From: an uncultured Bacteroidia bacterium
GTDB taxonomy: Bacteria > Bacteroidota > Bacteroidia > Bacteroidales > F082
Direction: 5' to 3'
Assembly (NCBI GenBank): GCA_902801625.1
Contig: CADCJI010000001.1
Coordinates: 124,001-188,000, forward strand
Length of the DNA: 64,000 bases
Shown: piece after piece, positions 1 through 64,000 of the stretch
How the letters are laid out: every line of letters begins with the position of its first letter
How positions within the stretch are numbered: the stretch's first letter is position 1
Program-made: the position numbers and the translations under genes
The notes under the pieces: generated by a model
What the model was told of the DNA's origin: nothing
Databases searched by the model: none
Seen by the model: the letters and a program-made list of their open reading frames with translations, nothing else

Positions 1-2
1 AT

Positions 3-557
3 GAAGGCTATCCTACAAGTAGAAGAGCGACTTTGTTTTTCAGAAGACTATTGGAGAATGAGTCGTTTAGGGAACAATTCGTCCATCGGTTCAATGAGCT
101 GGTTTCCACGAGATTTGCCTATCAGAACACCAAACCTTATTACGACTATATCAAAGAGCAGCTTCAAGACGAGGTGCCCAATCAGGTTGAGCGGTTCCAT
201 TGTCCTGGATCCTATTCCTCATGGGAGAATTATTGCATGCCTGTGATTGACTTTTTCCTAAGAGAAAGACCGGATAATATCCTTGAGGCATTGGATGACT
301 TCGTATCGGTGGATGAATTCTTAACTTCTGTTTTGGGTTGCTATCCTAATCCTTTCTCTGATGAGATTCACATTGCAACCGAAGCAGAGGGTTTTGGAAT
401 AAAAGAAGTCGTAATTTATGATATGTTGGGCAGGAAAGTGTTTTCCGAGGCGGTTGTTGCCGAAAACTGTAATGAAATCACCCTCAATCCTGAATTGCCT
501 GCTGGCGTCTATGTGCTGAAAATGGGTGACCATTCGCAGCGCATCGTGCGGTATTAA
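3..557 (+). CDS. CotH-like T9SS cargo protein, 3' fragment
   Basis: This is the last 184 codons of a gene that begins before the window: the frame is open from base 3 and the only start-like codon is an internal TTG at 33. The N-terminal part (RRLLENESFREQFVHRF, then YDYIKEQL) resembles the end of CotH-kinase domain proteins, which are often secreted in Bacteroidota. The last 75 residues form a T9SS type A sorting domain: GCYPNPFSDEIHI, VVIYDMLGRKV, and LPAGVYVLKMG near the end. It would be exported to the periplasm, moved across the outer membrane by T9SS and anchored or released. Its stop codon lies on the palindrome TTAA shared with the stop of the convergent gene. The CotH assignment is moderately sure; the sorting domain is very sure. 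Confidence 0.8.
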   Translation, partial: EGYPTSRRATLFFRRLLENESFREQFVHRFNELVSTRFAYQNTKPYYDYIKEQLQDEVPNQVERFHCPGSYSSWENYCMPVIDFFLRERPDNILEALDDFVSVDEFLTSVLGCYPNPFSDEIHIATEAEGFGIKEVVIYDMLGRKVFSEAVVAENCNEITLNPELPAGVYVLKMGDHSQRIVRY

Positions 558-2239
558 GGTGTTTCCAAGTTAATTACGCCTCTTTTGATTTTGTCGTTGA
601 CAAGCCAACGGGCATCATAAAGGGTCTGTTTCTCCACAGAGATACCATTTTTCGCTGCTTTTTCCTCGATTTGTTGCATGAGGGCAGGCTTCCCTCGAAC
701 TTCTTCCACCATGTCGGCAACGAGCTGTTCCACACGGTCGCGCTTGACTTCTATGTTGGTCATATCACGCATCAAGGGCTTGCCCTCAATGATGTTGTGG
801 GCTTCCATAAGCAACACTTGCTTCACTGTTGCATTTTGGATGACGGTTTGGCAAGTCGACAGATTCCACATCCAAACAGAATCTTTCTTGATCTCGTTGA
901 TTACCAATGTTTCGCGTACTTTTGAGTTGCGCGCTGTTGGAATGCTGTCGCCAGCCAGTTCTGAGAAATAGTGCTCTGGGTCGTTGATGAGGATTTGGTT
1001 GGCTTCTTTCCATGACAGCTTCAAACTGTCCATTAGGCTTTCACGGGTTTTGTTCACCTTGTCATCTTCGACACAGAAATTCATCAAGGCTCTTTCCACG
1101 AAACCGTAGGTGGCCTTGTACATCTGGTTACCCGTCGTGAACCACACCACATAATCGGCATTGAGCACCTTTTCGATGAGGTTTAGGTCTGCGACTGGGG
1201 TTTGGTCTTTATAGCCAGGACCGGAATAAGCCGTCGAGTTGTAGAACCAGAACTCCGATTGCTCAAAGAGCTCATCAAAGGGGATGTAGTAATGCATCCG
1301 CCAAAGATAGGAGTTGCCGATAAACAAAACCTTTGGCTTCTTTACGGCAGAGTCAGTCACCACTGTAACCTCTGCATCATAGAGTCGGTCGTAAGGGTGG
1401 CGTAGATTCCGCAAAAGGTTGAGGTTCATTTCAAGGTCGTGGTCGTCACTTTGGGTGGAGTCGGCACTCTCATGGAAAGGTCCGATGGCCAATTGCGGCA
1501 AAGGCTCTCCTTTCAGTGCTTCCATGTACCGCAGCAGCGAGTCGGCGGCCAGCACCGAGGAGAAGCCCCAGTGGGCTCCAGTTTGCGAGATGAGCGAATA
1601 AGGCAAGGTGTCGGCTTCCTTTAAGGCCTGAAACCAAGAGGTCATCTCAATGTAAGGGAAACTGTTCTCCTCGAATTGGGCGACATAGTATTCTCGGGCG
1701 TTGATGGTGGTGGTATCGTGTTTTCGGTCAGGCAGATGCTCTGGATAAAGGAAACCTTTCTCGGGTGCCATGAACATGAGAAACTCAACGCCATAATCTT
1801 GAAGCACGCCCCTCAGTTTCCACATTAACCTTGCCTCACGGTTGAAAGTCACTCGGGCCGTTTGAGCATCGGGTAGCCAGCGGTACATCTCAGTGCCGTA
1901 ATAGTCGTTCACATTTTGCTCATAATACAGCCAGTTGTGCTTGCCTGCCACGATGTCGTGGGCGTAGGTCTTGCGGTAGAAGTCCCAAAGGTATTGGTTG
2001 TAAAGCCTGATGACGGGTTCCCTGAAGCCAAAACGCTCGCTGAGTTGTTGCTCCATCTGCTTTTGGTAGTCGCCTGTGCGGAAATCCTTGAGGCTCAAAA
2101 GGGGATAAGGCGTGCTAGGATAGAAGCCTTTCAGTGGTTCCATCTTCACCCAGCCTGTGCGCTTCTGCACCATGGGCGCAAAGAGCAGCAACATCAGGAT
2201 GATGAACAGAATCAAGTCGTATTTAGGCTTCTTTCCCAT
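554..2239 (-). CDS. AlgX/AlgJ-like SGNH protein (long type, copy 2)
   Basis: A 561-residue protein, last gene of the six-gene acetylation operon. The start is set at MGKKPKYDLI because the gene ahead ends 5 nt upstream; the frame is open further but that would overlap. One N-terminal membrane segment (about residues 9-24) suggests a periplasmic domain tethered to the inner membrane. Family motifs are GFREPVIRLYNQ (about 71-82), the His motif TGAHW (H223) and the Ser motif LFIGNS (S310). In AlgX and AlgJ the triad is Asp-x-His plus Ser; here the Asp is Gly221. Two helical segments near the C-terminus (about 455-485 and 520-550) repeat a motif shared by all four paralogues. Likely role: O-acetylation of an exported polysaccharide with the neighbouring MBOAT proteins. 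It is closest to the first gene of the operon. Confidence 0.75.
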   Translation of the reverse strand: MGKKPKYDLILFIILMLLLFAPMVQKRTGWVKMEPLKGFYPSTPYPLLSLKDFRTGDYQKQMEQQLSERFGFREPVIRLYNQYLWDFYRKTYAHDIVAGKHNWLYYEQNVNDYYGTEMYRWLPDAQTARVTFNREARLMWKLRGVLQDYGVEFLMFMAPEKGFLYPEHLPDRKHDTTTINAREYYVAQFEENSFPYIEMTSWFQALKEADTLPYSLISQTGAHWGFSSVLAADSLLRYMEALKGEPLPQLAIGPFHESADSTQSDDHDLEMNLNLLRNLRHPYDRLYDAEVTVVTDSAVKKPKVLFIGNSYLWRMHYYIPFDELFEQSEFWFYNSTAYSGPGYKDQTPVADLNLIEKVLNADYVVWFTTGNQMYKATYGFVERALMNFCVEDDKVNKTRESLMDSLKLSWKEANQILINDPEHYFSELAGDSIPTARNSKVRETLVINEIKKDSVWMWNLSTCQTVIQNATVKQVLLMEAHNIIEGKPLMRDMTNIEVKRDRVEQLVADMVEEVRGKPALMQQIEEKAAKNGISVEKQTLYDARWLVNDKIKRGVINLETP

Positions 2240-2244
2240 TGAGT

Positions 2245-3576
2245 TTAGTTCTGTTGCTTTTGTTTGTCTGTCTCGATGGCATAGATGGCATTGAGACGAA
2301 GCATTTCGTCGAGGTCGATGCCGCGTTCCACGGCCTGTTGCTTGACGCTTTCGAACCATTCGGGCGTGTTCTTGATGTTTTGGATGATGTTTTGGATGCG
2401 CAGTTCCTCGCCTTCAGCGTCGCGGTCGACGAAGGCGTGTTGGGCGGTCTCGCAGAAGCCGAACATGTAGTCGTAGGCGTAGACAGAAGTGGTGATGACC
2501 ATCACCAGGTCGACTTCGTCAATCACTTTGTACACGTCGGGATAGTATTTCACCTTGCCCAGGAACTCAATGTTCTTTGTGATGACCTCGTCGTTGTATT
2601 TCCAGTATTCGCAACGGTCGAAAGCATCAGCGAAAGTTGATTCATGCAGCTGTATGAAATAACTGTCGGCAATCACGAGGATGTTGGGTTTGCGGAGTGT
2701 GGTGTCGCTGAGTGCCATGATAGGTTGAGGTATGGCGGGTTTCCTAATGGGCAGCAATAGGTTCATCAGTGATTCTATTTCACCGTCTTGCTTCGAGTAT
2801 TTGGTGGTCAAGTTCTCGTCCACACAAACGATGTGGGGCATCTCCTGCCCGATGAGGCTTCCGATCTTTGTTAGAATAGAATCCGACACAAAAGGAATGG
2901 TGCTTTCTGCCCAGTGCGTGCCATAGCGGCTGTACAAGGGGTATTTCGTCTTCCCTTTCAGCGACTTGAAATAACTAAGGAAATCAATGTGCGGGATGCC
3001 GTTTTCCTTGAAGAGTTGGGTGTAGTAGTCCTGCACGCAGAATGACATGATGGAGTTTTGGTATTCTTGCGGCATGTATTCGGGATAGACCCAGGTCTTG
3101 GAAGGGGCTTCCACGAAAAGGAAAGCGGTGTTGTGGTGCTTCAGGCTGTCGATGAGCACCAAAGTCTTTTCGATGTCTTTTTGTGCCTTCGTTTTGAAGT
3201 ATTCCTCTGAGCCATAGCAGTCTTTCAGCGTTTTGCCCTTGATTTCGTTGAGATAGATTTGGAGATACATCTCTTTGTTGAGTCCAGGGACGAGGGTGTT
3301 GTTGGTTGATTTGCCAAACAATGAGAATAGGCTTTGGTTGTATGACCTGATGCACACCTCTCGAAAGCCGCTGTTGCGCTTGGCATGGTCGGTCAGGTAG
3401 TTTTGGAAGGTGCCGTCGTAGTAGGTCTTGAACGACAACTTAACAGGTTGCTCGTCGGGAACATAACCAGCCAAAGGTTTCATCTTGATGACATGGGTGA
3501 AGCCTTGAAGCAGGATGGCAGTAAATGCCACAAGAATGATAATGAACTGTATGAGGAAGTATGGTTTCTTGTTCAT
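2245..3576 (-). CDS. AlgX/AlgJ-like SGNH protein (short type, copy 2)
   Basis: A 443-residue protein with one N-terminal membrane segment (about residues 7-25) and a periplasmic SGNH-like domain. Visible motifs are GFREVCIRSYNQ (about 70-81), YGTHW with H221, and VIADSYF with S305. The Asp expected two residues before the His is Gly219. The C-terminus carries one copy of the helical motif TPEWFESVKQQAVERGID. It is the paralogue of the gene at 5024-6376; both share an N-terminus ending QGFTHV and the phrase PHIDF before the His motif. It starts 3 nt after the MBOAT gene upstream, so the pair is almost certainly co-translated, as AlgI and AlgJ are in alginate acetylation. The substrate is unknown. 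Confidence 0.75.
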   Translation of the reverse strand: MNKKPYFLIQFIIILVAFTAILLQGFTHVIKMKPLAGYVPDEQPVKLSFKTYYDGTFQNYLTDHAKRNSGFREVCIRSYNQSLFSLFGKSTNNTLVPGLNKEMYLQIYLNEIKGKTLKDCYGSEEYFKTKAQKDIEKTLVLIDSLKHHNTAFLFVEAPSKTWVYPEYMPQEYQNSIMSFCVQDYYTQLFKENGIPHIDFLSYFKSLKGKTKYPLYSRYGTHWAESTIPFVSDSILTKIGSLIGQEMPHIVCVDENLTTKYSKQDGEIESLMNLLLPIRKPAIPQPIMALSDTTLRKPNILVIADSYFIQLHESTFADAFDRCEYWKYNDEVITKNIEFLGKVKYYPDVYKVIDEVDLVMVITTSVYAYDYMFGFCETAQHAFVDRDAEGEELRIQNIIQNIKNTPEWFESVKQQAVERGIDLDEMLRLNAIYAIETDKQKQQN

Positions 3577-3579
3577 GGC

Positions 3580-5010
3580 TCAGAATCTAAAGTAAATGAA
3601 GGGGTTGAAATCGGAAACGCACAATGAACCTGCTGAGAGGATGAACAAGACCAAGGTGATGGCAAACATGGTCCACGAGAGCGGTTTGGAGTAGCTGTCG
3701 GCGAAAATGCGGTCCTGAAGCTTTTGTCCGAAGGGTAGCAATGTGAGGAAGGAGAACACGACGGCAAGGACGAAGATGCACCAGAACTGTGCGTCGCCAG
3801 CCACCGTCAAGCCACCTTTGAAAGCGAACAATGCTTGATAGAACGCGCCTGCATCGGCTGCCGTGTCGACGCGGAAGAGCACCCAACCCATGGCCACCAG
3901 GAAGAAGGTGATGACGACGGAGGGTAGCATGCCTATTTTCTTTAGGGCATTTTTGAGGAAGAGTTTGTCGGCGCAGATGAACAAACCATGGAAAGCGCCC
4001 CAAAGGACGAAGTTCCACGAAGCTCCGTGCCAGAGTCCTGAAAGAAGGAAACAGAGCCACAGATTGAAATACATGCGTCCCTTGCCTTTGCGGTTGCCGC
4101 CAAGCGGGATGTAGAGGTAGTTCATGATGAAGTTGCCCAAGGTCATGTGCCAGCGTTTCCAAAACTCGGTGACGCTGCGGCTGGTGTAGGGGTCGTTGAA
4201 GTTCTCGGGGAAGCGGAATCCCATCATCTTACCGAGACCGATGGCCATGTCGCTGTAGCCCGAGAAGTCGAAGTAGATCTGGAAGGTGTAGGCGAGGATG
4301 CCAATCCACGCCGTGCCTGTAGCCAAGTCGCCGTATGCCATGCCAAACACTTGGTCGGCGTAGAGTGCCATAGTGTTGGCGATGAGCACTTTCTTTGCCA
4401 AACCGATGACGAAGCGGTAGAAACCCACCACGCGGTTCTCCATCGTGCTTGTGCGTGAGACCAGTTGGGCAGCTACGCTGTTGTAGTTGACAATAGGACC
4501 TGCGATGAGTTGCGGGAACATCATGATATACAGCACATAATCAGTCAGTTTCTGGCTAGGCGGTGTCGTTCCACGATACACATCGATGGTGTAGGTGATG
4601 GATTGGAAAGTGAAGAACGAGATGCCAATAGGCAAGGCCACCTTCATCCAACCGATAGGTTCATGGTGTGCCCAACTCAAGATGGTGTTGAGGTTCTCCA
4701 TGAAGAAGTTGGCGTATTTGAAATAGAGCAGCAGCCCCAAGGCCATAATCACAGAAATGGCACATAGGATTTTTTTCTTTGTTGTAGAGACGGTGTGTAC
4801 ACCGTCTGTACGCCCCATCGCCCTGACGATGAAATAATTGATAACGCATTCGCCGACAAGTAGAAACACAAAGTCGGGGGCACCGTAGGCATAAAACACG
4901 ATGGAGAAGAGCAGGAGCGTGTAGTTTCTGAATTTCTGCGGTGTGATGAAATAGGCTATCAAGAAGATAGGCAGAAAAAAGAAAAGGAAAATGTTGCTGC
5001 TGAATACCAT
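3580..5010 (-). CDS. MBOAT family O-acyltransferase, AlgI-like (copy 2)
   Basis: A 476-residue polytopic membrane protein of the AlgI class, which moves acyl groups from a cytoplasmic donor across the inner membrane. It begins MVFSSNIFLFFFLPIFL, the usual family start. It contains PIGISFFTFQSITY, FPQLIAGPIV, EFWKRWHMTLG, YIPLGG and the MBOAT histidine motif LSGLWHGASWN. Length fits AlgI (about 480-520). Compared with its paralogue at 6379-7848, it has a longer cytoplasmic loop near residue 70 reading RTDGVHTVSTT. That loop is encoded by a 28-bp palindrome found elsewhere in the window, so it looks like a tolerated insertion. Its partner is probably the SGNH protein that starts 3 nt downstream. 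Confidence 0.9.
   Translation of the reverse strand: MVFSSNIFLFFFLPIFLIAYFITPQKFRNYTLLLFSIVFYAYGAPDFVFLLVGECVINYFIVRAMGRTDGVHTVSTTKKKILCAISVIMALGLLLYFKYANFFMENLNTILSWAHHEPIGWMKVALPIGISFFTFQSITYTIDVYRGTTPPSQKLTDYVLYIMMFPQLIAGPIVNYNSVAAQLVSRTSTMENRVVGFYRFVIGLAKKVLIANTMALYADQVFGMAYGDLATGTAWIGILAYTFQIYFDFSGYSDMAIGLGKMMGFRFPENFNDPYTSRSVTEFWKRWHMTLGNFIMNYLYIPLGGNRKGKGRMYFNLWLCFLLSGLWHGASWNFVLWGAFHGLFICADKLFLKNALKKIGMLPSVVITFFLVAMGWVLFRVDTAADAGAFYQALFAFKGGLTVAGDAQFWCIFVLAVVFSFLTLLPFGQKLQDRIFADSYSKPLSWTMFAITLVLFILSAGSLCVSDFNPFIYFRF
4784..4811. repeat. 28-bp palindrome inside MBOAT gene
   Basis: Member of the GTAGAGAC/GTCTCTAC family, here with one arm altered (ends GTCTGTAC). The core is GGTGTGTACACC. 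It sits in frame in the MBOAT gene and codes for GVHTVST. The paralogous gene in the same operon lacks it. Confidence 0.85.
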
Positions 5011-5023
5011 AAGTTATTCTTAT

Positions 5024-6376
5024 TTAGGGTTGGTTATTGTTATCTTGTTCGTTCTTTTGCATTTGAAAGACATACGCAGCGTTCAACCTTAGGTTTTCTT
5101 CTACGCTGATGCCGCGTTCTTGGGCTTGTTGCTGTATGACTCCGAACCATTCCGGGTCTTTTTTGATCGACTCCATAATGGAAAGGATGGCTTCTTGTTC
5201 TTGGGTGCCGCCATTGGCATAAAGCTCCAAGGCAGATTGGGTAAAGCCGCTCATGTAGTTAAGCAGGTAGTTGGAGGTGTAAAGTGCAATCACGATGTCG
5301 GCCTGTTTCAAAGTCTCTGCCGTGCCAAAGAGCTGGTTGAGGTATTTCCAGTTCAACTCAGGTCTTGAAGATATGGAAGTTTGGTTATAGAGCCAGAAAT
5401 CCCATTGTTTGAAGGCATTGACGAAGCAGGAACCTTGCAACGGCGTGAAATATCCGTCGCCTACGACAAGCAGGTTGGGTCGGTCTTTGCCGATGGTATC
5501 CTGCAAAATAAAAACAGGTCGTGAAACCTTGGGTTTGCACAAGGGCAGAAGAAGGTCGATGTGGGTCTCAAGTTCGCCATCCTGGTCGGAATAATCGCGA
5601 CTAAGGTTGGGGTCGATGACCTCAATGGAGGGAAGTCGGTAGCCTGTCAAAGATTCGAGCTTCCTTAGAATTGAGTCGGCCACAAAAGGAATAGTGGCTT
5701 CGGACCAATGGGAGCCTATGCGCGTGTAAAGCGGGTAGGGGAAACTGTTTTTTATCGTTTTGAAATAGCTGTAGAAATCGATGTGTGGAATGTCGTTTTC
5801 CTTGAAAAGTTGGGCGTAATACTCTGCCAACACGAAATCGGAAATGCTGTCTTTGTAGGCCTCGGGCAAGTATTCTGGATAGACTGCCGGCTTGGTGGGA
5901 CAGAGGACAAACAGGAACTGGGTGCCGTGTTGGCGCATGGTTTCGATGAGTGTAAGGGTTTCCTGCACATTCTTTTTGGCTTCGGCTTTGGCGTTTTCAA
6001 TGGAGCCATATTTTTTCACTAACAGTTTACCTGCGACATCATTGATGTTGCTTTTTAGGAAAAACTCATGACATTTGCCTTCAACCACATTGGGGTTGGC
6101 AATTTCTCCGAAACAGTTGTACTCGACTTGGTTATGGCAACGACTGAAAAACTCCCTAAAGCCCGTGCTTTTTATGGCTTGTTGAGCAAGATAATCCTGA
6201 TAGGAGCCGTCAAGGTAGGTGTTCCAACTCAGATCTTGTTTCTCGACCTTCATTTTATCCGTATAAGGACTTAAAGGCTTCGAAGGCACGACATGCGTAA
6301 AGCCCTGCAGCATGATGGCGGCAAGTAGTACTGTGATACAAGCGAATTGGATAATATAGTGCCGTTGCTTATTCAT
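5024..6376 (-). CDS. AlgX/AlgJ-like SGNH protein (short type, copy 1), active site altered
   Basis: A 450-residue protein with one N-terminal membrane segment and a periplasmic SGNH-like domain, paralogous to 2245-3576. It has GFREFFSRCHNQ (about 72-83) and the His motif RIGSHW with H223. Two of three catalytic positions seem lost: Gly221 replaces the Asp two residues before the His, and the Ser motif reads VVGDGYF, so Gly308 replaces the nucleophile. If the alignment is right, this copy cannot act as a serine esterase and may instead bind polysaccharide or hold the MBOAT partner. The C-terminus has the helical motif DPEWFGVIQQQAQERGIS. It lies 2 nt after the MBOAT gene upstream. Confidence 0.75.
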   Translation of the reverse strand: MNKQRHYIIQFACITVLLAAIMLQGFTHVVPSKPLSPYTDKMKVEKQDLSWNTYLDGSYQDYLAQQAIKSTGFREFFSRCHNQVEYNCFGEIANPNVVEGKCHEFFLKSNINDVAGKLLVKKYGSIENAKAEAKKNVQETLTLIETMRQHGTQFLFVLCPTKPAVYPEYLPEAYKDSISDFVLAEYYAQLFKENDIPHIDFYSYFKTIKNSFPYPLYTRIGSHWSEATIPFVADSILRKLESLTGYRLPSIEVIDPNLSRDYSDQDGELETHIDLLLPLCKPKVSRPVFILQDTIGKDRPNLLVVGDGYFTPLQGSCFVNAFKQWDFWLYNQTSISSRPELNWKYLNQLFGTAETLKQADIVIALYTSNYLLNYMSGFTQSALELYANGGTQEQEAILSIMESIKKDPEWFGVIQQQAQERGISVEENLRLNAAYVFQMQKNEQDNNNQP

Positions 6377-6378
6377 GC

Positions 6379-7848
6379 TTAGAACCTGAAATAAATGAAC
6401 GGGCTGAAGCCGCTAGCGTTCAATGCACCGAGGCAGAATATGAAGGCAAGTATGCTGACAATGAAGGCCACGATGTGTTGCCAACGGTTATACTCGGTGA
6501 AGTAGACCTTGTCTTGAACCTTTAAGCCGAACTTCGAGAGGGTGAAGAACGAGAAGAAGGCGGCCACGATCATGGTCACATAGAGGTGCGGGTTGTCGCC
6601 GAAATGGAAAGGAGCGAAGTCGAAGGCAAACAGGCGCTTGATGAACATCCACGACAGGTCGATGCGCTCGATGCGGAAGAAGCAACGGGTCAACACGATG
6701 ATGAGGAAGGTGAAGAATACTGATGGGATGCGTCCTAGTCGTTCGTTGAACTTTTTCAAGAAGAGTTTGTCGGCACAGATGAAAATGCCTTGCAGGGCAC
6801 CGTAGACCACGAAGTTCCATGCAGCGCCATGCCACAAGCCGCTGATGAGGAAGCAGAACCAAAGGTTGAAGTATTTGCGGGCTTCGGTCTTCACGCGGCT
6901 GCCGCCCAGGGGGAAGTAGAGGTAGTTCTTGATGAACACGCTGAAGGTTTGGTGCCAACGCCTCCAAAACTCAGAGATGGTGGTGGATACATACGGGTTG
7001 TCGAAGTTCTCTGGGAACTTGAAACCCATCATGCGACCCAAACCGATGGCCATGTCAGAATATCCTGCAAAGTCGAAATAGATCTGGAAGGTGAAGGCAA
7101 AGATGGCTATCCAAGCGCTAGTGGAGTCGATGGTCGCAATTTTATTGGCGATGTCGGCCAATTGGGCGGAGGTCAGCACATCGTAGTTTGAAGGTCCCAA
7201 GATTTGGTCGACTTGAAAACCGATGACATCAGCAATAAGGATCTTTTTGCACAAACCGATGACGAAACGATAGAAGCCATGCAACCTGTCTGTATAGAGC
7301 GACTCGCGGTTACGAATCTGGTCGGCAATGTCGCAGTAGCGCACGATGGGACCGGCAATCAGTTGCGGGAACATGACGATGTAGAGCATGTAGTCGCTCA
7401 GCCGTTGCATCGGCTCGTTCACTTTGCGGTAAGTGTCCAAGGTGTAGGTGACGCTTTGGAATGAGAAGAACGAGATGCCTATGGGCAGCAGGATTTTGGT
7501 CCATTGCAGCGGTTCGGCGTGGAACCAGCCCAACACCGAGTTGATGTTCTGCATGGTGAAGTTGCCATACTTGAAGTAGAACAGCAATCCAATACTGATG
7601 GCGATGGAGATGCCGCAAAGTAGTTTTTTCAGTCCGGGTTTCTCGGTTTTGTTCATCCACCGCACCAGGTAGAAGTTGGCGATGACCGACACGATGAGGT
7701 GGATGATGAACTCGGGCGCGCCCCAGGCATAGAACACCAGCGAGGCAAGTAGCAGAAAGTAGTTGCGACCTTTCCTCGGTAAGATGAAGTACACGAGGAA
7801 GAAGATGGGCATGAAGTAGAGTAGGAATATGTTGCTGCTGAATACCAT
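6379..7848 (-). CDS. MBOAT family O-acyltransferase, AlgI-like (copy 1)
   Basis: A 489-residue polytopic inner-membrane acyltransferase of the AlgI class. It begins MVFSSNIFLLYFMPIFF and contains PIGISFFSFQSVTY, FPQLIAGPIV, EFWRRWHQTFS, YFPLGGSR and the catalytic-histidine motif ISGLWHGAAWN. It is clearly related to the MBOAT gene at 3580-5010 but has a longer region around residues 215-235 (after DQILGP) and lacks the palindrome-encoded loop. It follows the long SGNH gene by 18 nt and precedes the short SGNH gene by 2 nt. Expected role: supply acetyl groups across the membrane for modification of an envelope or extracellular glycan. Confidence 0.9.
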   Translation of the reverse strand: MVFSSNIFLLYFMPIFFLVYFILPRKGRNYFLLLASLVFYAWGAPEFIIHLIVSVIANFYLVRWMNKTEKPGLKKLLCGISIAISIGLLFYFKYGNFTMQNINSVLGWFHAEPLQWTKILLPIGISFFSFQSVTYTLDTYRKVNEPMQRLSDYMLYIVMFPQLIAGPIVRYCDIADQIRNRESLYTDRLHGFYRFVIGLCKKILIADVIGFQVDQILGPSNYDVLTSAQLADIANKIATIDSTSAWIAIFAFTFQIYFDFAGYSDMAIGLGRMMGFKFPENFDNPYVSTTISEFWRRWHQTFSVFIKNYLYFPLGGSRVKTEARKYFNLWFCFLISGLWHGAAWNFVVYGALQGIFICADKLFLKKFNERLGRIPSVFFTFLIIVLTRCFFRIERIDLSWMFIKRLFAFDFAPFHFGDNPHLYVTMIVAAFFSFFTLSKFGLKVQDKVYFTEYNRWQHIVAFIVSILAFIFCLGALNASGFSPFIYFRF

Positions 7849-7866
7849 ATATTGCGTCTTAACTTG

Positions 7867-9555
7867 TTATTGGAATAGTTCGCCTTTCTCGATTTGTTGG
7901 TTGATGACCCATAAGGCATCTTTTTCAAGCATCACCTCGAAGGAGAGATTTCGCTCATTGGCTTTTTGTTGGATCATATTGACCATTTCTGGATTATGCC
8001 TCCATTTTTCCATGATTTCCAGTTTTTTCATCTGGATAAATGTCGCTGTGTCGAAAACGACTTCATCACGGATGAGCGATTCTCCTTGATCCATGCGTTT
8101 GGCCTCTTCCTTTAGGGCGTCGTCGAGGCTTATGGCTTTTTGAGTGGCATACATTTGGATGGAAGAAAGCCAGTCTTTGTCGGCTTTGATGCGGTTGGCG
8201 AACAAGGCTTGTTCGATGCGCTTGGTGTTGCGGATGGTGGGCATGTCTTCGCCTTCGAGGCCAGGAATGAGTTCGGGGTCGTTTCTCAACATATAGGCCA
8301 TGTTGTTGCGCACCTCTTCATCGGTCATGTCGGAGTAGCCTTCATAATTGCGCATTTGTTTGGCCATGTTGCTGACGGTGGCTTCAAAGAGGCTGTCGCT
8401 GACGCAAAGTTGCAATAGCGCATCCTTGGCAAAACTGTATGTGGCTTCCCACCATTGGTGGCCTGCCGAATAGAACACCACATAATCTGCGTTGAGGATG
8501 TGGCTCAGCCGGTCAATGTCTTTCACACTCTCAGTCTTGTTGTCGAAGCCTTCGTATGCTGTGTTGTTGTAGAACCAAATTTCCCTGTCAGCCATTATGT
8601 CGCGGACGGGCATAAAGTCATTCATGCTATAAATGAACGAGTCGCCTACAAACAGCACCTTGGGCTTGCGGTGCGTGCTGTCGGACTCTACAGTGATGTT
8701 TGACTTGTATTGAGTCTTGTCGCTGTGGATACGGAAAATCAGATTGAGCGTCTCTTCATCACCTTCCAACTTGTCGGACTTGTAGGCTATAGGTGGACCG
8801 ATATGCAATGTGGGAAACTTGGCCTCGCCGTCCAAGGTGTTGATAAAACGGAACAGTGAATCGTAGCCATAGATGGCTGAATAGCGCCAATGGGAGTCGG
8901 TCTTCGGGAAGAGAGGGAACGAGGCGGTATCTCTCATGCTGACAAACCAGTTTGTCATGTTGATGAAGGGGAAGCCGGTTTCTTCCATACGACGAGAGAA
9001 ATACTCGTCTATGTGGATGGTCGTGGTGTCGGCATCGCGGCGAGGCAGGTATTCAGGGTAGACTTCGGGTTTGTCAGGCGCGATGAAGGCGACGAACTCG
9101 ATGCCATAGTCTTTCAGCACATGGCGCAGTTTGTTCATCTGTCGTAGCTCGGTGTCGGCATCTTTCATGGCTTCCTCGTTCGATTTGTAATGCTTCGGTA
9201 GCTCAAGACCATAATGCTCGTTTACCGCCAAGGCATAATATAGATAGCCATCCTTTCCGGGCACGATGAAATGGCAATAGGTCTTGTTGTAGGCCGACCA
9301 CACATATTGGTTGTAGAGCCGAATGACGGGCTCTCTCATTCCGAAATTCTCGCTGACATATTTCTCGGATTGTGTCTGGAAGGTGTTGGATTTATAGTTG
9401 TCGAAAGTCAATCTGGGTTTGGGCGTAGGCTCAAAGACACCTTTCAAAGGCTTCACGGGAAAGATGCCGCCCCATTCCTGGATGATGGGCACGAAAAGAA
9501 AGGCCATCAGCAGGGCAAACAGGATACAATCATATCTAATCCTCGGTTTTTTCAT
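7867..9555 (-). CDS. AlgX/AlgJ-like SGNH protein (long type, copy 1), intact triad
   Basis: A 562-residue protein, first gene of the operon. It has an N-terminal membrane segment (about residues 10-26), GMREPVIRLYNQ (72-83), the His motif KTDSHW (D220, H222) and the Ser motif FVGDSF (S306). It is the only one of the four SGNH paralogues that keeps the full Asp-x-His plus Ser pattern known from AlgX and AlgJ, so it is the best candidate for the active O-acetyltransferase. The C-terminal third carries two copies of the shared helical motif (about 460-490, and 525-555 reading MVNMIQQKANERNLS). A -7 box lies at 9590-9597, giving a short leader. Confidence 0.8.
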   Translation of the reverse strand: MKKPRIRYDCILFALLMAFLFVPIIQEWGGIFPVKPLKGVFEPTPKPRLTFDNYKSNTFQTQSEKYVSENFGMREPVIRLYNQYVWSAYNKTYCHFIVPGKDGYLYYALAVNEHYGLELPKHYKSNEEAMKDADTELRQMNKLRHVLKDYGIEFVAFIAPDKPEVYPEYLPRRDADTTTIHIDEYFSRRMEETGFPFINMTNWFVSMRDTASFPLFPKTDSHWRYSAIYGYDSLFRFINTLDGEAKFPTLHIGPPIAYKSDKLEGDEETLNLIFRIHSDKTQYKSNITVESDSTHRKPKVLFVGDSFIYSMNDFMPVRDIMADREIWFYNNTAYEGFDNKTESVKDIDRLSHILNADYVVFYSAGHQWWEATYSFAKDALLQLCVSDSLFEATVSNMAKQMRNYEGYSDMTDEEVRNNMAYMLRNDPELIPGLEGEDMPTIRNTKRIEQALFANRIKADKDWLSSIQMYATQKAISLDDALKEEAKRMDQGESLIRDEVVFDTATFIQMKKLEIMEKWRHNPEMVNMIQQKANERNLSFEVMLEKDALWVINQQIEKGELFQ

Positions 9556-9589
9556 TGAGCGTCAGGCTATTTTATATGGTTTAAACTTG

Positions 9590-9597
9590 CAAAAATA
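9590..9597 (-). promoter_or_regulatory. -7 box for the acetylation operon
   Basis: Reads TATTTTTG on the minus strand, matching TAnnTTTG. It lies 34 nt before the start codon at 9555, divergent from the box at 9629-9636. Confidence 0.6.
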
Positions 9598-9628
9598 CTA
9601 AAAAACTCGTTATAGTCCCGAAAAACTG

Positions 9629-9636
9629 TACCTTTG
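9629..9636 (+). promoter_or_regulatory. -7 box for the U32 gene
   Basis: Reads TACCTTTG, matching TAnnTTTG, and ends only 4 nt before the ATG at 9641. Transcription would begin at or next to the start codon, so the mRNA may be leaderless. Confidence 0.65.
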
Positions 9637-9640
9637 CAGC

Positions 9641-11398
9641 ATGAAAACGAAGAAGATAGAACTGCTCTCGCCTGCCAAGGACTGCGAGGTGGGCATGGCC
9701 GCCATCAACCATGGCACGGATGCTGTCTATATTGGTGGCCCCGATTTTGGTGCTCGCGAAAAAGCCTCCAATAGCATTCAAGACATTGAACGCCTTTGCC
9801 GCCATGCTGCCTTGTATGACGCCAAAGTGTATGTCACGCTGAATACATTGTTGTATGACAACGAGTTGGAACGCGCCCGAAAGATTGCTTTTGATTGCTG
9901 GAACGCAGGCGTTGATGCCCTCATCGTGCAGGATATGCAACTGCTCCAACTCGACCTGCCGCCCATCCCGCTCCATGCCAGCACGCAGTGCGACAACCTG
10001 ACTGTGGAGAAAGTACAGCAGTTGGAGCAGTTAGGCTTCAGCCAAGTTGTTTTGGGTCGCGAATTGAGCCTGAAGCAGATTCGGGAGATTCGGGAGAAGA
10101 CCACGGTGCCCTTGGAGTTTTTTGTGCATGGTGCTTTGTGCGTTAGCCATAGCGGACGGTGCTATCTCAGCCAGTATATTGGCAACCGCAGTGCTAATCG
10201 TGGTGCCTGCGCCCAGCCCTGCCGCTTGCCATGGGATTTGCTCGATGAGAACGGGAAGGTGTTGATCAAAAACCGACACTTGCTTTGCTTGAAAGACCTC
10301 AACAACAGCGCCCATTTGGAGGAATTGATTGATGCCGGCATCACGAGCTTCAAGATTGAAGGCCGACTGAAAGACGCTGACTATGTGAAGAATGTGACCG
10401 CTTATTACCGCCAAAAGTTGGATGAGATCATAAGCCGTCGCCCCGATTTGGAGCAGGCTTCATACGGACATTGCAATTATACAATTGATATCAACCCTGA
10501 GAAATCCTTCAACCGGGGTTTCACTGATTATTTCATCAATGGGCGACAAAAAGGTATTGGTTCGCCGTTCACGCCGAAATCGATAGGTGAATACATCGGT
10601 GAGGTCAGTTGGTGCAATCCGCTTCGAATGGAGATTGAAACCGACAAGACCTTGCACAACGGTGATGGCCTGTGTTTCCTAAACCAGGACAACGAATTGG
10701 TGGGTCTGCGGGCCGATGTGGTAAACATCGGTAGAGACGGTGTGCACACCGTCTCTACAAACCGACCCCACGGTGCCTATCGTGGTGCAAAAATCTATCG
10801 TAACCTCGACCTCGAATGGCAGAAACAGGTGGAGGCGTCAACGGGCAACCGCAAAATTGACATTGATTTGGTTTTGTCCGAAACGGAAACGGGGTATGAA
10901 TTGTCCGCATTTATCCGTAGAGACGCACGGCCGTGCGTCTCTACCGGCATACAATGCGACAAAATCCTCGCCAACAACCCTGAAAAGGCCACCGAGAACA
11001 TCCAGAAAAAGGCCCTTCAATGGGGCGACACGGTTTTCAATCCCGTCAATCTGGAATTGAAATTCAATGAACCGCGTCTCATCCCTGCCTCGGTCATTGG
11101 CGAGATGAAACGGGAATTGGTGGTGAAATTAACAGAGGAATTGGTTGAAAATCATAAGAATAACCGTGAATGCCGTAGAGAAGGTGCATGCACCGTCTCT
11201 ACAACGGTCACAAATCCCGATGAAATTCCTGCCGCATTAATGACCTGCCACCATTGCATCCGTTACGCCAATGGGATGTGCAGCAAGGAAACGGGGCAGA
11301 AGGCAACGCCGCTGTATATCCGCAACGGTGCTAACACCTTCCGCCTCGAATTTGACTGTCGAAATTGCCTGATGCGTGTTATGGCCGTCGCTGATTGA
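9641..11398 (+). CDS. U32 family protein, RlhA/TrhP-like RNA hydroxylation factor
   Basis: A 585-residue U32 protein. Members once called peptidases include E. coli RlhA and TrhP, which hydroxylate cytidine in 23S rRNA or uridine in tRNA. The start is IELLSPAKDCEVGMAAI and the signature region FFVHGALCVSHSGRC (about 160-174) is intact. Four cysteines (167, 174, 190, 194) form the conserved cluster. A C-terminal collagenase-like extension follows, then CHHCIRYANGMC and CRNCLM, which may bind another metal. Three 28-bp palindromes are inserted in frame: residues about 364-373 (RDGVHTVST), 426-435 (RDARPCVST) and 512-521 (REGACTVST). All lie after the core domain and none breaks the frame. RlhA fits length and layout better than TrhP. 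Confidence 0.9.
   Translation: MKTKKIELLSPAKDCEVGMAAINHGTDAVYIGGPDFGAREKASNSIQDIERLCRHAALYDAKVYVTLNTLLYDNELERARKIAFDCWNAGVDALIVQDMQLLQLDLPPIPLHASTQCDNLTVEKVQQLEQLGFSQVVLGRELSLKQIREIREKTTVPLEFFVHGALCVSHSGRCYLSQYIGNRSANRGACAQPCRLPWDLLDENGKVLIKNRHLLCLKDLNNSAHLEELIDAGITSFKIEGRLKDADYVKNVTAYYRQKLDEIISRRPDLEQASYGHCNYTIDINPEKSFNRGFTDYFINGRQKGIGSPFTPKSIGEYIGEVSWCNPLRMEIETDKTLHNGDGLCFLNQDNELVGLRADVVNIGRDGVHTVSTNRPHGAYRGAKIYRNLDLEWQKQVEASTGNRKIDIDLVLSETETGYELSAFIRRDARPCVSTGIQCDKILANNPEKATENIQKKALQWGDTVFNPVNLELKFNEPRLIPASVIGEMKRELVVKLTEELVENHKNNRECRREGACTVSTTVTNPDEIPAALMTCHHCIRYANGMCSKETGQKATPLYIRNGANTFRLEFDCRNCLMRVMAVAD
10731..10758. repeat. 28-bp perfect palindrome in U32 gene (1)
   Basis: GTAGAGACGGTGTG followed by its exact reverse complement. 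Encodes RDGVHTVST in frame. Confidence 0.95.
10917..10944. repeat. 28-bp perfect palindrome in U32 gene (2)
   Basis: GTAGAGACGCACGG followed by its exact reverse complement. Same ends as the copy at 10731 but a different core, still self-complementary. Encodes RDARPCVST. Confidence 0.95.
11175..11202. repeat. 28-bp palindrome in U32 gene (3)
   Basis: GTAGAGAAGGTGCA followed by TGCACCGTCTCTAC, one mismatch between the arms. Third copy in the same gene. Encodes REGACTVST. Confidence 0.93.
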
Positions 11399-11400
11399 GT

Positions 11401-11874
11401 TCATTGTTCGCGGATGAACATCAAATTCGTTTCAGGCACAAAAGTGACTTCAAACTGGTAATAGTCGCACTCGTCCTTCTTGATGCTGACAAAGTAGGTT
11501 TGTCCCAGCTTCAGGTTTTCGAGAATGATGTCCAAATGGCGACCGCACAAGCAATCTGCCCACGAATCTTCGTAGAGCAGTTCGATGGAGATGTTTTGTT
11601 CCTGCGTTTGGATTTCAGGTCGGATGGTGTCAACTCCACAGGAGAATTGCGTGTTTGTGGTGCTGATTTTCAACTTCGTGTCGTCAATAGTGGTCACATA
11701 AATCGTGTCATTCTGTTCGTTGTCGCGGTGGAGAACGACATCGTTGCATCCCGAAACGAAGAAGCCGGAAACCTTAGGCTGCTTGGCCTCTTTCTTGTTG
11801 CATCCCTCCAAGGCGAGGAATCCTATGACAAAAAGCGCCGTCAGGGCGATGATGGTTTTGATTGACTTGTTCAT
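11401..11874 (-). CDS. small lipoprotein of unknown function
   Basis: A 157-residue predicted lipoprotein: signal peptide about 1-24 and lipobox LALEGC with Cys25, so it would be anchored to a membrane. The mature part is short and rich in beta-prone sequence, with several cysteines (SGCNDV, FSCGVD, DCLCGRH) that could form disulfides in the periplasm. The end (GQTYFVSIKKDECDYYQFEVTF) is like a small immunoglobulin-type strand pattern, but I cannot assign a family. It converges with the U32 gene, with 2 nt between the stops, and has its own -7 box at 11934-11941. Confidence 0.8.
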   Translation of the reverse strand: MNKSIKTIIALTALFVIGFLALEGCNKKEAKQPKVSGFFVSGCNDVVLHRDNEQNDTIYVTTIDDTKLKISTTNTQFSCGVDTIRPEIQTQEQNISIELLYEDSWADCLCGRHLDIILENLKLGQTYFVSIKKDECDYYQFEVTFVPETNLMFIREQ

Positions 11875-11933
11875 AACAATTGAATTTTAGAGGTTACCTG
11901 AAACTTGGTTTTAAGTCTTCGAAAACTTTCTGG

Positions 11934-11941
11934 CAAAAGTA
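11934..11941 (-). promoter_or_regulatory. -7 box for the small lipoprotein
   Basis: TACTTTTG on the minus strand, about 60 nt before the start at 11874. Confidence 0.5.
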
Positions 11942-12045
11942 TATAAAAAATCCGCCATTTTTTCAAGTCCAATGGGCATTACAAACTTTTGAAAACCCAT
12001 CTGTTTGGCATTTAATGTGTTATGGTTTTATTTTACAACTTTTTC

Positions 12046-14181
12046 TTACTCTTTCATCACCCGCGCCACACGGTTTTTCCCTTCCCCATCGGTAATGCGC
12101 AGCAAATAAATGCCTTCCGGCAAGCCCGCCACATTGATTTCATTTGTGTTTTCCACCGTCTTCACCAATTGCCCGAGACTATTGTAAATTTTCACTTCGG
12201 TAGCGGTTGCGCCTTCAACACGGACAATGTCGTTAGCGGGATTGGGATATAAACTGACGCTCTCAACGGCAGCTTCCTCCACATCGTCCCAACATTCGCC
12301 GTCTGTCCAAACGAGGTTGTCATCCTCAAAATAGCACTGCAAGTAAGCAAAACCACTTGCCGTCCAACCAGGAATGTACCGCCAATTGATGCCCGACAAG
12401 CTGCCAATGCCCTCAATCCAAACTTCAGGCTCTTCCATTAACCAACCTTCATTGAAGACATACTTATTACGCACCGAGCCATCTTCCAAAACGACCTCTT
12501 CAATAGCCATCAATTGGATGTATTCAGGCTCGTCGCCATAACCCACTTCAAACAAGTCGCCGACTTGGAGATTGAAGTCATAATAGACTTCCTCCTCCAT
12601 AATATGCGGTATTGCAGTCGAATAACGCCTGAGATACACCTTTTTGCCTTCCTCACGCAAAAGGCCAAATGGAACTGTGTAATTCAGCTCATCATATAAT
12701 ACAGTCAACTCCCTATAGGTTTGTCCCTCATACTCAATTTTATCGCCAAGTCTCGCGATTTCGTATTGCGAATCTCCATAATAGAAAACAAACCGCATAT
12801 CCCATTGCCTCTCTCCAGATTCAGGAATCAAAGGATAATACATTGTAATATCTTCAAAGAGTTGCGTCGTCCACACATATTCAGGCTGGACACCACTCCG
12901 TCCGGTAACAGCCACTCTTCCGTCGTCGAACACGTAGACCGAGGAAATGGCATCGTCGCGGTCGTCCCTGTCGTGGCGATAACAGCCCGTCATTTCGCCC
13001 GTTGCGGCATCCAATTTGAGCACGATGTAATCATAACCGTGTCCCGCTCCCAATCTTTGGCTCTGGCCACCCACATAGACATGCCCGTTTCTGAAGAAAA
13101 GCGCATTACCGATGTCGGCGTTGTTGCCGCCAAACGCATAGCGGTTTTCCCAAAGCAGCTGTCCGTCGGGACTGTATTTCAGCGTGAGAATGTCGTTGTT
13201 GGTGTGGTTGGGCATTCCGTAATTCGAACCGAAGTGTCTGCCCGTTACATAGATGTTGCCTTCCTCATCTTGCACCATCGCCCTGATTTCGTCGCCCGAC
13301 ACATTACTGGGCAAATTGGTGCCATAATCATGTGCCCACACCAAGTTTCCTTCCGAATCGATTTTGGAAACTTTATAAGCCATTGTTGCCGTGACCAACA
13401 GATGATGGTCAGGGGTCGATTGGACGTTCGAGAATCCCCTTGTATCGCATGCGGTGCCCTCAAAAATCAGGTTGTTGTCGAGATCTAGTTTGGTCAAATG
13501 CCTGTTTGCCCCAAACAAAAGCAGCGTTCCGTCCATGGCGAAAATATCATAAAGGAAAGGATTGGCATCATTGGCATCAAAGTCTCTCTGCCACAACAGA
13601 TTGCCATCAGCATCGTAGCAAAACAACTGCGGGATGGTAACAGTGACAATGTAGTCATCGCCAGGTGCGGGATAATCGTATTCCCTGTAGGAGGCCAAAA
13701 CCAAACGGCCATCGGAGGCCAAAACCAGATGCTGGGCCATGAATGACGTGTCGGCCTCATTTTGGATGGTTTCTTCCCAAACCAAGTCGCCATCCGAAGT
13801 GAATTTCTGGAGGACAACTCTCGATTTGTAAAACTCAAGTCGCTCATTACAAAGGATATAGACATTATCAGAGGCATCAATCTGATAACTAACGATAGTC
13901 TTTTCGTAGGGCGAATTGGTGCCAAATGTTTTTGTTGAAACAATGGTTCCGTATATGTCATAGGTGACCATCTCCAACTGGGTTTCACCGTTGTTGAGCG
14001 TCACTCCCGTCACCTCGATGTATTCTTTCACGTCTTCAATGCCGCGGACGACAGGGGTACTGGAAATATAGTTGACATTCCCAACTTGATAGTCTTCTGA
14101 CCAAAGCAGATCAGATTGTGCCTTCGTCATGCCCGCCACTGCCATCAGGGCAAGCAAAGTATATATCTTTAAGTTTTTCAT
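12046..14181 (-). CDS. T9SS cargo with delta-60/beta-propeller-like repeats
   Basis: A 711-residue secreted protein: signal peptide ending GMTKAQ, then a long region of repeated strands such as DGRLVLASY, DNVYILC, EGNIYVTGRHF and NGHVYVGGQSQ. These resemble propeller or delta-60 repeats seen in Bacteroidota surface proteins. A second part (about 480-620) has YEIARLGDKIEYEGQTYRELTV and resembles the body of the small gene at 15818-16702. The last 75 residues are a T9SS type A sorting domain: VSLYPNPANDIVRV, VKIYNSLGQLVKTV, GLPEGIYLLRI. The start codon overlaps the stop of the upstream gene as ATGA. Function is unknown; cell-surface or released location is expected. Confidence 0.85.
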   Translation of the reverse strand: MKNLKIYTLLALMAVAGMTKAQSDLLWSEDYQVGNVNYISSTPVVRGIEDVKEYIEVTGVTLNNGETQLEMVTYDIYGTIVSTKTFGTNSPYEKTIVSYQIDASDNVYILCNERLEFYKSRVVLQKFTSDGDLVWEETIQNEADTSFMAQHLVLASDGRLVLASYREYDYPAPGDDYIVTVTIPQLFCYDADGNLLWQRDFDANDANPFLYDIFAMDGTLLLFGANRHLTKLDLDNNLIFEGTACDTRGFSNVQSTPDHHLLVTATMAYKVSKIDSEGNLVWAHDYGTNLPSNVSGDEIRAMVQDEEGNIYVTGRHFGSNYGMPNHTNNDILTLKYSPDGQLLWENRYAFGGNNADIGNALFFRNGHVYVGGQSQRLGAGHGYDYIVLKLDAATGEMTGCYRHDRDDRDDAISSVYVFDDGRVAVTGRSGVQPEYVWTTQLFEDITMYYPLIPESGERQWDMRFVFYYGDSQYEIARLGDKIEYEGQTYRELTVLYDELNYTVPFGLLREEGKKVYLRRYSTAIPHIMEEEVYYDFNLQVGDLFEVGYGDEPEYIQLMAIEEVVLEDGSVRNKYVFNEGWLMEEPEVWIEGIGSLSGINWRYIPGWTASGFAYLQCYFEDDNLVWTDGECWDDVEEAAVESVSLYPNPANDIVRVEGATATEVKIYNSLGQLVKTVENTNEINVAGLPEGIYLLRITDGEGKNRVARVMKE

Positions 14182-15821
14182 TGTATCGTTATTTTATTTG
14201 TGTAAATATTTCCATCGGCATCCGCAATTCGCAGCAGGTAAACGCCTTGCGGCAAGCCTGCCAAACTCACCTCATTAGAGTTCCGCACGCTCTTCACCAC
14301 CTGCCCCAAAGCATTATAAAGCCAAACCTCTTCAGCCTCAACACCACATATCCGCACCAAGTCCTTACTCGGATTAGGATAAACCCCAACACCATCTCCA
14401 CTCCATCCCTCCTGTTCCTCGATGCCGTCATAGTCATAAATGTCGGTAAGATGGAAAACCCAATAGTTATCCTGCGACCCCACCACCACATTGGGACAAT
14501 TGATATCGCCGTAGGGATAAGGCGGCGGGTACAAGGCATCCTGGCAAAGAAAGACAAACTCCTTGTCGCTGACTTGTACGGCATCGGCATATTCTTGAGC
14601 CGAAGCCACATCAGCACCCATCACCCGCTCCCACAATAGATAACCTTTGGCATCCGTCCTGAAAATCCAAGGCTTTGGAGCCCCCCATGAACCATCGGGG
14701 TTTTCATACAACTGCAAAGCACTTTGCACATCGCCATCCCTTGATTCCGACCATCCAGTAATTGTAAATCCACCATCGTCATTTTGGAAAACTTTATACG
14801 CAGCATCATTAAGAGTGCCGCCATAGCATTTGCTCCAGACCACATTACCATCGAAATCAGTTTTCAGAAGCCAAGCATCATGACTGCGACCGTGATGGGG
14901 AAGACCTTGGTTGTAGCCCAAATGATAACCGGCTCCTCCAAGGTCGCCATCATCCGAAGCCGCACAACCCACATAGAGATAGCCGTCTTCAAGCACAATG
15001 AAATCGGCAAAAGAATCATCTTGGGTATAGCCGCCGTAGCATCGGTTATCCAACAAATTGCCTTCAGCATCTAATTTGGCCACCACCCCGAACACAATAG
15101 TCGGATACTGGTTGCAACTATAAAGAGAGCCATATTGTTGGGGATCGCCGTTAATCAATACTGTATAGGAGCCATCTTCCATTTCCTTGATATTGCTGAC
15201 CAATTCATTGTCTTCGGTCCCCAAGGTAACTTCCCATTGCAGGTTGCCGAGGCTGTCCAACTTGAAAATCCAGGCATCCCATGAACCATAATGATGGCTG
15301 ATGTCACCGCCGTTCCATGCTACGGTATGACCGCCGACACATCCTCCGTCACTTGTTGCGGTAACTCTCGGTGGATACCATGAAGTGTACGCTGGGTTCC
15401 CTATGACACGCTTCCAAAGCACATTGAACTGTTCATCTATCTTTACGATACATGTATTGGCTTCATCACCAACAAAGTCTGTCCCAATCAAATAGAAATG
15501 GTTGGGATTTGTCTTGGATTGAGATATTTGGGATATAGTGTTCATTTCCACACACGATTGGTCAACCAGTTCCCCGGCTTCATTCAGTTTGATAATCCAA
15601 CCGTTTCGTTGGCCAGTGTGTTCGCATTCAACGGAGAAGCCTCCGTCATTGTCAATGTTTCCTCCAGCCAAATAACCATCTGGAGTTTTGATGATGCAAT
15701 AGGGATAATCATCGCCCATGCTGCCATAGCCCCATTGCCAGTCGAAACGAACTTGGGCTTGCATCGCCCCTCCCGCCATCATCAGGAGCGCAAGCAGGGT
15801 GTAAAGTCTAATGTTTTTCAT
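14178..15821 (-). CDS. T9SS cargo with repeated propeller-like strands
   Basis: A 547-residue secreted protein with a signal peptide ending GAMQAQ. The body contains repeated units such as KTPDGYLAGGNIDNDGG, ATSDGGCVGGHTVAWNGG and NDDGGFTITGWSESRDGD, a pattern typical of surface proteins with beta-propeller-like repeats. It ends with a type A sorting domain: VGVYPNPSKDLVRI, VWLYNALGQVVKSV, GLPQGVYLLRI. The last 30 residues are almost identical to those of the gene just upstream, while the rest differs. It overlaps both neighbours by 4 nt (ATGA), so the three genes are translationally coupled. No enzymatic motif was recognised. Confidence 0.85.
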   Translation of the reverse strand: MKNIRLYTLLALLMMAGGAMQAQVRFDWQWGYGSMGDDYPYCIIKTPDGYLAGGNIDNDGGFSVECEHTGQRNGWIIKLNEAGELVDQSCVEMNTISQISQSKTNPNHFYLIGTDFVGDEANTCIVKIDEQFNVLWKRVIGNPAYTSWYPPRVTATSDGGCVGGHTVAWNGGDISHHYGSWDAWIFKLDSLGNLQWEVTLGTEDNELVSNIKEMEDGSYTVLINGDPQQYGSLYSCNQYPTIVFGVVAKLDAEGNLLDNRCYGGYTQDDSFADFIVLEDGYLYVGCAASDDGDLGGAGYHLGYNQGLPHHGRSHDAWLLKTDFDGNVVWSKCYGGTLNDAAYKVFQNDDGGFTITGWSESRDGDVQSALQLYENPDGSWGAPKPWIFRTDAKGYLLWERVMGADVASAQEYADAVQVSDKEFVFLCQDALYPPPYPYGDINCPNVVVGSQDNYWVFHLTDIYDYDGIEEQEGWSGDGVGVYPNPSKDLVRICGVEAEEVWLYNALGQVVKSVRNSNEVSLAGLPQGVYLLRIADADGNIYTNKITIQ

Positions 15822-16702
15822 CGTTTCGTGATTTTGTTCGTGTAAATATTTCCTTCCGCATCCGCAATGCGCAGCAGGTAAACGCCTTGCGGCAAACCCG
15901 CCATGTTGATTTCATGGCTGTCTTTCACAGTCTTCACCATTTGTCCAAGGGTATTATAAACCTGTACTTCGGCAGGTTCTAAGCCTTCGATGCTAACCGT
16001 CTCGGATACCGGATTGGGGTAGATAGAAACCGCAGGCGCAACTTCTTCCTCCACGGCATCAATCATGCAGGTGCCATAATATTCGTTTTGCCAAAACAAC
16101 TCTCCGTTTTGGTGGAAACACAGGGCACGGTAGTAGCCTCCAGTGACATAATACCATCCGCTGAAGAGCAAGCCCATGTCGCTGCCAATGCCTTCTGTCC
16201 AAGTCTCGATGGCCACCGGTTCTCCCGTAAAGTCATATTCCAATCCGAACCAGAACTTTCTCCTGTCCTTGCCTCCAATTTGCTCTATGCTAATGGAATC
16301 AACGACAAAATAATCAAATTCTTGGAAATCGCCAAATCGCAAGGTGTCGCCGACTTGGGCAGTGAAATCATAAATCAAAATATCGGTCGCCGATTTTCTT
16401 TTCCAGACTTTGCCGTCTTCTTCCCTCAACAGGGTGGCTAATCGCGGCGTGCCTTCACCATTTCTGGTCTCCAACACTTTTGTGTATCGAACGCCATCAA
16501 CGAGCGTGTCGTCCGAAAGCCAATGGACCAAAGTGCTGTAATGATGGTTTGGCGGAAAGCCAGGGTTTACGATGACATCAAGGGTGTACCATTCGTTGCC
16601 TTCCTGAATAATCGGTTCATAGTCTTGCGCCTTCGCCATGCCCGCCATTGCCAGCAACAGGAGGAGAAGGACTTTTGCCTTTTTGTGGGTTGGTTTGTTC
16701 AT
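15818..16702 (-). CDS. small T9SS cargo protein
   Basis: A 294-residue secreted protein, first of the coupled T9SS trio. The start is set at MNKPTHKKAK because a -7 box at 16730-16737 lies just ahead, which rules out the longer frame reaching 16732. Signal peptide ends GMAKAQ. The middle (GEGTPRLATLLREEDGKVWKR, TAQVGDTLRF, WTEGIGSDMGLL) matches a surface-protein module repeated in 12046-14181. The type A sorting domain follows: VSIYPNPVSETVSI, VQVYNTLGQMVKTV, GLPQGVYLLRI. Function unknown. Confidence 0.85.
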   Translation of the reverse strand: MNKPTHKKAKVLLLLLLAMAGMAKAQDYEPIIQEGNEWYTLDVIVNPGFPPNHHYSTLVHWLSDDTLVDGVRYTKVLETRNGEGTPRLATLLREEDGKVWKRKSATDILIYDFTAQVGDTLRFGDFQEFDYFVVDSISIEQIGGKDRRKFWFGLEYDFTGEPVAIETWTEGIGSDMGLLFSGWYYVTGGYYRALCFHQNGELFWQNEYYGTCMIDAVEEEVAPAVSIYPNPVSETVSIEGLEPAEVQVYNTLGQMVKTVKDSHEINMAGLPQGVYLLRIADAEGNIYTNKITKR

Positions 16703-16729
16703 TGTCTGTTGTTTTAATATTGTCGTAGG

Positions 16730-16737
16730 CAAAACTA
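16730..16737 (-). promoter_or_regulatory. -7 box for the T9SS trio
   Basis: TAGTTTTG on the minus strand, 27 nt ahead of the ATG at 16702. It fixes the start of the first gene. Confidence 0.5.
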
Positions 16738-16854
16738 TAACAAAAAAGCATCAAATAAGCAACATACAAGCCAAACTACAGATTTTTCTTGGTTTGAAAC
16801 AATGCAAAATATTGAAATACAATAAACTATAAAAACCGAAGTACAGATTTTTGT

Positions 16855-18363
16855 TTAGCCCAACAAGTCGGAAACAGGGCTTTTCCCCACCTTTTTGATG
16901 AGGTCGGAGCGGTATTTCATCACCGTGTTTTGGCTTAGTTCCAAAATCTCGGCTTCTTCCTTGATGCGGAATTTGAGAAAGTTGAGTACAAGCAAATCGC
17001 GCTCTTGTTCGCTCAAGTCGGGGTAGGTGGATTTCAGTTTTTCATAAACATCGGGGTATGCCTTGTTGAAGGCTTCCAAGATACCCTCGCGTGAAGGGTC
17101 GGCTTTGTCGTAAAGGGTCTTCACTTCCTTCAGCAAGTCATCAAAAGTCTTTTCCTTTAAGGCGGTTTGGGCTTCGCTCAACTGTTGGTTAAAGGCTTCG
17201 CGCTGTTGGTCGAAAGCCTCTTGTTGCTGTTGGTGTTCCTCGCGGAGGTCGGCTTCGGTTTGTTTATGGCGCTTGTGGGCGACCCAAAGCACCAGTCCAA
17301 GCGCCAAAATCACCAGCAATATGATGGCTCCTATCAAAAGGTTCTGTCGCTGTGTTTGTCGCTTTTGCAACAAGGTGTCGGCTTCCTGTTTTTCCTGAAT
17401 GTAGTTGTTGAATAATGCGGTAAGTTCTGATGTTACAGGCGCGAAGGCTTCTTTTGCGTGAGGATATTGCGCCAAAAGACGCGCATATTCGTTCATCTTT
17501 TCGGTCTCGCCCAAAGCTTCATAAACCTCGTGCAAATACTCTATGGTTTGGGCTTTTGCTGTCATGTCCGAAAGACCCAATTGTTCAAACTTCTCATGAG
17601 CCCGATTCAGATACACCAGCGCCGAATCAAACTGTTTCTCCTCTTTATAAATCCAACCGATGGTCAATTCAACATCCTGGTTGTCAACTTCACTACAATG
17701 CGGAAGCAGGGCTTTCAGGTCGCGGATAACGGGTTCTGCATCGTGATGAAGCTTGTAGTCGATGATACCTTTCCTTGAGACCGACATCCTGAAATTGAGT
17801 TCGGAAGAATCGTTTTCGAAGCATCTTATTGCGCTGTCGTAGTAATAGCAAGCACTGTCAAAACTATCACAAATGTCGAATCCATAGGCAATCAAAAACA
17901 AAGTGCTCCCAAATGATTTGCGCGAGTTCGAGTATTTCTTATTGATAGCCAAGGCCTGGCGATAGAAATAAGAAGTTGCTTCCGGCAACAAGGAAATCGA
18001 ATATTGGGTCCCCTGACCCTTATAAGTTCTCTGAAGGAGATTGATTATACTCCTGTCAGGTTTTGTAAGCTGCTCTATTTCAGGAAGATTATCAACAGAA
18101 AAGCGTTCCTCCAATAGTCCCAACACTTGGTAGAATTCTTTGCAACAGGCTACAGTGCTATCCATTTCCCAATAATGCATGGCATTTTGGTAGAGGGTAT
18201 TGGCAATGTTATATATGGAATCGGCACGAAGGCTGTCGGCGGTTGCATCCATTTGTGACGGATCTTCAACCTTTCGACCGGCCTCAACGGTTGGCTCAGG
18301 TTTGCCACAAGCAGCCAATAGTATGGCGCAAATGGATGTTGCTATGATATGATGGATTTTCAT
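16855..18363 (-). CDS. membrane-anchored TPR protein with C-terminal LuxR-like HTH
   Basis: A 502-residue protein. The start is MKIHHIIATSI, because a -7 box lies 5 nt upstream and inside the alternative longer frame. It begins with a lipoprotein-like signal (LLAACGK), followed by TPR-like helices (about 30-290), one strong membrane segment (LLIGAIILLVILALGLVLW), a Gln/Glu-rich coiled coil, and a C-terminal helix-turn-helix (LSEQERDLLVLNFLKF, then ELSQNTVMKYRSDLIKKVG). This layout is common in Bacteroidota: periplasmic TPR sensor, transmembrane helix, cytoplasmic LuxR-type DNA-binding end. Having both a lipobox and a membrane helix is odd; the lipobox may not be used. Target genes are unknown. 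Confidence 0.82.
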   Translation of the reverse strand: MKIHHIIATSICAILLAACGKPEPTVEAGRKVEDPSQMDATADSLRADSIYNIANTLYQNAMHYWEMDSTVACCKEFYQVLGLLEERFSVDNLPEIEQLTKPDRSIINLLQRTYKGQGTQYSISLLPEATSYFYRQALAINKKYSNSRKSFGSTLFLIAYGFDICDSFDSACYYYDSAIRCFENDSSELNFRMSVSRKGIIDYKLHHDAEPVIRDLKALLPHCSEVDNQDVELTIGWIYKEEKQFDSALVYLNRAHEKFEQLGLSDMTAKAQTIEYLHEVYEALGETEKMNEYARLLAQYPHAKEAFAPVTSELTALFNNYIQEKQEADTLLQKRQTQRQNLLIGAIILLVILALGLVLWVAHKRHKQTEADLREEHQQQQEAFDQQREAFNQQLSEAQTALKEKTFDDLLKEVKTLYDKADPSREGILEAFNKAYPDVYEKLKSTYPDLSEQERDLLVLNFLKFRIKEEAEILELSQNTVMKYRSDLIKKVGKSPVSDLLG

Positions 18364-18368
18364 GGGGG

Positions 18369-18376
18369 CAAAAGTA
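18369..18376 (-). promoter_or_regulatory. -7 box for the TPR-HTH gene
   Basis: TACTTTTG on the minus strand ends 5 nt before the ATG at 18363, implying a near-leaderless transcript and deciding the start. Confidence 0.6.
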
Positions 18377-18394
18377 GGGAATTTTTCCAAATCA

Positions 18395-19381
18395 TCACCT
18401 CACAAGGTCGTTATACCCGAAAACCACCTCCAAGCTTTTCCCTTTGAAGTATTCCCTCACTTGGTTTTCAGTCCATTCCGTAGCAGCCAAAATAAAATCG
18501 CCGCCCCAAGCGCCCAAGGATTTCAAAACTCCCTCGAAATCGGGGAAATGTTTTTGAACTGGTTCTTGCCCAATGCAGCGGCTGATGATGCGTTCGTGGC
18601 ATTGCATAAGCATAGCGAATTCGTCCAAACTTTCACATTTCGGCACGGCACGGCTGATTTCCGAAACTGATTCTATATCTTTATGTAAATCAATGGGATT
18701 TGCTTGGGCTAAAAACGCCTTGATTTCCTTTGAGGAACTTTGCTTTTGGCCTTGGTAGATGAAAAACAGATGCTCGGCAAAGGGTGGGTCGAAATCTATA
18801 GGTTCAACTATGGGAGTCGGCCCTTCGACGGGCTCAGGGACCTTAGCTGGTAAATCAAGCGTAGGCCGTTGAGCTTGTCGAAACGCCGATTTAGACATGG
18901 ACAATTGATAATAAATTGGTCCTTCTGCCGTGGCGCAAGCGATGTCATAACCCGAACCACCAAAGGTCAGCTTCAGCAATTCGTATGGATTGACATCAGC
19001 CCATCGCGCCAAATTGGCAATCAAGGTAGAACTGCTGCCGAGCCCCCAATTCGGGTCGAAGTCGAGATGGGTTGTGAATATCAAGTTGTTGCTTTCAAAA
19101 GCCTTGGGATTCAATTGCTTGACGGCTTGCAGGATTTGTCTTAGTTTTTCGGCTTTAGGTTGGTCATCGCTGTCGATAATTTCAAGGTTTTCGGGGTTTA
19201 AGGATACAGTAAACCAAGGGGCATTGGGTTTGTGGGCGTTCCATTGTAGAGATGGTGTGCACACCGTCTCTACCTCCAATGTCTGTCCCAATTTTAACGG
19301 CACTGCCAAAGCCAACGCACCTTTCAAGACGAGATATTCGCCTGTCAACAAAAATTTTCCGTGGGCTTGGTAAAGGCTCAT
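18395..19381 (-). CDS. GYDIA family GHMP kinase (mevalonate pathway type)
   Basis: A 328-residue GHMP-fold kinase. It starts with HGKFLLTGEYLVLKG, has the phosphate-binding motif GLGSSSTLIAN (about 113-123) and GGSGYDIACAT (about 141-151), the signature that names the family in Bacteroidota. It probably phosphorylates mevalonate or phosphomevalonate: the gene overlaps that of HMG-CoA reductase by 4 nt. Two foreign-looking insertions are in frame: a 28-bp palindrome giving VETVCTPSL (about residues 37-45), and a second repeat family giving FRQAQRP and VPEPVEG (about 167-187). Both sit between conserved motifs, so the enzyme is probably still active. Confidence 0.87.
   Translation of the reverse strand: MSLYQAHGKFLLTGEYLVLKGALALAVPLKLGQTLEVETVCTPSLQWNAHKPNAPWFTVSLNPENLEIIDSDDQPKAEKLRQILQAVKQLNPKAFESNNLIFTTHLDFDPNWGLGSSSTLIANLARWADVNPYELLKLTFGGSGYDIACATAEGPIYYQLSMSKSAFRQAQRPTLDLPAKVPEPVEGPTPIVEPIDFDPPFAEHLFFIYQGQKQSSSKEIKAFLAQANPIDLHKDIESVSEISRAVPKCESLDEFAMLMQCHERIISRCIGQEPVQKHFPDFEGVLKSLGAWGGDFILAATEWTENQVREYFKGKSLEVVFGYNDLVR
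18821..18886. repeat. TTCGAC-type inverted repeat inside GHMP kinase gene
   Basis: Left arm CCCTTCGACGGGCTCAGGGA, right arm GGCCGTTGAGCTTGTCGAAA. It is in frame and codes for FRQAQRP on one side and PEPVEG on the other. Related copies occur at 23771, 34069, 48553, 51041 and 59546. Confidence 0.85.
19246..19273. repeat. 28-bp palindrome inside GHMP kinase gene
   Basis: GTAGAGATGGTGTG then CACACCGTCTCTAC: one mismatch in the arms. Read in a different frame from the U32 copies, giving VETVCTPSL. Confidence 0.93.
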
Positions 19382-20703
19382 TTTTTCAAGGAGTCTAAGA
19401 ATTGTTCCACCCCAGCATACGACACGGTCTTATCCTTGAAATACTCGCGTGCCTGTTTTTTCTCCTCTTCCGTGGCGTTCAGTTGGTTCAAGATATTGTT
19501 CAAATGCATCTTCATGTGGCCGGCTTGGATGCCTTTGGTGGTCAGCGAGCGCACGGCGGAGAAGTTGTTGGCCAAACCCATCGTGGCGGCTATCATCATC
19601 AGCTCTTTGGCCGTGGGATTGCCCAAAAGTTCAAGGGTCTTCTTGGCAAGTGGGTGCAGGCTGGTCAGTCCGCCAATGGTACCCAAAGCCATCGGCACCT
19701 CTAGCTCGAAGTGGAAGATGCTATTTTCAATCGTGGCCGAGGAAAGGCTCTCATAATGCCCGTTGCGCGAGGCGAAGGTATGGCCCGCCGCTTCCACCGC
19801 ACGGAAATCATTGCCCGTGGCGATGACCACTGCGTCGATGCCGTTGTAGATGCCCTTGTTGTGCGTCGTGGCGCGGTCGGTGTCGATGTGGGCGATGTCG
19901 ACGGCTTTCTTGAATTTCTTGGCATATTCGGCTCCCGAGAGGTGTTCGTCGATGCCGTCAAGTTGCTCCACAGGGCATTCCACCCAAACCTTCACGCGAC
20001 AGTCGGGCGTGTTGTTCGACAAGATGGTCATGATGATTTCCACCTTGCGGAGGTCCTCAGGCAGGTCTTGTTGCTCAGCGAAGAAGTCCTGCAAGCTATG
20101 CCCAAACTGCTCCAAAGCGGAGTTGATGAAGTTGGCTCCCATGGCGTCGCCCGTGCCAAACTCCACACGAATTTGGTAATAGTCAGGGATTTGTGCGCTG
20201 TAGTCGATGAGCCGCATCCCAAGGATGCCGCCACCGCGTTTACGCATTTTTTCAGTCATGGCATCGGTGTCGGCCAAGAGGCGTTTCTCGATTTCGGGAA
20301 ACATCGCAAACAGTTTTTCCTTGTCGCCGCTCCATCCGAAGTGTACTTGTCCGACCTTGCGCACATCAATGACTTCGGCATGGAATCCGCCTCGCTCGCC
20401 CCAGAACTTGGCTGCAGCTGAGGCCGCCGCTACAACGGAGCTTTCCTCGATGACCATCGGCACGATGTAGTCCTTGCCGTTGATGGTCACATTGGGCGAG
20501 ATGCCGTAGGGAATGAAGAAATTGGTGATGGTGTTCTCGCTGAACTCATCAAAAAGCTGTTGCTGCTTCGAATCGGAGTGCCAATAGCTCTTTAGCAGGC
20601 TGATGACTTCGCCGGGGTTCTCGAAGTAGTTGGCAATCAGCTTTAGCTTCTCTTCCTTGAGAAGTTTCGAAAAGCCTTTCTTTATGCGTTCGCGAGTGGC
20701 CAT
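19378..20703 (-). CDS. mvaA: hydroxymethylglutaryl-CoA reductase, class II
   Basis: A 441-residue enzyme that reduces HMG-CoA to mevalonate, or the reverse. Diagnostic parts: IPMVIEES-type acidic motif (VPMVIEESSVVAAAS, about 81-95), GGGILGMRLID, GDAMGANFIN (dinucleotide and substrate region), THNKGIYNGIDAV with the catalytic Lys, ATGNDFRAVEAA with the Asp, and GIQAGHMKMH with the C-terminal His. Length suits class II. It overlaps the GHMP kinase gene downstream as ATGA, so the two are co-translated. Most gut Bacteroidales make isoprenoids by the MEP route, so a mevalonate pair is a useful marker of lineage. Confidence 0.93.
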   Translation of the reverse strand: MATRERIKKGFSKLLKEEKLKLIANYFENPGEVISLLKSYWHSDSKQQQLFDEFSENTITNFFIPYGISPNVTINGKDYIVPMVIEESSVVAAASAAAKFWGERGGFHAEVIDVRKVGQVHFGWSGDKEKLFAMFPEIEKRLLADTDAMTEKMRKRGGGILGMRLIDYSAQIPDYYQIRVEFGTGDAMGANFINSALEQFGHSLQDFFAEQQDLPEDLRKVEIIMTILSNNTPDCRVKVWVECPVEQLDGIDEHLSGAEYAKKFKKAVDIAHIDTDRATTHNKGIYNGIDAVVIATGNDFRAVEAAGHTFASRNGHYESLSSATIENSIFHFELEVPMALGTIGGLTSLHPLAKKTLELLGNPTAKELMMIAATMGLANNFSAVRSLTTKGIQAGHMKMHLNNILNQLNATEEEKKQAREYFKDKTVSYAGVEQFLDSLKK

Positions 20704-20709
20704 ATCAGT

Positions 20710-21234
20710 TTACCATTCTTCTTCTTCAATCACTTTTTCGGGAACCAGACTTTCCTCAAACTTTTGTCCCCAGTCTTCGGCAAAGGCGGACATCTGTTGC
20801 AGGTAATTGTCCCAAATAGGCTGATAATTAGGATCTTCTTTGTTCATCCATTCCTCGCAGGGATGGTTGCTTTGGGTCTTTTGCATGAAGTCGGTAAGGG
20901 TGTAACGCACACGGCCTTCGCGTACTTCGATGGTGAAATAATAGGTAATCCAAGGCCATTTCGATTTCACTGCGTCGCCGTTGTCAAGCTGGAACTGATG
21001 CTTGCCTTTCAGGGTGCGTCCGTCGTTCTGCTGGAGTATGGTAGCAGGACTTTTGTAATAGGTGTTCATAAACTGGCTGTAGATACGGTTAAACACCTCA
21101 TCCTCAGAACCTACGGTGTTGATGACCTTGCGGAAACAAATCTTTTCCGTCTTTGGGTCAATGGGCATGTTGGATTGGGCAAAGGTGAAAGTCGCAAACA
21201 AGACGGCGACAATAAGCAATGCTGTTTTCTTCAT
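20710..21234 (-). CDS. DUF4468 periplasmic protein
   Basis: A 174-residue protein with a signal peptide (cleavage after FTFAQS). The mature part matches the DUF4468 pattern: MPIDPKTEKICFRKVI at its start and ITYYFTIEVREGRVRYTLTDF in the middle. This domain has a TBP-like fold and is widespread in Bacteroidota, with no known function. The acidic tail EEEEW is unusual. It starts 6 nt upstream of the HMG-CoA reductase gene and could be in the same transcript, although a functional link is not evident. A -7 box is at 21253-21260. Confidence 0.85.
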   Translation of the reverse strand: MKKTALLIVAVLFATFTFAQSNMPIDPKTEKICFRKVINTVGSEDEVFNRIYSQFMNTYYKSPATILQQNDGRTLKGKHQFQLDNGDAVKSKWPWITYYFTIEVREGRVRYTLTDFMQKTQSNHPCEEWMNKEDPNYQPIWDNYLQQMSAFAEDWGQKFEESLVPEKVIEEEEW

Positions 21235-21252
21235 TTCTTTTTAATTTGGTCA

Positions 21253-21260
21253 CAAAATTA
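21253..21260 (-). promoter_or_regulatory. -7 box for DUF4468/mvaA/GHMP transcript
   Basis: TAATTTTG on the minus strand, about 19 nt before the start at 21234. Confidence 0.45.
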
Positions 21261-21320
21261 GTAATAATTCATGTCACTTCGGCGCAACAGGTGTGAAAAA
21301 TAACAAATATTAGGCCAAAA

Positions 21321-22154
21321 CTACAAGGGCTTGACTTCAGAATTGTCGTGGCAAGCCAAATCCTTTAGCGGATTGCCTTTGTAATATAAAGTGGAGGCGT
21401 CATTCAAGGTGGCTTTCAGGTATTCAGTCACCCAGACTGTGGCTTCGGAGGCTTCGGAGAGCTCAGCATATAGCTTATTCACTTGGGTTTCAACCATGTT
21501 TAGTATACTGCCGTCATGTAGTTTTATGTCGGCTCTGGCTGTTTCGCCTCCCCGATTGATGAATCGAGAGTTGCCGTTCAGGTCTAGGTCGAGCAGTTCG
21601 TTGGCATGGATCCTTCCGTTGAACTGTGAGGATTTTGTTAATGAGGCTATGCAAGTGGCACCGTCAAATTGGAAATCGAGCAGTTTTGAAGCCGCATCCA
21701 TCGCGATTTCGCATTTGTCGCCCGTGTAGGTTAAGGCGTTGCAGGAAGAAGCATCAGTCAGGTTCACATAGAGCCGTTCTCCATTATATGAGCCTGTAAA
21801 TGTGACTTTTGAGGCAGTCTTGGCATTAATTTTTTCAAGTTGGTGCATATGTACGGTGGCTCGGAACTCGGAGTTGATAGCAGGGAAGGTCTTTAGAATA
21901 AAACCAAGTTCGAGATGGGTGTCATTCATCTTGGCTTTTACATAAGGCTCCAGATAAGCGGAATAGTTCAGTTCGACATAGGTGCAACTGTCGGCCACAA
22001 CGGTCACTTGCCAGCCGTCGCTGACTTCGATTTCACGTATGTCAGCGTTCTCGAAAACAGTCTTTTGCATGAGGGTCATGTCGGCTTCTTTTTTGCAGGA
22101 TGTGGCGAAGCAAAGGGCTGCGCAAAGAATGAGTATGGTTTTGAGTGTTTTCAT
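21321..22154 (-). CDS. DUF2807 (head GIN domain) lipoprotein
   Basis: A 277-residue lipoprotein: signal with lipobox FATSCK (Cys20). The mature protein has the alternating short strands of a right-handed beta-helix typical of head GIN (DUF2807) domains: IEVSDGWQVTVVADS at the beginning, then KINAKTASKVTFTGSY, VNLTDASSCNALTY, IAMDAASKLLDFQF, LDLNGNSRFI and ATLNDASTLYYKGNPL at the end. These occur in Bacteroidota envelope proteins without defined activity. It sits 30 nt after rlmH in the same direction. The assignment is fairly sure; the role is unknown. Confidence 0.85.
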   Translation of the reverse strand: MKTLKTILILCAALCFATSCKKEADMTLMQKTVFENADIREIEVSDGWQVTVVADSCTYVELNYSAYLEPYVKAKMNDTHLELGFILKTFPAINSEFRATVHMHQLEKINAKTASKVTFTGSYNGERLYVNLTDASSCNALTYTGDKCEIAMDAASKLLDFQFDGATCIASLTKSSQFNGRIHANELLDLDLNGNSRFINRGGETARADIKLHDGSILNMVETQVNKLYAELSEASEATVWVTEYLKATLNDASTLYYKGNPLKDLACHDNSEVKPL

Positions 22155-22183
22155 GCTGTATTAACGAATTATAGTAACATTTA

Positions 22184-22657
22184 TTATTGATGATGATAAG
22201 GTTCGCCCTTTAAAATCGTGAAGGCACGGTAAAGTTGCTCGACAAAAATGAGCCTCACCATCTGGTGGCTGAAGGTCATGGGTGAGAGCGACATCTTGGC
22301 GTTGGCGCGGTCGTAGACTTCTTGCGCGAAGCCGTAAGGCCCACCTATGATAAACACCAGCCTTTTTGCTCCCGAAGCCATCTGTTTTTCAAGGCTTTCG
22401 GAAAACTCCACAGAGGTAAATTGTTTGCCGTTTTCGTCTAAGAGGATGACTTGATCACCAGGTTGCAGCTGTTGCAATAACAGGAAACTCTCCGCTTTCT
22501 TTTGTTGGTCTTCGCTGAGCGTCTTGCGGTTGCGCGGGTCGGGGATCTCTTTCATCTCAAACGAAGCATAATGCCCTATCCGCCCGACATATTTCTTGAT
22601 GCCGGTGATGAGGTAGTCTTCATCCGTTTTTCCTATGACCAAAAGCAGAATCTTCAT
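22184..22657 (-). CDS. rlmH: 23S rRNA (pseudouridine-1915 N3) methyltransferase
   Basis: A 157-residue SPOUT methyltransferase that modifies pseudouridine 1915 in helix 69 of 23S rRNA using S-adenosylmethionine. Family features are complete: MKILLLVIGKT at the start, ILLDENGKQFTS, the cofactor knot FIIGGPYGF, and the C-terminal MTFSHQMVRLIFVEQLYRA. Length is the usual 155-160. It lies downstream of ribF, with 148 nt between them that hold two strong hairpins. Function is housekeeping and cytoplasmic. Confidence 0.97.
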   Translation of the reverse strand: MKILLLVIGKTDEDYLITGIKKYVGRIGHYASFEMKEIPDPRNRKTLSEDQQKKAESFLLLQQLQPGDQVILLDENGKQFTSVEFSESLEKQMASGAKRLVFIIGGPYGFAQEVYDRANAKMSLSPMTFSHQMVRLIFVEQLYRAFTILKGEPYHHQ

Positions 22658-22709
22658 TTTTTTTCGTCACAAAACCGACAAAACTGTCAAAACTTTACTT
22701 TTTGGTAGG

Positions 22710-22760
22710 GAAAGCGGCCAACCGGCCCGCTTTCCGGCGGCAACCTGGTTGGGTGCCGCC
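22710..22760. terminator. two adjacent GC-rich hairpins after ribF
   Basis: First hairpin GAAAGCGG (22710-22717) with CCGCTTTC (22727-22734); second GGCGGCA (22736-22742) with TGCCGCC (22754-22760). They lie after the ribF stop and before rlmH on the minus strand. Likely transcription end or mRNA boundary; no U-run is evident, so it may instead be a small repeat. Confidence 0.5.
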
Positions 22761-22805
22761 CACCCTTAAAAAGTGGTTTTGTGGGTTTTGTATGTTTTGT
22801 GATTA

Positions 22806-23753
22806 TTATAACTTTATGTTTTCTAATAGTTTGTAGGCTTTATTACGGTCTTGTTCCAACTGGGCTTTCAACTCATCCAGCCCGTCAAACTTCTCCTCGT
22901 CGCGGATGCGGTCGATGAAGCGCACATGGATTTGCTTGCCGTAGAGGTCGCCGTCGAAGTCGAATAGGTTGACCTCGATGATGGGGTTGTCTTCGCTGCG
23001 GTCGCCGATGGTGGGTCGGTGCCCGATGTTGGCCATAGCCTTGTAGGTCTTGCCTTCGTAGTCGACAAGGCAGGCATACACGCCTCGGTTGCTGATGAGC
23101 ATGTACTCTCTCGGCAACTCAAGGTTGGCGGTAGGGAAGCCCAAGGTGCGCCCAATCTTGTTGCCCACCACGACCTCGGCAGTGACGGAATAGGTGTAGC
23201 CCAACAGTTGGTTGGCACGCTTCACATTGCCCGTGGCAAGGGCGTTACGAATCTTCGTAGAGCTGATGGCGATATTTTCAACATCTTGTGCGGCAACGCG
23301 TTCCACCTTGAAGCCGTATTTCAGCTTCATGTCGTTGAGCAGACCGAAGTCGCCCATGCGGTTCTTGCCAAAGTGATGGTCGTAGCCTACAACGATATAG
23401 GCAGGCTTGATGTTGTCGATGATGTAGTCCTTGATGAACACCTCCGACGGTGTGCGTGAGAACTCTTTCGTGAAATTGATGATGACCACATTGTCGATGC
23501 CGAACTCCTCAAATTTCTTGAGTTTTTCCTCGGGCGTGCAGAGGAAACGCAGATTAGAGCAGTCGATGTTGAGCACTTGCCGCGGATGTGGACTAAAAGT
23601 AACCACAACAGTCTCACCACCAATGCCTTGTGCCAAGGTCTTCATCTTGTTGAAGATGGCCTGATGGCCGAGATGGACACCGTCGAAGGTGCCGATGGTG
23701 ACCACGGCGTGGGGAATATTTCTAGCTTCTATGATGTTTCTGAAAACTTTCAT
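22806..23753 (-). CDS. ribF: bifunctional riboflavin kinase/FAD synthetase
   Basis: A 315-residue enzyme that converts riboflavin to FMN and then FAD. The N-terminal adenylyltransferase domain has GTFDGVHLGHQAIFNK (about 22-37), VVTFSPHPRQVL, and VVGYDHHFGKNRMGD. The C-terminal riboflavin kinase domain has VGNKIGRTLGFPTANLE (about 192-208), GVYACLVDY, MANIGHRPTIG and VNLFDFDGDLYG. Length is standard. It is preceded by a TTCGAC-type repeat and the asd gene, in the same direction. Confidence 0.97.
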   Translation of the reverse strand: MKVFRNIIEARNIPHAVVTIGTFDGVHLGHQAIFNKMKTLAQGIGGETVVVTFSPHPRQVLNIDCSNLRFLCTPEEKLKKFEEFGIDNVVIINFTKEFSRTPSEVFIKDYIIDNIKPAYIVVGYDHHFGKNRMGDFGLLNDMKLKYGFKVERVAAQDVENIAISSTKIRNALATGNVKRANQLLGYTYSVTAEVVVGNKIGRTLGFPTANLELPREYMLISNRGVYACLVDYEGKTYKAMANIGHRPTIGDRSEDNPIIEVNLFDFDGDLYGKQIHVRFIDRIRDEEKFDGLDELKAQLEQDRNKAYKLLENIKL

Positions 23754-23770
23754 CGATTTAAATCGGGGTT

Positions 23771-23834
23771 TTCGACAAACTCAAGCCTCCTTATCTTGTG
23801 AAAAAGCAGAGGTCCCTGAGCCTGTCGAAGGGCC
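23771..23834. repeat. TTCGAC-type inverted repeat between asd and ribF
   Basis: Left arm TTCGACAAACTCAAG, right arm GGTCCCTGAGCCTGTCGAAG. Same family as the copy inside the GHMP kinase gene; here it is intergenic. Confidence 0.8.
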
Positions 23835-23846
23835 GAACTATATGGT

Positions 23847-24836
23847 TTAAAACTTCATTGTCTTGATAAGATATTGGGCAATTTGCACGGCATTGGTTGC
23901 AGCGCCTTTGCGGAGATTGTCGGCCACGCACCAAAAATTGAGGCCGTTCTCCACCGAGAAGTCACGGCGGATGCGACCCACGAAGACCTCATCCTTGCCT
24001 TCGGCATAGAGGGGCATCGGATAAATGTTTTTGGTCGGGTCGTCTTGCACCACCACGCCAGGCATGGCAGCCATCAATCTGCGGACATCGTCGATTTCAA
24101 AGGGTCTTTCGGTCTCCACATTGACGGCTTCACTGTGGCCGCCCCACACGGGCACACGCACCGTGGTGGATGAGACGGCGATGTGCTCATCGCGGAGGAT
24201 CTTACGCGTTTCGTTGACCATCTTCATCTCCTCTTTGGTATAGCCGTTGTCGAGGAAGGTGTCGATGTGGGGCAGGATGTTAAGGTCAATCGGGTGGGGA
24301 TAGCATGTCGTGCCGCTCGCGCCAGCGCGTTCGGCCTTCAGTTGGTTGACACCTTTTTGGCCGCTGCCCGAGACGCTTTGGTAGGTGCTGACGACAATGC
24401 GTTTGATGCCGTAAGCCTTATGGATGGGTGCCAAGGCCATCACCATCTGTATGGTGGAGCAGTTGGGGTTGGCGATGATGTGCGTGTCCTTGCTGATAGT
24501 GTCGGCGTTGATTTCAGGGACGACCAAAGGCACATCTTTTTCCATGCGCCAGGCCGAACTATTGTCGACAACAAAGGTGCCTTGCTCGGCAAAGCGCGGC
24601 GCATATTGTTTCGATGCCGATGCTCCTGCCGAGAAGATGGCAATGTCAGGGCGGGCGGCGATGGCCTCGTCCACGCTGACCACTTTGTAGGTTTTGCCCT
24701 GGAAAACGATTTCCTTGCCCACGGAGCGTTCCGAGGCGGCGACAATCAATTCATCAATCTGAACCTTCTGTTCGTCAAGCACTTGAAGCATCTTTGAGCC
24801 AACCAGTCCGGTGGCCCCAACCACTGCGATTTTCAT
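23847..24836 (-). CDS. asd: aspartate-semialdehyde dehydrogenase
   Basis: A 329-residue enzyme that reduces aspartyl phosphate to aspartate semialdehyde, feeding lysine, diaminopimelate, threonine and methionine synthesis. It has the NADP-binding start VVGATGLVGSKM (about 4-15), the active-site Cys in IIANPNCSTIQMV (about 125-137), and VPVWGGHSEAVNVE with the catalytic His. Length is typical for the bacterial short form. A -7 box is at 24862-24869 with a short leader. The 154 nt upstream, up to the next gene, hold nothing else that I recognise. Confidence 0.97.
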   Translation of the reverse strand: MKIAVVGATGLVGSKMLQVLDEQKVQIDELIVAASERSVGKEIVFQGKTYKVVSVDEAIAARPDIAIFSAGASASKQYAPRFAEQGTFVVDNSSAWRMEKDVPLVVPEINADTISKDTHIIANPNCSTIQMVMALAPIHKAYGIKRIVVSTYQSVSGSGQKGVNQLKAERAGASGTTCYPHPIDLNILPHIDTFLDNGYTKEEMKMVNETRKILRDEHIAVSSTTVRVPVWGGHSEAVNVETERPFEIDDVRRLMAAMPGVVVQDDPTKNIYPMPLYAEGKDEVFVGRIRRDFSVENGLNFWCVADNLRKGAATNAVQIAQYLIKTMKF

Positions 24837-24861
24837 ATTTTCCTTTTTGCATATTTGGGCG

Positions 24862-24869
24862 CAAAAATA
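24862..24869 (-). promoter_or_regulatory. -7 box for asd
   Basis: TATTTTTG on the minus strand, 25 nt before the ATG at 24836. Confidence 0.6.
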
Positions 24870-24990
24870 GAAAAAAAGAAGTATTTATTCTTCAGAGCCA
24901 TGATTATTTGACAGCATCTTCTTCAAATGGTTAATAACATGTCGGTTTAGCCTAACAGCAATATCCTGCCCCCTCGCACAACAATAAAAC

Positions 24991-27066
24991 CTATTCCCCC
25001 AACAACCTCCTCTTAACTTCCTCATACAACTCATTATAATCAAAAAGGTGATAATTGCCCACGGCAACCTGTCTATACAGCCATTCAAAGAAGGCATCAT
25101 AGTCGTCCGCCGTCAAGGTCTTTGCCTTTTCGGCAATCAGATCCTTGATGTGTCCGTTCCATGCATCGATGGTGTAGCGCGGATAGAAGCCGTTGTCAAG
25201 CACCTTCACTAATGTGTCAAACGAAGTGATGGCATTAAGCATCTGGTCGTCGTCTTTAGTTATCATCCTTTCGTAATCAGCCCGTAATTCATCATAGCAG
25301 GCAACCACTGAATCCATCAACGGTTGAGGCAGATGCCACTCTTCATCGAGTCGCTTTCCGAAAAGCACCATACTTTTCGCTTTATTAACAGCCAATGCCG
25401 TATCAAAATCGTACAGGTAACAGGCCAGTACTTCCAAATCCTGTGGGAAATAATACATTTTGACATCATCAAACGAAACCCCAATCCCGTTTCTCGATTC
25501 TTGTTTTTGACGGCAAGTGTCGATTCCAGTATACATGTTTGTGACGTATGGGTAATAATTGTCTAAATAATTCAGGTCATCCGGACTGATTATTGTCGAA
25601 TCCGTTCCCAAATATGTTCGCGATATAAATTCAATTGGGCACAAACCATTAGGAAGCCTGCGCTCATTGACATGCTTGACATCGGCGATAGGATAAAAAC
25701 CCTTAATGGTATCACCTTCAACAATTCTCCATGAGATTTGGGAACCATAAATTTGAGGCCGCCCTTGATGCATCAAAAAACGGTCTTCCATATAAGCAAG
25801 ATCATAACTATCCGCATCGTTTTCCTGCACAGCTTGTCTGAGCTGTTTCAGATACCAAGAAAGAAGTGTAGGGGAATGTTGGGCAATCAGCCAGGCATTG
25901 TGCGAGCCTTCGCGTCCTACTAATTTCCATGTGGGGAAACCGTATTGTGTAATTAATACTTCAAGCTTGGCGGTATTTATTGAATCGATGGCAATCATCT
26001 TTTGTCTATTCTCTTCAGACCAAGGCTCTTTTCTAATGGCTTGGTCAATCTCTGCCATTGCCGCCAGCGAATCAATGAAAGGCTGACATCTTTTATGCTC
26101 TGCAATACCAATTAGTGAATCCAATTCATGCCAATAAGCGCGTTCAAACAAGCCAATATCATGAAGGAACAATTGATCTGATCCACCTCTATCCAAGCCT
26201 TTTGCCACCAATCGAAACAACAGCTCCTTGCTTTTTGATGGGTGTTCCTCAATTTCAGCAGTGACATAATAATACCACAAATCATAAAAACCACCAATAG
26301 GCTCAATCGAATCCAGTTTCGAATAAAGAGAATACGCTGTTTGGAAATTGTCAGACCAATAGGCTTCGGTAGCTTTATATTGCAAATCTTCGCATGAATA
26401 CTGTGGAGCAGGCTCTTCAGCCAGATGGATTTCGTTTTGGCCATTTAGCGGCAAATGCACATAAATCACACGGAATCTGTAGTCATCCCCGAAGCGTTTC
26501 ACATACTGCCGCACCTGGCGCAGGTGCCGTTTCGTGTAGTAGCGTGAACTGCTGGGCCAAATCACCATGAGGGTATAATCATATTCCGAAGTTTCTTCCA
26601 GTAGCAACTGTTTTTCTTGGTCACTGGCAACGAGGAATTGAACATCGTTTTGGAAACATACTTTTCGATTAATACGCTCGTTCACTTGCTCATATTTACT
26701 TGCTATGGGTACATTCTCAAAGATTTCAAGGAATTTTGCGTTGCCCATGCAAATCTCATAGCCTCCGACAATACCGCCTGTTGAGTCATACATTCGTGTC
26801 TGTATAAGCGAATAGAATCCTTTTTGTGCACTCTGCGAGTTGAGGAAATATCGCTCATTCTGCTTCAAACTGTCATTGTATTGCGCGTCAAACTCAAACT
26901 GGCCGTGTGGGCAGTCCGGCATGAATTTGTCGATGTTGTGCACCTGTTCCTTGTCCATTCCCGAAAACGGCATCACCACCATGTCCCAAACCATCTCGCG
27001 CGGCATTCGGCAGGAACTCATCAACACAATGCTGATTGATAGAATTATAAGAACAACTTTTCTCAT
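24991..27066 (-). CDS. Trx-like/DUF6624 lipoprotein
   Basis: A 691-residue lipoprotein: lipobox VLMSSCR (Cys19). Residues about 160-215 resemble a thioredoxin-like strand-helix pattern (YDYTLMVIWPSSSRYYTKRHLRQV, split here as YDYTLMVIWPSSS and RQVRQYVKRF) but lack a CxxC pair. Residues about 360-450 match DUF6624: LITQYGFPTWKLVGREG, HNAWLIAQHS, LAYMEDRFLMHQGRPQIYGSQ in shorter pieces. The rest is helical. It follows the TonB receptor by 43 nt and may share its operon. DUF6624 has no known function; the envelope location is inferred from the signal. Confidence 0.75.
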   Translation of the reverse strand: MRKVVLIILSISIVLMSSCRMPREMVWDMVVMPFSGMDKEQVHNIDKFMPDCPHGQFEFDAQYNDSLKQNERYFLNSQSAQKGFYSLIQTRMYDSTGGIVGGYEICMGNAKFLEIFENVPIASKYEQVNERINRKVCFQNDVQFLVASDQEKQLLLEETSEYDYTLMVIWPSSSRYYTKRHLRQVRQYVKRFGDDYRFRVIYVHLPLNGQNEIHLAEEPAPQYSCEDLQYKATEAYWSDNFQTAYSLYSKLDSIEPIGGFYDLWYYYVTAEIEEHPSKSKELLFRLVAKGLDRGGSDQLFLHDIGLFERAYWHELDSLIGIAEHKRCQPFIDSLAAMAEIDQAIRKEPWSEENRQKMIAIDSINTAKLEVLITQYGFPTWKLVGREGSHNAWLIAQHSPTLLSWYLKQLRQAVQENDADSYDLAYMEDRFLMHQGRPQIYGSQISWRIVEGDTIKGFYPIADVKHVNERRLPNGLCPIEFISRTYLGTDSTIISPDDLNYLDNYYPYVTNMYTGIDTCRQKQESRNGIGVSFDDVKMYYFPQDLEVLACYLYDFDTALAVNKAKSMVLFGKRLDEEWHLPQPLMDSVVACYDELRADYERMITKDDDQMLNAITSFDTLVKVLDNGFYPRYTIDAWNGHIKDLIAEKAKTLTADDYDAFFEWLYRQVAVGNYHLFDYNELYEEVKRRLLGE

Positions 27067-27109
27067 TCAAATATGCTTTTAAGCCCGCTATTCCTCATAA
27101 CGCCTCCAA

Positions 27110-29452
27110 CTAAAACCACACCTTATACGAAAACGACGGAATAATCGGGAAGAAAGTCCGCTGCCATAGCGTTTGTGGCTCGTCGGGGAACTGGTTCCAA
27201 TACAACGGGTCACCTTTCTTGTCACCGTAGTAGTAATAATACGGATTCTGTCGGCAATATACATTGTAAATCGAGAATGTCCATTCGGCTTTGCGGCCTT
27301 TCTCGTTCCTGGTCTTGAACTTGGCGGCCAAGTCGAGGCGGTGGTAGTCGCGCATTCTGGCACTGTTGCGCTCACCGTAGATGTTGGTTTGCTCAAAATG
27401 CACATCGCCTTCAGGCGTCATGACAGGTGTGTTCTGCACCCCGATGACGGGTGTGTAAGGCAATCCCGTCTGATAGGTCCACAAGGCACTCAACGACCAA
27501 CGCTCCGTCAGTTGATAGTTCACATTGATATTGATGGAATGCGGGCGGTCATATTCAAACACATATTCCTTTCCGTTGTTGATGTGGTCGAACTGCCGCG
27601 TGGTGTGCGACCAAGTGTATCCCACATAGCCGTCCAAGCGGTTGAAGTTGAAGCGCGTCATCATTTCAACGCCATACGACTTGCCCTTGCCGCCCGCTTC
27701 CACCTTGTTGCGCCAGTCGGAGTCGCCGAGGAGGGTGCTGTAGCCTTCGCGGTAGGTGGCCAAGTCTTTTAGCAGTTTGTAGTAGGCATCGATTTCCACG
27801 CTGATGTGGTCTTGCCAAAAACCGCGCTGCCAACCGACAGAGGCTTGGTCGGAGGTGGCGGGCTTGATGCGGGCATCGGCGGGAATCCACACTTCGTTGT
27901 TCATGATGGAGCCAGGCGTCATCATCAGGTGTGCGTTCTGCGTGACGCGCATGGCGGTCAGGTTGATGGTGCTTCCTCCAACGGTAAAGTTGAGGTTCAG
28001 CCTCGGTTCCCAAGCGAAATGATGATAACCCTTATTCAGGAAACTATTCGCCCTCAAACCCACGGAGCCATTGAACCAACTGCCAAACTTCAGTTTGTTG
28101 TCTAGATAAAGCGAGTTGTCGAACACGCTCGAAATGTCGGGCAAGTTGGTTTCTGAGAAACTGCTGGTGAAGTGGTTAGGACGATAGTTGAGGTAGGAAC
28201 TTTGCAGGCCGTATTCCATGGTGTAGGCATTGCTGACAAAGAGTTTCCAATCGGAGCGGAGCGAAACATCACTAACCCGCGAAGAAGTCTTGACAAAGAA
28301 ATCCGTCGTGTCAACGGCGTTTCTAAGATAAGCCTTCATGTTGTTCTTCAATCGGTATTGCGTGAACGACAATGTGTTGGCCATGAAAAGCCGTGAACTG
28401 ACCGCGCTGTTCCATTGTCCCGAGACGAGCAGGTTGCCCCAGATGTTGCCGATGCTGTTGCGCTCGATGTCGCCGTTCTCCCTCTTGTTCTTCCAGATGC
28501 GCATATAGTCATCACCCTCATAAATGTTGAAGGCAAAACTGTTTTTGGCATCGGGTGCCCAAGTGTACTTGGCGTTGATGTCGTGGAAGCCGTAGGCAAT
28601 GTTGTAGTCTTGTCCGCCCTGCTCTTTGCTGATTTGGCTGGCAATGTAAAGCAACGCTTCAGTGAGGGTTTTGCGGCCCGTGATGATAAAACTGGAGTTC
28701 TTCAACCCGCCAGGGCCTTCCACGGCAAAGGCCAAGTCGGTGAGGCCTGCGCTGAGCGAGCCTTTGAGCTTGGTTGGGTCGCCTTTCTTGGCGGTGAGGT
28801 CGACGATGGAGGACAGTTTCCCGCCATAGCGCGCCGGAAAACCGCCTTTGTAGATGTCCATCGTGTTGATCATCTCTGAATTGAACACCGACATGAAACC
28901 GCCCAAATGGTTGACATAGATAAGCGGCACATTGTCGAGCATGTAAAGATTCTCTCCAGGATTGCCGCCGCGCACAATCATCAGGCTGGAGGCTTCGGTG
29001 GCCGCTTCGATGCCGGGCAGTTGTTGTGCCGCCTTGATGATGTCGGGGCGACTGCCGATGGTGGGCAGTTGGTCAATGCTCTTGGCATTGAGAGTCAAGG
29101 TGTTGAAGTTTGTTCTTCGCTCAATGCGAGAGGCACTTATTTCAACGGATTGAAGGGTTTCTGTCAAAGGTTTCAAATGGATTTGCAACGGCTGGTCAAC
29201 ATGATCCACCTTGATGCATTTTTCTTCGTAGCCTATGCACGAAATGCAAAGCGTGACAGGCAGTTCCACGGCAAGGTTGAAATAACCCTTTTGGTCAGTA
29301 GCCACGCCTCTTGAGCGGTCTTGCAGAAAGACATTGGCTCCGATGATGCGTTCGCCGTCATCGGCATCGCTGATGAAACCAGAAAGATGTGTTTGTTGGG
29401 CACGGGCAAAGAGGGAAGCGAAAAGGCAAATCAAGAAAAAGGTCTTCTTCAT
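27110..29452 (-). CDS. TonB-dependent outer-membrane receptor
   Basis: A 780-residue receptor. After a signal peptide (ending FARAQQ) comes a carboxypeptidase-regulatory-like domain (SGFISDADDGERIIGANV, GVATDQKGYFNLAV), then a plug domain (VEISASRIERRTNFNT, LPGIEAATEASSLMIVRGG, GGFPARYGGKLSSIVDL) and a 22-strand-type barrel that ends KVWF, with a terminal aromatic residue. It is not of the SusC type, and no SusD follows; a DUF4249 lipoprotein precedes it by 6 nt, which is the usual partner of this receptor class. The cargo is unknown, perhaps a metal chelate or peptide. Confidence 0.92.
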   Translation of the reverse strand: MKKTFFLICLFASLFARAQQTHLSGFISDADDGERIIGANVFLQDRSRGVATDQKGYFNLAVELPVTLCISCIGYEEKCIKVDHVDQPLQIHLKPLTETLQSVEISASRIERRTNFNTLTLNAKSIDQLPTIGSRPDIIKAAQQLPGIEAATEASSLMIVRGGNPGENLYMLDNVPLIYVNHLGGFMSVFNSEMINTMDIYKGGFPARYGGKLSSIVDLTAKKGDPTKLKGSLSAGLTDLAFAVEGPGGLKNSSFIITGRKTLTEALLYIASQISKEQGGQDYNIAYGFHDINAKYTWAPDAKNSFAFNIYEGDDYMRIWKNKRENGDIERNSIGNIWGNLLVSGQWNSAVSSRLFMANTLSFTQYRLKNNMKAYLRNAVDTTDFFVKTSSRVSDVSLRSDWKLFVSNAYTMEYGLQSSYLNYRPNHFTSSFSETNLPDISSVFDNSLYLDNKLKFGSWFNGSVGLRANSFLNKGYHHFAWEPRLNLNFTVGGSTINLTAMRVTQNAHLMMTPGSIMNNEVWIPADARIKPATSDQASVGWQRGFWQDHISVEIDAYYKLLKDLATYREGYSTLLGDSDWRNKVEAGGKGKSYGVEMMTRFNFNRLDGYVGYTWSHTTRQFDHINNGKEYVFEYDRPHSININVNYQLTERWSLSALWTYQTGLPYTPVIGVQNTPVMTPEGDVHFEQTNIYGERNSARMRDYHRLDLAAKFKTRNEKGRKAEWTFSIYNVYCRQNPYYYYYGDKKGDPLYWNQFPDEPQTLWQRTFFPIIPSFSYKVWF

Positions 29453-29458
29453 GGCGCA

Positions 29459-30388
29459 TCAGTTTTTAGGATTGATGAATACCGTGTCGCAAATCATGGG
29501 GGCGATGGCGGCAAACACACCGCGACCGTTTTCCACATTGCTGTAAAGGTTAATGGGGCTTATGACGCCGAGGAAGAGGTTGGAGTAGGCATCGGGCTCC
29601 TCGAAAGCGTTTTGGCTTTTCATGTAATGGTAAGCCGATTCCGAGAGGCCATGCATCCTGACCACCACATAGCCCGAACGCACAGCGGTGCCAGAATGGT
29701 CTCCTCCCCAACCGTGGTTGCCAAATGTGCTGTTCACCTTAAGTGTATAATCCGTCTCGGTGATGATTTCATTGCTGAATAGAAGGCGGTCAGAACCTTC
29801 GTTGAGCAACACCGGGTCATCGGTGTTGATGGATGAGGTTATAGTGCCTTTGGAGAAGGAATAGCCTGATGCATAGTCGTTTCGGAATAGCGCATCCATA
29901 TTCATTTGATAGTATTCCTTTTTGTTGGGGTCTGTCTTGAAGGTGACCAAGAAAGCAGGACAAGGGTTGCCTTCTTCATCCACAGTGGCGTTTTCCATGA
30001 TTTCCACAAGGGTCACCACGGGCTTCTCCGGCATTTCGGTTTGTGCAAAAAGCGTGTCGTAGCCAGGGATGACGACCTTGCAGGCGTATTCGTGCAAGGC
30101 CTCGGCAGTGGTTTCACCTACATAACGGCCTTTGCCATCATGTTGTAGTTTTTCCGTGAACTGTCCGTCAACATAAAGCAGCACTTCTGCATTGGTGCAA
30201 GGAGCAGGATGCACCGAGTCAAGACATTGAGCAAAAGTGACTTGAGCCCACACGGGCTGGTCTTCCTGAAGCACGGCGTTCAAAGTGGGTTGAGGGTCAA
30301 AATCGGGGCGGTCATAATTGCTGACCTGTTTGCGGCAGCCGCTGAAGGCGAGCGCAACGAGCAGAAAAAGGATTAATGTGTTTTTCAT
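29459..30388 (-). CDS. DUF4249 lipoprotein, TonB receptor partner
   Basis: A 309-residue lipoprotein: lipobox LAFSGCRK (Cys18). Sequence features of DUF4249 include the early LNAVLQEDQPVWAQVTFAQ, the strand CTNAEVLLYVDGQF, and the C-terminal HGLSESAYHYMKSQNAFEE followed by SNVENGRGVFAAIAP. Such proteins always sit next to a TonB receptor like the one 6 nt downstream, and are thought to be its surface-exposed partner. Here the lipoprotein comes first in the transcript, the reverse of the more common order. Substrate unknown. Confidence 0.88.
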   Translation of the reverse strand: MKNTLILFLLVALAFSGCRKQVSNYDRPDFDPQPTLNAVLQEDQPVWAQVTFAQCLDSVHPAPCTNAEVLLYVDGQFTEKLQHDGKGRYVGETTAEALHEYACKVVIPGYDTLFAQTEMPEKPVVTLVEIMENATVDEEGNPCPAFLVTFKTDPNKKEYYQMNMDALFRNDYASGYSFSKGTITSSINTDDPVLLNEGSDRLLFSNEIITETDYTLKVNSTFGNHGWGGDHSGTAVRSGYVVVRMHGLSESAYHYMKSQNAFEEPDAYSNLFLGVISPINLYSNVENGRGVFAAIAPMICDTVFINPKN

Positions 30389-30415
30389 AAGTTGAATTCT
30401 TTTTTACTATGACTT

Positions 30416-30490
30416 GTGACCATGACAATGACCACTTTCTGAGAAGTTGAAACTTCATATCTTAGTTATAGTGGTCATGGTCATTGTCAC
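30416..30490. repeat. long inverted repeat upstream of DUF4249
   Basis: Arms at 30416-30436 and 30470-30490 match at 19 of 21 positions; both mismatches swap A and C between arms. A nested GAAGTT/AACTTC hairpin lies inside. A third partial copy (TGGTCATTG) follows and includes the stop of the next gene. Probably a terminator of the upstream gene or a repeat element. Confidence 0.75.
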
Positions 30491-30493
30491 TGG

Positions 30494-31081
30494 TCATTGT
30501 TTTGGATTTTGCCATTTCTTCGGCCCGCCAAAGCGAATATTGAGCCCGAATCGCAAATATTGTTTGAAATGTTCTGCATTTATGTAGCCGTATTCTCCAA
30601 AAAAGCCGAAATGTCGGGATGGATTAAACGCCAATCCAGCATTGCCTCCCCAACAGAATTTTGTGACCGGTTGGATAGCCTCTATGCCACCGTTTGGATA
30701 GTGGCTCAGTCCGATTTGTGCAGTAGCGTAAACATCAACAATATAAAACGAAGGCTTAATGATAGCAGGCAGAAGATGCGTTTTGGCTTCGGCAGTATAG
30801 CATTGGAAGAAAACGGTTTTGTTGGAAAAATTCATTTTTCTGAGCGTTGAACTTGCGCCAACTTCCAACCAGTCATTTAGGCCATAATGTATTCCTAATG
30901 AAGGGCAAAGCGTTGAATTCATTAGATGATGAGATGTGCTGTTTTCAAATGTTCTCAGAATTGATAAGTTGATGCTGAATTGGTTGCGAATGTACGGAAA
31001 TTCTTGCTTTGTTTCTGGTTGTTGGGCAAGGCCCATGCAGCATGACAGCATGAAAGCCAAGATGAAAATGCTTTTTCTCAT
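30494..31081 (-). CDS. outer-membrane barrel-like protein, paralogue family member 1
   Basis: A 195-residue protein with signal peptide ending MGLAQQ. It is rich in alternating strands and ends FGLNIRFGGPKKWQNPKQ. Features shared with the genes at 31269 and 34120: PSFYIVDVYATAQIG, WGGNAGLAFNPSRHFGFFGE, and the ending NIRFGGPKK. This family looks like a small outer-membrane beta-barrel, with no known function. The three paralogues lie within 4.3 kb, separated by repeats, a T9SS gene and a structured RNA. It is the most divergent of the three. Confidence 0.75.
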   Translation of the reverse strand: MRKSIFILAFMLSCCMGLAQQPETKQEFPYIRNQFSINLSILRTFENSTSHHLMNSTLCPSLGIHYGLNDWLEVGASSTLRKMNFSNKTVFFQCYTAEAKTHLLPAIIKPSFYIVDVYATAQIGLSHYPNGGIEAIQPVTKFCWGGNAGLAFNPSRHFGFFGEYGYINAEHFKQYLRFGLNIRFGGPKKWQNPKQ

Positions 31082-31164
31082 GGTTGGGATTTGTTTTTTG
31101 TTTTTGGTTTTGTTTTATAATCGTATTAGGTTAACGCAGGGGTTTTGGCTTTATTGCATTCTGG

Positions 31165-31261
31165 TTGTAGGGCTGTCGTACCACGGTTGTAGGGCTGTCG
31201 TACCACGGCAGCCGCGGGAAAAACAATTTCAAGCGGCTGCCACGATGTGACAGCCCTACAA
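31165..31261. repeat. TTGTAGGGCTGTC inverted repeat with tandem left arm
   Basis: The left arm TTGTAGGGCTGTCGTACCAC is present twice in tandem (31165-31186 and 31187-31208). It is followed by CAGCCGC, a spacer, GCGGCTG and the right arm GACAGCCCTACAA. It ends 7 nt before the stop codon of the next barrel gene. A second full copy is at 55667-55741. Confidence 0.9.
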
Positions 31262-31268
31262 TCGGTTA

Positions 31269-31949
31269 TCATTGCCATTTCTTCGGCCCAGGGAATCGAA
31301 CATTGAGACCGAAGCGGTGGATGGCTTTGGCCTTTATTTCGTCTGTTTTGGGTTTGTATTCCTTATTTAGGTTGTCAAATGCCAATTCATAAAAGACACC
31401 GAAATACTTTGATGGATTGATGGCTAAGCCAATGCTACCACCGTAAAGAAAGTTGTTGCGGACAGGCTCGGTTGAAGGACTATCGTAATCAGGCTTATAC
31501 TGCTCTGTTACGGTTCTCATGCCCAATTCGCCTCGGCAATAAATGTCGATGAAATAAAAATTCGGCAACAAAAGTGTCAGAGGATGCAGTTCCGTATGGA
31601 TGCCATAATGATAGTAGCGCTCAATCATTTTACCATCAAAAAGAAGTGGTTCATAAATGGTATCTGTGCCATTGTACATAGTTCCACCTCCTATTATCAT
31701 CAGGCTTTCATGAGTGCCGAAACTGCCGAAGACTCCTACCACGCACCAATTGGTAATGCCATAGCCAACACCAACCCGGAAGTCGGGATAGTCAGAAAAA
31801 GGGACTTTCTGCATCATGCGCGAATAACTCGCATCGATTTTGAAATTACCTTTGTTGAAAGGCTTTAGTGAGGTGAATGGGAGGTCAGTTTGGGCGAAAG
31901 CCGTGCAAGACAGCAGCAGCAATGCCAGTAGATAAACACTTTTTCTCAT
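31269..31949 (-). CDS. outer-membrane barrel-like protein, paralogue family member 2
   Basis: A 226-residue protein with a signal peptide ending CTAFAQ and a beta-rich body. It is closest to the gene at 34120-34758: both start the mature part with DLPFTSLKPFNKGN or NLPFTSLKPLNKGN, contain YGIHTELHPLTLLLP or YGLHNELHPIPLVLP, and have NPSKYFGVFYE or NPSKYFGFFYE. It ends FGLNVRFPGPKKWQ. Likely a small outer-membrane barrel or surface protein; function unknown. The stop lies just past the edge of the repeat at 31165-31261. Confidence 0.78.
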   Translation of the reverse strand: MRKSVYLLALLLLSCTAFAQTDLPFTSLKPFNKGNFKIDASYSRMMQKVPFSDYPDFRVGVGYGITNWCVVGVFGSFGTHESLMIIGGGTMYNGTDTIYEPLLFDGKMIERYYHYGIHTELHPLTLLLPNFYFIDIYCRGELGMRTVTEQYKPDYDSPSTEPVRNNFLYGGSIGLAINPSKYFGVFYELAFDNLNKEYKPKTDEIKAKAIHRFGLNVRFPGPKKWQ

Positions 31950-32039
31950 AATAATTGCTTATGGTTTTGTTTGTTATAAATTCCCGTCTGCCTAATAACG
32001 ACACATCCTAAACTTTATTATTGGTTTTATAAACCACAA

Positions 32040-32068
32040 CCCCGCAGGGGTGCCGCAAAGTTGCGGGG
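32040..32068. repeat. short hairpin downstream of YD-repeat gene
   Basis: CCCCGCA (32040-32046) pairs with TGCGGGG (32062-32068), 15-nt loop. It lies after the stop of the gene at 32115-33509 on the minus strand and may end transcription. Confidence 0.45.
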
Positions 32069-32114
32069 AGTCCGTCGTAAACAAATAGTACATAAGTTCA
32101 AATAACGAAAAATC

Positions 32115-33509
32115 CTATCCCTTCACCACCACTCGTACAGCGTGTTTTATCCCTTCCGCATCCTCAAACCGCAGCAAATAAACCCCTTCCGACAATCCAC
32201 TCATATTGATTTCATTGCTGCCTTGAACAGTCTTCACCAACTGCCCCACGGCATTATAAACCATTACTTCTGAAACTTTGAAACCTTCGATGTGAACCGT
32301 TACCGTTGCGGGATTGGGCCAAACAGTCAGTTGGCTCTCCGTCGACTCATTGACGCTGTTGTATTCGGAATAATGAAAATCTATCAAATCAATCTCTTCT
32401 TCTCCTTCCAACATTTTGAGTTGCAGTAATTTGTTGTAAACGGGAATCTCCACACCCACTCTGTCAAGAATTGGATTACTAGTCTCCATTAGGTTGTCCC
32501 AAAACCTGTTAATACCTGCTGCTTGGTCGATGCTTACCGTTGGGTCGTAGGTCATTTCGTAGCCTTCTTCAAAATTCCAATCTCCAAAGTAGTGATACAG
32601 GCTGTAAGATGTGCAGTTGTAGTTGTCATCGTATGAATACTCGGTCTTTAAGTCTTGATTCCACTCCTGCGAGCCAATGGGTTGGTTAAAACTAATCATG
32701 GAAAGAAGATGGCCTTCGGTGTCATATTCAAACACATACCTGCCATCGCCACTCCATTCATCATTGCTTGTGCGGCTATAATAAGTCATCTCAATGCACA
32801 AGCCTTGCTCGTTGTACGCATACTCCGTCTTGGAAACAAGATACCATTCGCCTTCCCAAATGTTTGAAATCACCTGTGTACAAAGTCCTTGGGCGTTGTA
32901 GTAATAGTCGGTCTTGTAATGGGGTTGCCATTCGCCTTCAACAAAGTCATAATATACCTCGGTTTGGAGCAGGCCGTTCTCGTATTCATAGGCCCTTTTG
33001 GCCGATTCAATCCATCCGTCAAAATAGTTGTATCCAATAAACAAAGTAAGGTTTCCGGCTTCATCATACTCATTGATGCGTTTTGTGTTTGGTTGCCAAG
33101 TGTTTCCCGACAGGTAAGTATTGATGGTTTCCACTATCAGGCTCTGTTCGTTGTAGGTGTATTCGGTCTTGTTTGTCTGTATTCCGTCATAGTGCGTCAT
33201 CGAGGTCAAACGATTTTGCTCGTCGTAGGTGTTTTCGAAAGATTGTTCGAGATGCCATGAGGTGTTAGTCGGATAATAACGCATCTCTTTGGTGCAGTTG
33301 AGGCGGGCGTCGTATTCATACAGGATTCTAACCTCCTCCCCTGTGACGCTGTCAAGTTTCATAGTGAAAAGGTTTTCGCGACCGTTCATTTTCTCCACCA
33401 GTTCCAGGCTCTCTTCCCAAGATCTCTGTTTGGATTCTTTCCTGAAAGGTTGTGCCGAGGCCGACATGATGCAGCACAACAAGGTTGCAAAAAGGATGGA
33501 TTTCTTCAT
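32115..33509 (-). CDS. T9SS cargo with YD/RHS-like repeats
   Basis: A 464-residue secreted protein with a signal peptide ending MSASAQ. The middle (about 60-330) is a string of repeats of the form E-Y-x-Y-x-x-x-G or YNEQGLCxxMTYY: for example NTYDEQNRLTSMTHYDG, TEYTYNEQSLIVETI, YEYENGLLQTEVYYDF, TDYYYNAQGLCTQVI, VFEYDTEGHLLSMI. This is the YD/RHS-type repeat fold often seen in secreted Bacteroidota proteins. A type A sorting domain closes it: LTVWPNPATVTVHI, VMVYNAVGQLVKTV, GLSEGVYLLRF. It has no visible toxin or enzyme domain. A -7 box is at 33548-33555. Confidence 0.85.
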   Translation of the reverse strand: MKKSILFATLLCCIMSASAQPFRKESKQRSWEESLELVEKMNGRENLFTMKLDSVTGEEVRILYEYDARLNCTKEMRYYPTNTSWHLEQSFENTYDEQNRLTSMTHYDGIQTNKTEYTYNEQSLIVETINTYLSGNTWQPNTKRINEYDEAGNLTLFIGYNYFDGWIESAKRAYEYENGLLQTEVYYDFVEGEWQPHYKTDYYYNAQGLCTQVISNIWEGEWYLVSKTEYAYNEQGLCIEMTYYSRTSNDEWSGDGRYVFEYDTEGHLLSMISFNQPIGSQEWNQDLKTEYSYDDNYNCTSYSLYHYFGDWNFEEGYEMTYDPTVSIDQAAGINRFWDNLMETSNPILDRVGVEIPVYNKLLQLKMLEGEEEIDLIDFHYSEYNSVNESTESQLTVWPNPATVTVHIEGFKVSEVMVYNAVGQLVKTVQGSNEINMSGLSEGVYLLRFEDAEGIKHAVRVVVKG

Positions 33510-33547
33510 TGTATTAAAGTTTTAAGTTAGTTTTATTCAATTGTCCA

Positions 33548-33555
33548 CAAAGGTA
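33548..33555 (-). promoter_or_regulatory. -7 box for the YD-repeat gene
   Basis: TACCTTTG on the minus strand, 38 nt before the ATG at 33509. Confidence 0.6.
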
Positions 33556-33739
33556 GAGCAAAAACCATTCGGAAATCGTCTTGTCAAGCCCTCATCGGGT
33601 TTTGTCCCTATGATTTTTTCAACTCATCATTGATTTTCAATAAATTAACTAAAACCAACATGTGGTTTTGTCCCTATTTTTTTCCGAAGTATTGATGATA
33701 TCTGCTCATGGTTTGCCACATTTTTGGCCTTTTTCTCCG

Positions 33740-33940
33740 TCCACAAGCAATAAAGAAAGGCGTTTGCCATTCGTTTGATTGCTTATTATCTTGGAGGCTC
33801 TGGTAAACCTTGACACTATAAGCACGAATTAGTTCACGCCCTAAAACGCGAACCTTCCGCTATCTTATTCTCGTGTCGAAAATTTACCAGATTTCCCAAG
33901 AGAGAACAAGAGCGTAAAGCCCTTTATTATGTCTTTATTT
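33740..33940 (-). ncRNA. ssrS: probable 6S-like RNA (rod-shaped structured RNA)
   Basis: Transcribed right to left from the -7 box at 33946-33953. Reading inward, the two halves pair along the whole length: AATAAAG 33749-33755 with 33922-33928; TCTTGG 33789-33794 with 33896-33901; TCTGGTAAA 33799-33807 with 33883-33891 (9 bp, perfect); GACAC 33812-33816 with 33873-33877; ATAAG 33818-33822 with 33864-33868; and an apical hairpin at 33832-33853 with GTTC/GAAC at its base. Length (about 190-200 nt) and the rod with internal loops are those of 6S RNA, which binds RNA polymerase in stationary phase. I recall the Bacteroidales-1 motif being proposed as the 6S RNA of this order, but could not check the match. 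No open frame covers it. Confidence 0.6.
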
Positions 33941-33945
33941 GCCTA

Positions 33946-33953
33946 CAAAAGTA
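33946..33953 (-). promoter_or_regulatory. -7 box for the structured RNA
   Basis: TACTTTTG on the minus strand. A TTTG at 33977-33980 lies 23 nt further upstream, slightly longer than the usual 19-21 spacing. Confidence 0.55.
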
Positions 33954-34068
33954 ATACTTTTTTGTTTTCCAACGCTCAAATTCAATAAAAATCCATTATT
34001 TCGCAATCCTCAAAACCTCTATTTTACATTTTCAGCGATATGCTTATGAGTTAGATTCAGAAAACCAC

Positions 34069-34124
34069 GGTTCCTGAGCCTATGGTCCCCGAGGTCCATC
34101 GAAGGACGGTGTGACAGCCCTACA
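34069..34124. repeat. degenerate compound repeat at the end of a barrel gene
   Basis: It begins with a broken TTCGAC-type element (GGTTCCTGAGCCTATGGTCC, then GGTCCATCGAAGG) and ends with a single TTGTAGGGCTGTC arm (GACAGCCCTACAA, 34112-34124). The last five bases contain the stop codon of the gene at 34120-34758. Confidence 0.7.
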
Positions 34125-34758
34125 AACGATTATCCTTGCCGTTTTTCGGCCCGCCGAAGCGGATGTTGATGCCGAAACGGTTGTAAGGGCGTAGTTTATT
34201 GTTGGCATTTTCATGAAAAGTATTCGGTTTTAGACTTGAATATGTTCTTTCGTAAAAGAATCCGAAATACTTCGAAGGGTTGATGGCCAAGCCAAATCCT
34301 CCTGCAATGTAAGGCTTGTTGATGCTAGGTGTATTATAGTCAGGGCTTAAGTTGTCTTCTTCGTATATGTATATCTGGTGATGCATCCCAACGCGTAGAA
34401 TACTGTAGACATCAATGAAATAGAACCCAGGCAGCACTAATGGGATAGGGTGCAACTCATTGTGTAATCCATAATAAACAAAATGGTTTCGGTAGGGGTG
34501 GAGGTCATCACCACCAATACTAATCATGGAAGTATTAGTGCTGTATTCGGCGTATATCCCGGCTACGCACCAATCTGTGAAGCCGTATCCTGCACTAAGG
34601 CAGAACTTCGAAACATCGTTATATGTATCTCTTTCATAGCCTAGGTTAAGAATAATATTGCCTTTGTTTAGTGGCTTTAAGGAAGTGAAAGGCAGATTGC
34701 TTTGTGCAAAGGCCAAGCAGGGCAAGAGCATGATAGCCAGTAGGATGTGTCTTTTCAT
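34120..34758 (-). CDS. outer-membrane barrel-like protein, paralogue family member 3
   Basis: A 212-residue protein with a signal peptide ending CLAFAQ, paralogous to 31269-31949 (shared NLPFTSLKPLNKGN, HNELHPIPLVLP, GLAINPSKYFGFFYER and NIRFGGPKNG). It is expected to be a small outer-membrane beta-barrel. The reading frame runs past the point where its relatives stop (after GPKKWQ) and into a repeat arm, which provides the last residues DNRL and the TAG stop. The C-terminus of this copy is thus partly repeat-derived. Confidence 0.78.
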   Translation of the reverse strand: MKRHILLAIMLLPCLAFAQSNLPFTSLKPLNKGNIILNLGYERDTYNDVSKFCLSAGYGFTDWCVAGIYAEYSTNTSMISIGGDDLHPYRNHFVYYGLHNELHPIPLVLPGFYFIDVYSILRVGMHHQIYIYEEDNLSPDYNTPSINKPYIAGGFGLAINPSKYFGFFYERTYSSLKPNTFHENANNKLRPYNRFGINIRFGGPKNGKDNRL

Positions 34759-34840
34759 AATGAAGTGTTGATTGTTTGCTATGAACGCGACTTTAAAAGG
34801 AATTATTGTGTGTCATTTTTTTCGAAAAAAACTCCCAATT

Positions 34841-34871
34841 TTTGTTGCAATCCACATTTTTTCTACTTTTG
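34841..34871 (+). promoter_or_regulatory. full -33/-7 promoter of the porin gene
   Basis: TTTG at 34841-34844, a 19-nt spacer, then TACTTTTG at 34864-34871. This is an exact match to the Bacteroidota consensus (TTTG, 19-21 nt, TAnnTTTG) and the best promoter in the window. Leader of about 50 nt before the ATG at 34926. Confidence 0.8.
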
Positions 34872-34925
34872 CGTTTGAAAACGACATAAAACCTCAATAA
34901 TTTTATTCACTAAATTCAATTCACT

Positions 34926-36314
34926 ATGAAAAAGACTGTATTAATGTTGGCCGCCCTCGTTTTGGGTTCAATGGCCTTCGCACAGAACGCCGACAAGGAT
35001 AAAGCTGTCGACCAGTATGGCAACACAGTGAATGTCAAGGCCCTAGAGACTTCGAGTCGCGACGGCATCTTGGTGTTCGAATCAAAAGACAAAGACTACA
35101 AGTTCTGGTTTGACTCCAGAGTGCAGGTTGACTTCGGTCACTATTTCGGTGCCCAGGAATGGGCGGACCCGATTGGCTCAGGTGCCAGCATCCGCCGCGC
35201 CCGCTTCGCTGTCAAGACGCAAATCACCCCCGATTGGTACGGTGAAGTCGATATGGAACTGGCCAACGGTTCCTTCGAACTGAAAGACGCTGTGGTTCGT
35301 TACAACGGTTTGAAGAACTGGCAGTTCACTGTCGGTAGCATGAAGCCCGACTTCACCATGTCGCGCAACACTTCTTCGCGTTATCTCATGTTCATGGAGC
35401 GCCCTATGGTTATCAATGCCTTTGCGCCTAGCCGTCACCTCGGTGTCTTCGCCAAGTACACCAACAAGTATTTCTTCGGTAGCGCCAGCGTGCTCTTCCA
35501 GGAGATTGAAGGTCAGGAGACTCGCGATTATGTGGAAGCCAACAACAAGGACTATGGTATGGATGAAGGTCTTTCCTATGTCGGTAAGATTGTGGTGCGT
35601 CCCGTCAATGAAGCCGACTATGGTCTGCACCTCGGTGGCGCTGTGATGTACGATACCCCCAAGACTTCCGATGAGATGGGCGTGTATAGTGGTACCCGTT
35701 TCAGCACCCGTAATACCACCAACATCAGCCGCAAGAAATACATCGATACCGATGATATCAAGAATACTAAGTATAACCTCATTACTACTGCCGAACTTGC
35801 TGGCCACTACAATGGTCTGCGCCTTGAAGGTGCCTGGCTGTCGGATTGGACCTACATGAAGCCTGAAGTCAATATCACCAAGCCTTATCATTTCCAAGGC
35901 TGGTATGTGGAAGGTGCCTGCCTCCTCCTCGGCGGCAAGCAGAGCTACGACTCCGACGGTGCCAAGTTCAACCGTGTGCGTCCTGGCCGCAGCTGGGGCG
36001 ACATCGAACTCGTTGCCAAATATGAGTTCCTCGATATGAACGACTACCAAGGCCGTGGCGACCAAGCCATCTATGGCGGTTCTGCCGAACTCTACGGCGC
36101 TGGTCTCAACTTCTACTTCTCCAAGAATGTGAAGATCGCCCTCAACTACCAATATGTCAACAACGACCGTTATGCCAACGGCAAGGGCAAGCTCTATGTC
36201 GGTCTCGATGCCGATGGCAACCCGACCAAGGACTTCACCAAGGTCACTGCCGCCGATGGCAAAGCTGGTGTGAACTACCACATGCTGCTGGCCCGTTTCC
36301 AGGTCGCTTTCTAA
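34926..36314 (+). CDS. phosphate-selective porin O/P family protein
   Basis: A 462-residue outer-membrane porin with signal peptide ending SMAFAQ. It has the OprO/OprP-type layout: DYKFWFDSRVQVDFGHYF early, then IRRARFAVKTQITPDWYGEVDMEL, GSMKPDFTMSRNTSSRYLMFMERP shown in pieces, and a last strand LLARFQVAF ending in Phe. Codon use is strongly biased (many GGC, GAC, AAG), which suggests high expression, as does its consensus promoter. Gene order after it (lamin-tail lipoprotein, two CYTH-like proteins, SLC13 permease) suggests a role in phosphate, polyphosphate or other anion uptake. Confidence 0.9.
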   Translation: MKKTVLMLAALVLGSMAFAQNADKDKAVDQYGNTVNVKALETSSRDGILVFESKDKDYKFWFDSRVQVDFGHYFGAQEWADPIGSGASIRRARFAVKTQITPDWYGEVDMELANGSFELKDAVVRYNGLKNWQFTVGSMKPDFTMSRNTSSRYLMFMERPMVINAFAPSRHLGVFAKYTNKYFFGSASVLFQEIEGQETRDYVEANNKDYGMDEGLSYVGKIVVRPVNEADYGLHLGGAVMYDTPKTSDEMGVYSGTRFSTRNTTNISRKKYIDTDDIKNTKYNLITTAELAGHYNGLRLEGAWLSDWTYMKPEVNITKPYHFQGWYVEGACLLLGGKQSYDSDGAKFNRVRPGRSWGDIELVAKYEFLDMNDYQGRGDQAIYGGSAELYGAGLNFYFSKNVKIALNYQYVNNDRYANGKGKLYVGLDADGNPTKDFTKVTAADGKAGVNYHMLLARFQVAF

Positions 36315-36352
36315 ACCAATCTATTGTCTAACTTTTTAAAATTGAGAATAAT

Positions 36353-37684
36353 ATGAAAAAGATAATGTTTGTGGCTTTGGCCCTTTTGATGGGTCTTGCC
36401 TCCTGTGTCAAAGATAAGCAATATCCGGGCATCACCATTTCCAATGTTACTTACAATCCTACCGCTGTCCAAGAAGATGATGAAGTCACGGTGACAGCTA
36501 CGATTACCAGTTTCCAAAAAATCCTCGAAGCAAAAGTGGTTTATACTATCGACGGTGAAAGCTTGGCATTGGCAATGACTGAAGGTACCGATAACCTCTA
36601 TAAAGCTGTTATCCCCGCCTATCCCGACGGAACGAAGGTGAGTTTCTATGTTGAAGCCGATAATATTGAGGTTACGGCCGCTTCTCCCGTTATGGAATAT
36701 ACCGTGGGTGCAGTTGCTGTCGACTACAGCGTGCTCCGCCTCAACGAACTCAACGGTAACGACAAGTTCATCGAAATCTACAACGCTGGTGCCGATGCCA
36801 TCAATCTCAATGGCGTGTACATTGAAAAGGATGGTGCCCAAAACTGGCTGGCCGACAACACGGTGAAAATTGATGCTGGTGGTTATGTGCTGCTTTACAG
36901 CGAAGATGTTACCATAGAGGGTGCTGCTCAAGCTGGCTATCCTGAGAGCCTCACTTTCCACAGCGGCCTCTCCGCCAAGAAGAATGTCCGCATACAGCTC
37001 TTCACCCCTGCTGGTGTCTCTATCGATGACTTCAACCTGACCAACATCGAAGCCAACGATCCAACTTACATCCCGGCTCCTGCTTCCTACAGCCGCAATG
37101 CCGATGGCAAATGGTACTATGCCGATGCCACTCCGGGTGCTGTCAATGTTGACGGCACAGTTGCTCTTCTCGGTCTCGAAGGCGGCGTCACTCCCGAGCC
37201 TCCGACTCCCGAAGAACCCGACTACACCAACCTTGTCCTCAATGAACTGAATGGCGACACCAAGTTTATCGAGTTCTACAATAAGGGCAACCTCGACCTC
37301 TCTATGGAAGGCATGTTCATCACCAAGGACGGAGTTGAAGACGACATCAAGTGGACGGGCGACGCGACCCATGTTGTTCCTGCTCATGGTTATCTTGTGC
37401 TTTATAGTGTTGATACCCAAGCCGACCATCCGGAACTGGGTGAGAACATGTTCTTCAACAGCGGTCTCTCCGCCAAGAAGACGGTGCGCATCGCCCTTTA
37501 CATGGCAGACGGCACCGAAAGAGATGTGTTCACCAGAGGTGAAACCGGTGAATGGGGACAGACCATTTCTAATGTGGCTCCCCAATCCTATGCCCGCACC
37601 CCCGACGGCGGCGACTGGAAGCTGGCCGACCCGACCCCGGGCGAAGCCAACCCTGCCACTGGCGATGACATTCCGCAGGAATAA
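36353..37684 (+). CDS. lipoprotein with two lamin-tail domains
   Basis: A 443-residue lipoprotein: lipobox LMGLASCVK (Cys18). An Ig-like strand domain comes first (ITISNVTYNPTAVQEDDEV), followed by two lamin-tail-like domains: LRLNELNGNDKFIEIYNAG (about 128-146) and LVLNELNGDTKFIEFYNKG (about 300-318). Each is followed by a GYVLLYS or GYLVLYS strand, and by FHSGLSAKKNVRI or FNSGLSAKKTVRI. A Pro-rich linker (PEPPTPEEP) joins them. Such domains are found in cell-surface and nuclease-linked proteins and bind unknown partners. It begins 38 nt after the porin and shares its codon bias, so it is likely co-transcribed. Confidence 0.82.
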   Translation: MKKIMFVALALLMGLASCVKDKQYPGITISNVTYNPTAVQEDDEVTVTATITSFQKILEAKVVYTIDGESLALAMTEGTDNLYKAVIPAYPDGTKVSFYVEADNIEVTAASPVMEYTVGAVAVDYSVLRLNELNGNDKFIEIYNAGADAINLNGVYIEKDGAQNWLADNTVKIDAGGYVLLYSEDVTIEGAAQAGYPESLTFHSGLSAKKNVRIQLFTPAGVSIDDFNLTNIEANDPTYIPAPASYSRNADGKWYYADATPGAVNVDGTVALLGLEGGVTPEPPTPEEPDYTNLVLNELNGDTKFIEFYNKGNLDLSMEGMFITKDGVEDDIKWTGDATHVVPAHGYLVLYSVDTQADHPELGENMFFNSGLSAKKTVRIALYMADGTERDVFTRGETGEWGQTISNVAPQSYARTPDGGDWKLADPTPGEANPATGDDIPQE

Positions 37685-37691
37685 TTGACTC

Positions 37692-37771
37692 CGTCATTGC
37701 GAGGAGGCACGACGAAGCAATCCAGAGAACCAACGTAATCCCTGGATTGCTTCGCTCTGCTCGCAATGACG
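37692..37771. repeat. CGTCATTGCGAGGAG-type inverted repeat (1)
   Basis: About 80 bp. Left arm CGTCATTGCGAGGAG, right arm CTGCTCGCAATGACG; inner arms GAAGCAATCCAG and CTGGATTGCTTC. It lies between the lipoprotein and the CYTH-like gene. Elements of this type are very widespread in bacteria; a related copy is at 50206-50285. Confidence 0.9.
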
Positions 37772-37829
37772 TTTACCATTCAAAACAACAATTAAACACT
37801 TAAACAATCAACAATTCAACGTCATAAAG

Positions 37830-38474
37830 ATGGCAAAAGAAGAAATGAAAATCGGCGAAGTGTCAAAGCCGAGATTTGAGTTCCGCTCCTTCGGACAGTG
37901 CTTCTGCGAGGCCCACAAACGCATGGCCCGCCTCTCCGCACCCGTCCCCGAGAAGGTTTGGGAGCGCCTCAGCGACGAGATCTATATCATCTCCCGCAAA
38001 AACGACATCAACAACACCAAGATACGCGACGGCAAGATGGATATCAAGACCTTCGTGCAGACCGTCGACGGCCTCGAGCAATGGAATCCACTCATGAAGG
38101 GCGAGTTCCCCATCAGCCGTGAGGTGCTCGAGAAGGAAGTGTTCCCCGCTTTTATGGTCGAGATGCCCAAACTGACCAAGGACACCTATACCTATGAAGA
38201 GTTCATCGCCATGGTGAAGGCCAATCCCGACCTTGCTGCCGTGCGCGTCCACAAGCGCCGCTTCGGCTACATGGTCAACGACACCATCTGCGAGTTTGGT
38301 GAGGTGCTCATCAACGGCGCCAAGGTGGTGACCATCAACTCCGAGTCGACCGAGATCGAAGACATCAAGAAGACCATCAAGGATTGTGGCCTCGAAGGTG
38401 TCGAAAACATCAACTATTTACAGGCGATCAAGCGTGTCATCGGTATGTCCGACAAACCGCTTGCAAACGAATAA
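37830..38474 (+). CDS. divergent CYTH-like protein (hypothetical)
   Basis: A 214-residue cytoplasmic protein without signal or membrane segments. It is not a clear match to a named family, but its strand order fits a CYTH/triphosphate-tunnel fold: KPRFEFRSFGQ as the first strand, EIYIISRKN, then KIRDGKMDIKTF (basic residues in the position of the tunnel motif), VRVHKRRFGYMV, CEFGEVLINGAKVVTINSEST, and a final helix NINYLQAIKRVIG. The next gene, 6 nt downstream, is a canonical CYTH protein, which supports the idea. A role with inorganic triphosphate or polyphosphate is inferred only. It is as codon-biased as the porin. Confidence 0.65.
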   Translation: MAKEEMKIGEVSKPRFEFRSFGQCFCEAHKRMARLSAPVPEKVWERLSDEIYIISRKNDINNTKIRDGKMDIKTFVQTVDGLEQWNPLMKGEFPISREVLEKEVFPAFMVEMPKLTKDTYTYEEFIAMVKANPDLAAVRVHKRRFGYMVNDTICEFGEVLINGAKVVTINSESTEIEDIKKTIKDCGLEGVENINYLQAIKRVIGMSDKPLANE

Positions 38475-38480
38475 ACGACT

Positions 38481-38957
38481 ATGGCACAAGAGATTGAAAA
38501 AAAGTTTTTGGTAAAGGGTGACTTCAAGGCCGAGGCTTTCAAGGCCACGCGCATCACCCAAGGCTACCTCTCCAGCGTACCCGAGCGCACTGTTCGCGTG
38601 CGTGTGAAGGGCGACAAGGGCTTCATCACCATCAAGGGCATCGGCAACGCCTCTGGCGCCGCCCGCTTCGAGTGGGAAAAGGAGATCCCTGTCGAGGAGG
38701 TGCAAAGCCTGCTTGAAATCTGCGAGCCTGGTGTCATCGACAAGACCCGCTATCTCGTCAAGAACACCGACGGCAAGCACACCTGGGAAGTCGATGAGTT
38801 CTATGGCGACAACGACGGCCTTATCGTGGCCGAAGTGGAGCTCGCCGACGAGAACGAACCCTTCGACAAACCCGCCTGGCTTGGCGAAGAGGTCACCGGC
38901 GACCCCAAGTACTTCAACTCCATGTTGATGAAGAATCCTTATAAGAACTGGAAATAA
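38481..38957 (+). CDS. CYTH domain protein (triphosphate tunnel enzyme)
   Basis: A 158-residue single-domain CYTH protein. It begins with the signature EIEKKFLVKGDF (about 4-15) and continues RITQGYLSS, RTVRVRVKGDKGFITIKG, ARFEWEKEIP, IDKTRYLVKNTDGKHTWEVDEFYG and LIVAEVEL, the alternating acidic and basic strands that line the tunnel. Small proteins of this kind in bacteria are mostly inorganic triphosphatases; some relatives are class IV adenylate cyclases. Its partner gene is 6 nt upstream and a permease gene follows. Catalytic residues look complete. The exact substrate cannot be told from sequence. Confidence 0.9.
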   Translation: MAQEIEKKFLVKGDFKAEAFKATRITQGYLSSVPERTVRVRVKGDKGFITIKGIGNASGAARFEWEKEIPVEEVQSLLEICEPGVIDKTRYLVKNTDGKHTWEVDEFYGDNDGLIVAEVELADENEPFDKPAWLGEEVTGDPKYFNSMLMKNPYKNWK

Positions 38958-38968
38958 ATTGTTAAATT

Positions 38969-38996
38969 GTAGAGACGTAGCGCGCTACGTCTCTAC
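38969..38996. repeat. 28-bp palindrome between CYTH and SLC13 genes
   Basis: GTAGAGACGTAGCG followed by its exact reverse complement. It lies 12 nt after the CYTH stop and 13 nt before the permease start; a frame through it (RDVARYVST) joins the permease frame but probably is not translated. Confidence 0.92.
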
Positions 38997-39009
38997 TAGT
39001 TTTTTACCT

Positions 39010-40602
39010 ATGAGCACATTCGACCCTTTGGATATGAACAACTACAAAGTGGAAAAACTGCCCAAGATGCAGAAATCCAACTTTGAGAAATGGATGGCAC
39101 GCCTCGGCGGCCCTTTGGCCATTATCGCCTTTGTCGTGATTTATTGGTGCTGCCACATCGGCTTCATCGACAACCTGAACACCGAGATGCTGACCGAGAA
39201 GGCCTTGAAGCGTTGCAACGACATCGGCTTTGAGGAGTTTCTCCGCACCAACTACGCCATGCTCGCCATCTTCGTTGCGGGTCTCATCCTTTGGATGACG
39301 GAAGCCATCCCCAACTACCTGACCTCGCTGTTCATCATCCTGGGTATCGTGCTCTGTAATGTCACCACACAAAAGGATGCCCTTGCCCAACTCGGTCACC
39401 CCGTGATGTGGCTGAATATCCTTTCCTTCGTTTTGGCGAGTATGTTGGTCAAGACGCAATTTGCCAAGCGACTGGCCTTGGCTTTCGTCATCAAGTTCGG
39501 CAAGAGTGCCAAAGGTGTCCTTTGGAGTTTTCTGATTATCAACTTGGTGCTGTCTGCGTTCATTTCGGCTACCACGGTGAAGGCCACCATTATGTTGCCC
39601 ATCTTCATGACGGTGTGTGCCATCTATGGTGCCTCCAACGGCAACCGCAACAATTTCGGCCGCAACCTTGTTATCCAGAATCTCTTCCAGGTGAACATTG
39701 GCGCCAATGCGTTCTACACGGGTAGCGGCGCTCACCTGCTGGCTATCTCACTCATCGCCGGCTTCGTCGGCAGCTGCGACTTCGGCTATGCTGACTGGCT
39801 CGTCTCTTGCGGCCCGATGAGTGCCTTGATTCTCGTGATAGGCTTGTTGCTGGGCACCTATGTCTTCTTCCCGATGAAGAAAGAGGAGCAGGTGCCTCAA
39901 ATCGAAGGTGGCTTGGAACGCTTGAAAGAAGAGCTGAAGGCCATGGGTAAGATGAAGGCCGAAGAGTACAAGGCCGTGGGCATCTTCGTGTTGGTGCTTG
40001 TCCTTTGGATCACAAAGGGCACCTTCCACAACATCGACGAGACTATCGTTGCCCTGTTGGGTGCCGTCCTTGCCCTTTTGCCGGGCATCGGTGTGGTGAA
40101 ATGGAACGATGTAGACATCCCTTGGCACCTGATGCTCTTCTCCGCTGGTGCTTATACCCTCGGCTCGGGTCTCAATGCCACTGATTTGCCCAACACCATG
40201 GTCAACGCTGCTTTCGACAGCCTCGGCATCACTGCCAACACGCCCTTCTGGGTGCTGTATGTCATCCTCACTTTCTTGATGATGTACTCTGGCTTGGTCT
40301 TCCAAAGCAAGACCATTCGCACCATGGTCTTCGTGCCCATCGCCTTGGGTGTGGAGGCGCGTTTCGGCTTCCCCGTCATGAGCCTCAGCCTGCCCGTGGC
40401 CATGCTTATCGAGCACTGCTATGTGCTGCCCTTCAACAGCAAGCCTGCCGCTTTGTTGTACAATACCAACCAATATAGCCAGACCGACGCCTTCAAGTTT
40501 GGCATCACCATGATGACCATCTCGTGGGTGCTCATCCTCGTGTGGGGCGAGACGGTGCTGCATTGGCTTGACATCACGCCGGGGTTGTTCTTGGTGAAGT
40601 AG
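39010..40602 (+). CDS. SLC13/DASS family anion permease
   Basis: A 530-residue polytopic membrane protein. The start is set at MSTFDPLDMNN: the frame can be extended to 38959, but only through the palindrome. Family features include GLILWMTEAIPNYLTSLFII (about 85-104), ISATTVKATIMLPIF in the mid part, and LVFQSKTIRTMVFVPIALG in the second half. SLC13/DASS members carry dicarboxylates, sulfate or phosphate with sodium. The position after the porin and CYTH genes suggests an inorganic anion, but a dicarboxylate is as likely from sequence alone. Confidence 0.88.
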   Translation: MSTFDPLDMNNYKVEKLPKMQKSNFEKWMARLGGPLAIIAFVVIYWCCHIGFIDNLNTEMLTEKALKRCNDIGFEEFLRTNYAMLAIFVAGLILWMTEAIPNYLTSLFIILGIVLCNVTTQKDALAQLGHPVMWLNILSFVLASMLVKTQFAKRLALAFVIKFGKSAKGVLWSFLIINLVLSAFISATTVKATIMLPIFMTVCAIYGASNGNRNNFGRNLVIQNLFQVNIGANAFYTGSGAHLLAISLIAGFVGSCDFGYADWLVSCGPMSALILVIGLLLGTYVFFPMKKEEQVPQIEGGLERLKEELKAMGKMKAEEYKAVGIFVLVLVLWITKGTFHNIDETIVALLGAVLALLPGIGVVKWNDVDIPWHLMLFSAGAYTLGSGLNATDLPNTMVNAAFDSLGITANTPFWVLYVILTFLMMYSGLVFQSKTIRTMVFVPIALGVEARFGFPVMSLSLPVAMLIEHCYVLPFNSKPAALLYNTNQYSQTDAFKFGITMMTISWVLILVWGETVLHWLDITPGLFLVK

Positions 40603-40638
40603 GAATCAATTTTTACCATCCAGAATAGGATTATTCTG

Positions 40639-42072
40639 TTATTCAGCACCCACGAAAAGGTCATCCATCTTTACTTGCGACTGCATAATGCCGCTGTGGG
40701 AGTTTTGTCTGACACCGTAAGTGGTAATCATGACTAATTGTAGGGCTTTGCGTGACTTGGTGGCTTCTCGGAACACTTGCATTTTCTTGCGAAGTTTGTC
40801 CTCGTAGTCTTTGTCAATGGCAAATTCACCGACCGAGAACTTGATTTCGCAGATGTTCGTGATGCGATCGCGACGGTCGATAACAAGATCGATTTGTGTT
40901 TTGCCCGTTTCGGAAATGCCATTCCATGAAGAGATGTCGGTTAGCACGGCACTGATTCCGATGGCCTTTTTGACTTGGTTGATATGGTCTTTGCAGACTT
41001 GCTCAAAGGTTTGTCCTGCCCAGCTACTCTTGGCTGGATTATCGAGATAGTGTGTCCAGAAATGCTCGTCAGGGTTTTGTTTGCCCTTCATGAAACGCAG
41101 GTAAAACAAGGTGAAATAATCAGCAAGCTGATATACGAGATTCTTCTCATTATAGCCAAAAGTGTTGTAAACTCGTGCGAATTGGCTGTCTTTCAGGTTT
41201 TTCAACATCTCGGTGAGAAGACCATTGTCTTCAAGATGCGTTTCGTTGATAATCTCTTGTCGGGTAAGCCCTGCTTTCTTTGTTGAAAGGGCTTCGATGA
41301 TTTTCAGATAAGCTTTCGAGTTCCCAAAAAGAGTTTCGTACAGATGGTCGAACTCGTCCCACATGGAGCCGTTGCGCTTGAAGAAAATGTTGTCGATGTT
41401 GGTTAAATACGGCAGCTCATTGTCGAGTAGCTTTAAATAATAAGGAATGCCGCCCATGGTCATGTAGCACTCAACGATGTCATAACGGCTCCAATTGATG
41501 CCTCGTGAAATCAGGTATCGCTCAGTTTCCTGAAGCGTGAAAGGCATTAGGAAAAGACGACGGGCAGCACGGTTGAACAGACCGCCTTTGTCGGAGAGAA
41601 TCTTCTTGGTAATCCAAGTGGTGGCTGAGCCGCAAACAATCAGCATTATGTCGTTCTGCTGTGCTCCCCAGCCGTTCCAGAAGCCCTCGAATGCCCCAAG
41701 AAACTCGCTTTGACGCGTGTCGAGCCAGGGGAGCTCGTCGATGAAGACGATTTTCTTGCGATTTTCTTTGATGCCTTTCAGAAGTTTTTTCAGTTCATCG
41801 AACGCTTCAAGCCAGTCGGTCGGCACTTTTTTGATGTTGGCGCCGTATTCTTGAAGAGCAAGATAGAAGTTTTTTAGCTGCATCTTTTTGGGCTTTTTGT
41901 ACAACCCAGTGACATGGAAATCGTATGTGTCATCGAAGAATTCCTTGATGAGGAATGTCTTTCCAACACGGCGGCGACCATAAACAATAACAAACTCCGA
42001 CTCCTTGGAACTGCGATACTTTTTAAGCTGACGGATTTCATATTCGCGTCCGATAAACAGGTTTCTGTCCAT
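40639..42072 (-). CDS. AAA ATPase with wHTH and DUF234 nuclease-like end
   Basis: A 477-residue protein of the archaeal-type ATPase plus DUF234 class. The ATPase has Walker A GRRRVGKT (32-39) and Walker B IVFIDELPWLD (D112, E113), then FEGFWNGWG and CGSATTWITKK as sensor region. A winged-helix segment follows (about 260-300: STKKAGLTRQEIINETHLED). The last domain has the PD-(D/E)xK pattern GKTQIDLVIDRRD (D395) and ICEIKFS (E409-x-K411). This family is multi-copy in many Bacteroidota and archaea; its function is unproven. Upstream, the start is preceded by a -7 box and two large inverted repeats. Confidence 0.88.
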   Translation of the reverse strand: MDRNLFIGREYEIRQLKKYRSSKESEFVIVYGRRRVGKTFLIKEFFDDTYDFHVTGLYKKPKKMQLKNFYLALQEYGANIKKVPTDWLEAFDELKKLLKGIKENRKKIVFIDELPWLDTRQSEFLGAFEGFWNGWGAQQNDIMLIVCGSATTWITKKILSDKGGLFNRAARRLFLMPFTLQETERYLISRGINWSRYDIVECYMTMGGIPYYLKLLDNELPYLTNIDNIFFKRNGSMWDEFDHLYETLFGNSKAYLKIIEALSTKKAGLTRQEIINETHLEDNGLLTEMLKNLKDSQFARVYNTFGYNEKNLVYQLADYFTLFYLRFMKGKQNPDEHFWTHYLDNPAKSSWAGQTFEQVCKDHINQVKKAIGISAVLTDISSWNGISETGKTQIDLVIDRRDRITNICEIKFSVGEFAIDKDYEDKLRKKMQVFREATKSRKALQLVMITTYGVRQNSHSGIMQSQVKMDDLFVGAE

Positions 42073-42094
42073 AATGAAATTGTTTTTCCAACTG

Positions 42095-42102
42095 CAAAAA
42101 TA
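42095..42102 (-). promoter_or_regulatory. -7 box for the ATPase gene
   Basis: TATTTTTG on the minus strand, 22 nt before the ATG at 42072. The first long hairpin starts 12 nt further out. Confidence 0.6.
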
Positions 42103-42113
42103 CTAAAAGTTTT

Positions 42114-42167
42114 CAAACTTAAGTGCGGAAACTATACTTTTTTACCCACTTTCCGCACCTAAGTTTG
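42114..42167. repeat. long inverted repeat 1 upstream of ATPase gene
   Basis: Arms of 18 bp at 42114-42131 and 42150-42167 (CAAACTTAAGTGCGGAAA against TTTCCGCACCTAAGTTTG), one mismatch, loop of 18 nt rich in T. It occupies the place of the -33 element of the ATPase promoter. Confidence 0.9.
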
Positions 42168-42190
42168 ATTATTTTTGCCTAAATACACGA

Positions 42191-42240
42191 AACTCAGGTG
42201 CGGAAACATAGTTTTTTATACCACTTTCCGCACTTGAGTT
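42191..42240. repeat. long inverted repeat 2 upstream of ATPase gene
   Basis: Arms of 16 bp at 42191-42206 and 42225-42240 (AACTCAGGTGCGGAAA against TTTCCGCACTTGAGTT), one mismatch. Arms and loop match those of the repeat at 42114, so the two are tandem copies about 75 bp apart. Confidence 0.9.
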
Positions 42241-42317
42241 AGAGATTATCGATCCACAATGAGTCAGGAAATCGAATCGGAATAGTAGTTTTTTATGTTA
42301 CAATCCACAAAAATCTT

Positions 42318-42325
42318 TATTTTTG
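42318..42325 (+). promoter_or_regulatory. -7 box for the gliding-motility-type protein
   Basis: TATTTTTG, 23 nt before the ATG at 42349. It lies inside the longer open frame, so it supports the shorter start. Confidence 0.6.
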
Positions 42326-42348
42326 TCCTCTCCAAAATTGCTAATACC

Positions 42349-44928
42349 ATGAAAAAGATACTCTTACTACTGCTGTTGTTTCCTTTTACCCTTCTCGCCC
42401 AAGTCACCGACGATTTCTCCGACGGTGACTTTACCCAAAACCCCACTTGGTCGGGAACGACGGAACAATATACGGTGAACAACAGCAAACAGCTCCAACT
42501 CAACGCGGAAGGTGAAGGCACAGCCTATCTTTCCTTGCCTATCAGCGAGTATGAGTCCATGGAATGGCAGTTTTGGATTCGCGAGGCCTTTGCACCTTCG
42601 GGAAATAACTATACGGATGTCTGGCTCTGTGCCGACAACACTGACTTGCAAAATGTCACCCAAGGCTATTTCCTCCGCTTCGGCGAAGGCGGCAGCAACG
42701 ATGCCATCACTTTGTTCCGCAAGGATGCCGACGGACAACAGCAAATCTGTCGTGGCACGGAAGGTGCTATCGCCGCCTCATTCGCAGTTTCAATAAAAGT
42801 GACTTGCGATCGTGAAGGCAATTGGATGATTCAGACGTGCTACGACAATTCGGGAATCTATCTCATTGAGGCACAAGGCATGGATGACACCTACGGACAT
42901 GGCGGCAACTTCGGTTTCTGGTCCAAGTTCACGTCGAGCAACGCCACGAAGATATATTTCGACAATGTCTATGTCGGTCCCCGCATCGCCGACCACGAGC
43001 CACCCCAACTCCTGACCTGCGAGGTGCTCGACTTGACGCATCTGCAACTGGCCTTCAACGAGGCATTGAATGAAACCACAGCACTCAACGCATTCAATTA
43101 TTCGGTGGATAATGGCTTGGGTAGTCCGATGTCGGTCAGCTTCGGCACCAATCTAGCTCAAGTGGTCTTGGAGTTCGAACGCGAAATCGGCAATGGCATT
43201 AATTACACGTTGACAGTCAGCGGCATCAAAGACCTATGGAACAACATGATGGAGGCGACAACACTAGCCTTTTCCATCTACGAAGCCTCAGAATACGACA
43301 TCGTCATCAACGAGATTATGGCGGATCCCAATCCCGTGGTGGGCCTGCCCGAATGGGAATATGTGGAGCTCTACAACACTACCGAGTTTGGCATCGAATT
43401 GAAAGACTGGCAGATACAAATCGGCTCAAACGATAACACCTTTGGAAACTTTGTCCTTGCCCCGCACGGCTATGTCATCCTTTGCCACAATGATGCCGTC
43501 TCCGAGTTGCGCCAATTTGGCGACTGCATCGGCTTCAGCAGCTTCTCGGTGGGCAACAGCTCTTCGGCGATGTACCTCTACAGCAAAGCTGGCGTTTTGA
43601 TTTCTCGTGTCAACTTTAGCAACACTTGGTACCATGACCCCAACAAGGCCAACGGCGGCTGGTCGGTGGAGCAAATCGACCCGTTGAACCCCTGCGCTGG
43701 CGCCTCCAACTGGACCGTCTCGACGGATGCCTCGGGTGGCACCCCAGGCCGCATTAATTCGGTGAATGGCGAGAACAATGTGGCACCCAAAGTGGAGCGC
43801 GTGAGCATGTTCGGTAACCAAATCGTCCAACTGTGGTTTGACCAACAGATGAATGCAGCCGAGCTTCTTGAAACGCAACACTTCTTTGTGGAAGAGACAA
43901 ACGAACATCCTCAACAGACGGTCATAAATCCCATGGACGGCACCTATGTGGAACTTCAATTCGACCGCGGATTCGAGCAAGGTTTGGTCTATACATTGAT
44001 TATTAATGGCGTGACCAACTGCGTGGGAACAACCATTGAAGCCGATACCCATGTGCAATTTGGTATCCCGAACGACATCGCCGAAGGCGAGATCCTGATT
44101 AACGAAATCCTCTTCGATCCCATCGCCCCAGGTGTGGATTATGTGGAACTTTACAATAACACCGACAAGACCTTCGACCTCAGCAATTTGATGCTTGGCG
44201 TCATCAAGGAGAGCTTTCCCAATCCTGCCGATACGACTTTGAAGGAAATCACGCCTGACAGCCGTTTGTTCCTTCCCCAAACTTATGTTTTGCTTTCCAC
44301 CAACAGCGAAATCGTTGGCCTCCAATACGACTGCCCGACCGACAACTTCGTGCAGATGGCATCCTTCCCAAGCTATGCCAACGCAGGCGGTACGGCCATC
44401 CTGATGGGTAAGGATGGCACGGTCATTGACCAAATGGCCTTCTCTGAAAAGATGCATTATCCCTTGCTTAAGGTTACGAAAGGCGTGGCTTTGGAGCGCG
44501 TCGCTTTCGACCAGCCTTCCATGGATGCCAACAACTGGCATTCTGCCGCCGAAAGTGTGAATTTTGGTACGCCAGGCTACGAGAACTCGATGATGCAGAG
44601 CGCCGAGCCCTCTAACGACGAAATCTCCATCAGCCCCGACATCTTCACACCCGACGGCGACGGCTTCGACGATGCCTGTTTCATCAACTACCATTTCGAC
44701 GAAGCAGGCTACACGATGAACATTTACATCTTCAATGTGGCTGGACAATTAATCTGTCACTTGGCCAAAGGCGAGCTGGTAGGGCAGGAGGGCAGCATCC
44801 TCTGGAACGGCCTTGACAACAATGGCAACGAGGTCCCCATTGGCGTCTACGTCGCCGTGACGGAGGTCTTCAATTTCGAAGGCAAGGTCAAACAATTCAA
44901 GAACGCAATCGTCGTCGGAACACATTAA
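42349..44928 (+). CDS. lamin-tail/Ig multidomain protein with T9SS type B end
   Basis: An 859-residue secreted protein. The start is MKKILLLLLLFPFTLLAQ, a clean signal peptide; the frame is open upstream to 42295, but across the promoter. Order: concanavalin-like N-terminal domain (about 20-210), Ig-like SbsA-type domain (LLTCEVLDLTHLQLAFNEAL), first lamin tail (DIVINEIMADPNPVVGLPEW, EYVELYNTTEF), a second Ig-like domain, second lamin tail (EILINEILFDPIAPGVDYVE, LYNNT) and a C-terminal gliding-motility-type domain (SPDIFTPDGDGFDD, ILWNGLDNNGNEVPIGVYV), which is the T9SS type B sorting signal. Probably surface-attached. Confidence 0.9.
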   Translation: MKKILLLLLLFPFTLLAQVTDDFSDGDFTQNPTWSGTTEQYTVNNSKQLQLNAEGEGTAYLSLPISEYESMEWQFWIREAFAPSGNNYTDVWLCADNTDLQNVTQGYFLRFGEGGSNDAITLFRKDADGQQQICRGTEGAIAASFAVSIKVTCDREGNWMIQTCYDNSGIYLIEAQGMDDTYGHGGNFGFWSKFTSSNATKIYFDNVYVGPRIADHEPPQLLTCEVLDLTHLQLAFNEALNETTALNAFNYSVDNGLGSPMSVSFGTNLAQVVLEFEREIGNGINYTLTVSGIKDLWNNMMEATTLAFSIYEASEYDIVINEIMADPNPVVGLPEWEYVELYNTTEFGIELKDWQIQIGSNDNTFGNFVLAPHGYVILCHNDAVSELRQFGDCIGFSSFSVGNSSSAMYLYSKAGVLISRVNFSNTWYHDPNKANGGWSVEQIDPLNPCAGASNWTVSTDASGGTPGRINSVNGENNVAPKVERVSMFGNQIVQLWFDQQMNAAELLETQHFFVEETNEHPQQTVINPMDGTYVELQFDRGFEQGLVYTLIINGVTNCVGTTIEADTHVQFGIPNDIAEGEILINEILFDPIAPGVDYVELYNNTDKTFDLSNLMLGVIKESFPNPADTTLKEITPDSRLFLPQTYVLLSTNSEIVGLQYDCPTDNFVQMASFPSYANAGGTAILMGKDGTVIDQMAFSEKMHYPLLKVTKGVALERVAFDQPSMDANNWHSAAESVNFGTPGYENSMMQSAEPSNDEISISPDIFTPDGDGFDDACFINYHFDEAGYTMNIYIFNVAGQLICHLAKGELVGQEGSILWNGLDNNGNEVPIGVYVAVTEVFNFEGKVKQFKNAIVVGTH

Positions 44929-44931
44929 TCT

Positions 44932-44959
44932 GTAGAGACATGCCATGTCGAGTCTTTAC
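44932..44959. repeat. degenerate 28-bp palindrome
   Basis: Starts GTAGAGACATG and ends CGAGTCTTTAC; it keeps the outer arms of the palindrome family but has several mismatches. It begins 3 nt after the stop of the gene at 42349-44928. Confidence 0.65.
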
Positions 44960-45010
44960 AACATATATCCGTGAAAATCCGTGCAATCCGTGTTCAAAAA
45001 ATTCCCGTCC

Positions 45011-45721
45011 TTACATATCCATATTGCTCTGTGCAACAAGCTGTTTCGTATCAGGATTAAAGGCGGTCAAATTGCCTAAACCAGGTTTGTCAGTCACGAA
45101 AACACCATTGTCCAAAGCGATGAAATCATAATTATCGTTTTGCTCGATAACCAAGGTCATGAAACTGTAATCAACGGGAATATGCCCATGGATGATTTTC
45201 TTGCCGTGTGATTTGTTGAAGTCGACCTTGAACTTGCGGGTCCACATCATACTGCGTTTGTCCTCAAACGGGTCGGCAATGTTGAAGTTCATGCCGGCAT
45301 GCACGAGGATGTATTCCTCCAATTCGATGTATGGTACGCAGGCATTCATCCAGTCAATGTATAGCTGTGGAATCTCGCGCGGATGTTTCACCCCGAAACT
45401 GTCTAACGTTGCCTTGGCACCAACGGCTTCCCAATCCTTTTGCTCCTGATATTTTCCACCGAAGAACTTTTTCTTTTGGTCGACGGTAAAAGCTTTCACG
45501 CACATGTCCTCGTGGTTACCCTTAAGGCAATGCACATTGTACTCCTCTTTTTGGAGATGCATCAGATAGTCGATGACACCTTTGCCATCGGGGCCGCGGT
45601 CGATGTAGTCGCCGAGGAAATAAAGCTCATCATGTTTCGTTACTTTGAGCATGTTTTCGAGCAGCACCTTCAAGGTTGTTGCGCAACCATGAATATCGGG
45701 GATGATCCAGCGTTGTGACAT
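45011..45721 (-). CDS. PP1-like serine/threonine or bis-tetraphosphatase metallophosphatase
   Basis: A 236-residue cytoplasmic metallophosphatase. All metal ligands are visible: IPDIHGC (about 7-13), LGDYIDRGPDGKG (about 36-48), LKGNHEDM (about 67-74), a later VHAGMNF and IHGHIP. The pattern is that of bacterial PP1/PP2A-like phosphatases and of diadenosine tetraphosphatase (ApaH-like) enzymes; sequence alone does not separate the two. Its start codon overlaps the stop of the upstream acyltransferase gene by one base (TGATG), so the two are translationally coupled. Confidence 0.92.
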   Translation of the reverse strand: MSQRWIIPDIHGCATTLKVLLENMLKVTKHDELYFLGDYIDRGPDGKGVIDYLMHLQKEEYNVHCLKGNHEDMCVKAFTVDQKKKFFGGKYQEQKDWEAVGAKATLDSFGVKHPREIPQLYIDWMNACVPYIELEEYILVHAGMNFNIADPFEDKRSMMWTRKFKVDFNKSHGKKIIHGHIPVDYSFMTLVIEQNDNYDFIALDNGVFVTDKPGLGNLTAFNPDTKQLVAQSNMDM

Positions 45722-47010
45722 CAGAATAGGTTGTTGAGGTTCAGTGATTTGTATTCGTCACGCAAGCGTTTCTTGATGCTCCAGCGCACATCGGAAATCC
45801 AACGGCGGAACAACTCGTTGTAGTCGACGAACACGGAATAGGAGAAGAAGAGTAGCACTGTTCCACCAAGAGCCCAATACCAAGGCAGGTTGCAGAACAT
45901 GACGATGGTGCCCGCGATAAAGACGATGGGGAAGAGCACAAACCTGACGCCAAAGCTGACCGTGTTGCTGAATGCCGGGTCTTTCAGGCGGCCGCGGATG
46001 ATCCAAGTGGTGAGCCACACGGGCAAGTTGACTGCAGCCGAGGCCAGATAATAGGGCAACAAAAGGACGAGCGTTGCAAACATCCACAAAGAATTGAATA
46101 TGGGGCGTTTCTTGGCCACCGACATCACCGAGACTTTCTCTTTGAGGCGATGTTTTGAGAACTCCATGACACGTTCAAACAGTTTCTTGGCTTCTTCTGG
46201 CTGTTCTTCCTTGTATTTCAATACTTTCTCGACCGTAGCGCGGTTGCGCAACATCTTCTTGTAAAGGCTTCCAGCGCGTTTCTCATTCTTCATCTTCACA
46301 ATTTCCCAAATGGCATCATAGTCTTCATTGTCAGGGATATAGGTGAAGAGCTTGGAGATTTCTTCGTGAAGTTTGTCTTTGAGCAAATTAATGTTGGCGG
46401 CTTCGTTTTCTTCGGTGGTGTTCTTGAAGAACTCGGTCACGTTGATGGGCTCGCCGAAGTTGATCATCGCCGTGGAGCGGAAACGGAAGTAGTCGCCATA
46501 TTCGATGGCCGTAGGGATGATATAGACCGGACTCTTGTCACCGAACTGCTTGTTGGCGTCAACGGCGATGTGGAACAGACCCTTGCCCATGCGCATCAGC
46601 GAATGCTTGGTGCGGTGTGTGCCCTCAGGAAAGAGATAAAGGTCTACATGGTCATGGATGACGTCGACGGCCTTGTTGAGCGATTCGTCGTTTTGGCGCA
46701 CGGCTGCCACCCCGTTGCGGATGCGGAAGATGGGCAGGATGCGCATGAAGTTCAATATCTTGGCCACAGCCGGGTTCTTGAAGATATCGCCTCGCGCTAT
46801 GAACACTTTCCTGATGTTGTCGGCCGAAAGCAACACCAAGGCATCCATCAGCGTGTTGCTGTGGTTGACGCCGAAAATCAAGGCACCGCCCTTAGGGATG
46901 CGCTTCTTTCCGTGTACCTCAAACCTGCTGTATGACCTCCTTGTATGCCAGTTGACATAAGGTAACAAAATGGAGTACCAAAAATCAGGATCTTGTATTT
47001 TCTTGGCCAT
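45721..47010 (-). CDS. PlsC-like glycerolipid acyltransferase
   Basis: A 429-residue membrane acyltransferase, larger than simple PlsC. The catalytic motif GVNHSNTLMDALV (about 48-60) has five residues between His and Asp, as in the GPAT-like subgroup, and the substrate motif LYLFPEGTHRTKH follows near residue 125. The C-terminal half has two to three membrane segments (LWMFATLVLLLPYYLASAAV, RFVLFPIVFIAGTIVMF, ALGGTVLLFFSYSVFV). It probably transfers an acyl chain to glycerol phosphate or lysophosphatidate in the inner membrane. A -7 box is at 47034-47041. Confidence 0.88.
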   Translation of the reverse strand: MAKKIQDPDFWYSILLPYVNWHTRRSYSRFEVHGKKRIPKGGALIFGVNHSNTLMDALVLLSADNIRKVFIARGDIFKNPAVAKILNFMRILPIFRIRNGVAAVRQNDESLNKAVDVIHDHVDLYLFPEGTHRTKHSLMRMGKGLFHIAVDANKQFGDKSPVYIIPTAIEYGDYFRFRSTAMINFGEPINVTEFFKNTTEENEAANINLLKDKLHEEISKLFTYIPDNEDYDAIWEIVKMKNEKRAGSLYKKMLRNRATVEKVLKYKEEQPEEAKKLFERVMEFSKHRLKEKVSVMSVAKKRPIFNSLWMFATLVLLLPYYLASAAVNLPVWLTTWIIRGRLKDPAFSNTVSFGVRFVLFPIVFIAGTIVMFCNLPWYWALGGTVLLFFSYSVFVDYNELFRRWISDVRWSIKKRLRDEYKSLNLNNLF

Positions 47011-47033
47011 TTATCATCGAAAAAATAAGATGG

Positions 47034-47041
47034 CAAAAGTA
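47034..47041 (-). promoter_or_regulatory. -7 box for the acyltransferase gene
   Basis: TACTTTTG on the minus strand, 23 nt before the ATG at 47010. Confidence 0.6.
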
Positions 47042-47092
47042 CATAATTTCACAAAACAACCCGAATTTTTTTATTCAAATTATAAAATTTAC

Positions 47093-47100
47093 TACTTTTA
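47093..47100 (+). promoter_or_regulatory. -7-like box for the transglycosylase gene
   Basis: TACTTTTA, one base off TAnnTTTG, 20 nt before the ATG at 47121. Divergent from the box at 47034. Confidence 0.4.
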
Positions 47101-47120
47101 CCGCCCATTAGAAGCACAAA

Positions 47121-48548
47121 ATGAAGATAAAAACAATTTACATTCTTGTATTGCTAGCCCTTGGTATAGCATTTTCCTCTTGTCAAGAAAATCCTCAAAT
47201 TGTTGAAATTGAGGAAGAAGAGGTGAAACCTATCGATACTCTAACGGTGCTGCAACATGTCCAAGAGAATGGCAAATTGGTGGCTGTTACCAATTGCGAA
47301 ATCATCAATTACAATACCGAGAATGCAACGCCATCGGGTTTTGAGTATGAATTACTGAGCGATTTTTGTAAGGACAATGACCTTGAGCTTGAAATGATTG
47401 TCAACGAGAATCTGGACTCGTGTTTCATGCTCCTCGATTCCTGCAAGGTCGACATCGTGGCTGTGGGCATTGGGGCCAACAAGGACATGAAACGCCGTTA
47501 TTTGGTTACCAACCCCATCCTCATGCAGCGTAGTGTGCTTGTGCAACGCCTACCGAAGGACTGGAGCCAAATGTCAACGGCCAACGAGGTGGAAAACCAA
47601 CTCTTGCGCTCCTCGGTTGACTTGGCTGGTAAGACTATCCACCTACCGCAAGGCAGCCACGAAGTCAAGCTTTTGCAGCATCTGTCCGATCAAATTGGCG
47701 ACACCATCTATATCGTGGAGTGCGATAGTCTCAATAGCGTCGATTTGGTGAAAGCTGTCGCGTCGGGACAAATCGACTATACCGTTGTTGAGGAATATGT
47801 GGCGCGCATGGCTTCCATAGGCTTGAAGGGTTTGGATACAAAGCTGAATGTCAGTGTTGAACAACCTTTGGGCTGGGCCATCGCCAACCATGATGGAGAT
47901 TCTTCACTGCTTCTGGCACTCAATGGCTGGATTGACGGTTTTGAGCAGCGCAACTTGAATCGTATTCTCGCCAAATATGTCAACAAGGGCAATGTGTTCT
48001 CACCAAGGAAACCTGCTGGCGACCACATCTCTCCATTCGATGGCATCATCAAGAAAACCGCCAAGGAGATTGGCTGGGACTGGCGACTGCTCGCTTCACT
48101 CATTTATCAGGAGTCGCGTTTCAAATTGGACTTGGAAAGCGAGAAAGGTGCCTTTGGACTTATGCAGCTCATGCCCGTGGTGATGGAAAGATACGGTATC
48201 GACTATGATGCCACCCCCGAGCAACAACTGCATGCAGCCGGACAGTTGATTACCTATCTCGACAATTGCCTAGATAATAAGGTGGCCGACAGCACTGAGC
48301 GAGTGAAGTTTGTGCTGGCTGCCTATAATGCAGGTTTGGGTCATGTCTATGACGCACAGCGTCTTGCTTTGAAATATGGCGCCGCCCCCGATGTTTGGGA
48401 CAATAATGTCGACTATTACATCCTTAACAAGTCGAAGTATCACAACGACACTTGCTGCCATTCAGGTTTCCTGCGTGGCACCGAGACTTACCGTTTCGTT
48501 GAAGAGGTGCTCGACCGTTTTTATCAATATCAAGCCACATATAATTAA
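47121..48548 (+). CDS. MltF-like membrane-bound lytic transglycosylase
   Basis: A 475-residue lipoprotein (lipobox AFSSCQ, Cys21). The N-terminal half is a periplasmic solute-binding-like domain (VTNCEIINYNT, GFEYELLSDFC, VDIVAVGIGAN), and the C-terminal half is a lytic transglycosylase domain with LLASLIYQESRFKLD holding the catalytic Glu (about 335), GAFGLMQLMP, and LAAYNAGLGHVYDA. This order is that of MltF (YfhD), which cleaves peptidoglycan and senses muropeptides. It is divergent from the acyltransferase gene. Length is close to the family norm. Confidence 0.93.
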   Translation: MKIKTIYILVLLALGIAFSSCQENPQIVEIEEEEVKPIDTLTVLQHVQENGKLVAVTNCEIINYNTENATPSGFEYELLSDFCKDNDLELEMIVNENLDSCFMLLDSCKVDIVAVGIGANKDMKRRYLVTNPILMQRSVLVQRLPKDWSQMSTANEVENQLLRSSVDLAGKTIHLPQGSHEVKLLQHLSDQIGDTIYIVECDSLNSVDLVKAVASGQIDYTVVEEYVARMASIGLKGLDTKLNVSVEQPLGWAIANHDGDSSLLLALNGWIDGFEQRNLNRILAKYVNKGNVFSPRKPAGDHISPFDGIIKKTAKEIGWDWRLLASLIYQESRFKLDLESEKGAFGLMQLMPVVMERYGIDYDATPEQQLHAAGQLITYLDNCLDNKVADSTERVKFVLAAYNAGLGHVYDAQRLALKYGAAPDVWDNNVDYYILNKSKYHNDTCCHSGFLRGTETYRFVEEVLDRFYQYQATYN

Positions 48549-48552
48549 TCAA

Positions 48553-48578
48553 GGGTCCCTGAGCCCGTCGAAGGGCCC
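48553..48578. repeat. TTCGAC-type repeat, single arm
   Basis: GGGTCCCTGAGCCCGTCGAAGG with flanks; related to the right arm of the copy at 23771. It sits between two same-strand genes and has no obvious partner arm. Confidence 0.6.
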
Positions 48579-48599
48579 GGTTTAGAATAGGTTTTAATC

Positions 48600-49250
48600 A
48601 TGAAAAAAGTATTACTCATCTTATCCGTTTTTGCTTTATTATCATTGTGCTCAACACGAGCTTTGGCCCAAAGATTCAATGCCGGCCTCATTGTCGGCCC
48701 AACTTTCTGCCAGGTGGATGGCGATAGCTATTATGGTTTCCATCAACTGGGCTTTACTGCAGGTGCCTATGCCAACTTGCCCTTGGAAGAGAATTTCTCT
48801 GTCCAAATGGAATTGAAGTACTCCCTTTTTGGGGCGCATTCGTCTGATAAAGAGGTGAATGAGTATTATTATAATCCCTATAGCCTTCGCCTGCATTACG
48901 CTGAAATACCATTGATGCTGCAATACAATTTAAGCAATTTCCGCGTGGGCGGTCGGCCTTTGGATTTCATCACTTTGGAAGCAGGTGCCAGCGTTGATGT
49001 CCGTTTAAGGGCTACAGAGGATGTGGATGCCGATTATCAGGTGACAACTTCGCGGTGGAATCTCTTGTCGGCCACAGCCAATGCGGGTTTGCATTTTGCC
49101 TTCAATGACCATTTTGGTCTTGGTGCACGCTTCATGTATTCTGCTGCCCCTTGTCGTTTCACGGATAACCCAGGTTGGTTCTTCAACCAATATTACAATA
49201 AGGTCATTCAGTTCACTTTGACCTACAACATCAATTCTCCCTTGAGATAA
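48600..49250 (+). CDS. outer-membrane beta-barrel protein (PorT-like)
   Basis: A 216-residue protein with signal peptide ending TRALAQ. The body matches the small outer-membrane beta-barrel family often called PorT-like: FNAGLIVGPTFCQVDGD, GFTAGAYANLPLEENFSVQM, LRLHYAEIPLMLQYNL, LEAGASVDVRL and the last strand VIQFTLTYNI. Its role is unknown; relatives include T9SS subunits and many uncharacterised barrels. It starts 51 nt after the MltF-like gene and its stop lies 2 nt before that of queG, which converges with it. Confidence 0.83.
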   Translation: MKKVLLILSVFALLSLCSTRALAQRFNAGLIVGPTFCQVDGDSYYGFHQLGFTAGAYANLPLEENFSVQMELKYSLFGAHSSDKEVNEYYYNPYSLRLHYAEIPLMLQYNLSNFRVGGRPLDFITLEAGASVDVRLRATEDVDADYQVTTSRWNLLSATANAGLHFAFNDHFGLGARFMYSAAPCRFTDNPGWFFNQYYNKVIQFTLTYNINSPLR

Positions 49251-49252
49251 AG

Positions 49253-50212
49253 CTATTCATTGTCGTGAACTGCGTCTCGCAGTTCACCACTCGAGATAAA
49301 CTCAATATTCCTTTTCAGCCCTTCATATCCAGCGCGTTGCACGGCGGAGTGCTTGAATAGTGCTTCAAATTCATCCTTCGAAAGGCTTTTCCAATCGTCT
49401 TCGTGCATGTCCAATAGCTTTTGGGAGGGCTGGAACTCAGGCTCATGGTTGGGCAAGGCAAATCGATTGTAGGGACACACATCTTGGCAGATGTCGCAGC
49501 CATACATCCAGCCTTTGAATGTCTTAGGGTCAATCCCGGCAAGGCTGCCTTTGTATTCGATGGTCAAATAAGAGATGCACTTGCGAGCATCAATGTGGAA
49601 AGGAGCCTCTAAGGCACTCGTAGGACAAGCGTCCAGGCATTTCGTGCAGCGTCCGCAGCGATTGGTCATAGGGCGGCCTGTTTTTTCTAATTCTATCGGC
49701 AGGAAAAGATGCCCGATAAAGAAAAACGAGCCTTTTTTGGGATGGATCAATGTGGTGTTTTTGCCGATGAAGCCCAAACCACAACGCACAGCCCAAGCAC
49801 GGTCGAGCACAGGGGCGGAATCGACAAAGACGCGTGTGCCTTCCAATTTACCCGTCTGTGTCTCAATGCGTTCTAAAAGTTGTCGCATCTTGCGCTTTAG
49901 TACATCGTGGTAGTCGGCACCATAGGCGTATTTGGCGATTTTAAAACGGTCGGAATCGCTTAAAGTCTGTTTTGGGAAATAATTGTAAAGTACAGTAACT
50001 ATGGATTTTGTGCCTTCTGCCAAAAGGCGGGGGTCATAGCGTTTCTCCTTATTTCGTGTAAGGTAGCCCATCTCACCCTCACAGTCGCTCTCGAGCCAAT
50101 GCTCGACATGCATCGACTCTTCCTTCAGGACCGTCGCTTGGGCAACGCCGCAAGCGTCGAAGCCCATTTGTTCGGCTTCAGCAATAATCCATTGGGAGGC
50201 GATTTGCGTCAT
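49253..50212 (-). CDS. queG: epoxyqueuosine reductase
   Basis: A 319-residue cytoplasmic iron-sulfur and cobalamin enzyme that makes queuosine in tRNA by reducing epoxyqueuosine. It has the start AEQMGFDACGVAQA, the substrate region FVDSAPVLDRAWAVRCGLG (about 121-139), GFIGKNTTLIHP, and two [4Fe-4S] clusters in CGRCTKCLDACPT and CDICQDVCPYN. The length is that of the short form, without C-terminal HEAT repeats. The ATG lies inside the left arm of a CGTCATTGCGAGG-type repeat (50206-50285), and no ribosome-binding site is visible. Confidence 0.96.
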   Translation of the reverse strand: MTQIASQWIIAEAEQMGFDACGVAQATVLKEESMHVEHWLESDCEGEMGYLTRNKEKRYDPRLLAEGTKSIVTVLYNYFPKQTLSDSDRFKIAKYAYGADYHDVLKRKMRQLLERIETQTGKLEGTRVFVDSAPVLDRAWAVRCGLGFIGKNTTLIHPKKGSFFFIGHLFLPIELEKTGRPMTNRCGRCTKCLDACPTSALEAPFHIDARKCISYLTIEYKGSLAGIDPKTFKGWMYGCDICQDVCPYNRFALPNHEPEFQPSQKLLDMHEDDWKSLSKDEFEALFKHSAVQRAGYEGLKRNIEFISSGELRDAVHDNE

Positions 50213-50285
50213 TGCGAGGAGGAACGACGAAGCAATCTAGTAATTGAACAAGTTCTCTGGACTGCTTCGTGCCTCGCATTGACGC
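50206..50285. repeat. CGTCATTGCGAGGAG-type inverted repeat (2), holds queG start
   Basis: Left arm GCGTCATTGCGAGGAGGAAC, right arm GTGCCTCGCATTGACGC, with GAAGCAATC and GACTGCTTCG further in. The start codon of queG (50210-50212) is part of the left arm. Related to 37692-37771. Confidence 0.88.
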
Positions 50286-50313
50286 AAAGCAACCACAAGC
50301 AATCCTTACCAAA

Positions 50314-51009
50314 TCAGAATGGTGCAAAAGTCAAGCCCACCGACAGCGGATGGAAGGTCGGTGCTTCATGGCCAACAGCAAACACAGGGTTGATTTGGTA
50401 GGCAGCAAACGCACTTACCCATCTCCAACCTACGCGCAGGGTGGCGGAGTAGGCCATACGCTCTACATTGTTGATATAGGCTAGCTTCTCGTGAACAGTT
50501 GCACCGCTGCCATTCGTAAGTGTGCCTTCTTCGTCATCGGGACCGACATATTTGGTCTTTGTAGCGAGCATCACACCAACTTTGACGCCAACGCCAATCT
50601 TCACGGCATCCTTGATGCGGAAGCGCAGCTCTAACGGAACCTCACCGTAGGTAGGGTTGACTTTGTAACGCTTAAAGTTTTCCACGTCTCGGTAGTTCTT
50701 ATATTCAAGGTTGTCGTTTGTGTAAGGGTTCAAGATGCGTGTGTATGAGAAATAGTTGTGCGACGACATGCCTAAACCGATGGAAACCGTGTGTTTCGTG
50801 CTTTCACCCAAAGGGAAGTTGTAGGTGAGGGCGAAGCTCACACCTTGGTTGAAGCCGCGTGGATCCCAATTGTCGCTTGGGGCAAGCTGGAGGTCGCTGA
50901 ACAGGTCGAGGCCGAAGGTGACCTTGTTGTCGGTTTTATTGGCAATGAGTTGGGCGAAAGAGGTCGCCGAAATGACTAATGCGATGAGGGTAAATAGTGC
51001 TTTCTTCAT
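50314..51009 (-). CDS. outer-membrane beta-barrel protein
   Basis: A 231-residue protein with a signal peptide ending TSFAQL. Many alternating strands: VTFGLDLFSDLQLAP, FNQGVSFALTYNFPLG, HTVSIGLGMSSHNYF, YGEVPLELRFRI, VKIGVGVKVGVMLATK, YSATLRVGWRW, and a last strand PLSVGLTFAPF ending in Phe. It belongs with the small outer-membrane barrels of Bacteroidota. No specific function can be assigned. It lies ahead of queG, separated by the repeat at 50206-50285, and is flanked upstream by a TTCGAC-type element. Confidence 0.78.
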   Translation of the reverse strand: MKKALFTLIALVISATSFAQLIANKTDNKVTFGLDLFSDLQLAPSDNWDPRGFNQGVSFALTYNFPLGESTKHTVSIGLGMSSHNYFSYTRILNPYTNDNLEYKNYRDVENFKRYKVNPTYGEVPLELRFRIKDAVKIGVGVKVGVMLATKTKYVGPDDEEGTLTNGSGATVHEKLAYINNVERMAYSATLRVGWRWVSAFAAYQINPVFAVGHEAPTFHPLSVGLTFAPF

Positions 51010-51040
51010 TATTTATTGATTTGATTATTGGCGATTAAAC

Positions 51041-51100
51041 GGCCTTTCGACAAGCTCAAGGACCGTATAAGCTAAGGTTGCTGAGCTTGTCGAAGCACCG
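51041..51100. repeat. TTCGAC-type inverted repeat, complete copy
   Basis: Left arm GGCCTTTCGACAAGCTCA, right arm TGAGCTTGTCGAAGCACC; 60 bp in all. It fills most of the gap between the barrel gene and the gene at 51104-51562 and is the cleanest copy of its family here. Confidence 0.9.
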
Positions 51101-51103
51101 ACA

Positions 51104-51562
51104 TTATTTCATTTCTAATTCCTTCATAATAGATGTGCGTTCATCCAAAAGGCGGTTGATGTCATCATCGGAGAGGTCGGGTTGGCGCAATTGGTCATCG
51201 ATGGCGGCCAAATGGGCTTCCAAGTTCTCTGTAGTACCGGGGATTTCGTTCAACTGTTTCTCCTTGTTGACGGGTGGCTCTTGTGGCACTGTGTTTTGGG
51301 TGGCCACTTGTGGATTGTTGCCAGTAAAGTTTTGCAATTGTCCCATCACCATACCAACCATCTGTTTCGTGAATGGGTCAAGTTTGTATATTTCGACCTT
51401 CATGTCATCTTTCAGCTCATCGAAGTCCTCAAGAAACATCTTCAGTTGTTCCTTCTGTTCTTCGTTGATGCCTGGAATGGCGTCAAGGTCTTGGTTCTCC
51501 ATCATCTTCTTGAACATGTTCAAGAGGTCATCAAGTCCGTTATTGAGGTTGTTGTCGTCCAT
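51104..51562 (-). CDS. small acidic helical protein of unknown function
   Basis: A 152-residue acidic cytoplasmic protein with no signal peptide or membrane segment. It appears mostly helical: NNLNNGLDDLLNMFKKMMEN at the start, MFLEDFDELKDDMKVEIYKL, a Gln/Pro-rich linker around residues 80-105 (ATQNTVPQEPPVNKE), and a C-terminal coil LEAHLAAIDDQLRQPDLSDD ending LLDERTSIMKEL. The pattern suggests an oligomeric or chaperone-like protein, but I do not recognise the family. It starts about 10 nt before a palindrome of the 28-bp family. Codon use is ordinary, so it is very likely real. Confidence 0.7.
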   Translation of the reverse strand: MDDNNLNNGLDDLLNMFKKMMENQDLDAIPGINEEQKEQLKMFLEDFDELKDDMKVEIYKLDPFTKQMVGMVMGQLQNFTGNNPQVATQNTVPQEPPVNKEKQLNEIPGTTENLEAHLAAIDDQLRQPDLSDDDINRLLDERTSIMKELEMK

Positions 51563-51573
51563 TTCGTTCTGTT

Positions 51574-51600
51574 GTAGAGACGCATTGAATGCGTCTCAAT
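51574..51600. repeat. palindrome of the GTAGAGAC family, shortened
   Basis: GTAGAGACGCATT then GAATGCGTCTCAAT: the left arm is intact and the right arm ends CTCAA rather than CTCTAC. It lies 12 nt before (upstream of) the start codon at 51562 on the minus strand. Confidence 0.75.
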
Positions 51601-51727
51601 TGTCCATTTTTAGGTTTGCGGATACATCAAAATTTATTCCACGTGCAAAATAACGGATTTTTCGTGTAATGATTGCGACAAATTGGCATTTTTTTCCGAA
51701 TATTGCATTCCTAAACACGACACGATA

Positions 51728-52516
51728 ATGGATTTCAAGACGATAAAAGTACAATTGGGCGAAAGCATGGCATGGGTTAACCTCGACCGCCCCGAGGTGC
51801 GCAACGCACTGAATGCCGAACTGATACGCGAACTGACCGAGGTCTTTGACTGGCTCAATAGCCGCGATGATATTCGGGTTATTATCCTGAAAGGCAATGG
51901 CAAGGCATTTTGTGCCGGTGCTGATTTGGCCTACATGAAAGATATGGCTGGATTCAGCTACAATCAAAATATCGCTGATGCCGAAAAGCTTTCTAAGCTG
52001 TTCCAAACCATCTATTTCTGCGACAAGGCCGTCATCGTTGATGTGCATGGTGCCTGTATCGGTGGAGCCAACGGCATCATCGCCGCTGCCGACATCGTGA
52101 TTGCTGAGAAGGAAACGAAATTCGCTTTCTCGGAGGTGCGTTTAGGCATCACACCAGCTACCATTTCTCCTTTCGTGGTGGCAAAAATTGGAACTACTGC
52201 CGCCAAGGAATTGATGCTCACAGGTCGTCGCTTCACTGCTGAGGAGGCCAAGACTTTCGGCTTGGTGAATGCTGTTGTCGATGAAGCTGAGATGATTGAT
52301 ACTGAACGACAATACATTGACCATTTCCTGCAAGCCTCGCCCGATGCCATCGCTGAGTGCAAGAACCTGCTTCGCATGGTGACGGGTACCGATGACCGCT
52401 ACAACCCTGTTTTCATGCAGACCTCAGTAGCCATCGCCAACCAGCGCATCTCCAAAGCAGGGCAGGAGGGCATGAAGGCGTTTTTTGGGAAGCGGAAACC
52501 AGAATGGAATAAGTAA
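51728..52516 (+). CDS. enoyl-CoA hydratase/isomerase family protein
   Basis: A 262-residue crotonase-fold enzyme. The start is MDFKTIKVQLGES; the frame extends to 51683 but with a weaker sequence. Motifs: AWVNLDRPEVRNALNAELI (about 15-33), LKGNGKAFCAGADLAYMKDM (oxyanion-hole region, about 57-76), DVHGACIGGANGIIAAAD (about 104-121) and a catalytic-acid area AFSEVRLGITPATISPFV. It is most like methylglutaconyl-CoA hydratase-type members (leucine breakdown), but other substrates cannot be excluded. It runs with elbB downstream. Confidence 0.9.
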   Translation: MDFKTIKVQLGESMAWVNLDRPEVRNALNAELIRELTEVFDWLNSRDDIRVIILKGNGKAFCAGADLAYMKDMAGFSYNQNIADAEKLSKLFQTIYFCDKAVIVDVHGACIGGANGIIAAADIVIAEKETKFAFSEVRLGITPATISPFVVAKIGTTAAKELMLTGRRFTAEEAKTFGLVNAVVDEAEMIDTERQYIDHFLQASPDAIAECKNLLRMVTGTDDRYNPVFMQTSVAIANQRISKAGQEGMKAFFGKRKPEWNK

Positions 52517-52535
52517 TCATAAAATCTACAATATC

Positions 52536-53195
52536 ATGAAAAAATTTGCAGTAATTCTTTCAGGCTGCGGTCACAAGGACGGCAGCGAAATCCACGAGGC
52601 CACTACATTATTGCTTTCAATCGACCAACATCAGTGTGAGTACCAATGCTTTGCGCCTAATCGTTCGCAGCATGATGTTGTCAACCACCTGACAGGTGAT
52701 GCCGTCAAGGAGGAGCGCAACATCCTCACCGAGGCTGCCCGCATCGCACGTGGACGTATCTTGCCCATTGAGGACTACAAGGCCGAAGATTATGACGGTC
52801 TGCTTTTCAGTGGTGGTTTTGGCGCAGCTAAAAACCTTTGCGACTATGCCTTCAAGGGTGCCGACATGGAGGTACAACCCGATGTGGCTCGTGCTATCAT
52901 TGAGACACGCGAAGCCAACAAGCCCATGGGTGGCATGTGCATTTCTCCAGTGTTGTTTGCCAAGCTGCTGCCTGGTGTGTGCGTCACCTTGGGTAAAGAA
53001 GGCACACCCGATGCCGACAACATCCGCAAAATGGGTGCCTTCCATGTGCAGACCGAGCACGGCGATGTGTGCGCCGACAACGAACTGCTGGTCTTCACCA
53101 CGCCAGCCTACATGCTTGACGCGACAATTAAGGATGTCTACGACGGCGCCTACAATCTGGTGGAATCAGTGGTAGATTATCTTGATAAAAAGTAA
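52536..53195 (+). CDS. elbB: isoprenoid biosynthesis glyoxalase ElbB
   Basis: A 219-residue protein of the DJ-1/PfpI superfamily. The start is MKKFAVILSGCGHKDGSEIH; an earlier start at 52485 would overlap the hydratase gene. It shows the family signatures GCGHKDGSEIHEATTLLLS (about 10-28), FAPNRSQHDVVNH, FSGGFGAAKNLCDYAFKG with the following Gly-rich segment, and MGGMCISPVLFAKLL holding the nucleophilic Cys. In other bacteria ElbB has weak glyoxalase activity, and a link to isoprenoids was proposed from genetics. Its real role here is unclear. Confidence 0.93.
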   Translation: MKKFAVILSGCGHKDGSEIHEATTLLLSIDQHQCEYQCFAPNRSQHDVVNHLTGDAVKEERNILTEAARIARGRILPIEDYKAEDYDGLLFSGGFGAAKNLCDYAFKGADMEVQPDVARAIIETREANKPMGGMCISPVLFAKLLPGVCVTLGKEGTPDADNIRKMGAFHVQTEHGDVCADNELLVFTTPAYMLDATIKDVYDGAYNLVESVVDYLDKK

Positions 53196-53225
53196 ACTTA
53201 CTTATTAACAATAATTTTAATTTTT

Positions 53226-53696
53226 ATGAAAAAGTTATTATTAGTTTTGACAATAGTTATGATGGCTATTCCTTCCTTGGCTCAAGACGATTCGTATACA
53301 CGTTGTCAAGGTTTTTTCATTCGTCCAAGTCTCTATGGAGGAGCTTTTGTGGATGCTGGTTATCAATTTAATCCGTATATCCAAGCCTCTGTGGGTGGTG
53401 GTGCCTCACTTATTGTAAGAAAATTTTCCCAGATTGCTATTGACCCTGCTTATGTTGCTCATGCAGGAATCCGTGTTTATACAAGTAAAAACAGATGGGC
53501 AGGTATGATTGATTATCATGCTGGCTATAGCAACCTTTTGGGCAATGATTATCTCAGACAGACTCTTGTGGGAGGAGCAAGTTTCGATAATTTGGATTTT
53601 GGCGGAGGCCTGTATTTGATGAATAATACAAACGGTGGCTATGCCTATGGCTTTTTGGTCACTGTGGGATGGAACTTCCGCTTCTGCAAGCATTAA
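53226..53696 (+). CDS. small outer-membrane barrel-like protein
   Basis: A 156-residue protein with a signal peptide ending IPSLAQ. The mature protein (about 135 residues) has alternating strands: FFIRPSLYGGAFVDAGYQF, IQASVGGGASLIVRKF, HAGIRVYTSKNRWAG, MIDYHAGYSNLLG, FGGGLYLMNNTNGGY and the end FLVTVGWNFRF. It is probably a short outer-membrane barrel or lectin-like strand protein, of no known family. The last four bases overlap the stop of upp, which converges with it. It uses fewer C-ending codons than the genes around it. Confidence 0.72.
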   Translation: MKKLLLVLTIVMMAIPSLAQDDSYTRCQGFFIRPSLYGGAFVDAGYQFNPYIQASVGGGASLIVRKFSQIAIDPAYVAHAGIRVYTSKNRWAGMIDYHAGYSNLLGNDYLRQTLVGGASFDNLDFGGGLYLMNNTNGGYAYGFLVTVGWNFRFCKH

Positions 53697-54355
53697 ATCT
53701 TGTCGCCATAGGCGAGATCCCCAGCATCACCTAATCCTGGAACGATGTATTTGTGCTCGTTCAGTATCGGGTCGATGGCGGCACACCACAGCGTAACGTT
53801 ATCCAAAGGCTTGAAGAGCTTCATCAAATTGTCGATGCCGTCCTGTGCAGCGATGACGCAGCAGAGATGTAGCTGCTTTGGAATGCCCTTGGTGCAGAGG
53901 GCCTGATAGGCCAGTTCAAGGCTGCCGCCCGTGGCCAGCATCGGGTCGGCGATGATGAGGGTCTTGTCTGTGAGGTCGGGAGCGGCCAAGTATTCCACTT
54001 TGATGCCCACGTTTTCATGCTTTTCATCGAGATAATAGCGGTAGGCCGACACGAAGGCGTTACCTGCATGGTCGAAGATGTCCAAAAAGCCTTCATGGAA
54101 GGGTAGACCGGCGCGAAAAACGGTAGCGAGCACGATTTCATCATCGGGTGTGTTGGCTTTGGCCATGTCCAATGGAGTCTGGATCGTTTTCTCCGAATAA
54201 TGCAATGTCTTGCTTATTTCATAAGCCATCAGTTGCCCGATGCGCTGCAGATTGTAACGGAAGGTTCCTCGGTCGGATTGGACTTTAATATCCCTTAGCT
54301 CAGCCACATACTGGTTGATAATGGTGTTGCTTGCTGCAAAATTGATGATGTTCAC
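53693..54355 (-). CDS. upp: uracil phosphoribosyltransferase
   Basis: A 220-residue cytoplasmic salvage enzyme that joins uracil and PRPP to give UMP. Motifs: RDIKVQSDRGTFRYNLQRIG near the start, TVFRAGLPFHEGFLDIF (about 78-94), EYLAAPDLTDKTLIIADPML with the PRPP loop ADPMLATGGSL (about 137-147), and the uracil-binding end YIVPGLGDAGDLAYG. Length is standard. It converges with the small barrel gene, overlapping by 4 nt at the stops, and has a -7 box at 54373-54380. Confidence 0.97.
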   Translation of the reverse strand: MNIINFAASNTIINQYVAELRDIKVQSDRGTFRYNLQRIGQLMAYEISKTLHYSEKTIQTPLDMAKANTPDDEIVLATVFRAGLPFHEGFLDIFDHAGNAFVSAYRYYLDEKHENVGIKVEYLAAPDLTDKTLIIADPMLATGGSLELAYQALCTKGIPKQLHLCCVIAAQDGIDNLMKLFKPLDNVTLWCAAIDPILNEHKYIVPGLGDAGDLAYGDKI

Positions 54356-54372
54356 GGCTCAAAAGTTTTGGG

Positions 54373-54380
54373 CAAAAATA
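54373..54380 (-). promoter_or_regulatory. -7 box for upp
   Basis: TATTTTTG on the minus strand, 17 nt before the ATG at 54355. Confidence 0.6.
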
Positions 54381-54444
54381 GTAAAAAATTGAGGGCGGCC
54401 TTTCGACCGCCCTCGTTTTTGATGTTTTTTGTCTTATCGGAGTC

Positions 54445-55584
54445 TTATCTGCGTCCGCTGGAGGAACCACTGCGACTGCTGCTTGAGCTTCGGCTTGAGC
54501 TGCTTGATCCTCTTGAGGAGCTGTTGCTGGTTCCGCTTGAACGGCTGCTGTTGCTTGAGCTACTGGCGCGACTTGAAGAGCTTGTCGAGGTACCGCTTGA
54601 GCGGCTATTGCTACTTGAGCTATTGGCGCGACTACTTCCGCCGTTGCTGTTGCCACTGCTGGGGCGGCTGGTGCTGCCGCTGTTCACTCGGCTGCTCGAG
54701 CTGCTGCTGTTACCGCTGGGGCGGCTGTAGCTTTCGCTGTTGGTCGCAGGGCGGGTGCTGGTCGGGTTGTCGGTGCGACCGCTTGAGCCGCTCACACGAC
54801 CGCTCGAGTTGCTGCTCGACGTTCTGCCGCTATTTGAGCCACCGTTATTGGGCGTGGGTGCAGGTGTGTTGCTGCCGCCGCTGTTGCTGCTACCCGAACT
54901 CATGCTGCCTCCGTTGACTTTTGGTCTGACCGTTGCACTGGGTGCTGCGTTGTTGTTTGCAGGCGAGTTGTTCTCGGGGTGGGTGGCAGGATAGCCGCCG
55001 TTGCTGTGGTGATAGCCGTAGGTGTGGTGATGCGGATCCATCGGAGGAGGCATGCCAGGACCGTGGCCAGGAGGCGGCATCGGCGGACGGTAACCGTCAT
55101 AGTAGTAGCGATAGGTGCCCGGACGGTGGTAGTAGCGGATACGCGGGGGTATCGTGATGACCACCCAGCGCTCAGTGCGCGGACCATTCCAGTAGAAAGA
55201 GATGGGCTCGAAGTATTCGAAGGTGGTGAAGCTGTAGAGCTCGTTGCCTAACTCATAGTAGGGCATGATGGTGAAGGCGAACCTTCTGTCGATGCGGTAC
55301 AGCGGGATGTCGATTTCGATTCTCTTGATTCGACCGGGATACACTCTGACATATTTCTCGGCGTAGCTGTAGCCGTAGTCAGGGTCGAGGTAGAGGGAGA
55401 CGTAACCCCTATAAGTGTAGTCGCCGATATTCTCCACGTCGTAAATGACCGTGACAGAGTTGTAGTTGTACACCATCACGGGCTGTGAGACCAAGGCGAG
55501 TTCAGGTGGGTAGCCTCCGGCTGCTTTTGCTGCGATGGATCCTATTACCAATAGGATGCTCATCAGGATGTTCTTGGTTTTCAT
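54445..55584 (-). CDS. secreted protein with Ser/Arg-rich low-complexity tail
   Basis: A 379-residue secreted protein with signal peptide ending AAKAAG. Residues about 25-150 form a strand-rich domain (VTVIYDVENIGDYTYRGYV, RFAFTIMPYYELG). A Pro/His/Gly-rich linker follows (PMPPPGHGPGMPPP, then DPHHHTYGYHH). The last 180 residues are almost only Ser, Gly, Asn, Thr and Arg, such as SSGRVSGSSGRT and SSSRSSSSSRSGSSSGRR at the end. The body suggests a CARDB-like domain and the tail a flexible or matrix-like segment. The tail is codon-repetitive, which makes slippage or length variation likely. No known family. Confidence 0.8.
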   Translation of the reverse strand: MKTKNILMSILLVIGSIAAKAAGGYPPELALVSQPVMVYNYNSVTVIYDVENIGDYTYRGYVSLYLDPDYGYSYAEKYVRVYPGRIKRIEIDIPLYRIDRRFAFTIMPYYELGNELYSFTTFEYFEPISFYWNGPRTERWVVITIPPRIRYYHRPGTYRYYYDGYRPPMPPPGHGPGMPPPMDPHHHTYGYHHSNGGYPATHPENNSPANNNAAPSATVRPKVNGGSMSSGSSNSGGSNTPAPTPNNGGSNSGRTSSSNSSGRVSGSSGRTDNPTSTRPATNSESYSRPSGNSSSSSSRVNSGSTSRPSSGNSNGGSSRANSSSSNSRSSGTSTSSSSRASSSSNSSRSSGTSNSSSRGSSSSSRSSSSSRSGSSSGRR

Positions 55585-55666
55585 AGTGGTGATTTTTTTA
55601 AGGGTTTAACATCTATTAGATTTATTTAGTGTTCACTTGTCTTCTTACCAAAACCGTGCCAAATTC

Positions 55667-55741
55667 TTGTAGGGCTGTCACATCGTGGCAGCCGCTGTAT
55701 TGATTCACAACAGCGGCTGCCGTGATACGACAGCCCTACAA
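55667..55741. repeat. TTGTAGGGCTGTC inverted repeat, complete copy
   Basis: 75 bp: TTGTAGGGCTGTCACATCGT, GCAGCCGCTG, a loop, CAGCGGCTGC, then CGACAGCCCTACAA. It lies between the Ser-rich gene and the nucleotidase gene and is nearly a perfect hairpin. Related copy at 31165-31261. Confidence 0.92.
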
Positions 55742-55765
55742 AGTCTATTACCAATAGGGAATCTA

Positions 55766-57193
55766 TTATTTCTCCTTCACCCTATTCGTCTTCCCGTAAT
55801 CAATCTCGGGATGCTCTGCCAAGTATTCCAGCATCAGCTCGTTGGAGCTGCGGAAAGTGGTGTGGCCATCATCTTCGTGCTCATAGTCGAATACGCTCGA
55901 CATGTAGCTGTTCATCACGATGTTGTACTTGGCTTCGAGGTCCAAAGGCTTGCCGTCTTCCAAGGTCACTTCGATGTCGTTCATTTGGCCTTCATCGTCT
56001 ACCTTATAGGAATAAGAGCAGCCCGAACAGTAGATGGGACCACCGTCGGTGATGAAGCATGACTTCATCAAGTTGATGATTTCCTGACCGCTGAGCGTGA
56101 ATGCAATGATCTCGTTGTCGAAGGGATCGAGGGCGAAGATGTCCTTCAGCGTCACGGGGCGTGCCGAGAGCGTGTCGAAACGCACGCCGCCAGGGTTCTG
56201 GAAGCCCATGTCGGAGCCTGTGGTGTAGCGGATGGCATCGGTCATCAGGCAGCCCAACGACTCGTAGTTGTCGATAGGCGTGAGGTTGGTGGTGACCACA
56301 GTGCGGAAGAATTCGTTGCTGTTGTATTTGTCAACCATGGCCTGCACCTCGGCATTACGCTTCGGGAATTCCTTGATGGAGAGTAGCTGCATGTCCTTGT
56401 CGACGATTTTGCCGTCACTGAAAGTAAAAGTACTCAAAGTCACGAATTTCACCTTGGCTTCGGCTTGCGTGACCATCACGTTGCCCGACATTTGCTTCTC
56501 GGCCACACGGGTGTGGCTGTGTCCACCGAAGATGGCATCGAGTTGAGGGAATTGGGCAGCGGTCTCCATATCCTCTTCAAAACCGCAGTGCGAGAGGAGG
56601 AACACGGCATTGCAATCTTTGAGTTCATCGATGTATTGTGGCAACACGTCAGTGATAGGCACGAAATGTGAGCCGTCAGCATTCTTTGGATGGAAGTCGG
56701 GCAGGCCGTTCTCGCCCAATTGGATGCCACCAATGACGCCAATCTTCAAGCCATTGCGCTCAAAGATTTGGTAAGGTTTCACATTGGGCATCTGCAAGGT
56801 GTCATCGAAAGTGACGTTGGCACAGACAAAGGGAAATTTTGCCCAACCCAATACGTTACGTAAGGCTATCGGGCCACCATCCCACTCGTGGTTGCCGAAA
56901 GTCGACAAGTCGAAGCCAACGGCGTTCATCAGCTCATACATAGGCTTGGCAGGCTCGGTGTAGCGGTCGTTGATGGGATTGCCGGAGCGGTTGTCACCTG
57001 CGCTGAAAAGCAGCAAGTCGGGATGAACACTGCGGAGACTGTCGATGAGGGCAGCCATCTTGGGGAAGTTGTCTATGTTGGCATGCATGTCGTTGGTGGA
57101 GACGATGTAGAGTTTCTGTTCTTTGGGCTCGCAAGCCGAAAGGAAAAGCATGGCGACGAAGACCACCAACACTAGTTTGCTGACTTTCTTCAT
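55766..57193 (-). CDS. 5'-nucleotidase/UshA-like periplasmic lipoprotein
   Basis: A 475-residue lipoprotein (lipobox LFLSACEP, Cys21). The N-terminal metallophosphatase domain has IVSTNDMHANIDNFPKMA (about 31-48), LFSAGDN, FGNHEWDGG, LSHCGFEED and GGHSHTRV. The C-terminal 5'-nucleotidase domain includes AIRYTTGSDMGFQNPGGVRF (about 337-356) and LDPFDNEIIAFTLSGQEI. The enzyme probably dephosphorylates nucleotides outside the cytoplasm. A small gene, 5 nt upstream, is in the same operon. Confidence 0.93.
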   Translation of the reverse strand: MKKVSKLVLVVFVAMLFLSACEPKEQKLYIVSTNDMHANIDNFPKMAALIDSLRSVHPDLLLFSAGDNRSGNPINDRYTEPAKPMYELMNAVGFDLSTFGNHEWDGGPIALRNVLGWAKFPFVCANVTFDDTLQMPNVKPYQIFERNGLKIGVIGGIQLGENGLPDFHPKNADGSHFVPITDVLPQYIDELKDCNAVFLLSHCGFEEDMETAAQFPQLDAIFGGHSHTRVAEKQMSGNVMVTQAEAKVKFVTLSTFTFSDGKIVDKDMQLLSIKEFPKRNAEVQAMVDKYNSNEFFRTVVTTNLTPIDNYESLGCLMTDAIRYTTGSDMGFQNPGGVRFDTLSARPVTLKDIFALDPFDNEIIAFTLSGQEIINLMKSCFITDGGPIYCSGCSYSYKVDDEGQMNDIEVTLEDGKPLDLEAKYNIVMNSYMSSVFDYEHEDDGHTTFRSSNELMLEYLAEHPEIDYGKTNRVKEK

Positions 57194-57198
57194 ACCAC

Positions 57199-57393
57199 TT
57201 AGAATTTGACGTAGATTTTCGAATTGGCACGCAACGAGCCATCAAGGCCGATGATGTTGCCGTAGGCGTCTTTCACTTCTATGCCTTCAAGCTTGAGAGG
57301 CAGGTTATTCGCGCGGCAGTAGGCCAGCACGACTGATTTCACTTTCGCACCATAATAAGTGCGAACTTCAATGTCGTTGACAAATGCTTTCAT
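57199..57393 (-). CDS. 64-residue protein, operon partner of the nucleotidase
   Basis: A short cytoplasmic protein (start MKAFVNDIEVRTYYGAKVKS). It shows strand-helix-strand order (VKSVVLAYCRANNLPLKL, IEVKDAYGNIIGLDGSLR, SKIYVKF) that could be a small ubiquitin-like fold, as in sulfur-carrier or ThiS-like proteins, but it lacks a Gly-Gly end. It is likely a real gene: the -7 box at 57441-57448 precedes it, and the nucleotidase starts 5 nt later. Unknown function. Confidence 0.7.
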   Translation of the reverse strand: MKAFVNDIEVRTYYGAKVKSVVLAYCRANNLPLKLEGIEVKDAYGNIIGLDGSLRANSKIYVKF

Positions 57394-57440
57394 GATGTTT
57401 TAGTATTTGTGTTTTGATAATTTAGATGATTTTCTGTGGG

Positions 57441-57448
57441 CAAAAGTA
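57441..57448 (-). promoter_or_regulatory. -7 box for the small gene and nucleotidase
   Basis: TACTTTTG on the minus strand, 47 nt before the ATG at 57393. Confidence 0.55.
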
Positions 57449-57473
57449 GCAATAAAAATACAATAATTGTCAA

Positions 57474-57510
57474 AAAAATGGATACTCGTAACACGCAAGT
57501 ATCCATTTTT
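57474..57510. promoter_or_regulatory. palindrome in the divergent promoter region
   Basis: AAAAATGGATAC (57474-57485) and GTATCCATTTTT (57499-57510): 12-bp perfect arms, 13-nt loop. It ends 3 nt before the -7 box of the plus-strand gene and covers its -33 position. Possible operator, or a terminator shared by both directions. Confidence 0.5.
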
Positions 57511-57513
57511 CTG

Positions 57514-57521
57514 TATTTTTG
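57514..57521 (+). promoter_or_regulatory. -7 box for the YpfJ-like gene
   Basis: TATTTTTG, 32 nt before the ATG at 57554. It lies within the longer open frame, supporting the shorter start. Confidence 0.55.
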
Positions 57522-57553
57522 TGCCATTATTAACCCCTAAAAACTATGTCATC

Positions 57554-58420
57554 ATGAGAATGGAAGGACGAAGAGAAAGTACCAATGTGGAAGACCGCAG
57601 AGGGAAAAGAACAGTAGCTGCTGCTGGAGGTATCGGCATTGGCGGCCTTATTATTTATTTGATCATTAGCCTAATGGGTGGCGATGCCAGTGCTGTTATG
57701 GAACAAATGCAGCAAGGCAACTCTACCGAGTATGTCGAAGACGGCAAGGACTACAGCCAAGTTGACGTAGAGCTTATGACATTCTGCAAGCAGATTCTTG
57801 CTGGAACGGAAGACGTTTGGACACAAGAGTTTAGAAAGTTGGGTCGCACCTACCAGCCGCCCAAGATGGTCATCTTCAGCGATGCTGTCAATTCGGGTTG
57901 CGGTAACGCCACTTCGGCTAGCGGACCTTTCTATTGCTCAGCTGACGAAACCGTTTACCTCGACCTTGAGTTCTTTAAGAGCATGAAGAAACAGATTGGT
58001 GCCGATGGCGACTTTGCTTATGCTTACGTTATCGCACACGAGGTGGGTCACCATGTGCAGAATCAACTCGGCATCTTAGGTGAAGCACATCAGCAGATGG
58101 CAAACTATGGTCGGAATACACCACAATCAAATGAAGTGAGTGTTCGCCTTGAGCTGCAAGCTGACTTCTTCGCTGGAATCTGGGCTCACCACGACAACAA
58201 GATGTTCGGCTCGTTGGAAGATGGCGACATCGAGGAAGCCCTTAATGCAGCAGCCAAAATTGGCGACGACTACCTGCAAAAGCAAGCCTATGGACGTACC
58301 ATGCCCGAAACCTTCAACCATGGCACATCAGCACAACGTTCCCGTTGGCTGAAGAAAGGTATCGCTACAGGTGACATCAACCAAGGTGATACTTTCTCGC
58401 CGAGCTACAGTTCGCTGTAA
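57554..58420 (+). CDS. neutral zinc metallopeptidase, YpfJ/KPN_02809 type
   Basis: A 288-residue protein with a short N-terminal cytoplasmic stretch, one membrane segment (AAAGGIGIGGLIIYLIISLM, about 20-41) and a periplasmic metallopeptidase-like domain. The zinc motif is VIAHEVGHHVQN, followed by RLELQADFFAGIWAHH with the third ligand. Also NSGCGNATSASGPFYCSADE and YGRTMPETFNHGTSAQR. The family is widespread in bacteria, with no firmly known substrate. The longer frame to 57467 is rejected because a palindrome and -7 box lie in it. Confidence 0.93.
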   Translation: MRMEGRRESTNVEDRRGKRTVAAAGGIGIGGLIIYLIISLMGGDASAVMEQMQQGNSTEYVEDGKDYSQVDVELMTFCKQILAGTEDVWTQEFRKLGRTYQPPKMVIFSDAVNSGCGNATSASGPFYCSADETVYLDLEFFKSMKKQIGADGDFAYAYVIAHEVGHHVQNQLGILGEAHQQMANYGRNTPQSNEVSVRLELQADFFAGIWAHHDNKMFGSLEDGDIEEALNAAAKIGDDYLQKQAYGRTMPETFNHGTSAQRSRWLKKGIATGDINQGDTFSPSYSSL

Positions 58421-58469
58421 GGTATTGCGAGATTCCCTACGGGAAGGGAGTGTATTCCTTAGTCAAAAT

Positions 58470-58516
58470 GCGGCGGCTTGAAGTGCTTACATCTTGTAAG
58501 CGCTACAGGCCGCCGC
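58470..58516. terminator. nested GC-rich hairpin between convergent genes
   Basis: GCGGCGGC (58470-58477) with GCCGCCGC (58509-58516), and inside it GTGCTTAC with GTAAGCGC. It lies between the YpfJ-like gene and the transporter, so a two-way terminator is likely. Flanked by a repeat of TTCCC/GGGAA motifs. Confidence 0.6.
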
Positions 58517-58556
58517 TGTTAACATAATGCACATTTTCCATTCCCGAAGGGAAACT

Positions 58557-59453
58557 CTATTTCTTTTTTCGCCCGTAATACCAGATCTGCCAGCTATTGA
58601 ACAGGTTCTGGAAGACCGAATAAAAGGCCAGAAAGACCGAAGCTAAAGGGTGGAGGTAATGGTTGGCCATCCAGATGCCCATGGCAGAGTTTTTCTGTCC
58701 TAACAACTGCCCGCCAGCGATGGTGTCGCCATATTTGTGCCCAATCCATTTGCCCAACCCGAATTGGATGATGCAGAATAACAAGGCTGAGATGCCCAAC
58801 CAAAGTATGCTGTTCCAATTGCCCTTGCCGTTGAGAAAGATGAAATGTATGGTCTGCCCTAAAGTCAGGAACAAGGCCACGGCCCATAAATAGAACGCCA
58901 AGCCTTTGTAACGGCTGATGAAATGGTTGGCTTTAGGCCACAAGAGCTGCAAAGCCAAGGCCACGAAGAAAGGTAGCCCGATGACGGTTCCGATGCGCCT
59001 CAGAATCTGTAGAAACGATTCGAAAAACGGTATGTCTTGGTTCACTCCGATGAAGGAGAAATAGATGGGAGCCACGAGTGAAACAATCAAGTTGCCGATG
59101 ACAGTGTATGATGTCACGGTATTGCGGTCGGCTCCCAGCATGGTACTGACCACGGCCACCGAGGCTGCCACGGGACACAACACGCCAATCAACACTCCTT
59201 CGGCGATGATTTCGTTGATATTCAACACTTTGAGTAACGCATAGCCGCCTATACTCACTCCCACTTGAAAGAGGATGATCCATGCAAACAAGGGTTTGAA
59301 GCGCAGCTTGAGGATGTCGACAGCGGTGAAGGTCAACAGGATGATGGTGAAGATGATGAAGGGCACCACCACGCTGAGGGCGGCACAATAGTCGTGCAGC
59401 AGCAATCCCAAGACGATGGCGATGGGCAAGACGTAACTTTTGACTTTTTGCAT
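58557..59453 (-). CDS. bile acid:sodium symporter (BASS) family transporter
   Basis: A 298-residue membrane protein with about nine to ten hydrophobic segments. Family features: the motif GVLIGVLCPVAASVAVVSTM (about 94-113) in the first half, and GGQLLGQKNSAMGIWMANHY (about 249-268) in the second half, equivalent to the paired unwound helices of BASS transporters. It likely carries an organic anion with sodium; bile acid itself is not implied. Divergent -7 boxes with the nitroreductase gene are at 59482 and 59495. Confidence 0.85.
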   Translation of the reverse strand: MQKVKSYVLPIAIVLGLLLHDYCAALSVVVPFIIFTIILLTFTAVDILKLRFKPLFAWIILFQVGVSIGGYALLKVLNINEIIAEGVLIGVLCPVAASVAVVSTMLGADRNTVTSYTVIGNLIVSLVAPIYFSFIGVNQDIPFFESFLQILRRIGTVIGLPFFVALALQLLWPKANHFISRYKGLAFYLWAVALFLTLGQTIHFIFLNGKGNWNSILWLGISALLFCIIQFGLGKWIGHKYGDTIAGGQLLGQKNSAMGIWMANHYLHPLASVFLAFYSVFQNLFNSWQIWYYGRKKK

Positions 59454-59481
59454 CTAATTCCAATTTCGGGCTGCAAAATTG

Positions 59482-59489
59482 CAAAAATA
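59482..59489 (-). promoter_or_regulatory. -7 box for the BASS transporter
   Basis: TATTTTTG on the minus strand, 28 nt before the ATG at 59453. Confidence 0.6.
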
Positions 59490-59494
59490 ATGTG

Positions 59495-59502
59495 TACCTT
59501 TG
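59495..59502 (+). promoter_or_regulatory. -7 box for the nitroreductase gene
   Basis: TACCTTTG, 69 nt before the ATG at 59572. Only 5 bp separate it from the opposite-strand box at 59482-59489, so the two promoters must compete. Confidence 0.6.
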
Positions 59503-59533
59503 CCGCCTCAAACGTAGATTATTTAACAACGTT

Positions 59534-59564
59534 GAATCTCTCGATTTCGACAAGCTCAAGATTC
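59534..59564. repeat. TTCGAC-type repeat remnant in nitroreductase leader
   Basis: TTCGACAAGCTCAAG (59546-59560) is one arm of the family, enclosed by GAATCT and AGATTC. It makes a small hairpin just before the start codon. Confidence 0.55.
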
Positions 59565-59571
59565 TAAAACT

Positions 59572-60096
59572 ATGGATACTACCCTTCGCGACTTGATGAC
59601 ACGCCGCAGCGTGCGCAGCTATACAGACGAGATGCCACCCAAAGAGGTGATCAATGAGATTTGTCAGGCTGGTATGCATGCGCCCTCGGGCAAAAACCGT
59701 CAGAGTGCTATTATCCTTGCTGTCACCAACCGTGAGGTGCGTAATAAGTTGAGCCGACTCAATTCCGTTGTCATTGGCAGGGATGACTTCGACCCTTTCT
59801 TTGGTGCTCCTGTGGTGCTGGTGGTTTTGACCGACAGCACGGTCTATACCTGGAAGGAAGACGGTGCATTAGTGATGGGTAACCTGCTCAACGCGGCTCA
59901 TGCCAAAGGTCTGGGCTGTTGTTGGGTGCATCGCGCTCGCGAGGTTTTCATGATCGATGAAGGCAAGGAAATCTTGAAAGAGCTTGGTATTCCTGAAAAA
60001 TATGTCGGCATCGGCAACTGTGTGTTGGGCTATGTGAAGGGCGATTATCCTGAGGCTGCGCCACGCAAGGACAACTACGTTTATTGGGTAGAATAA
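59572..60096 (+). CDS. nitroreductase family protein
   Basis: A 174-residue FMN-dependent oxidoreductase. Motifs are DLMTRRSVRSYTDEMP (about 7-22, flavin phosphate contact), AGMHAPSGKNRQSA (about 33-46), GALVMGNLLNAAHAKGLGCC (about 98-117), and LGIPEKYVGIGNCVLGY near the end. Length and motifs fit the small NfsA/FRP-like or putative NAD(P)H nitroreductases of anaerobes. The physiological substrate is unknown. A hairpin terminator follows the stop. Confidence 0.92.
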   Translation: MDTTLRDLMTRRSVRSYTDEMPPKEVINEICQAGMHAPSGKNRQSAIILAVTNREVRNKLSRLNSVVIGRDDFDPFFGAPVVLVVLTDSTVYTWKEDGALVMGNLLNAAHAKGLGCCWVHRAREVFMIDEGKEILKELGIPEKYVGIGNCVLGYVKGDYPEAAPRKDNYVYWVE

Positions 60097-60126
60097 ACGG
60101 TCATTGTATTACTGTTCAAGCATTAA

Positions 60127-60177
60127 GAAACCGACCGCCTATGTCATTCCCCTGGGAATCTATAGGCGGTCGGTTTC
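60127..60177. terminator. strong hairpin between convergent genes
   Basis: GAAACCGACCGCCTAT (60127-60142) with ATAGGCGGTCGGTTTC (60162-60177): 16-bp perfect arms, 19-nt loop. It separates the nitroreductase and the C25 protease and probably terminates both. Confidence 0.75.
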
Positions 60178-60195
60178 GAATTAATGTAATCTGTA

Positions 60196-63100
60196 TTATT
60201 CCTTTACAAATCTTCTGGTTTCAGAAACCTTGTCGTTCGTCAGACGGATGAAATAGATGCCGCTTTGCAGGTCGGCGGTGTTGATTTCCACCTTGTTGCC
60301 GCAGTTCTTCTGACTGTAGACCATCGCACCCATGAGGTTGTAGATTTCCACTGTGCCAATAGCTTCTTCTGCCTCAACAGTCAGCTTGTCGTTGACGGGG
60401 TTGGGGTAGATGACGGTCTGGCTGCCGTTTTGTTCGCCAACACCTTCGGTGTATTCAAGGTTGGCCACGAAGGCACGGTTGGTGGTGGCGATGAAAGTGA
60501 ATGTCTTTTCTTCCGTTATAATAGTTCCATTTTCGGTCCAGTTCCGGAAGGCCCAGTCTTCAATGGTTGACACGGTGATGGTCACTTCGTCACCATAGTT
60601 GTAAGTGCCGCCACCGGTAGCAGTTCCGCCTTCAGTTGGTTCGACGTTGGTTGTGATTTCGATGGATTGTGGTACGAAATTGGCCACCAAATTATAGTCA
60701 AACATTACGTCAAAACTATAAGTTGGATTATTGGAAATCTGTTCTCCATTCTGTGTCCAATTCACGAAGTTGTAACCTTCATTGGCTGTGGCTGTTATGG
60801 TGCATTGCTGGCCGAAATTGTAGGTGCCTCCACCTGTGACAGTACCACCATAACTTGGATTGGCGGAAACGCTTACGTTGAAGGTTAGTCTTTGGAAGAT
60901 GGCAAAGTACGTTGCCGATTCGGTCACGGTGAAGCTGTAAATGGCATCAGTGCTGACTTGTGTGTCATTCTTTCTCCATTCAATGAATTCAAAACCTGCT
61001 ACAGGCGTGGCTGTCAATGTACACGTCTGGCCATAGTTGTATGAGCCGCTTCCAGTGACTGTGCCTCCGTAATTTGGAGTTGCATTTGCAGCTATATAGT
61101 AGCTTTGGCCTTGGAATTGTGCCACAAGATTGCGATTGCCATTGACGACGAAAGTGTAGTTGGCATTTGTGGAGACTTGGTTGCCATTCTCAGTCCATCT
61201 TACAAAGGTGTAGCCAGCGGCTGGAGTGGCATGCACTGTGCAGGTTTGGCCTTGTTGGAAGGTGCCGCCACCTGAAACAGTACCGGCATTTGTCGGATTG
61301 GCCGACACAGTGATGGTGTAGTTTTGAGGTTGTGCTTGGAAGTTGGCCACCAAAGTGCGGTTGCCATTCACCGTAAAGGTGTAATTGGCTTGTGTTGAAA
61401 CCACACTGCCATTTTCAGTCCAATTGGTAAAGGTGTAACCACTGTTGGCTGTGGCAGTGACGGTGCAGCTTGCACCTTGACTGTAACTGCCACCTCCTGT
61501 GACGCTACCGCCGTTGGTCGGGTTGGCAGATACAGTGATGTTGTAGTTCTGTGTCTGTGCTTGGAAGTTGGCGACCAGGTTGCGGTTGCTGTTGACGACG
61601 AAGGTGTAGCTGGCTTGGGTTGAAACCACACTACCGTTTTCAGTCCAATTGGTGAAAGTGAAACCGCTGTTGGTTGTGGCGGTCACGGTGCATGACTGTC
61701 CTTGATTGTAGGTGCCGCCACCTGTGACGTTACCACCATTGGTAGGGTTGGCCGAAACGGATACAGTGTAAGTGGTACCTCCGCCACCACCTACGGTAAT
61801 GTCTTGGATGTAAGGCTGGCGTTGAGGCTTGGTAACAACAATTTTCACCGGTTGGCCCGACGTGATTCCGCTAACTGACACGTTGACCGAACCCGAAGCG
61901 GGCACCAAAGCAGCACCTTTCAGTACGTTGTTTTGGGAAATGCCAACGTATGAACCTGCTTGAGCATTCACCGCGAAGTTGCTTGAACCCGAAGGAATGG
62001 AAGAGGCGTGGCTGACAGAGTTGGGCGTTGGATTCACGCGGTAAGGCATGATGGAGCCATCACCGAGCACGTGGTAAGCTTGCCAGTAATAGGTAGGATT
62101 GGAACTGGTTTGGTAACCACCAGTGCTTGCATAACAAACTGCTAGGTTGCCAAGGAAGACGATGGATGATACGGTGTTGTAGGTTTCGTCCATCCAAATG
62201 CCGTCATAAACACCAGTGGCAGTGTTTTCTAGTGTAGGTGTTTGGTTAAAGACGTTGGTGGCACCTACGCCGAAATAATAATCCTCATACCAATAGGTCA
62301 CTGGGCAGGAACCGATATAGGAATAAGCGGCTTTGTTCTCGCCACGGAGCATGGCCTCGCCGAAGCAGGGTTGGCTATAGCCGAAGTTACCCGTCAGACA
62401 GCAGTTGCCCATAGCCAAGAAATACTTGTTTGTGTTGGTAAGTGCGTTGACGTTGGAAACCGAAAAATACGGGTCGGACCAGCTGGTCTCTTCGCCGTGA
62501 GCCGTATAGTTGATGAAACCTACGCCTGTGTTCAGGGTGTTATAACAACCCGTGTATTGACCTTGTTGGAGGTATGCATTCACTTGATTGAAGCCATGGG
62601 CGGTATTATAATAATAGGTGGTGGCATAGTTGATGGTGGGTCGACCGATACGTGCGTTCCAATAGCTGTCCCAACCAGCGATGAGGGTCACATTGCTCAG
62701 GTAGCTCGGGTCGGGCATGGTGTATTGCTCGTATTGCAGGATCTTGTTGACGATGGCAGTGACTTGGTTGGTGTTCTCGGCCGACATACGGCTGTAGAAC
62801 ATGTCAGGGAAGTAATCGTTGTCAACAGAACCATAGTAGAGGTCGGTCACTTTTTGGGTAGCATTGCCGCTGGTTCTTCCTGGTATTTGCCCAGTGTCGC
62901 CAACAAGAACAAGGAATGTCGGTGTAGCGCCTTGGCTGACACCTGTATTGTAGAGGTTCTGCACGTAAGACTGAATGGCGGTAAAGGTACTACCGGCTTG
63001 GGCTGTGGTTACCACATTTACATCAAAGCCTTTTTGGATTTTCCAATTAATCCATGGCTGCAATGCGGAGATGTAGTTTTCGGGTGTGATGACAATCATG

Positions 63101-63837
63101 TGGACAGGATAAGCCATCAGATCGGGATGATCGGAATAAACATCCATGATTTGACGGTAGTTGAACATCTGCTTGTAGACGATGTCGAAATACGGGCTGT
63201 AGGTGTTCAACAGCATGCGCTCAGTCTCGGCACGGTCGGCACCATCGAAGTTGATTTCCACTTCGATGTTGTTGAACACGCGCAAGGTGTTGGAAGCAGG
63301 GTTATAGCTCACGGGATTAATGACCAACGAGCCGATGCGGATACCGCGCATGGTGCCTTGCACTTCAATCGTGGCTTCAGGCATTGTGGCGAGGCTGCGG
63401 GTTTGATAGGCTGCGGCATTGTAAACGAACTCAACTTCATCAGGATTCTGGTCCTTGCGGACGGAAGGCTGATGGGGCAAAAGGGTTTTGATGCCGTAGT
63501 CGGAGAGGCGGTAATCTGTAGTGGTGAAACTGGTTACGCTGACGCTAGGCGTGGCACCGAAAGGTACGGCCAACAACTGGTGTGAAGCAGGCAATTCGGG
63601 AGTGCCGATTTCGCCTGAGGCGTAGGTGCCTTCGATGGCGATTTCGGAGAAGGTGCCTCTTTCGGTGGGCACTTCGATGCTCTCAACAGAGCAGTAGCTA
63701 AATGTGGCACGCAAAGTGGAAAAGTCACTATGCGTGATTTCGGCCGAAGAAATGCTGCGCAAGTCGATACGGCCGTTCTGTGCCAAGGCAATTAAAGTGC
63801 TCAAGGCCAAGACGATGAGTAAGGATATTTTTTTCAT
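60196..63837 (-). CDS. gingipain-like C25 cysteine protease with InlB-type repeats, T9SS cargo
   Basis: A 1213-residue secreted protease. The start is MKKISLLIVLALSTLIALAQ; a TTG upstream would add only three residues. Order: signal peptide, propeptide (about 20-220), C25 catalytic domain with the His in FINYTAHGEETSWSDP (codon 62497-62499) and the Cys in AMGNCCLTGNFGYSQPC (second Cys, codon 62398-62400), an Ig-like domain, six divergent InlB-type repeats of about 73 residues (60450-61770), and a type A sorting domain (TVIYPNPVNDKLTV, VEIYNLMGAMVYSQ, LQSGIYFIRL). In Porphyromonas such enzymes are surface proteases; here the repeats probably act as a stalk or adhesin. Confidence 0.93.
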   Translation of the reverse strand: MKKISLLIVLALSTLIALAQNGRIDLRSISSAEITHSDFSTLRATFSYCSVESIEVPTERGTFSEIAIEGTYASGEIGTPELPASHQLLAVPFGATPSVSVTSFTTTDYRLSDYGIKTLLPHQPSVRKDQNPDEVEFVYNAAAYQTRSLATMPEATIEVQGTMRGIRIGSLVINPVSYNPASNTLRVFNNIEVEINFDGADRAETERMLLNTYSPYFDIVYKQMFNYRQIMDVYSDHPDLMAYPVHMIVITPENYISALQPWINWKIQKGFDVNVVTTAQAGSTFTAIQSYVQNLYNTGVSQGATPTFLVLVGDTGQIPGRTSGNATQKVTDLYYGSVDNDYFPDMFYSRMSAENTNQVTAIVNKILQYEQYTMPDPSYLSNVTLIAGWDSYWNARIGRPTINYATTYYYNTAHGFNQVNAYLQQGQYTGCYNTLNTGVGFINYTAHGEETSWSDPYFSVSNVNALTNTNKYFLAMGNCCLTGNFGYSQPCFGEAMLRGENKAAYSYIGSCPVTYWYEDYYFGVGATNVFNQTPTLENTATGVYDGIWMDETYNTVSSIVFLGNLAVCYASTGGYQTSSNPTYYWQAYHVLGDGSIMPYRVNPTPNSVSHASSIPSGSSNFAVNAQAGSYVGISQNNVLKGAALVPASGSVNVSVSGITSGQPVKIVVTKPQRQPYIQDITVGGGGGTTYTVSVSANPTNGGNVTGGGTYNQGQSCTVTATTNSGFTFTNWTENGSVVSTQASYTFVVNSNRNLVANFQAQTQNYNITVSANPTNGGSVTGGGSYSQGASCTVTATANSGYTFTNWTENGSVVSTQANYTFTVNGNRTLVANFQAQPQNYTITVSANPTNAGTVSGGGTFQQGQTCTVHATPAAGYTFVRWTENGNQVSTNANYTFVVNGNRNLVAQFQGQSYYIAANATPNYGGTVTGSGSYNYGQTCTLTATPVAGFEFIEWRKNDTQVSTDAIYSFTVTESATYFAIFQRLTFNVSVSANPSYGGTVTGGGTYNFGQQCTITATANEGYNFVNWTQNGEQISNNPTYSFDVMFDYNLVANFVPQSIEITTNVEPTEGGTATGGGTYNYGDEVTITVSTIEDWAFRNWTENGTIITEEKTFTFIATTNRAFVANLEYTEGVGEQNGSQTVIYPNPVNDKLTVEAEEAIGTVEIYNLMGAMVYSQKNCGNKVEINTADLQSGIYFIRLTNDKVSETRRFVKE
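60450..61770 (-). repeat. six tandem InlB B-type protein repeats
   Basis: Each unit runs about 73 residues: VSANPTNGGNVTGGGTYNQG, a CTVTATTNSGF-like strand, FTNWTENGSVVST and a closing NLVANFQ. The first two are almost identical at DNA level, and the last two are more divergent, so the block probably grew by duplication at its N-terminal side. Confidence 0.9.
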
Positions 63838-63905
63838 TTTAAACAAATTGATTATTTAACTTCAGTGAAATCTCCGATTCAAAGAACTGATCTTCGATTT
63901 GAGTG

Positions 63906-63913
63906 CAAAAATA
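63906..63913 (-). promoter_or_regulatory. -7 box for the C25 protease gene
   Basis: TATTTTTG on the minus strand, 68 nt before the ATG at 63837. The rest of the region to 64000 is AT-rich and shows nothing else. Confidence 0.55.
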
Positions 63914-64000
63914 GAAAAAACAATCAAGTTTTGTGCGATTTATGATGTAAAACTCATTTTTTTGGAATAAAACGGTACAAGATATGGAAATTATTCATAC

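Follow-up and report, generated by a model that had tools for sequence, protein, structure and literature searches.

A GTAG-tagged palindromic repeat resident in coding genes of Bacteroidales, with cores replaced as blocks at fixed sites

A short palindrome with constant ends lies in frame within several genes of an uncultured Bacteroidia bacterium, and at fixed positions in the orthologous genes of its relatives the core is replaced as a block with the hairpin kept. We interpret it as a mobile, GTAG-tagged palindrome similar to REPINs that has long resided in protein loops and whose cores are exchanged between copies, a reading to which we assign a probability of roughly 0.6. Short palindromic repeats have mostly been described as extragenic, whereas here resident copies in genes appear to be overwritten repeatedly. 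The genes affected include those for a fumarate reductase/succinate dehydrogenase flavoprotein and a U32 protein, and different cores are found already at 3% flank difference. Two old questions, how REP-like repeats evolve jointly and how bacteria gain protein loops, become testable by sequencing alone. A 1988 review by Higgins and others reportedly asked about gene conversion of REP-like repeats in its title.

Copies in the window and in its genome

Within the window (the whole stretch of 64,000 nucleotides analysed), and in the host genome and its relatives, the ends GTAGAGAC and GTCTCTAC bracket a 28-bp palindrome with a variable core (Table 1); the short constant ends GTAGAGACG and CGTCTCTAC comprise 8–9 bp, with a 10-bp middle between them. 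The window contains 11 occurrences of the left end GTAGAGAC, where 0.81 would be expected. All eight positions listed in a sequence-only reading of this DNA hold an element, confirming its overall observation. Its description of constant ends, a length of 28 bp and a self-complementary core is exact for the copies at 10731, 10917 and 38969, which combine perfect ends with a perfect palindrome (expected 0 from 100 dinucleotide shuffles). The others depart from it: the copies at 4784, 11175, 19246 and 44932 each have one end mismatch, that at 44932 also has 4 of 14 positions unpaired, and that at 51574 is 27 bp long with two end mismatches. A better-kept copy is present at the place in L088 that matches 44932.

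The translations through the U32, MBOAT and 'GHMP' genes were confirmed, and, as had been proposed, two of the three reading phases of the palindrome are open, the third giving TAG. Pfam matches bear out the names U32 and MBOAT; 'GHMP kinase' is the name given in the sequence-only reading to a gene that has no Pfam match at E 0.001. A second in-frame repeat (FRQAQRP..EPVEG) lies in this gene as well. The MBOAT paralogue at 6379-7848, said to be free of the insert, contains zero exact copies of the end motif. In a predicted structure of the U32 protein, two of the elements would lie at turns between strands and one in coil. Among the copies described as intergenic, 44932 is so, and 38969 probably is: it falls within a TTG-started ORF (38959-40602) upstream of that ORF's Pfam symporter match, and therefore probably before the true start of the gene. 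The copy at 51574, in contrast, overlaps the last codons (3' end) of a minus-strand 150-aa ORF without a Pfam match.

Table 1. Palindromes, host genes and related repeats in the window.
Feature	Position	Strand	Details
MBOAT-family gene, element host	3580..5010	-	PF03062, E 1e-31
Palindrome in MBOAT gene	4784..4811	no strand	one end mismatch; core GGTGTGTACACC; in frame, reads TDGVHTVST
U32 peptidase-family gene	9641..11398	+	three in-frame elements; Pfam supports name
Palindrome, U32 site 1	10731..10758	no strand	core GGTGTGCACACC; reads GRDGVHTVST
Palindrome, U32 site 2	10917..10944	no strand	core GCACGGCCGTGC; reads RRDARPCVST
Palindrome, U32 site 3	11175..11202	no strand	one end mismatch; core GGTGCATGCACC; reads CRREGACTVST
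Gene called GHMP kinase in the sequence-only reading	18395..19381	-	no Pfam match at E 0.001
Palindrome in 'GHMP' gene	19246..19273	no strand	one end mismatch; core GGTGTGCACACC; reads VETVCTPSLQ in gene frame
Related GTAG-tagged inverted doublet, another family	31184..31264	no strand	GTAGGGCTGTC...
Palindrome, probably upstream of symporter gene	38969..38996	no strand	core GTAGCGCGCTAC
Decayed intergenic palindrome	44932..44959	no strand	starts four bases past an ORF
27-bp palindrome, right end decayed	51574..51600	no strand	core GCATTGAATGC
Related GTAG-tagged inverted doublet, another family	55667..55741	no strand	GTAGGGCTGTC...

The window's genome carries 49 perfect-ended copies against 0 for a reversed-pattern control (102 against 29 with up to three mismatches), and these fall into about ten core classes. 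The 49 were found by their end pattern and so start with GTAG and end with CTAC by construction; the same ends are also seen in the window copies and in most rows at orthologous sites. Twenty of the 49 are in frame within long ORFs, including those for U32, an SdhA-like flavoprotein and others, and 29 lie elsewhere, with AT-rich flanks (GC 0.23). This ORF count leaves out L008, L009 and L010, where the ORF covering a copy looks spurious or starts beside it. The genic share is above that expected of REPs, though still a minority. Among sampled genomes, 44 of 45 from the genus and 111 of 295 from the order contain the ends, and across these the cores are lineage-specific and mostly self-complementary; two 30-bp queries gave zero matches to plasmids. 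Chance origin is excluded by the shuffles, the reversed control and the spread over genus genomes, and recurrence of the sites in independent genomes makes an assembly artefact unlikely.

Fixed sites and replaced cores

We set eight coding sites against their orthologues, excluding loci without both flanks, and found that orthologues differ in the residues they carry there. At L035 site C the palindrome is present in 27 of 30 loci, in one register on both sides in 27 of 27, with 6-7 core classes among the 27 copies; at the GHMP site the register is shared in 24 of 28 rows (22 sequences distinct). Relative to insert-free relatives the net gain is +5 to +8 residues, with six insert-free loci 24 nt shorter at the SdhA site and a gap of 13 against 28 at U32 site 1 (10 loci) and in MBOAT (5 loci). 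Clean empty sites with exact flanks were absent from a first search, and in a looser one the loops were too variable to give clean boundaries.

Such sites could also arise if the loops were hot spots in which each species had received its own insertion, with no exchange inside residents. Unrelated repeats do sit in the same loops of sister species (REP doublets and runs of HCEERSN, LRQAQGP and TCAACTG type), and registers are sometimes unequal, as at U32 site 2, where eight copies share one register and seven are shifted by 3 nt. However, the registers shared at L035 site C and at the GHMP site would mean repeated landing on one base, which needs target specificity, and the target motif is nothing strong, only a preference for A at +1 and +2. 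A further hint comes from U32 site 3, where L060 and L088 have GTCTCAAC and 12 flanking bases in common and yet different cores. We consider independent insertion unlikely.

Exchange of cores among residents agrees better with how divergence is distributed. Across 872 same-register pairs of distinct sequences, divergence averaged 17.7% in flanks, 7.6% in ends and 47.1% in cores, and core distances were bimodal, which leads us to conclude that cores change as blocks. We dropped elements of other than 28 bp and any pair whose 60-bp flanks were over 40% apart; including duplicates (990 pairs) gave means that agree within 0.4 points. On the gene tree, the minimum number of core-class changes was 13-15 at site C (27 rows) and 14 at site A (26 rows). 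If cores instead drifted in place by point and compensating mutation, the hairpin being selected and nothing exchanged, one would expect the double changes seen within arms at one site (L204, L209, L211 and L212/L214) and wobble intermediates (for instance T-G at the second core position), but neither the bimodal distances nor the many cores that fall into a small set of shared classes. At site C, moreover, L191 and L194 have identical ends and differ at 8 of 12 core positions while their 120 flanking bases are 3.3% apart. Drift in place is thus a quite improbable account.

Of the 76 pairs whose flanks were less than 10% apart, 29 differed at no fewer than five of the 12 core positions. These 29 all come from the two L035 sites; the close-flank support for exchange comes from one gene. 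In G092, the genome of L194, the site A and C classes recur elsewhere by eye, among the matches listed, which include none for G100. The own core of the window's genome at site C, GTACGGCCGTAC, appears once among the 49 copies, with no donor visible in that set, and it may instead have derived from GCACGGCCGTGC through one paired change. At site A the flanks of L190 and L191 also differ from those of L192 and L194, and the pattern is therefore in part the work of ordinary homologous recombination; the flanks of L203 at site C are chimeric.

If cores are exchanged, the constant 8–9 bp ends would be the parts recognised or matched while copying, and the 10-bp middle would be free provided that it pairs with itself. 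The element would insert without target duplication, probably via a single-stranded hairpin intermediate, and frame-keeping copies in surface loops would last long as extra residues. A resident copy would then be overwritten by other copies, probably from the same cell, through exchange between palindromes with common ends that involves either the middle or, with the junctions unchanged, an entire singlet or doublet; a mismatch in one arm would be mended by a change on the opposite side. At the SdhA site, one register holds two different singlets (L160 and L161) and a doublet (L162). The agent might be a Y1 (HUH) enzyme or template switching. We put forward only tentatively a stronger version, cassette exchange, in which resident genic hairpins would be overwritten via their ends, either by a single-strand enzyme of Y1 type or through template switching driven by the hairpin. 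Core enzymes would then have loops of some ten residues rewritten continually while the insertion site stayed in place, giving a constant source of new loops throughout a genus. Neither the block replacement of cores at fixed sites nor the unrelated repeat families in the same protein loops of sister species had been foreseen by the sequence-only reading.

Hairpin conservation and the question of a mover

That structure rather than sequence is kept, as first proposed, is borne out by the compensating changes within arms and by covariation at site C, where 94.9% of cells are paired, double changes occur in 10 of 14 pairs, and 0 of 500 shuffles scored as high on four of five measures. Such strong covariation, together with the AT-rich flanks of the 29 non-ORF copies, would also be expected if a host function (RNA structure, or binding of a nucleoid protein or regulator) kept the hairpins and mobility were incidental. 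However, coding-strand mismatches in 130 distinct elements comprise 45 G-T and 53 A-C, about equal, so mRNA folding is not a likely cause and selection on an mRNA hairpin is unsupported. The family is also patchy, with 184 of 295 order genomes and 1 of 45 genus genomes having no perfect-ended copy, and maintenance by host function seems to us very unlikely. That each round of copying rebuilds the palindrome from one of its halves is likewise unlikely, since wobble-mismatched cores, GTGCCATGGCGC for example, are found repeatedly among the copies, in many of them.

Target duplications of at least 3 bp flank 0 of 49 copies (2 bp in 4 of 49), which differs from DDE-type MITEs with their target-site duplication and fits Y1-type movement, in which target duplication is absent. 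A Y1 enzyme is nevertheless only a candidate mover. The window's genome has four IS200-like Y1 genes, plus a methyltransferase ORF with a fused Y1 domain, and its best canonical RAYT match falls below the NF047646 cut-off. The RAYT-like neighbour anticipated by the sequence-only reading did not materialize, with no perfect-ended copy within 450 bp of a Y1 gene at any of 33 loci checked (of 136 PF01797 matches). Copy number did not track Y1 count in 25 genus genomes (rho 0.31, p = 0.14), and eight genus genomes in which PF01797 has no match carry 1-28 copies each; one of these eight, G014, has a weak match to the RAYT model. Across the order, canonical RAYTs above the NCBIfam cut-off were unassociated with the family (25/111 genomes versus 33/184, p = 0.37), and looser RAYT matches were associated with it (100/111 versus 106/184, p = 9e-10, uncorrected for phylogeny or genome size).

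Relation to known palindromic repeats

The likeness to Rickettsia palindromic elements first suggested holds for in-frame residence: as described in PMC3733652, these are palindromic inserts in frame in many genes of likely function, as here, but they carry a CGTC tag and belong to another phylum. The tag here is GTAG/CTAC instead of CGTC, which makes GTAG-REPs and REPINs the nearest relatives, and the initial interpretation as a whole is partly supported. Excerpts on those repeats (PMC3733652, PMC3116915) describe the same GTAG tag, a short hairpin, dozens of copies, inverted doublets, some ORF copies and stem families with paired alternative residues; those of PMC3733652 also report different REPs near one recB site in two Xanthomonas species, and name GTAG repeats for Proteobacteria, Cyanobacteria, Chloroflexi and the PVC group, with Bacteroidetes among the CGTC phyla.

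Several features set the present family apart. In canonical GTAG-REPs the GTAG is unpaired and at one end only, whereas here it pairs with CTAC to give a full palindrome. REPINs replicate as inverted doublets, lie mainly outside genes and have a cognate RAYT gene flanked by the repeats. The balance of singlets and doublets may differ here (134 distinct singlets against 7 distinct inverted doublets with the same ends and cores, from non-viral loci in a sample skewed to singlets, many loci having been chosen for them), as may the share of copies in ORFs (20 of 49). The 33 Y1 loci yielded no linked transposase gene, and cores vary at one register across many species. Group 3 REPs, as far as the excerpts of PMC8266576 describe them, offer a likeness in the S. 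maltophilia case, where GTAG adjoins a perfect 8-bp stem, but have a three-base loop, GTAG outside the stem and a linked TnpAREP gene, of which none was found linked here. The L018 Y1 protein resembles by eye the TnpA-Y1 subclass 1.2 of Cyanobacteria and Bacteroidetes in the excerpts of PMC6006769 (YIKKQKEHH against YIKNQKEHH); the other three Y1 proteins match it more loosely by eye, and no perfect-ended palindrome lies beside the Y1 genes checked here. In the literature searched we came across no account of palindrome cores being exchanged as blocks where the in-frame site is fixed, and the listed matches of the element strings to published papers look unrelated by title. The carriers are gut bacteria related to Bacteroides, and many of the copies lie in genes that look intact.

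Occurrence in the source genome and its relatives

At all 8 of the positions where the sequence-only reading had placed it, the window holds the palindrome (a 28-bp hairpin repeat with constant GTAG-/CTAC- ends of 8-9 bp and a variable core of ~10 bp) or a decayed copy. Three window copies have perfect ends, matching the exact end pattern, against an expectation of 0 from 100 shuffles. Across the source genome (3.58 Mb in 62 contigs, 84% complete, with the window at C1:124001-188000), we identified 49 perfect-ended copies and none of a reversed control, while allowing up to three mismatches gave 102 matches versus 29 for the control. The genome contains ~10 core classes, nearly all self-complementary, with one T-G pair recurring in several. 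A target duplication of at least 3 bp flanked 0 of the 49 copies, and one of 2 bp flanked four.

Within the genus, the palindrome was detected in 44 of 45 genomes, with a maximum of 82 copies; of 74 genomes from the family's remaining genera, 6 were positive, with 1-3 copies apiece. An order-level sample revealed 111 positive genomes out of 295 and 77 positive genera out of 183 (maximum outside the genus, 49 copies). The reversed control occurred once in the genus and family sample, in one genome, and five times in the order sample, spread over four genomes. Constancy of the ends across lineages is imposed by the search pattern; the copies listed include lineage-specific cores, for example GTAGCATGCTAC in genome G358 and GTTGCATGCAAC in genome G210. 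Phages or proviruses may carry the palindrome, because contigs classed as viral contained 109 matching stretches (L250-L358). These represent 107 distinct elements, with the 10-bp core perfectly self-complementary in 46 (chance rate, 0.1%), one position unpaired in 53 and more in 8.

Copies inside protein genes

Twenty of the 49 perfect-ended copies were assigned in frame within long ORFs, a count that covers frame-keeping copies only and was judged by eye on how long each ORF is and what its protein contains. Sixteen of these read VETxxxxSL and four RDxxxxVST, in agreement with the earlier claim that two of three phases are open; the third gives TAG. One host is the window U32 gene, which carries an imperfect copy besides its two perfect-ended ones; others include a fumarate reductase/succinate dehydrogenase flavoprotein (called SdhA) and, as read by eye, Vsr-, Ogt- and LptD-like proteins. 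Seven host proteins (L015, L022, L023, L031, L047, L048 and L050) have an apparent type IX secretion C-terminal domain, also judged by eye, in which the palindrome occupies a constant position, with several different cores in one genome. When SdhA was aligned with PDB 9lay_A, an 8-residue gap faced the insert. In an AlphaFold model of the U32 protein (mean pLDDT, 89.3; site numbering by arithmetic), site 1 lies at the turn that joins strands 360-363 and 369-372, site 2 at the one that joins 418-425 and 431-438, and site 3 in a coil (508-531). The closest U32 relatives are, by their deposited names, uncultured Bacteroidales, many from the ruminant gut and including 'bacterium F082'.

Different cores at the same site

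We compared orthologues at eight coding sites (see table), where halves of related GTAGGGAC doublets account for some of the U32 matches. Averaged over the 872 pairs in which two distinct sequences share a register, flanks diverged by 17.7%, ends by 7.6% and cores by 47.1% (17.8%, 8.0% and 47.0% over 990 pairs with duplicate rows kept), and core distances clustered at 0-1 and 6-10 of 12 positions. Flanks were <10% apart in 76 pairs, 29 of which differed at five or more core positions, all from the two sites in the gene at L035. Such pairs are non-independent, and tree counts and class numbers per site are the safer figures.

Palindromes at eight coding sites, counted over loci in which both flanks are present and including the own locus
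Site	Palindrome/loci	Loci offered	Remarks
U32_1	17/36	80	
U32_2	18/38	80	
U32_3	18/26	80	
MBOAT	7/13	80	
GHMP (window gene 18395-19381)	28/29	110	own locus counted twice; 22 distinct sequences
SdhA	4/18	30	one is a doublet half, one decayed
L035 site A	26/29	30	
L035 site C	27/30	30	

At L035 site C, all 27 copies share a single register and fall into hand-labelled core classes of 9, 4, 4, 3, 3, 2 and 2, or into six classes if GCACGGCCGTGC and GTACGGCCGTAC, which differ by one paired change, are merged. The minimum number of core-class changes was 13-15 at site C and 14 at site A, on a quick tree with 7 of 27 inner branches weak. Ordinary between-species recombination, which carries some alleles along with their flanks (site A, L190/L191 versus L192/L194), can inflate these counts.

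The proposal that structure is kept over sequence was borne out by covariation at site C (27 rows, 24 distinct; shuffling leaves row relatedness in place), where 94.9% of cells were paired versus 77.6% in shuffles and the score was 0.472 versus 0.137, equalled in 0 of 500 shuffles. Ten of 14 pairs had changed on both sides; further pair types were as high in 13 of 500 shuffles, and slid structures reached at most 56% paired and a score of 0.130. Paired changes also occur within the otherwise constant ends (L204, L209, L211, L212 and L214). Coding-strand mismatches in 130 distinct elements comprised 45 G-T, 53 A-C and 62 others, and the G-T and A-C counts therefore do not favour RNA pairing over DNA symmetry. 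Separately, the close orthologues L212, L213 and L214 show apparent loss and restoration of arm pairs at site C.

Transposases and neighbouring repeat families

The source genome encodes four IS200-like Y1 transposase genes and one Y1 domain within a methyltransferase ORF. The latter (L020:1-3177; G000:C27:24902) is an in-frame Y1/RAYT-like (REP-associated Y1 transposase) domain within a 1347-aa PglX/Eco57I-like ORF, apparently interrupting the methylase region ahead of FDVVIGNPPYV; short Y1 matches likewise lie in >1000-aa open frames in genomes G124 (two), G150 and G104. Across the genus, 43 of 60 genomes gave a total of 136 matches to the Y1 profile PF01797. The suggested RAYT-like transposase did not emerge beside the palindrome: Y1 genes are present, but none of the 33 loci read had a perfect-ended copy within 450 bp of the gene, and a single one (L159) had a more distant copy. 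Of the 25 genus genomes covered by both the palindrome and the PF01797 searches, eight lack a PF01797 match and still carry 1-28 copies; one of the eight, G014, has a weak match to the RAYT profile NF047646. Across the order, loose NF047646 matches co-occurred with the palindrome (100/111 versus 106/184 genomes without it; Fisher p = 9e-10), whereas matches over the cut-off were not associated with it (25/111 versus 33/184; p = 0.37), both uncorrected for phylogeny and genome size.

PMC3733652 describes repeats tagged GTAG or CGTC, along with copies inside genes and a single case of repeats at the same site; REPINs (inverted REP doublets) and their transposases are treated in PMC3116915, PMC8266576, PMC6006769 and PMC8049555. 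Among the matches listed from the open-licence literature, we found no paper that describes the GTAG/CTAC palindrome family itself, or cores being exchanged at fixed positions within a reading frame.

Inverted doublets also bear the GTAG/CTAC ends: the non-viral fetched loci contained 7 different ones alongside 134 distinct singlets, a ratio biased by the many loci fetched for singlets. The SdhA site has, in one register, two singlets and one doublet across L160, L161 and L162, with flanks at 83-96% identity to L160; the insert is absent in six loci, each 24 nt shorter. In sister species, the same linkers hold in-frame GTAGGGAC doublets, HCEERSN-type palindromes, LRQAQGP-type repeats or TCAACTG-type runs, and at U32 site 1 L056 and L077 have a different repeat followed by an apparent right half of the palindrome.

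The palindrome-bearing window gene at 18395-19381 contains a second in-frame repeat family, FRQAQRP...EPVEG (residues 160-190), which matches further places in this and other genomes of the genus; a similar LRQAQGP form occupies the SdhA loop of sister species. Small CATCCCTACGGGATG-like hairpins, a separate repeat family, adjoin IS200-like Y1 genes (L016 positions 1255 and 1929; L019 position 2034). Two GTAGGGCTGTC...-type inverted doublets in the window (31184-31264 and 55667-55741) resemble canonical GTAG REP pairs.
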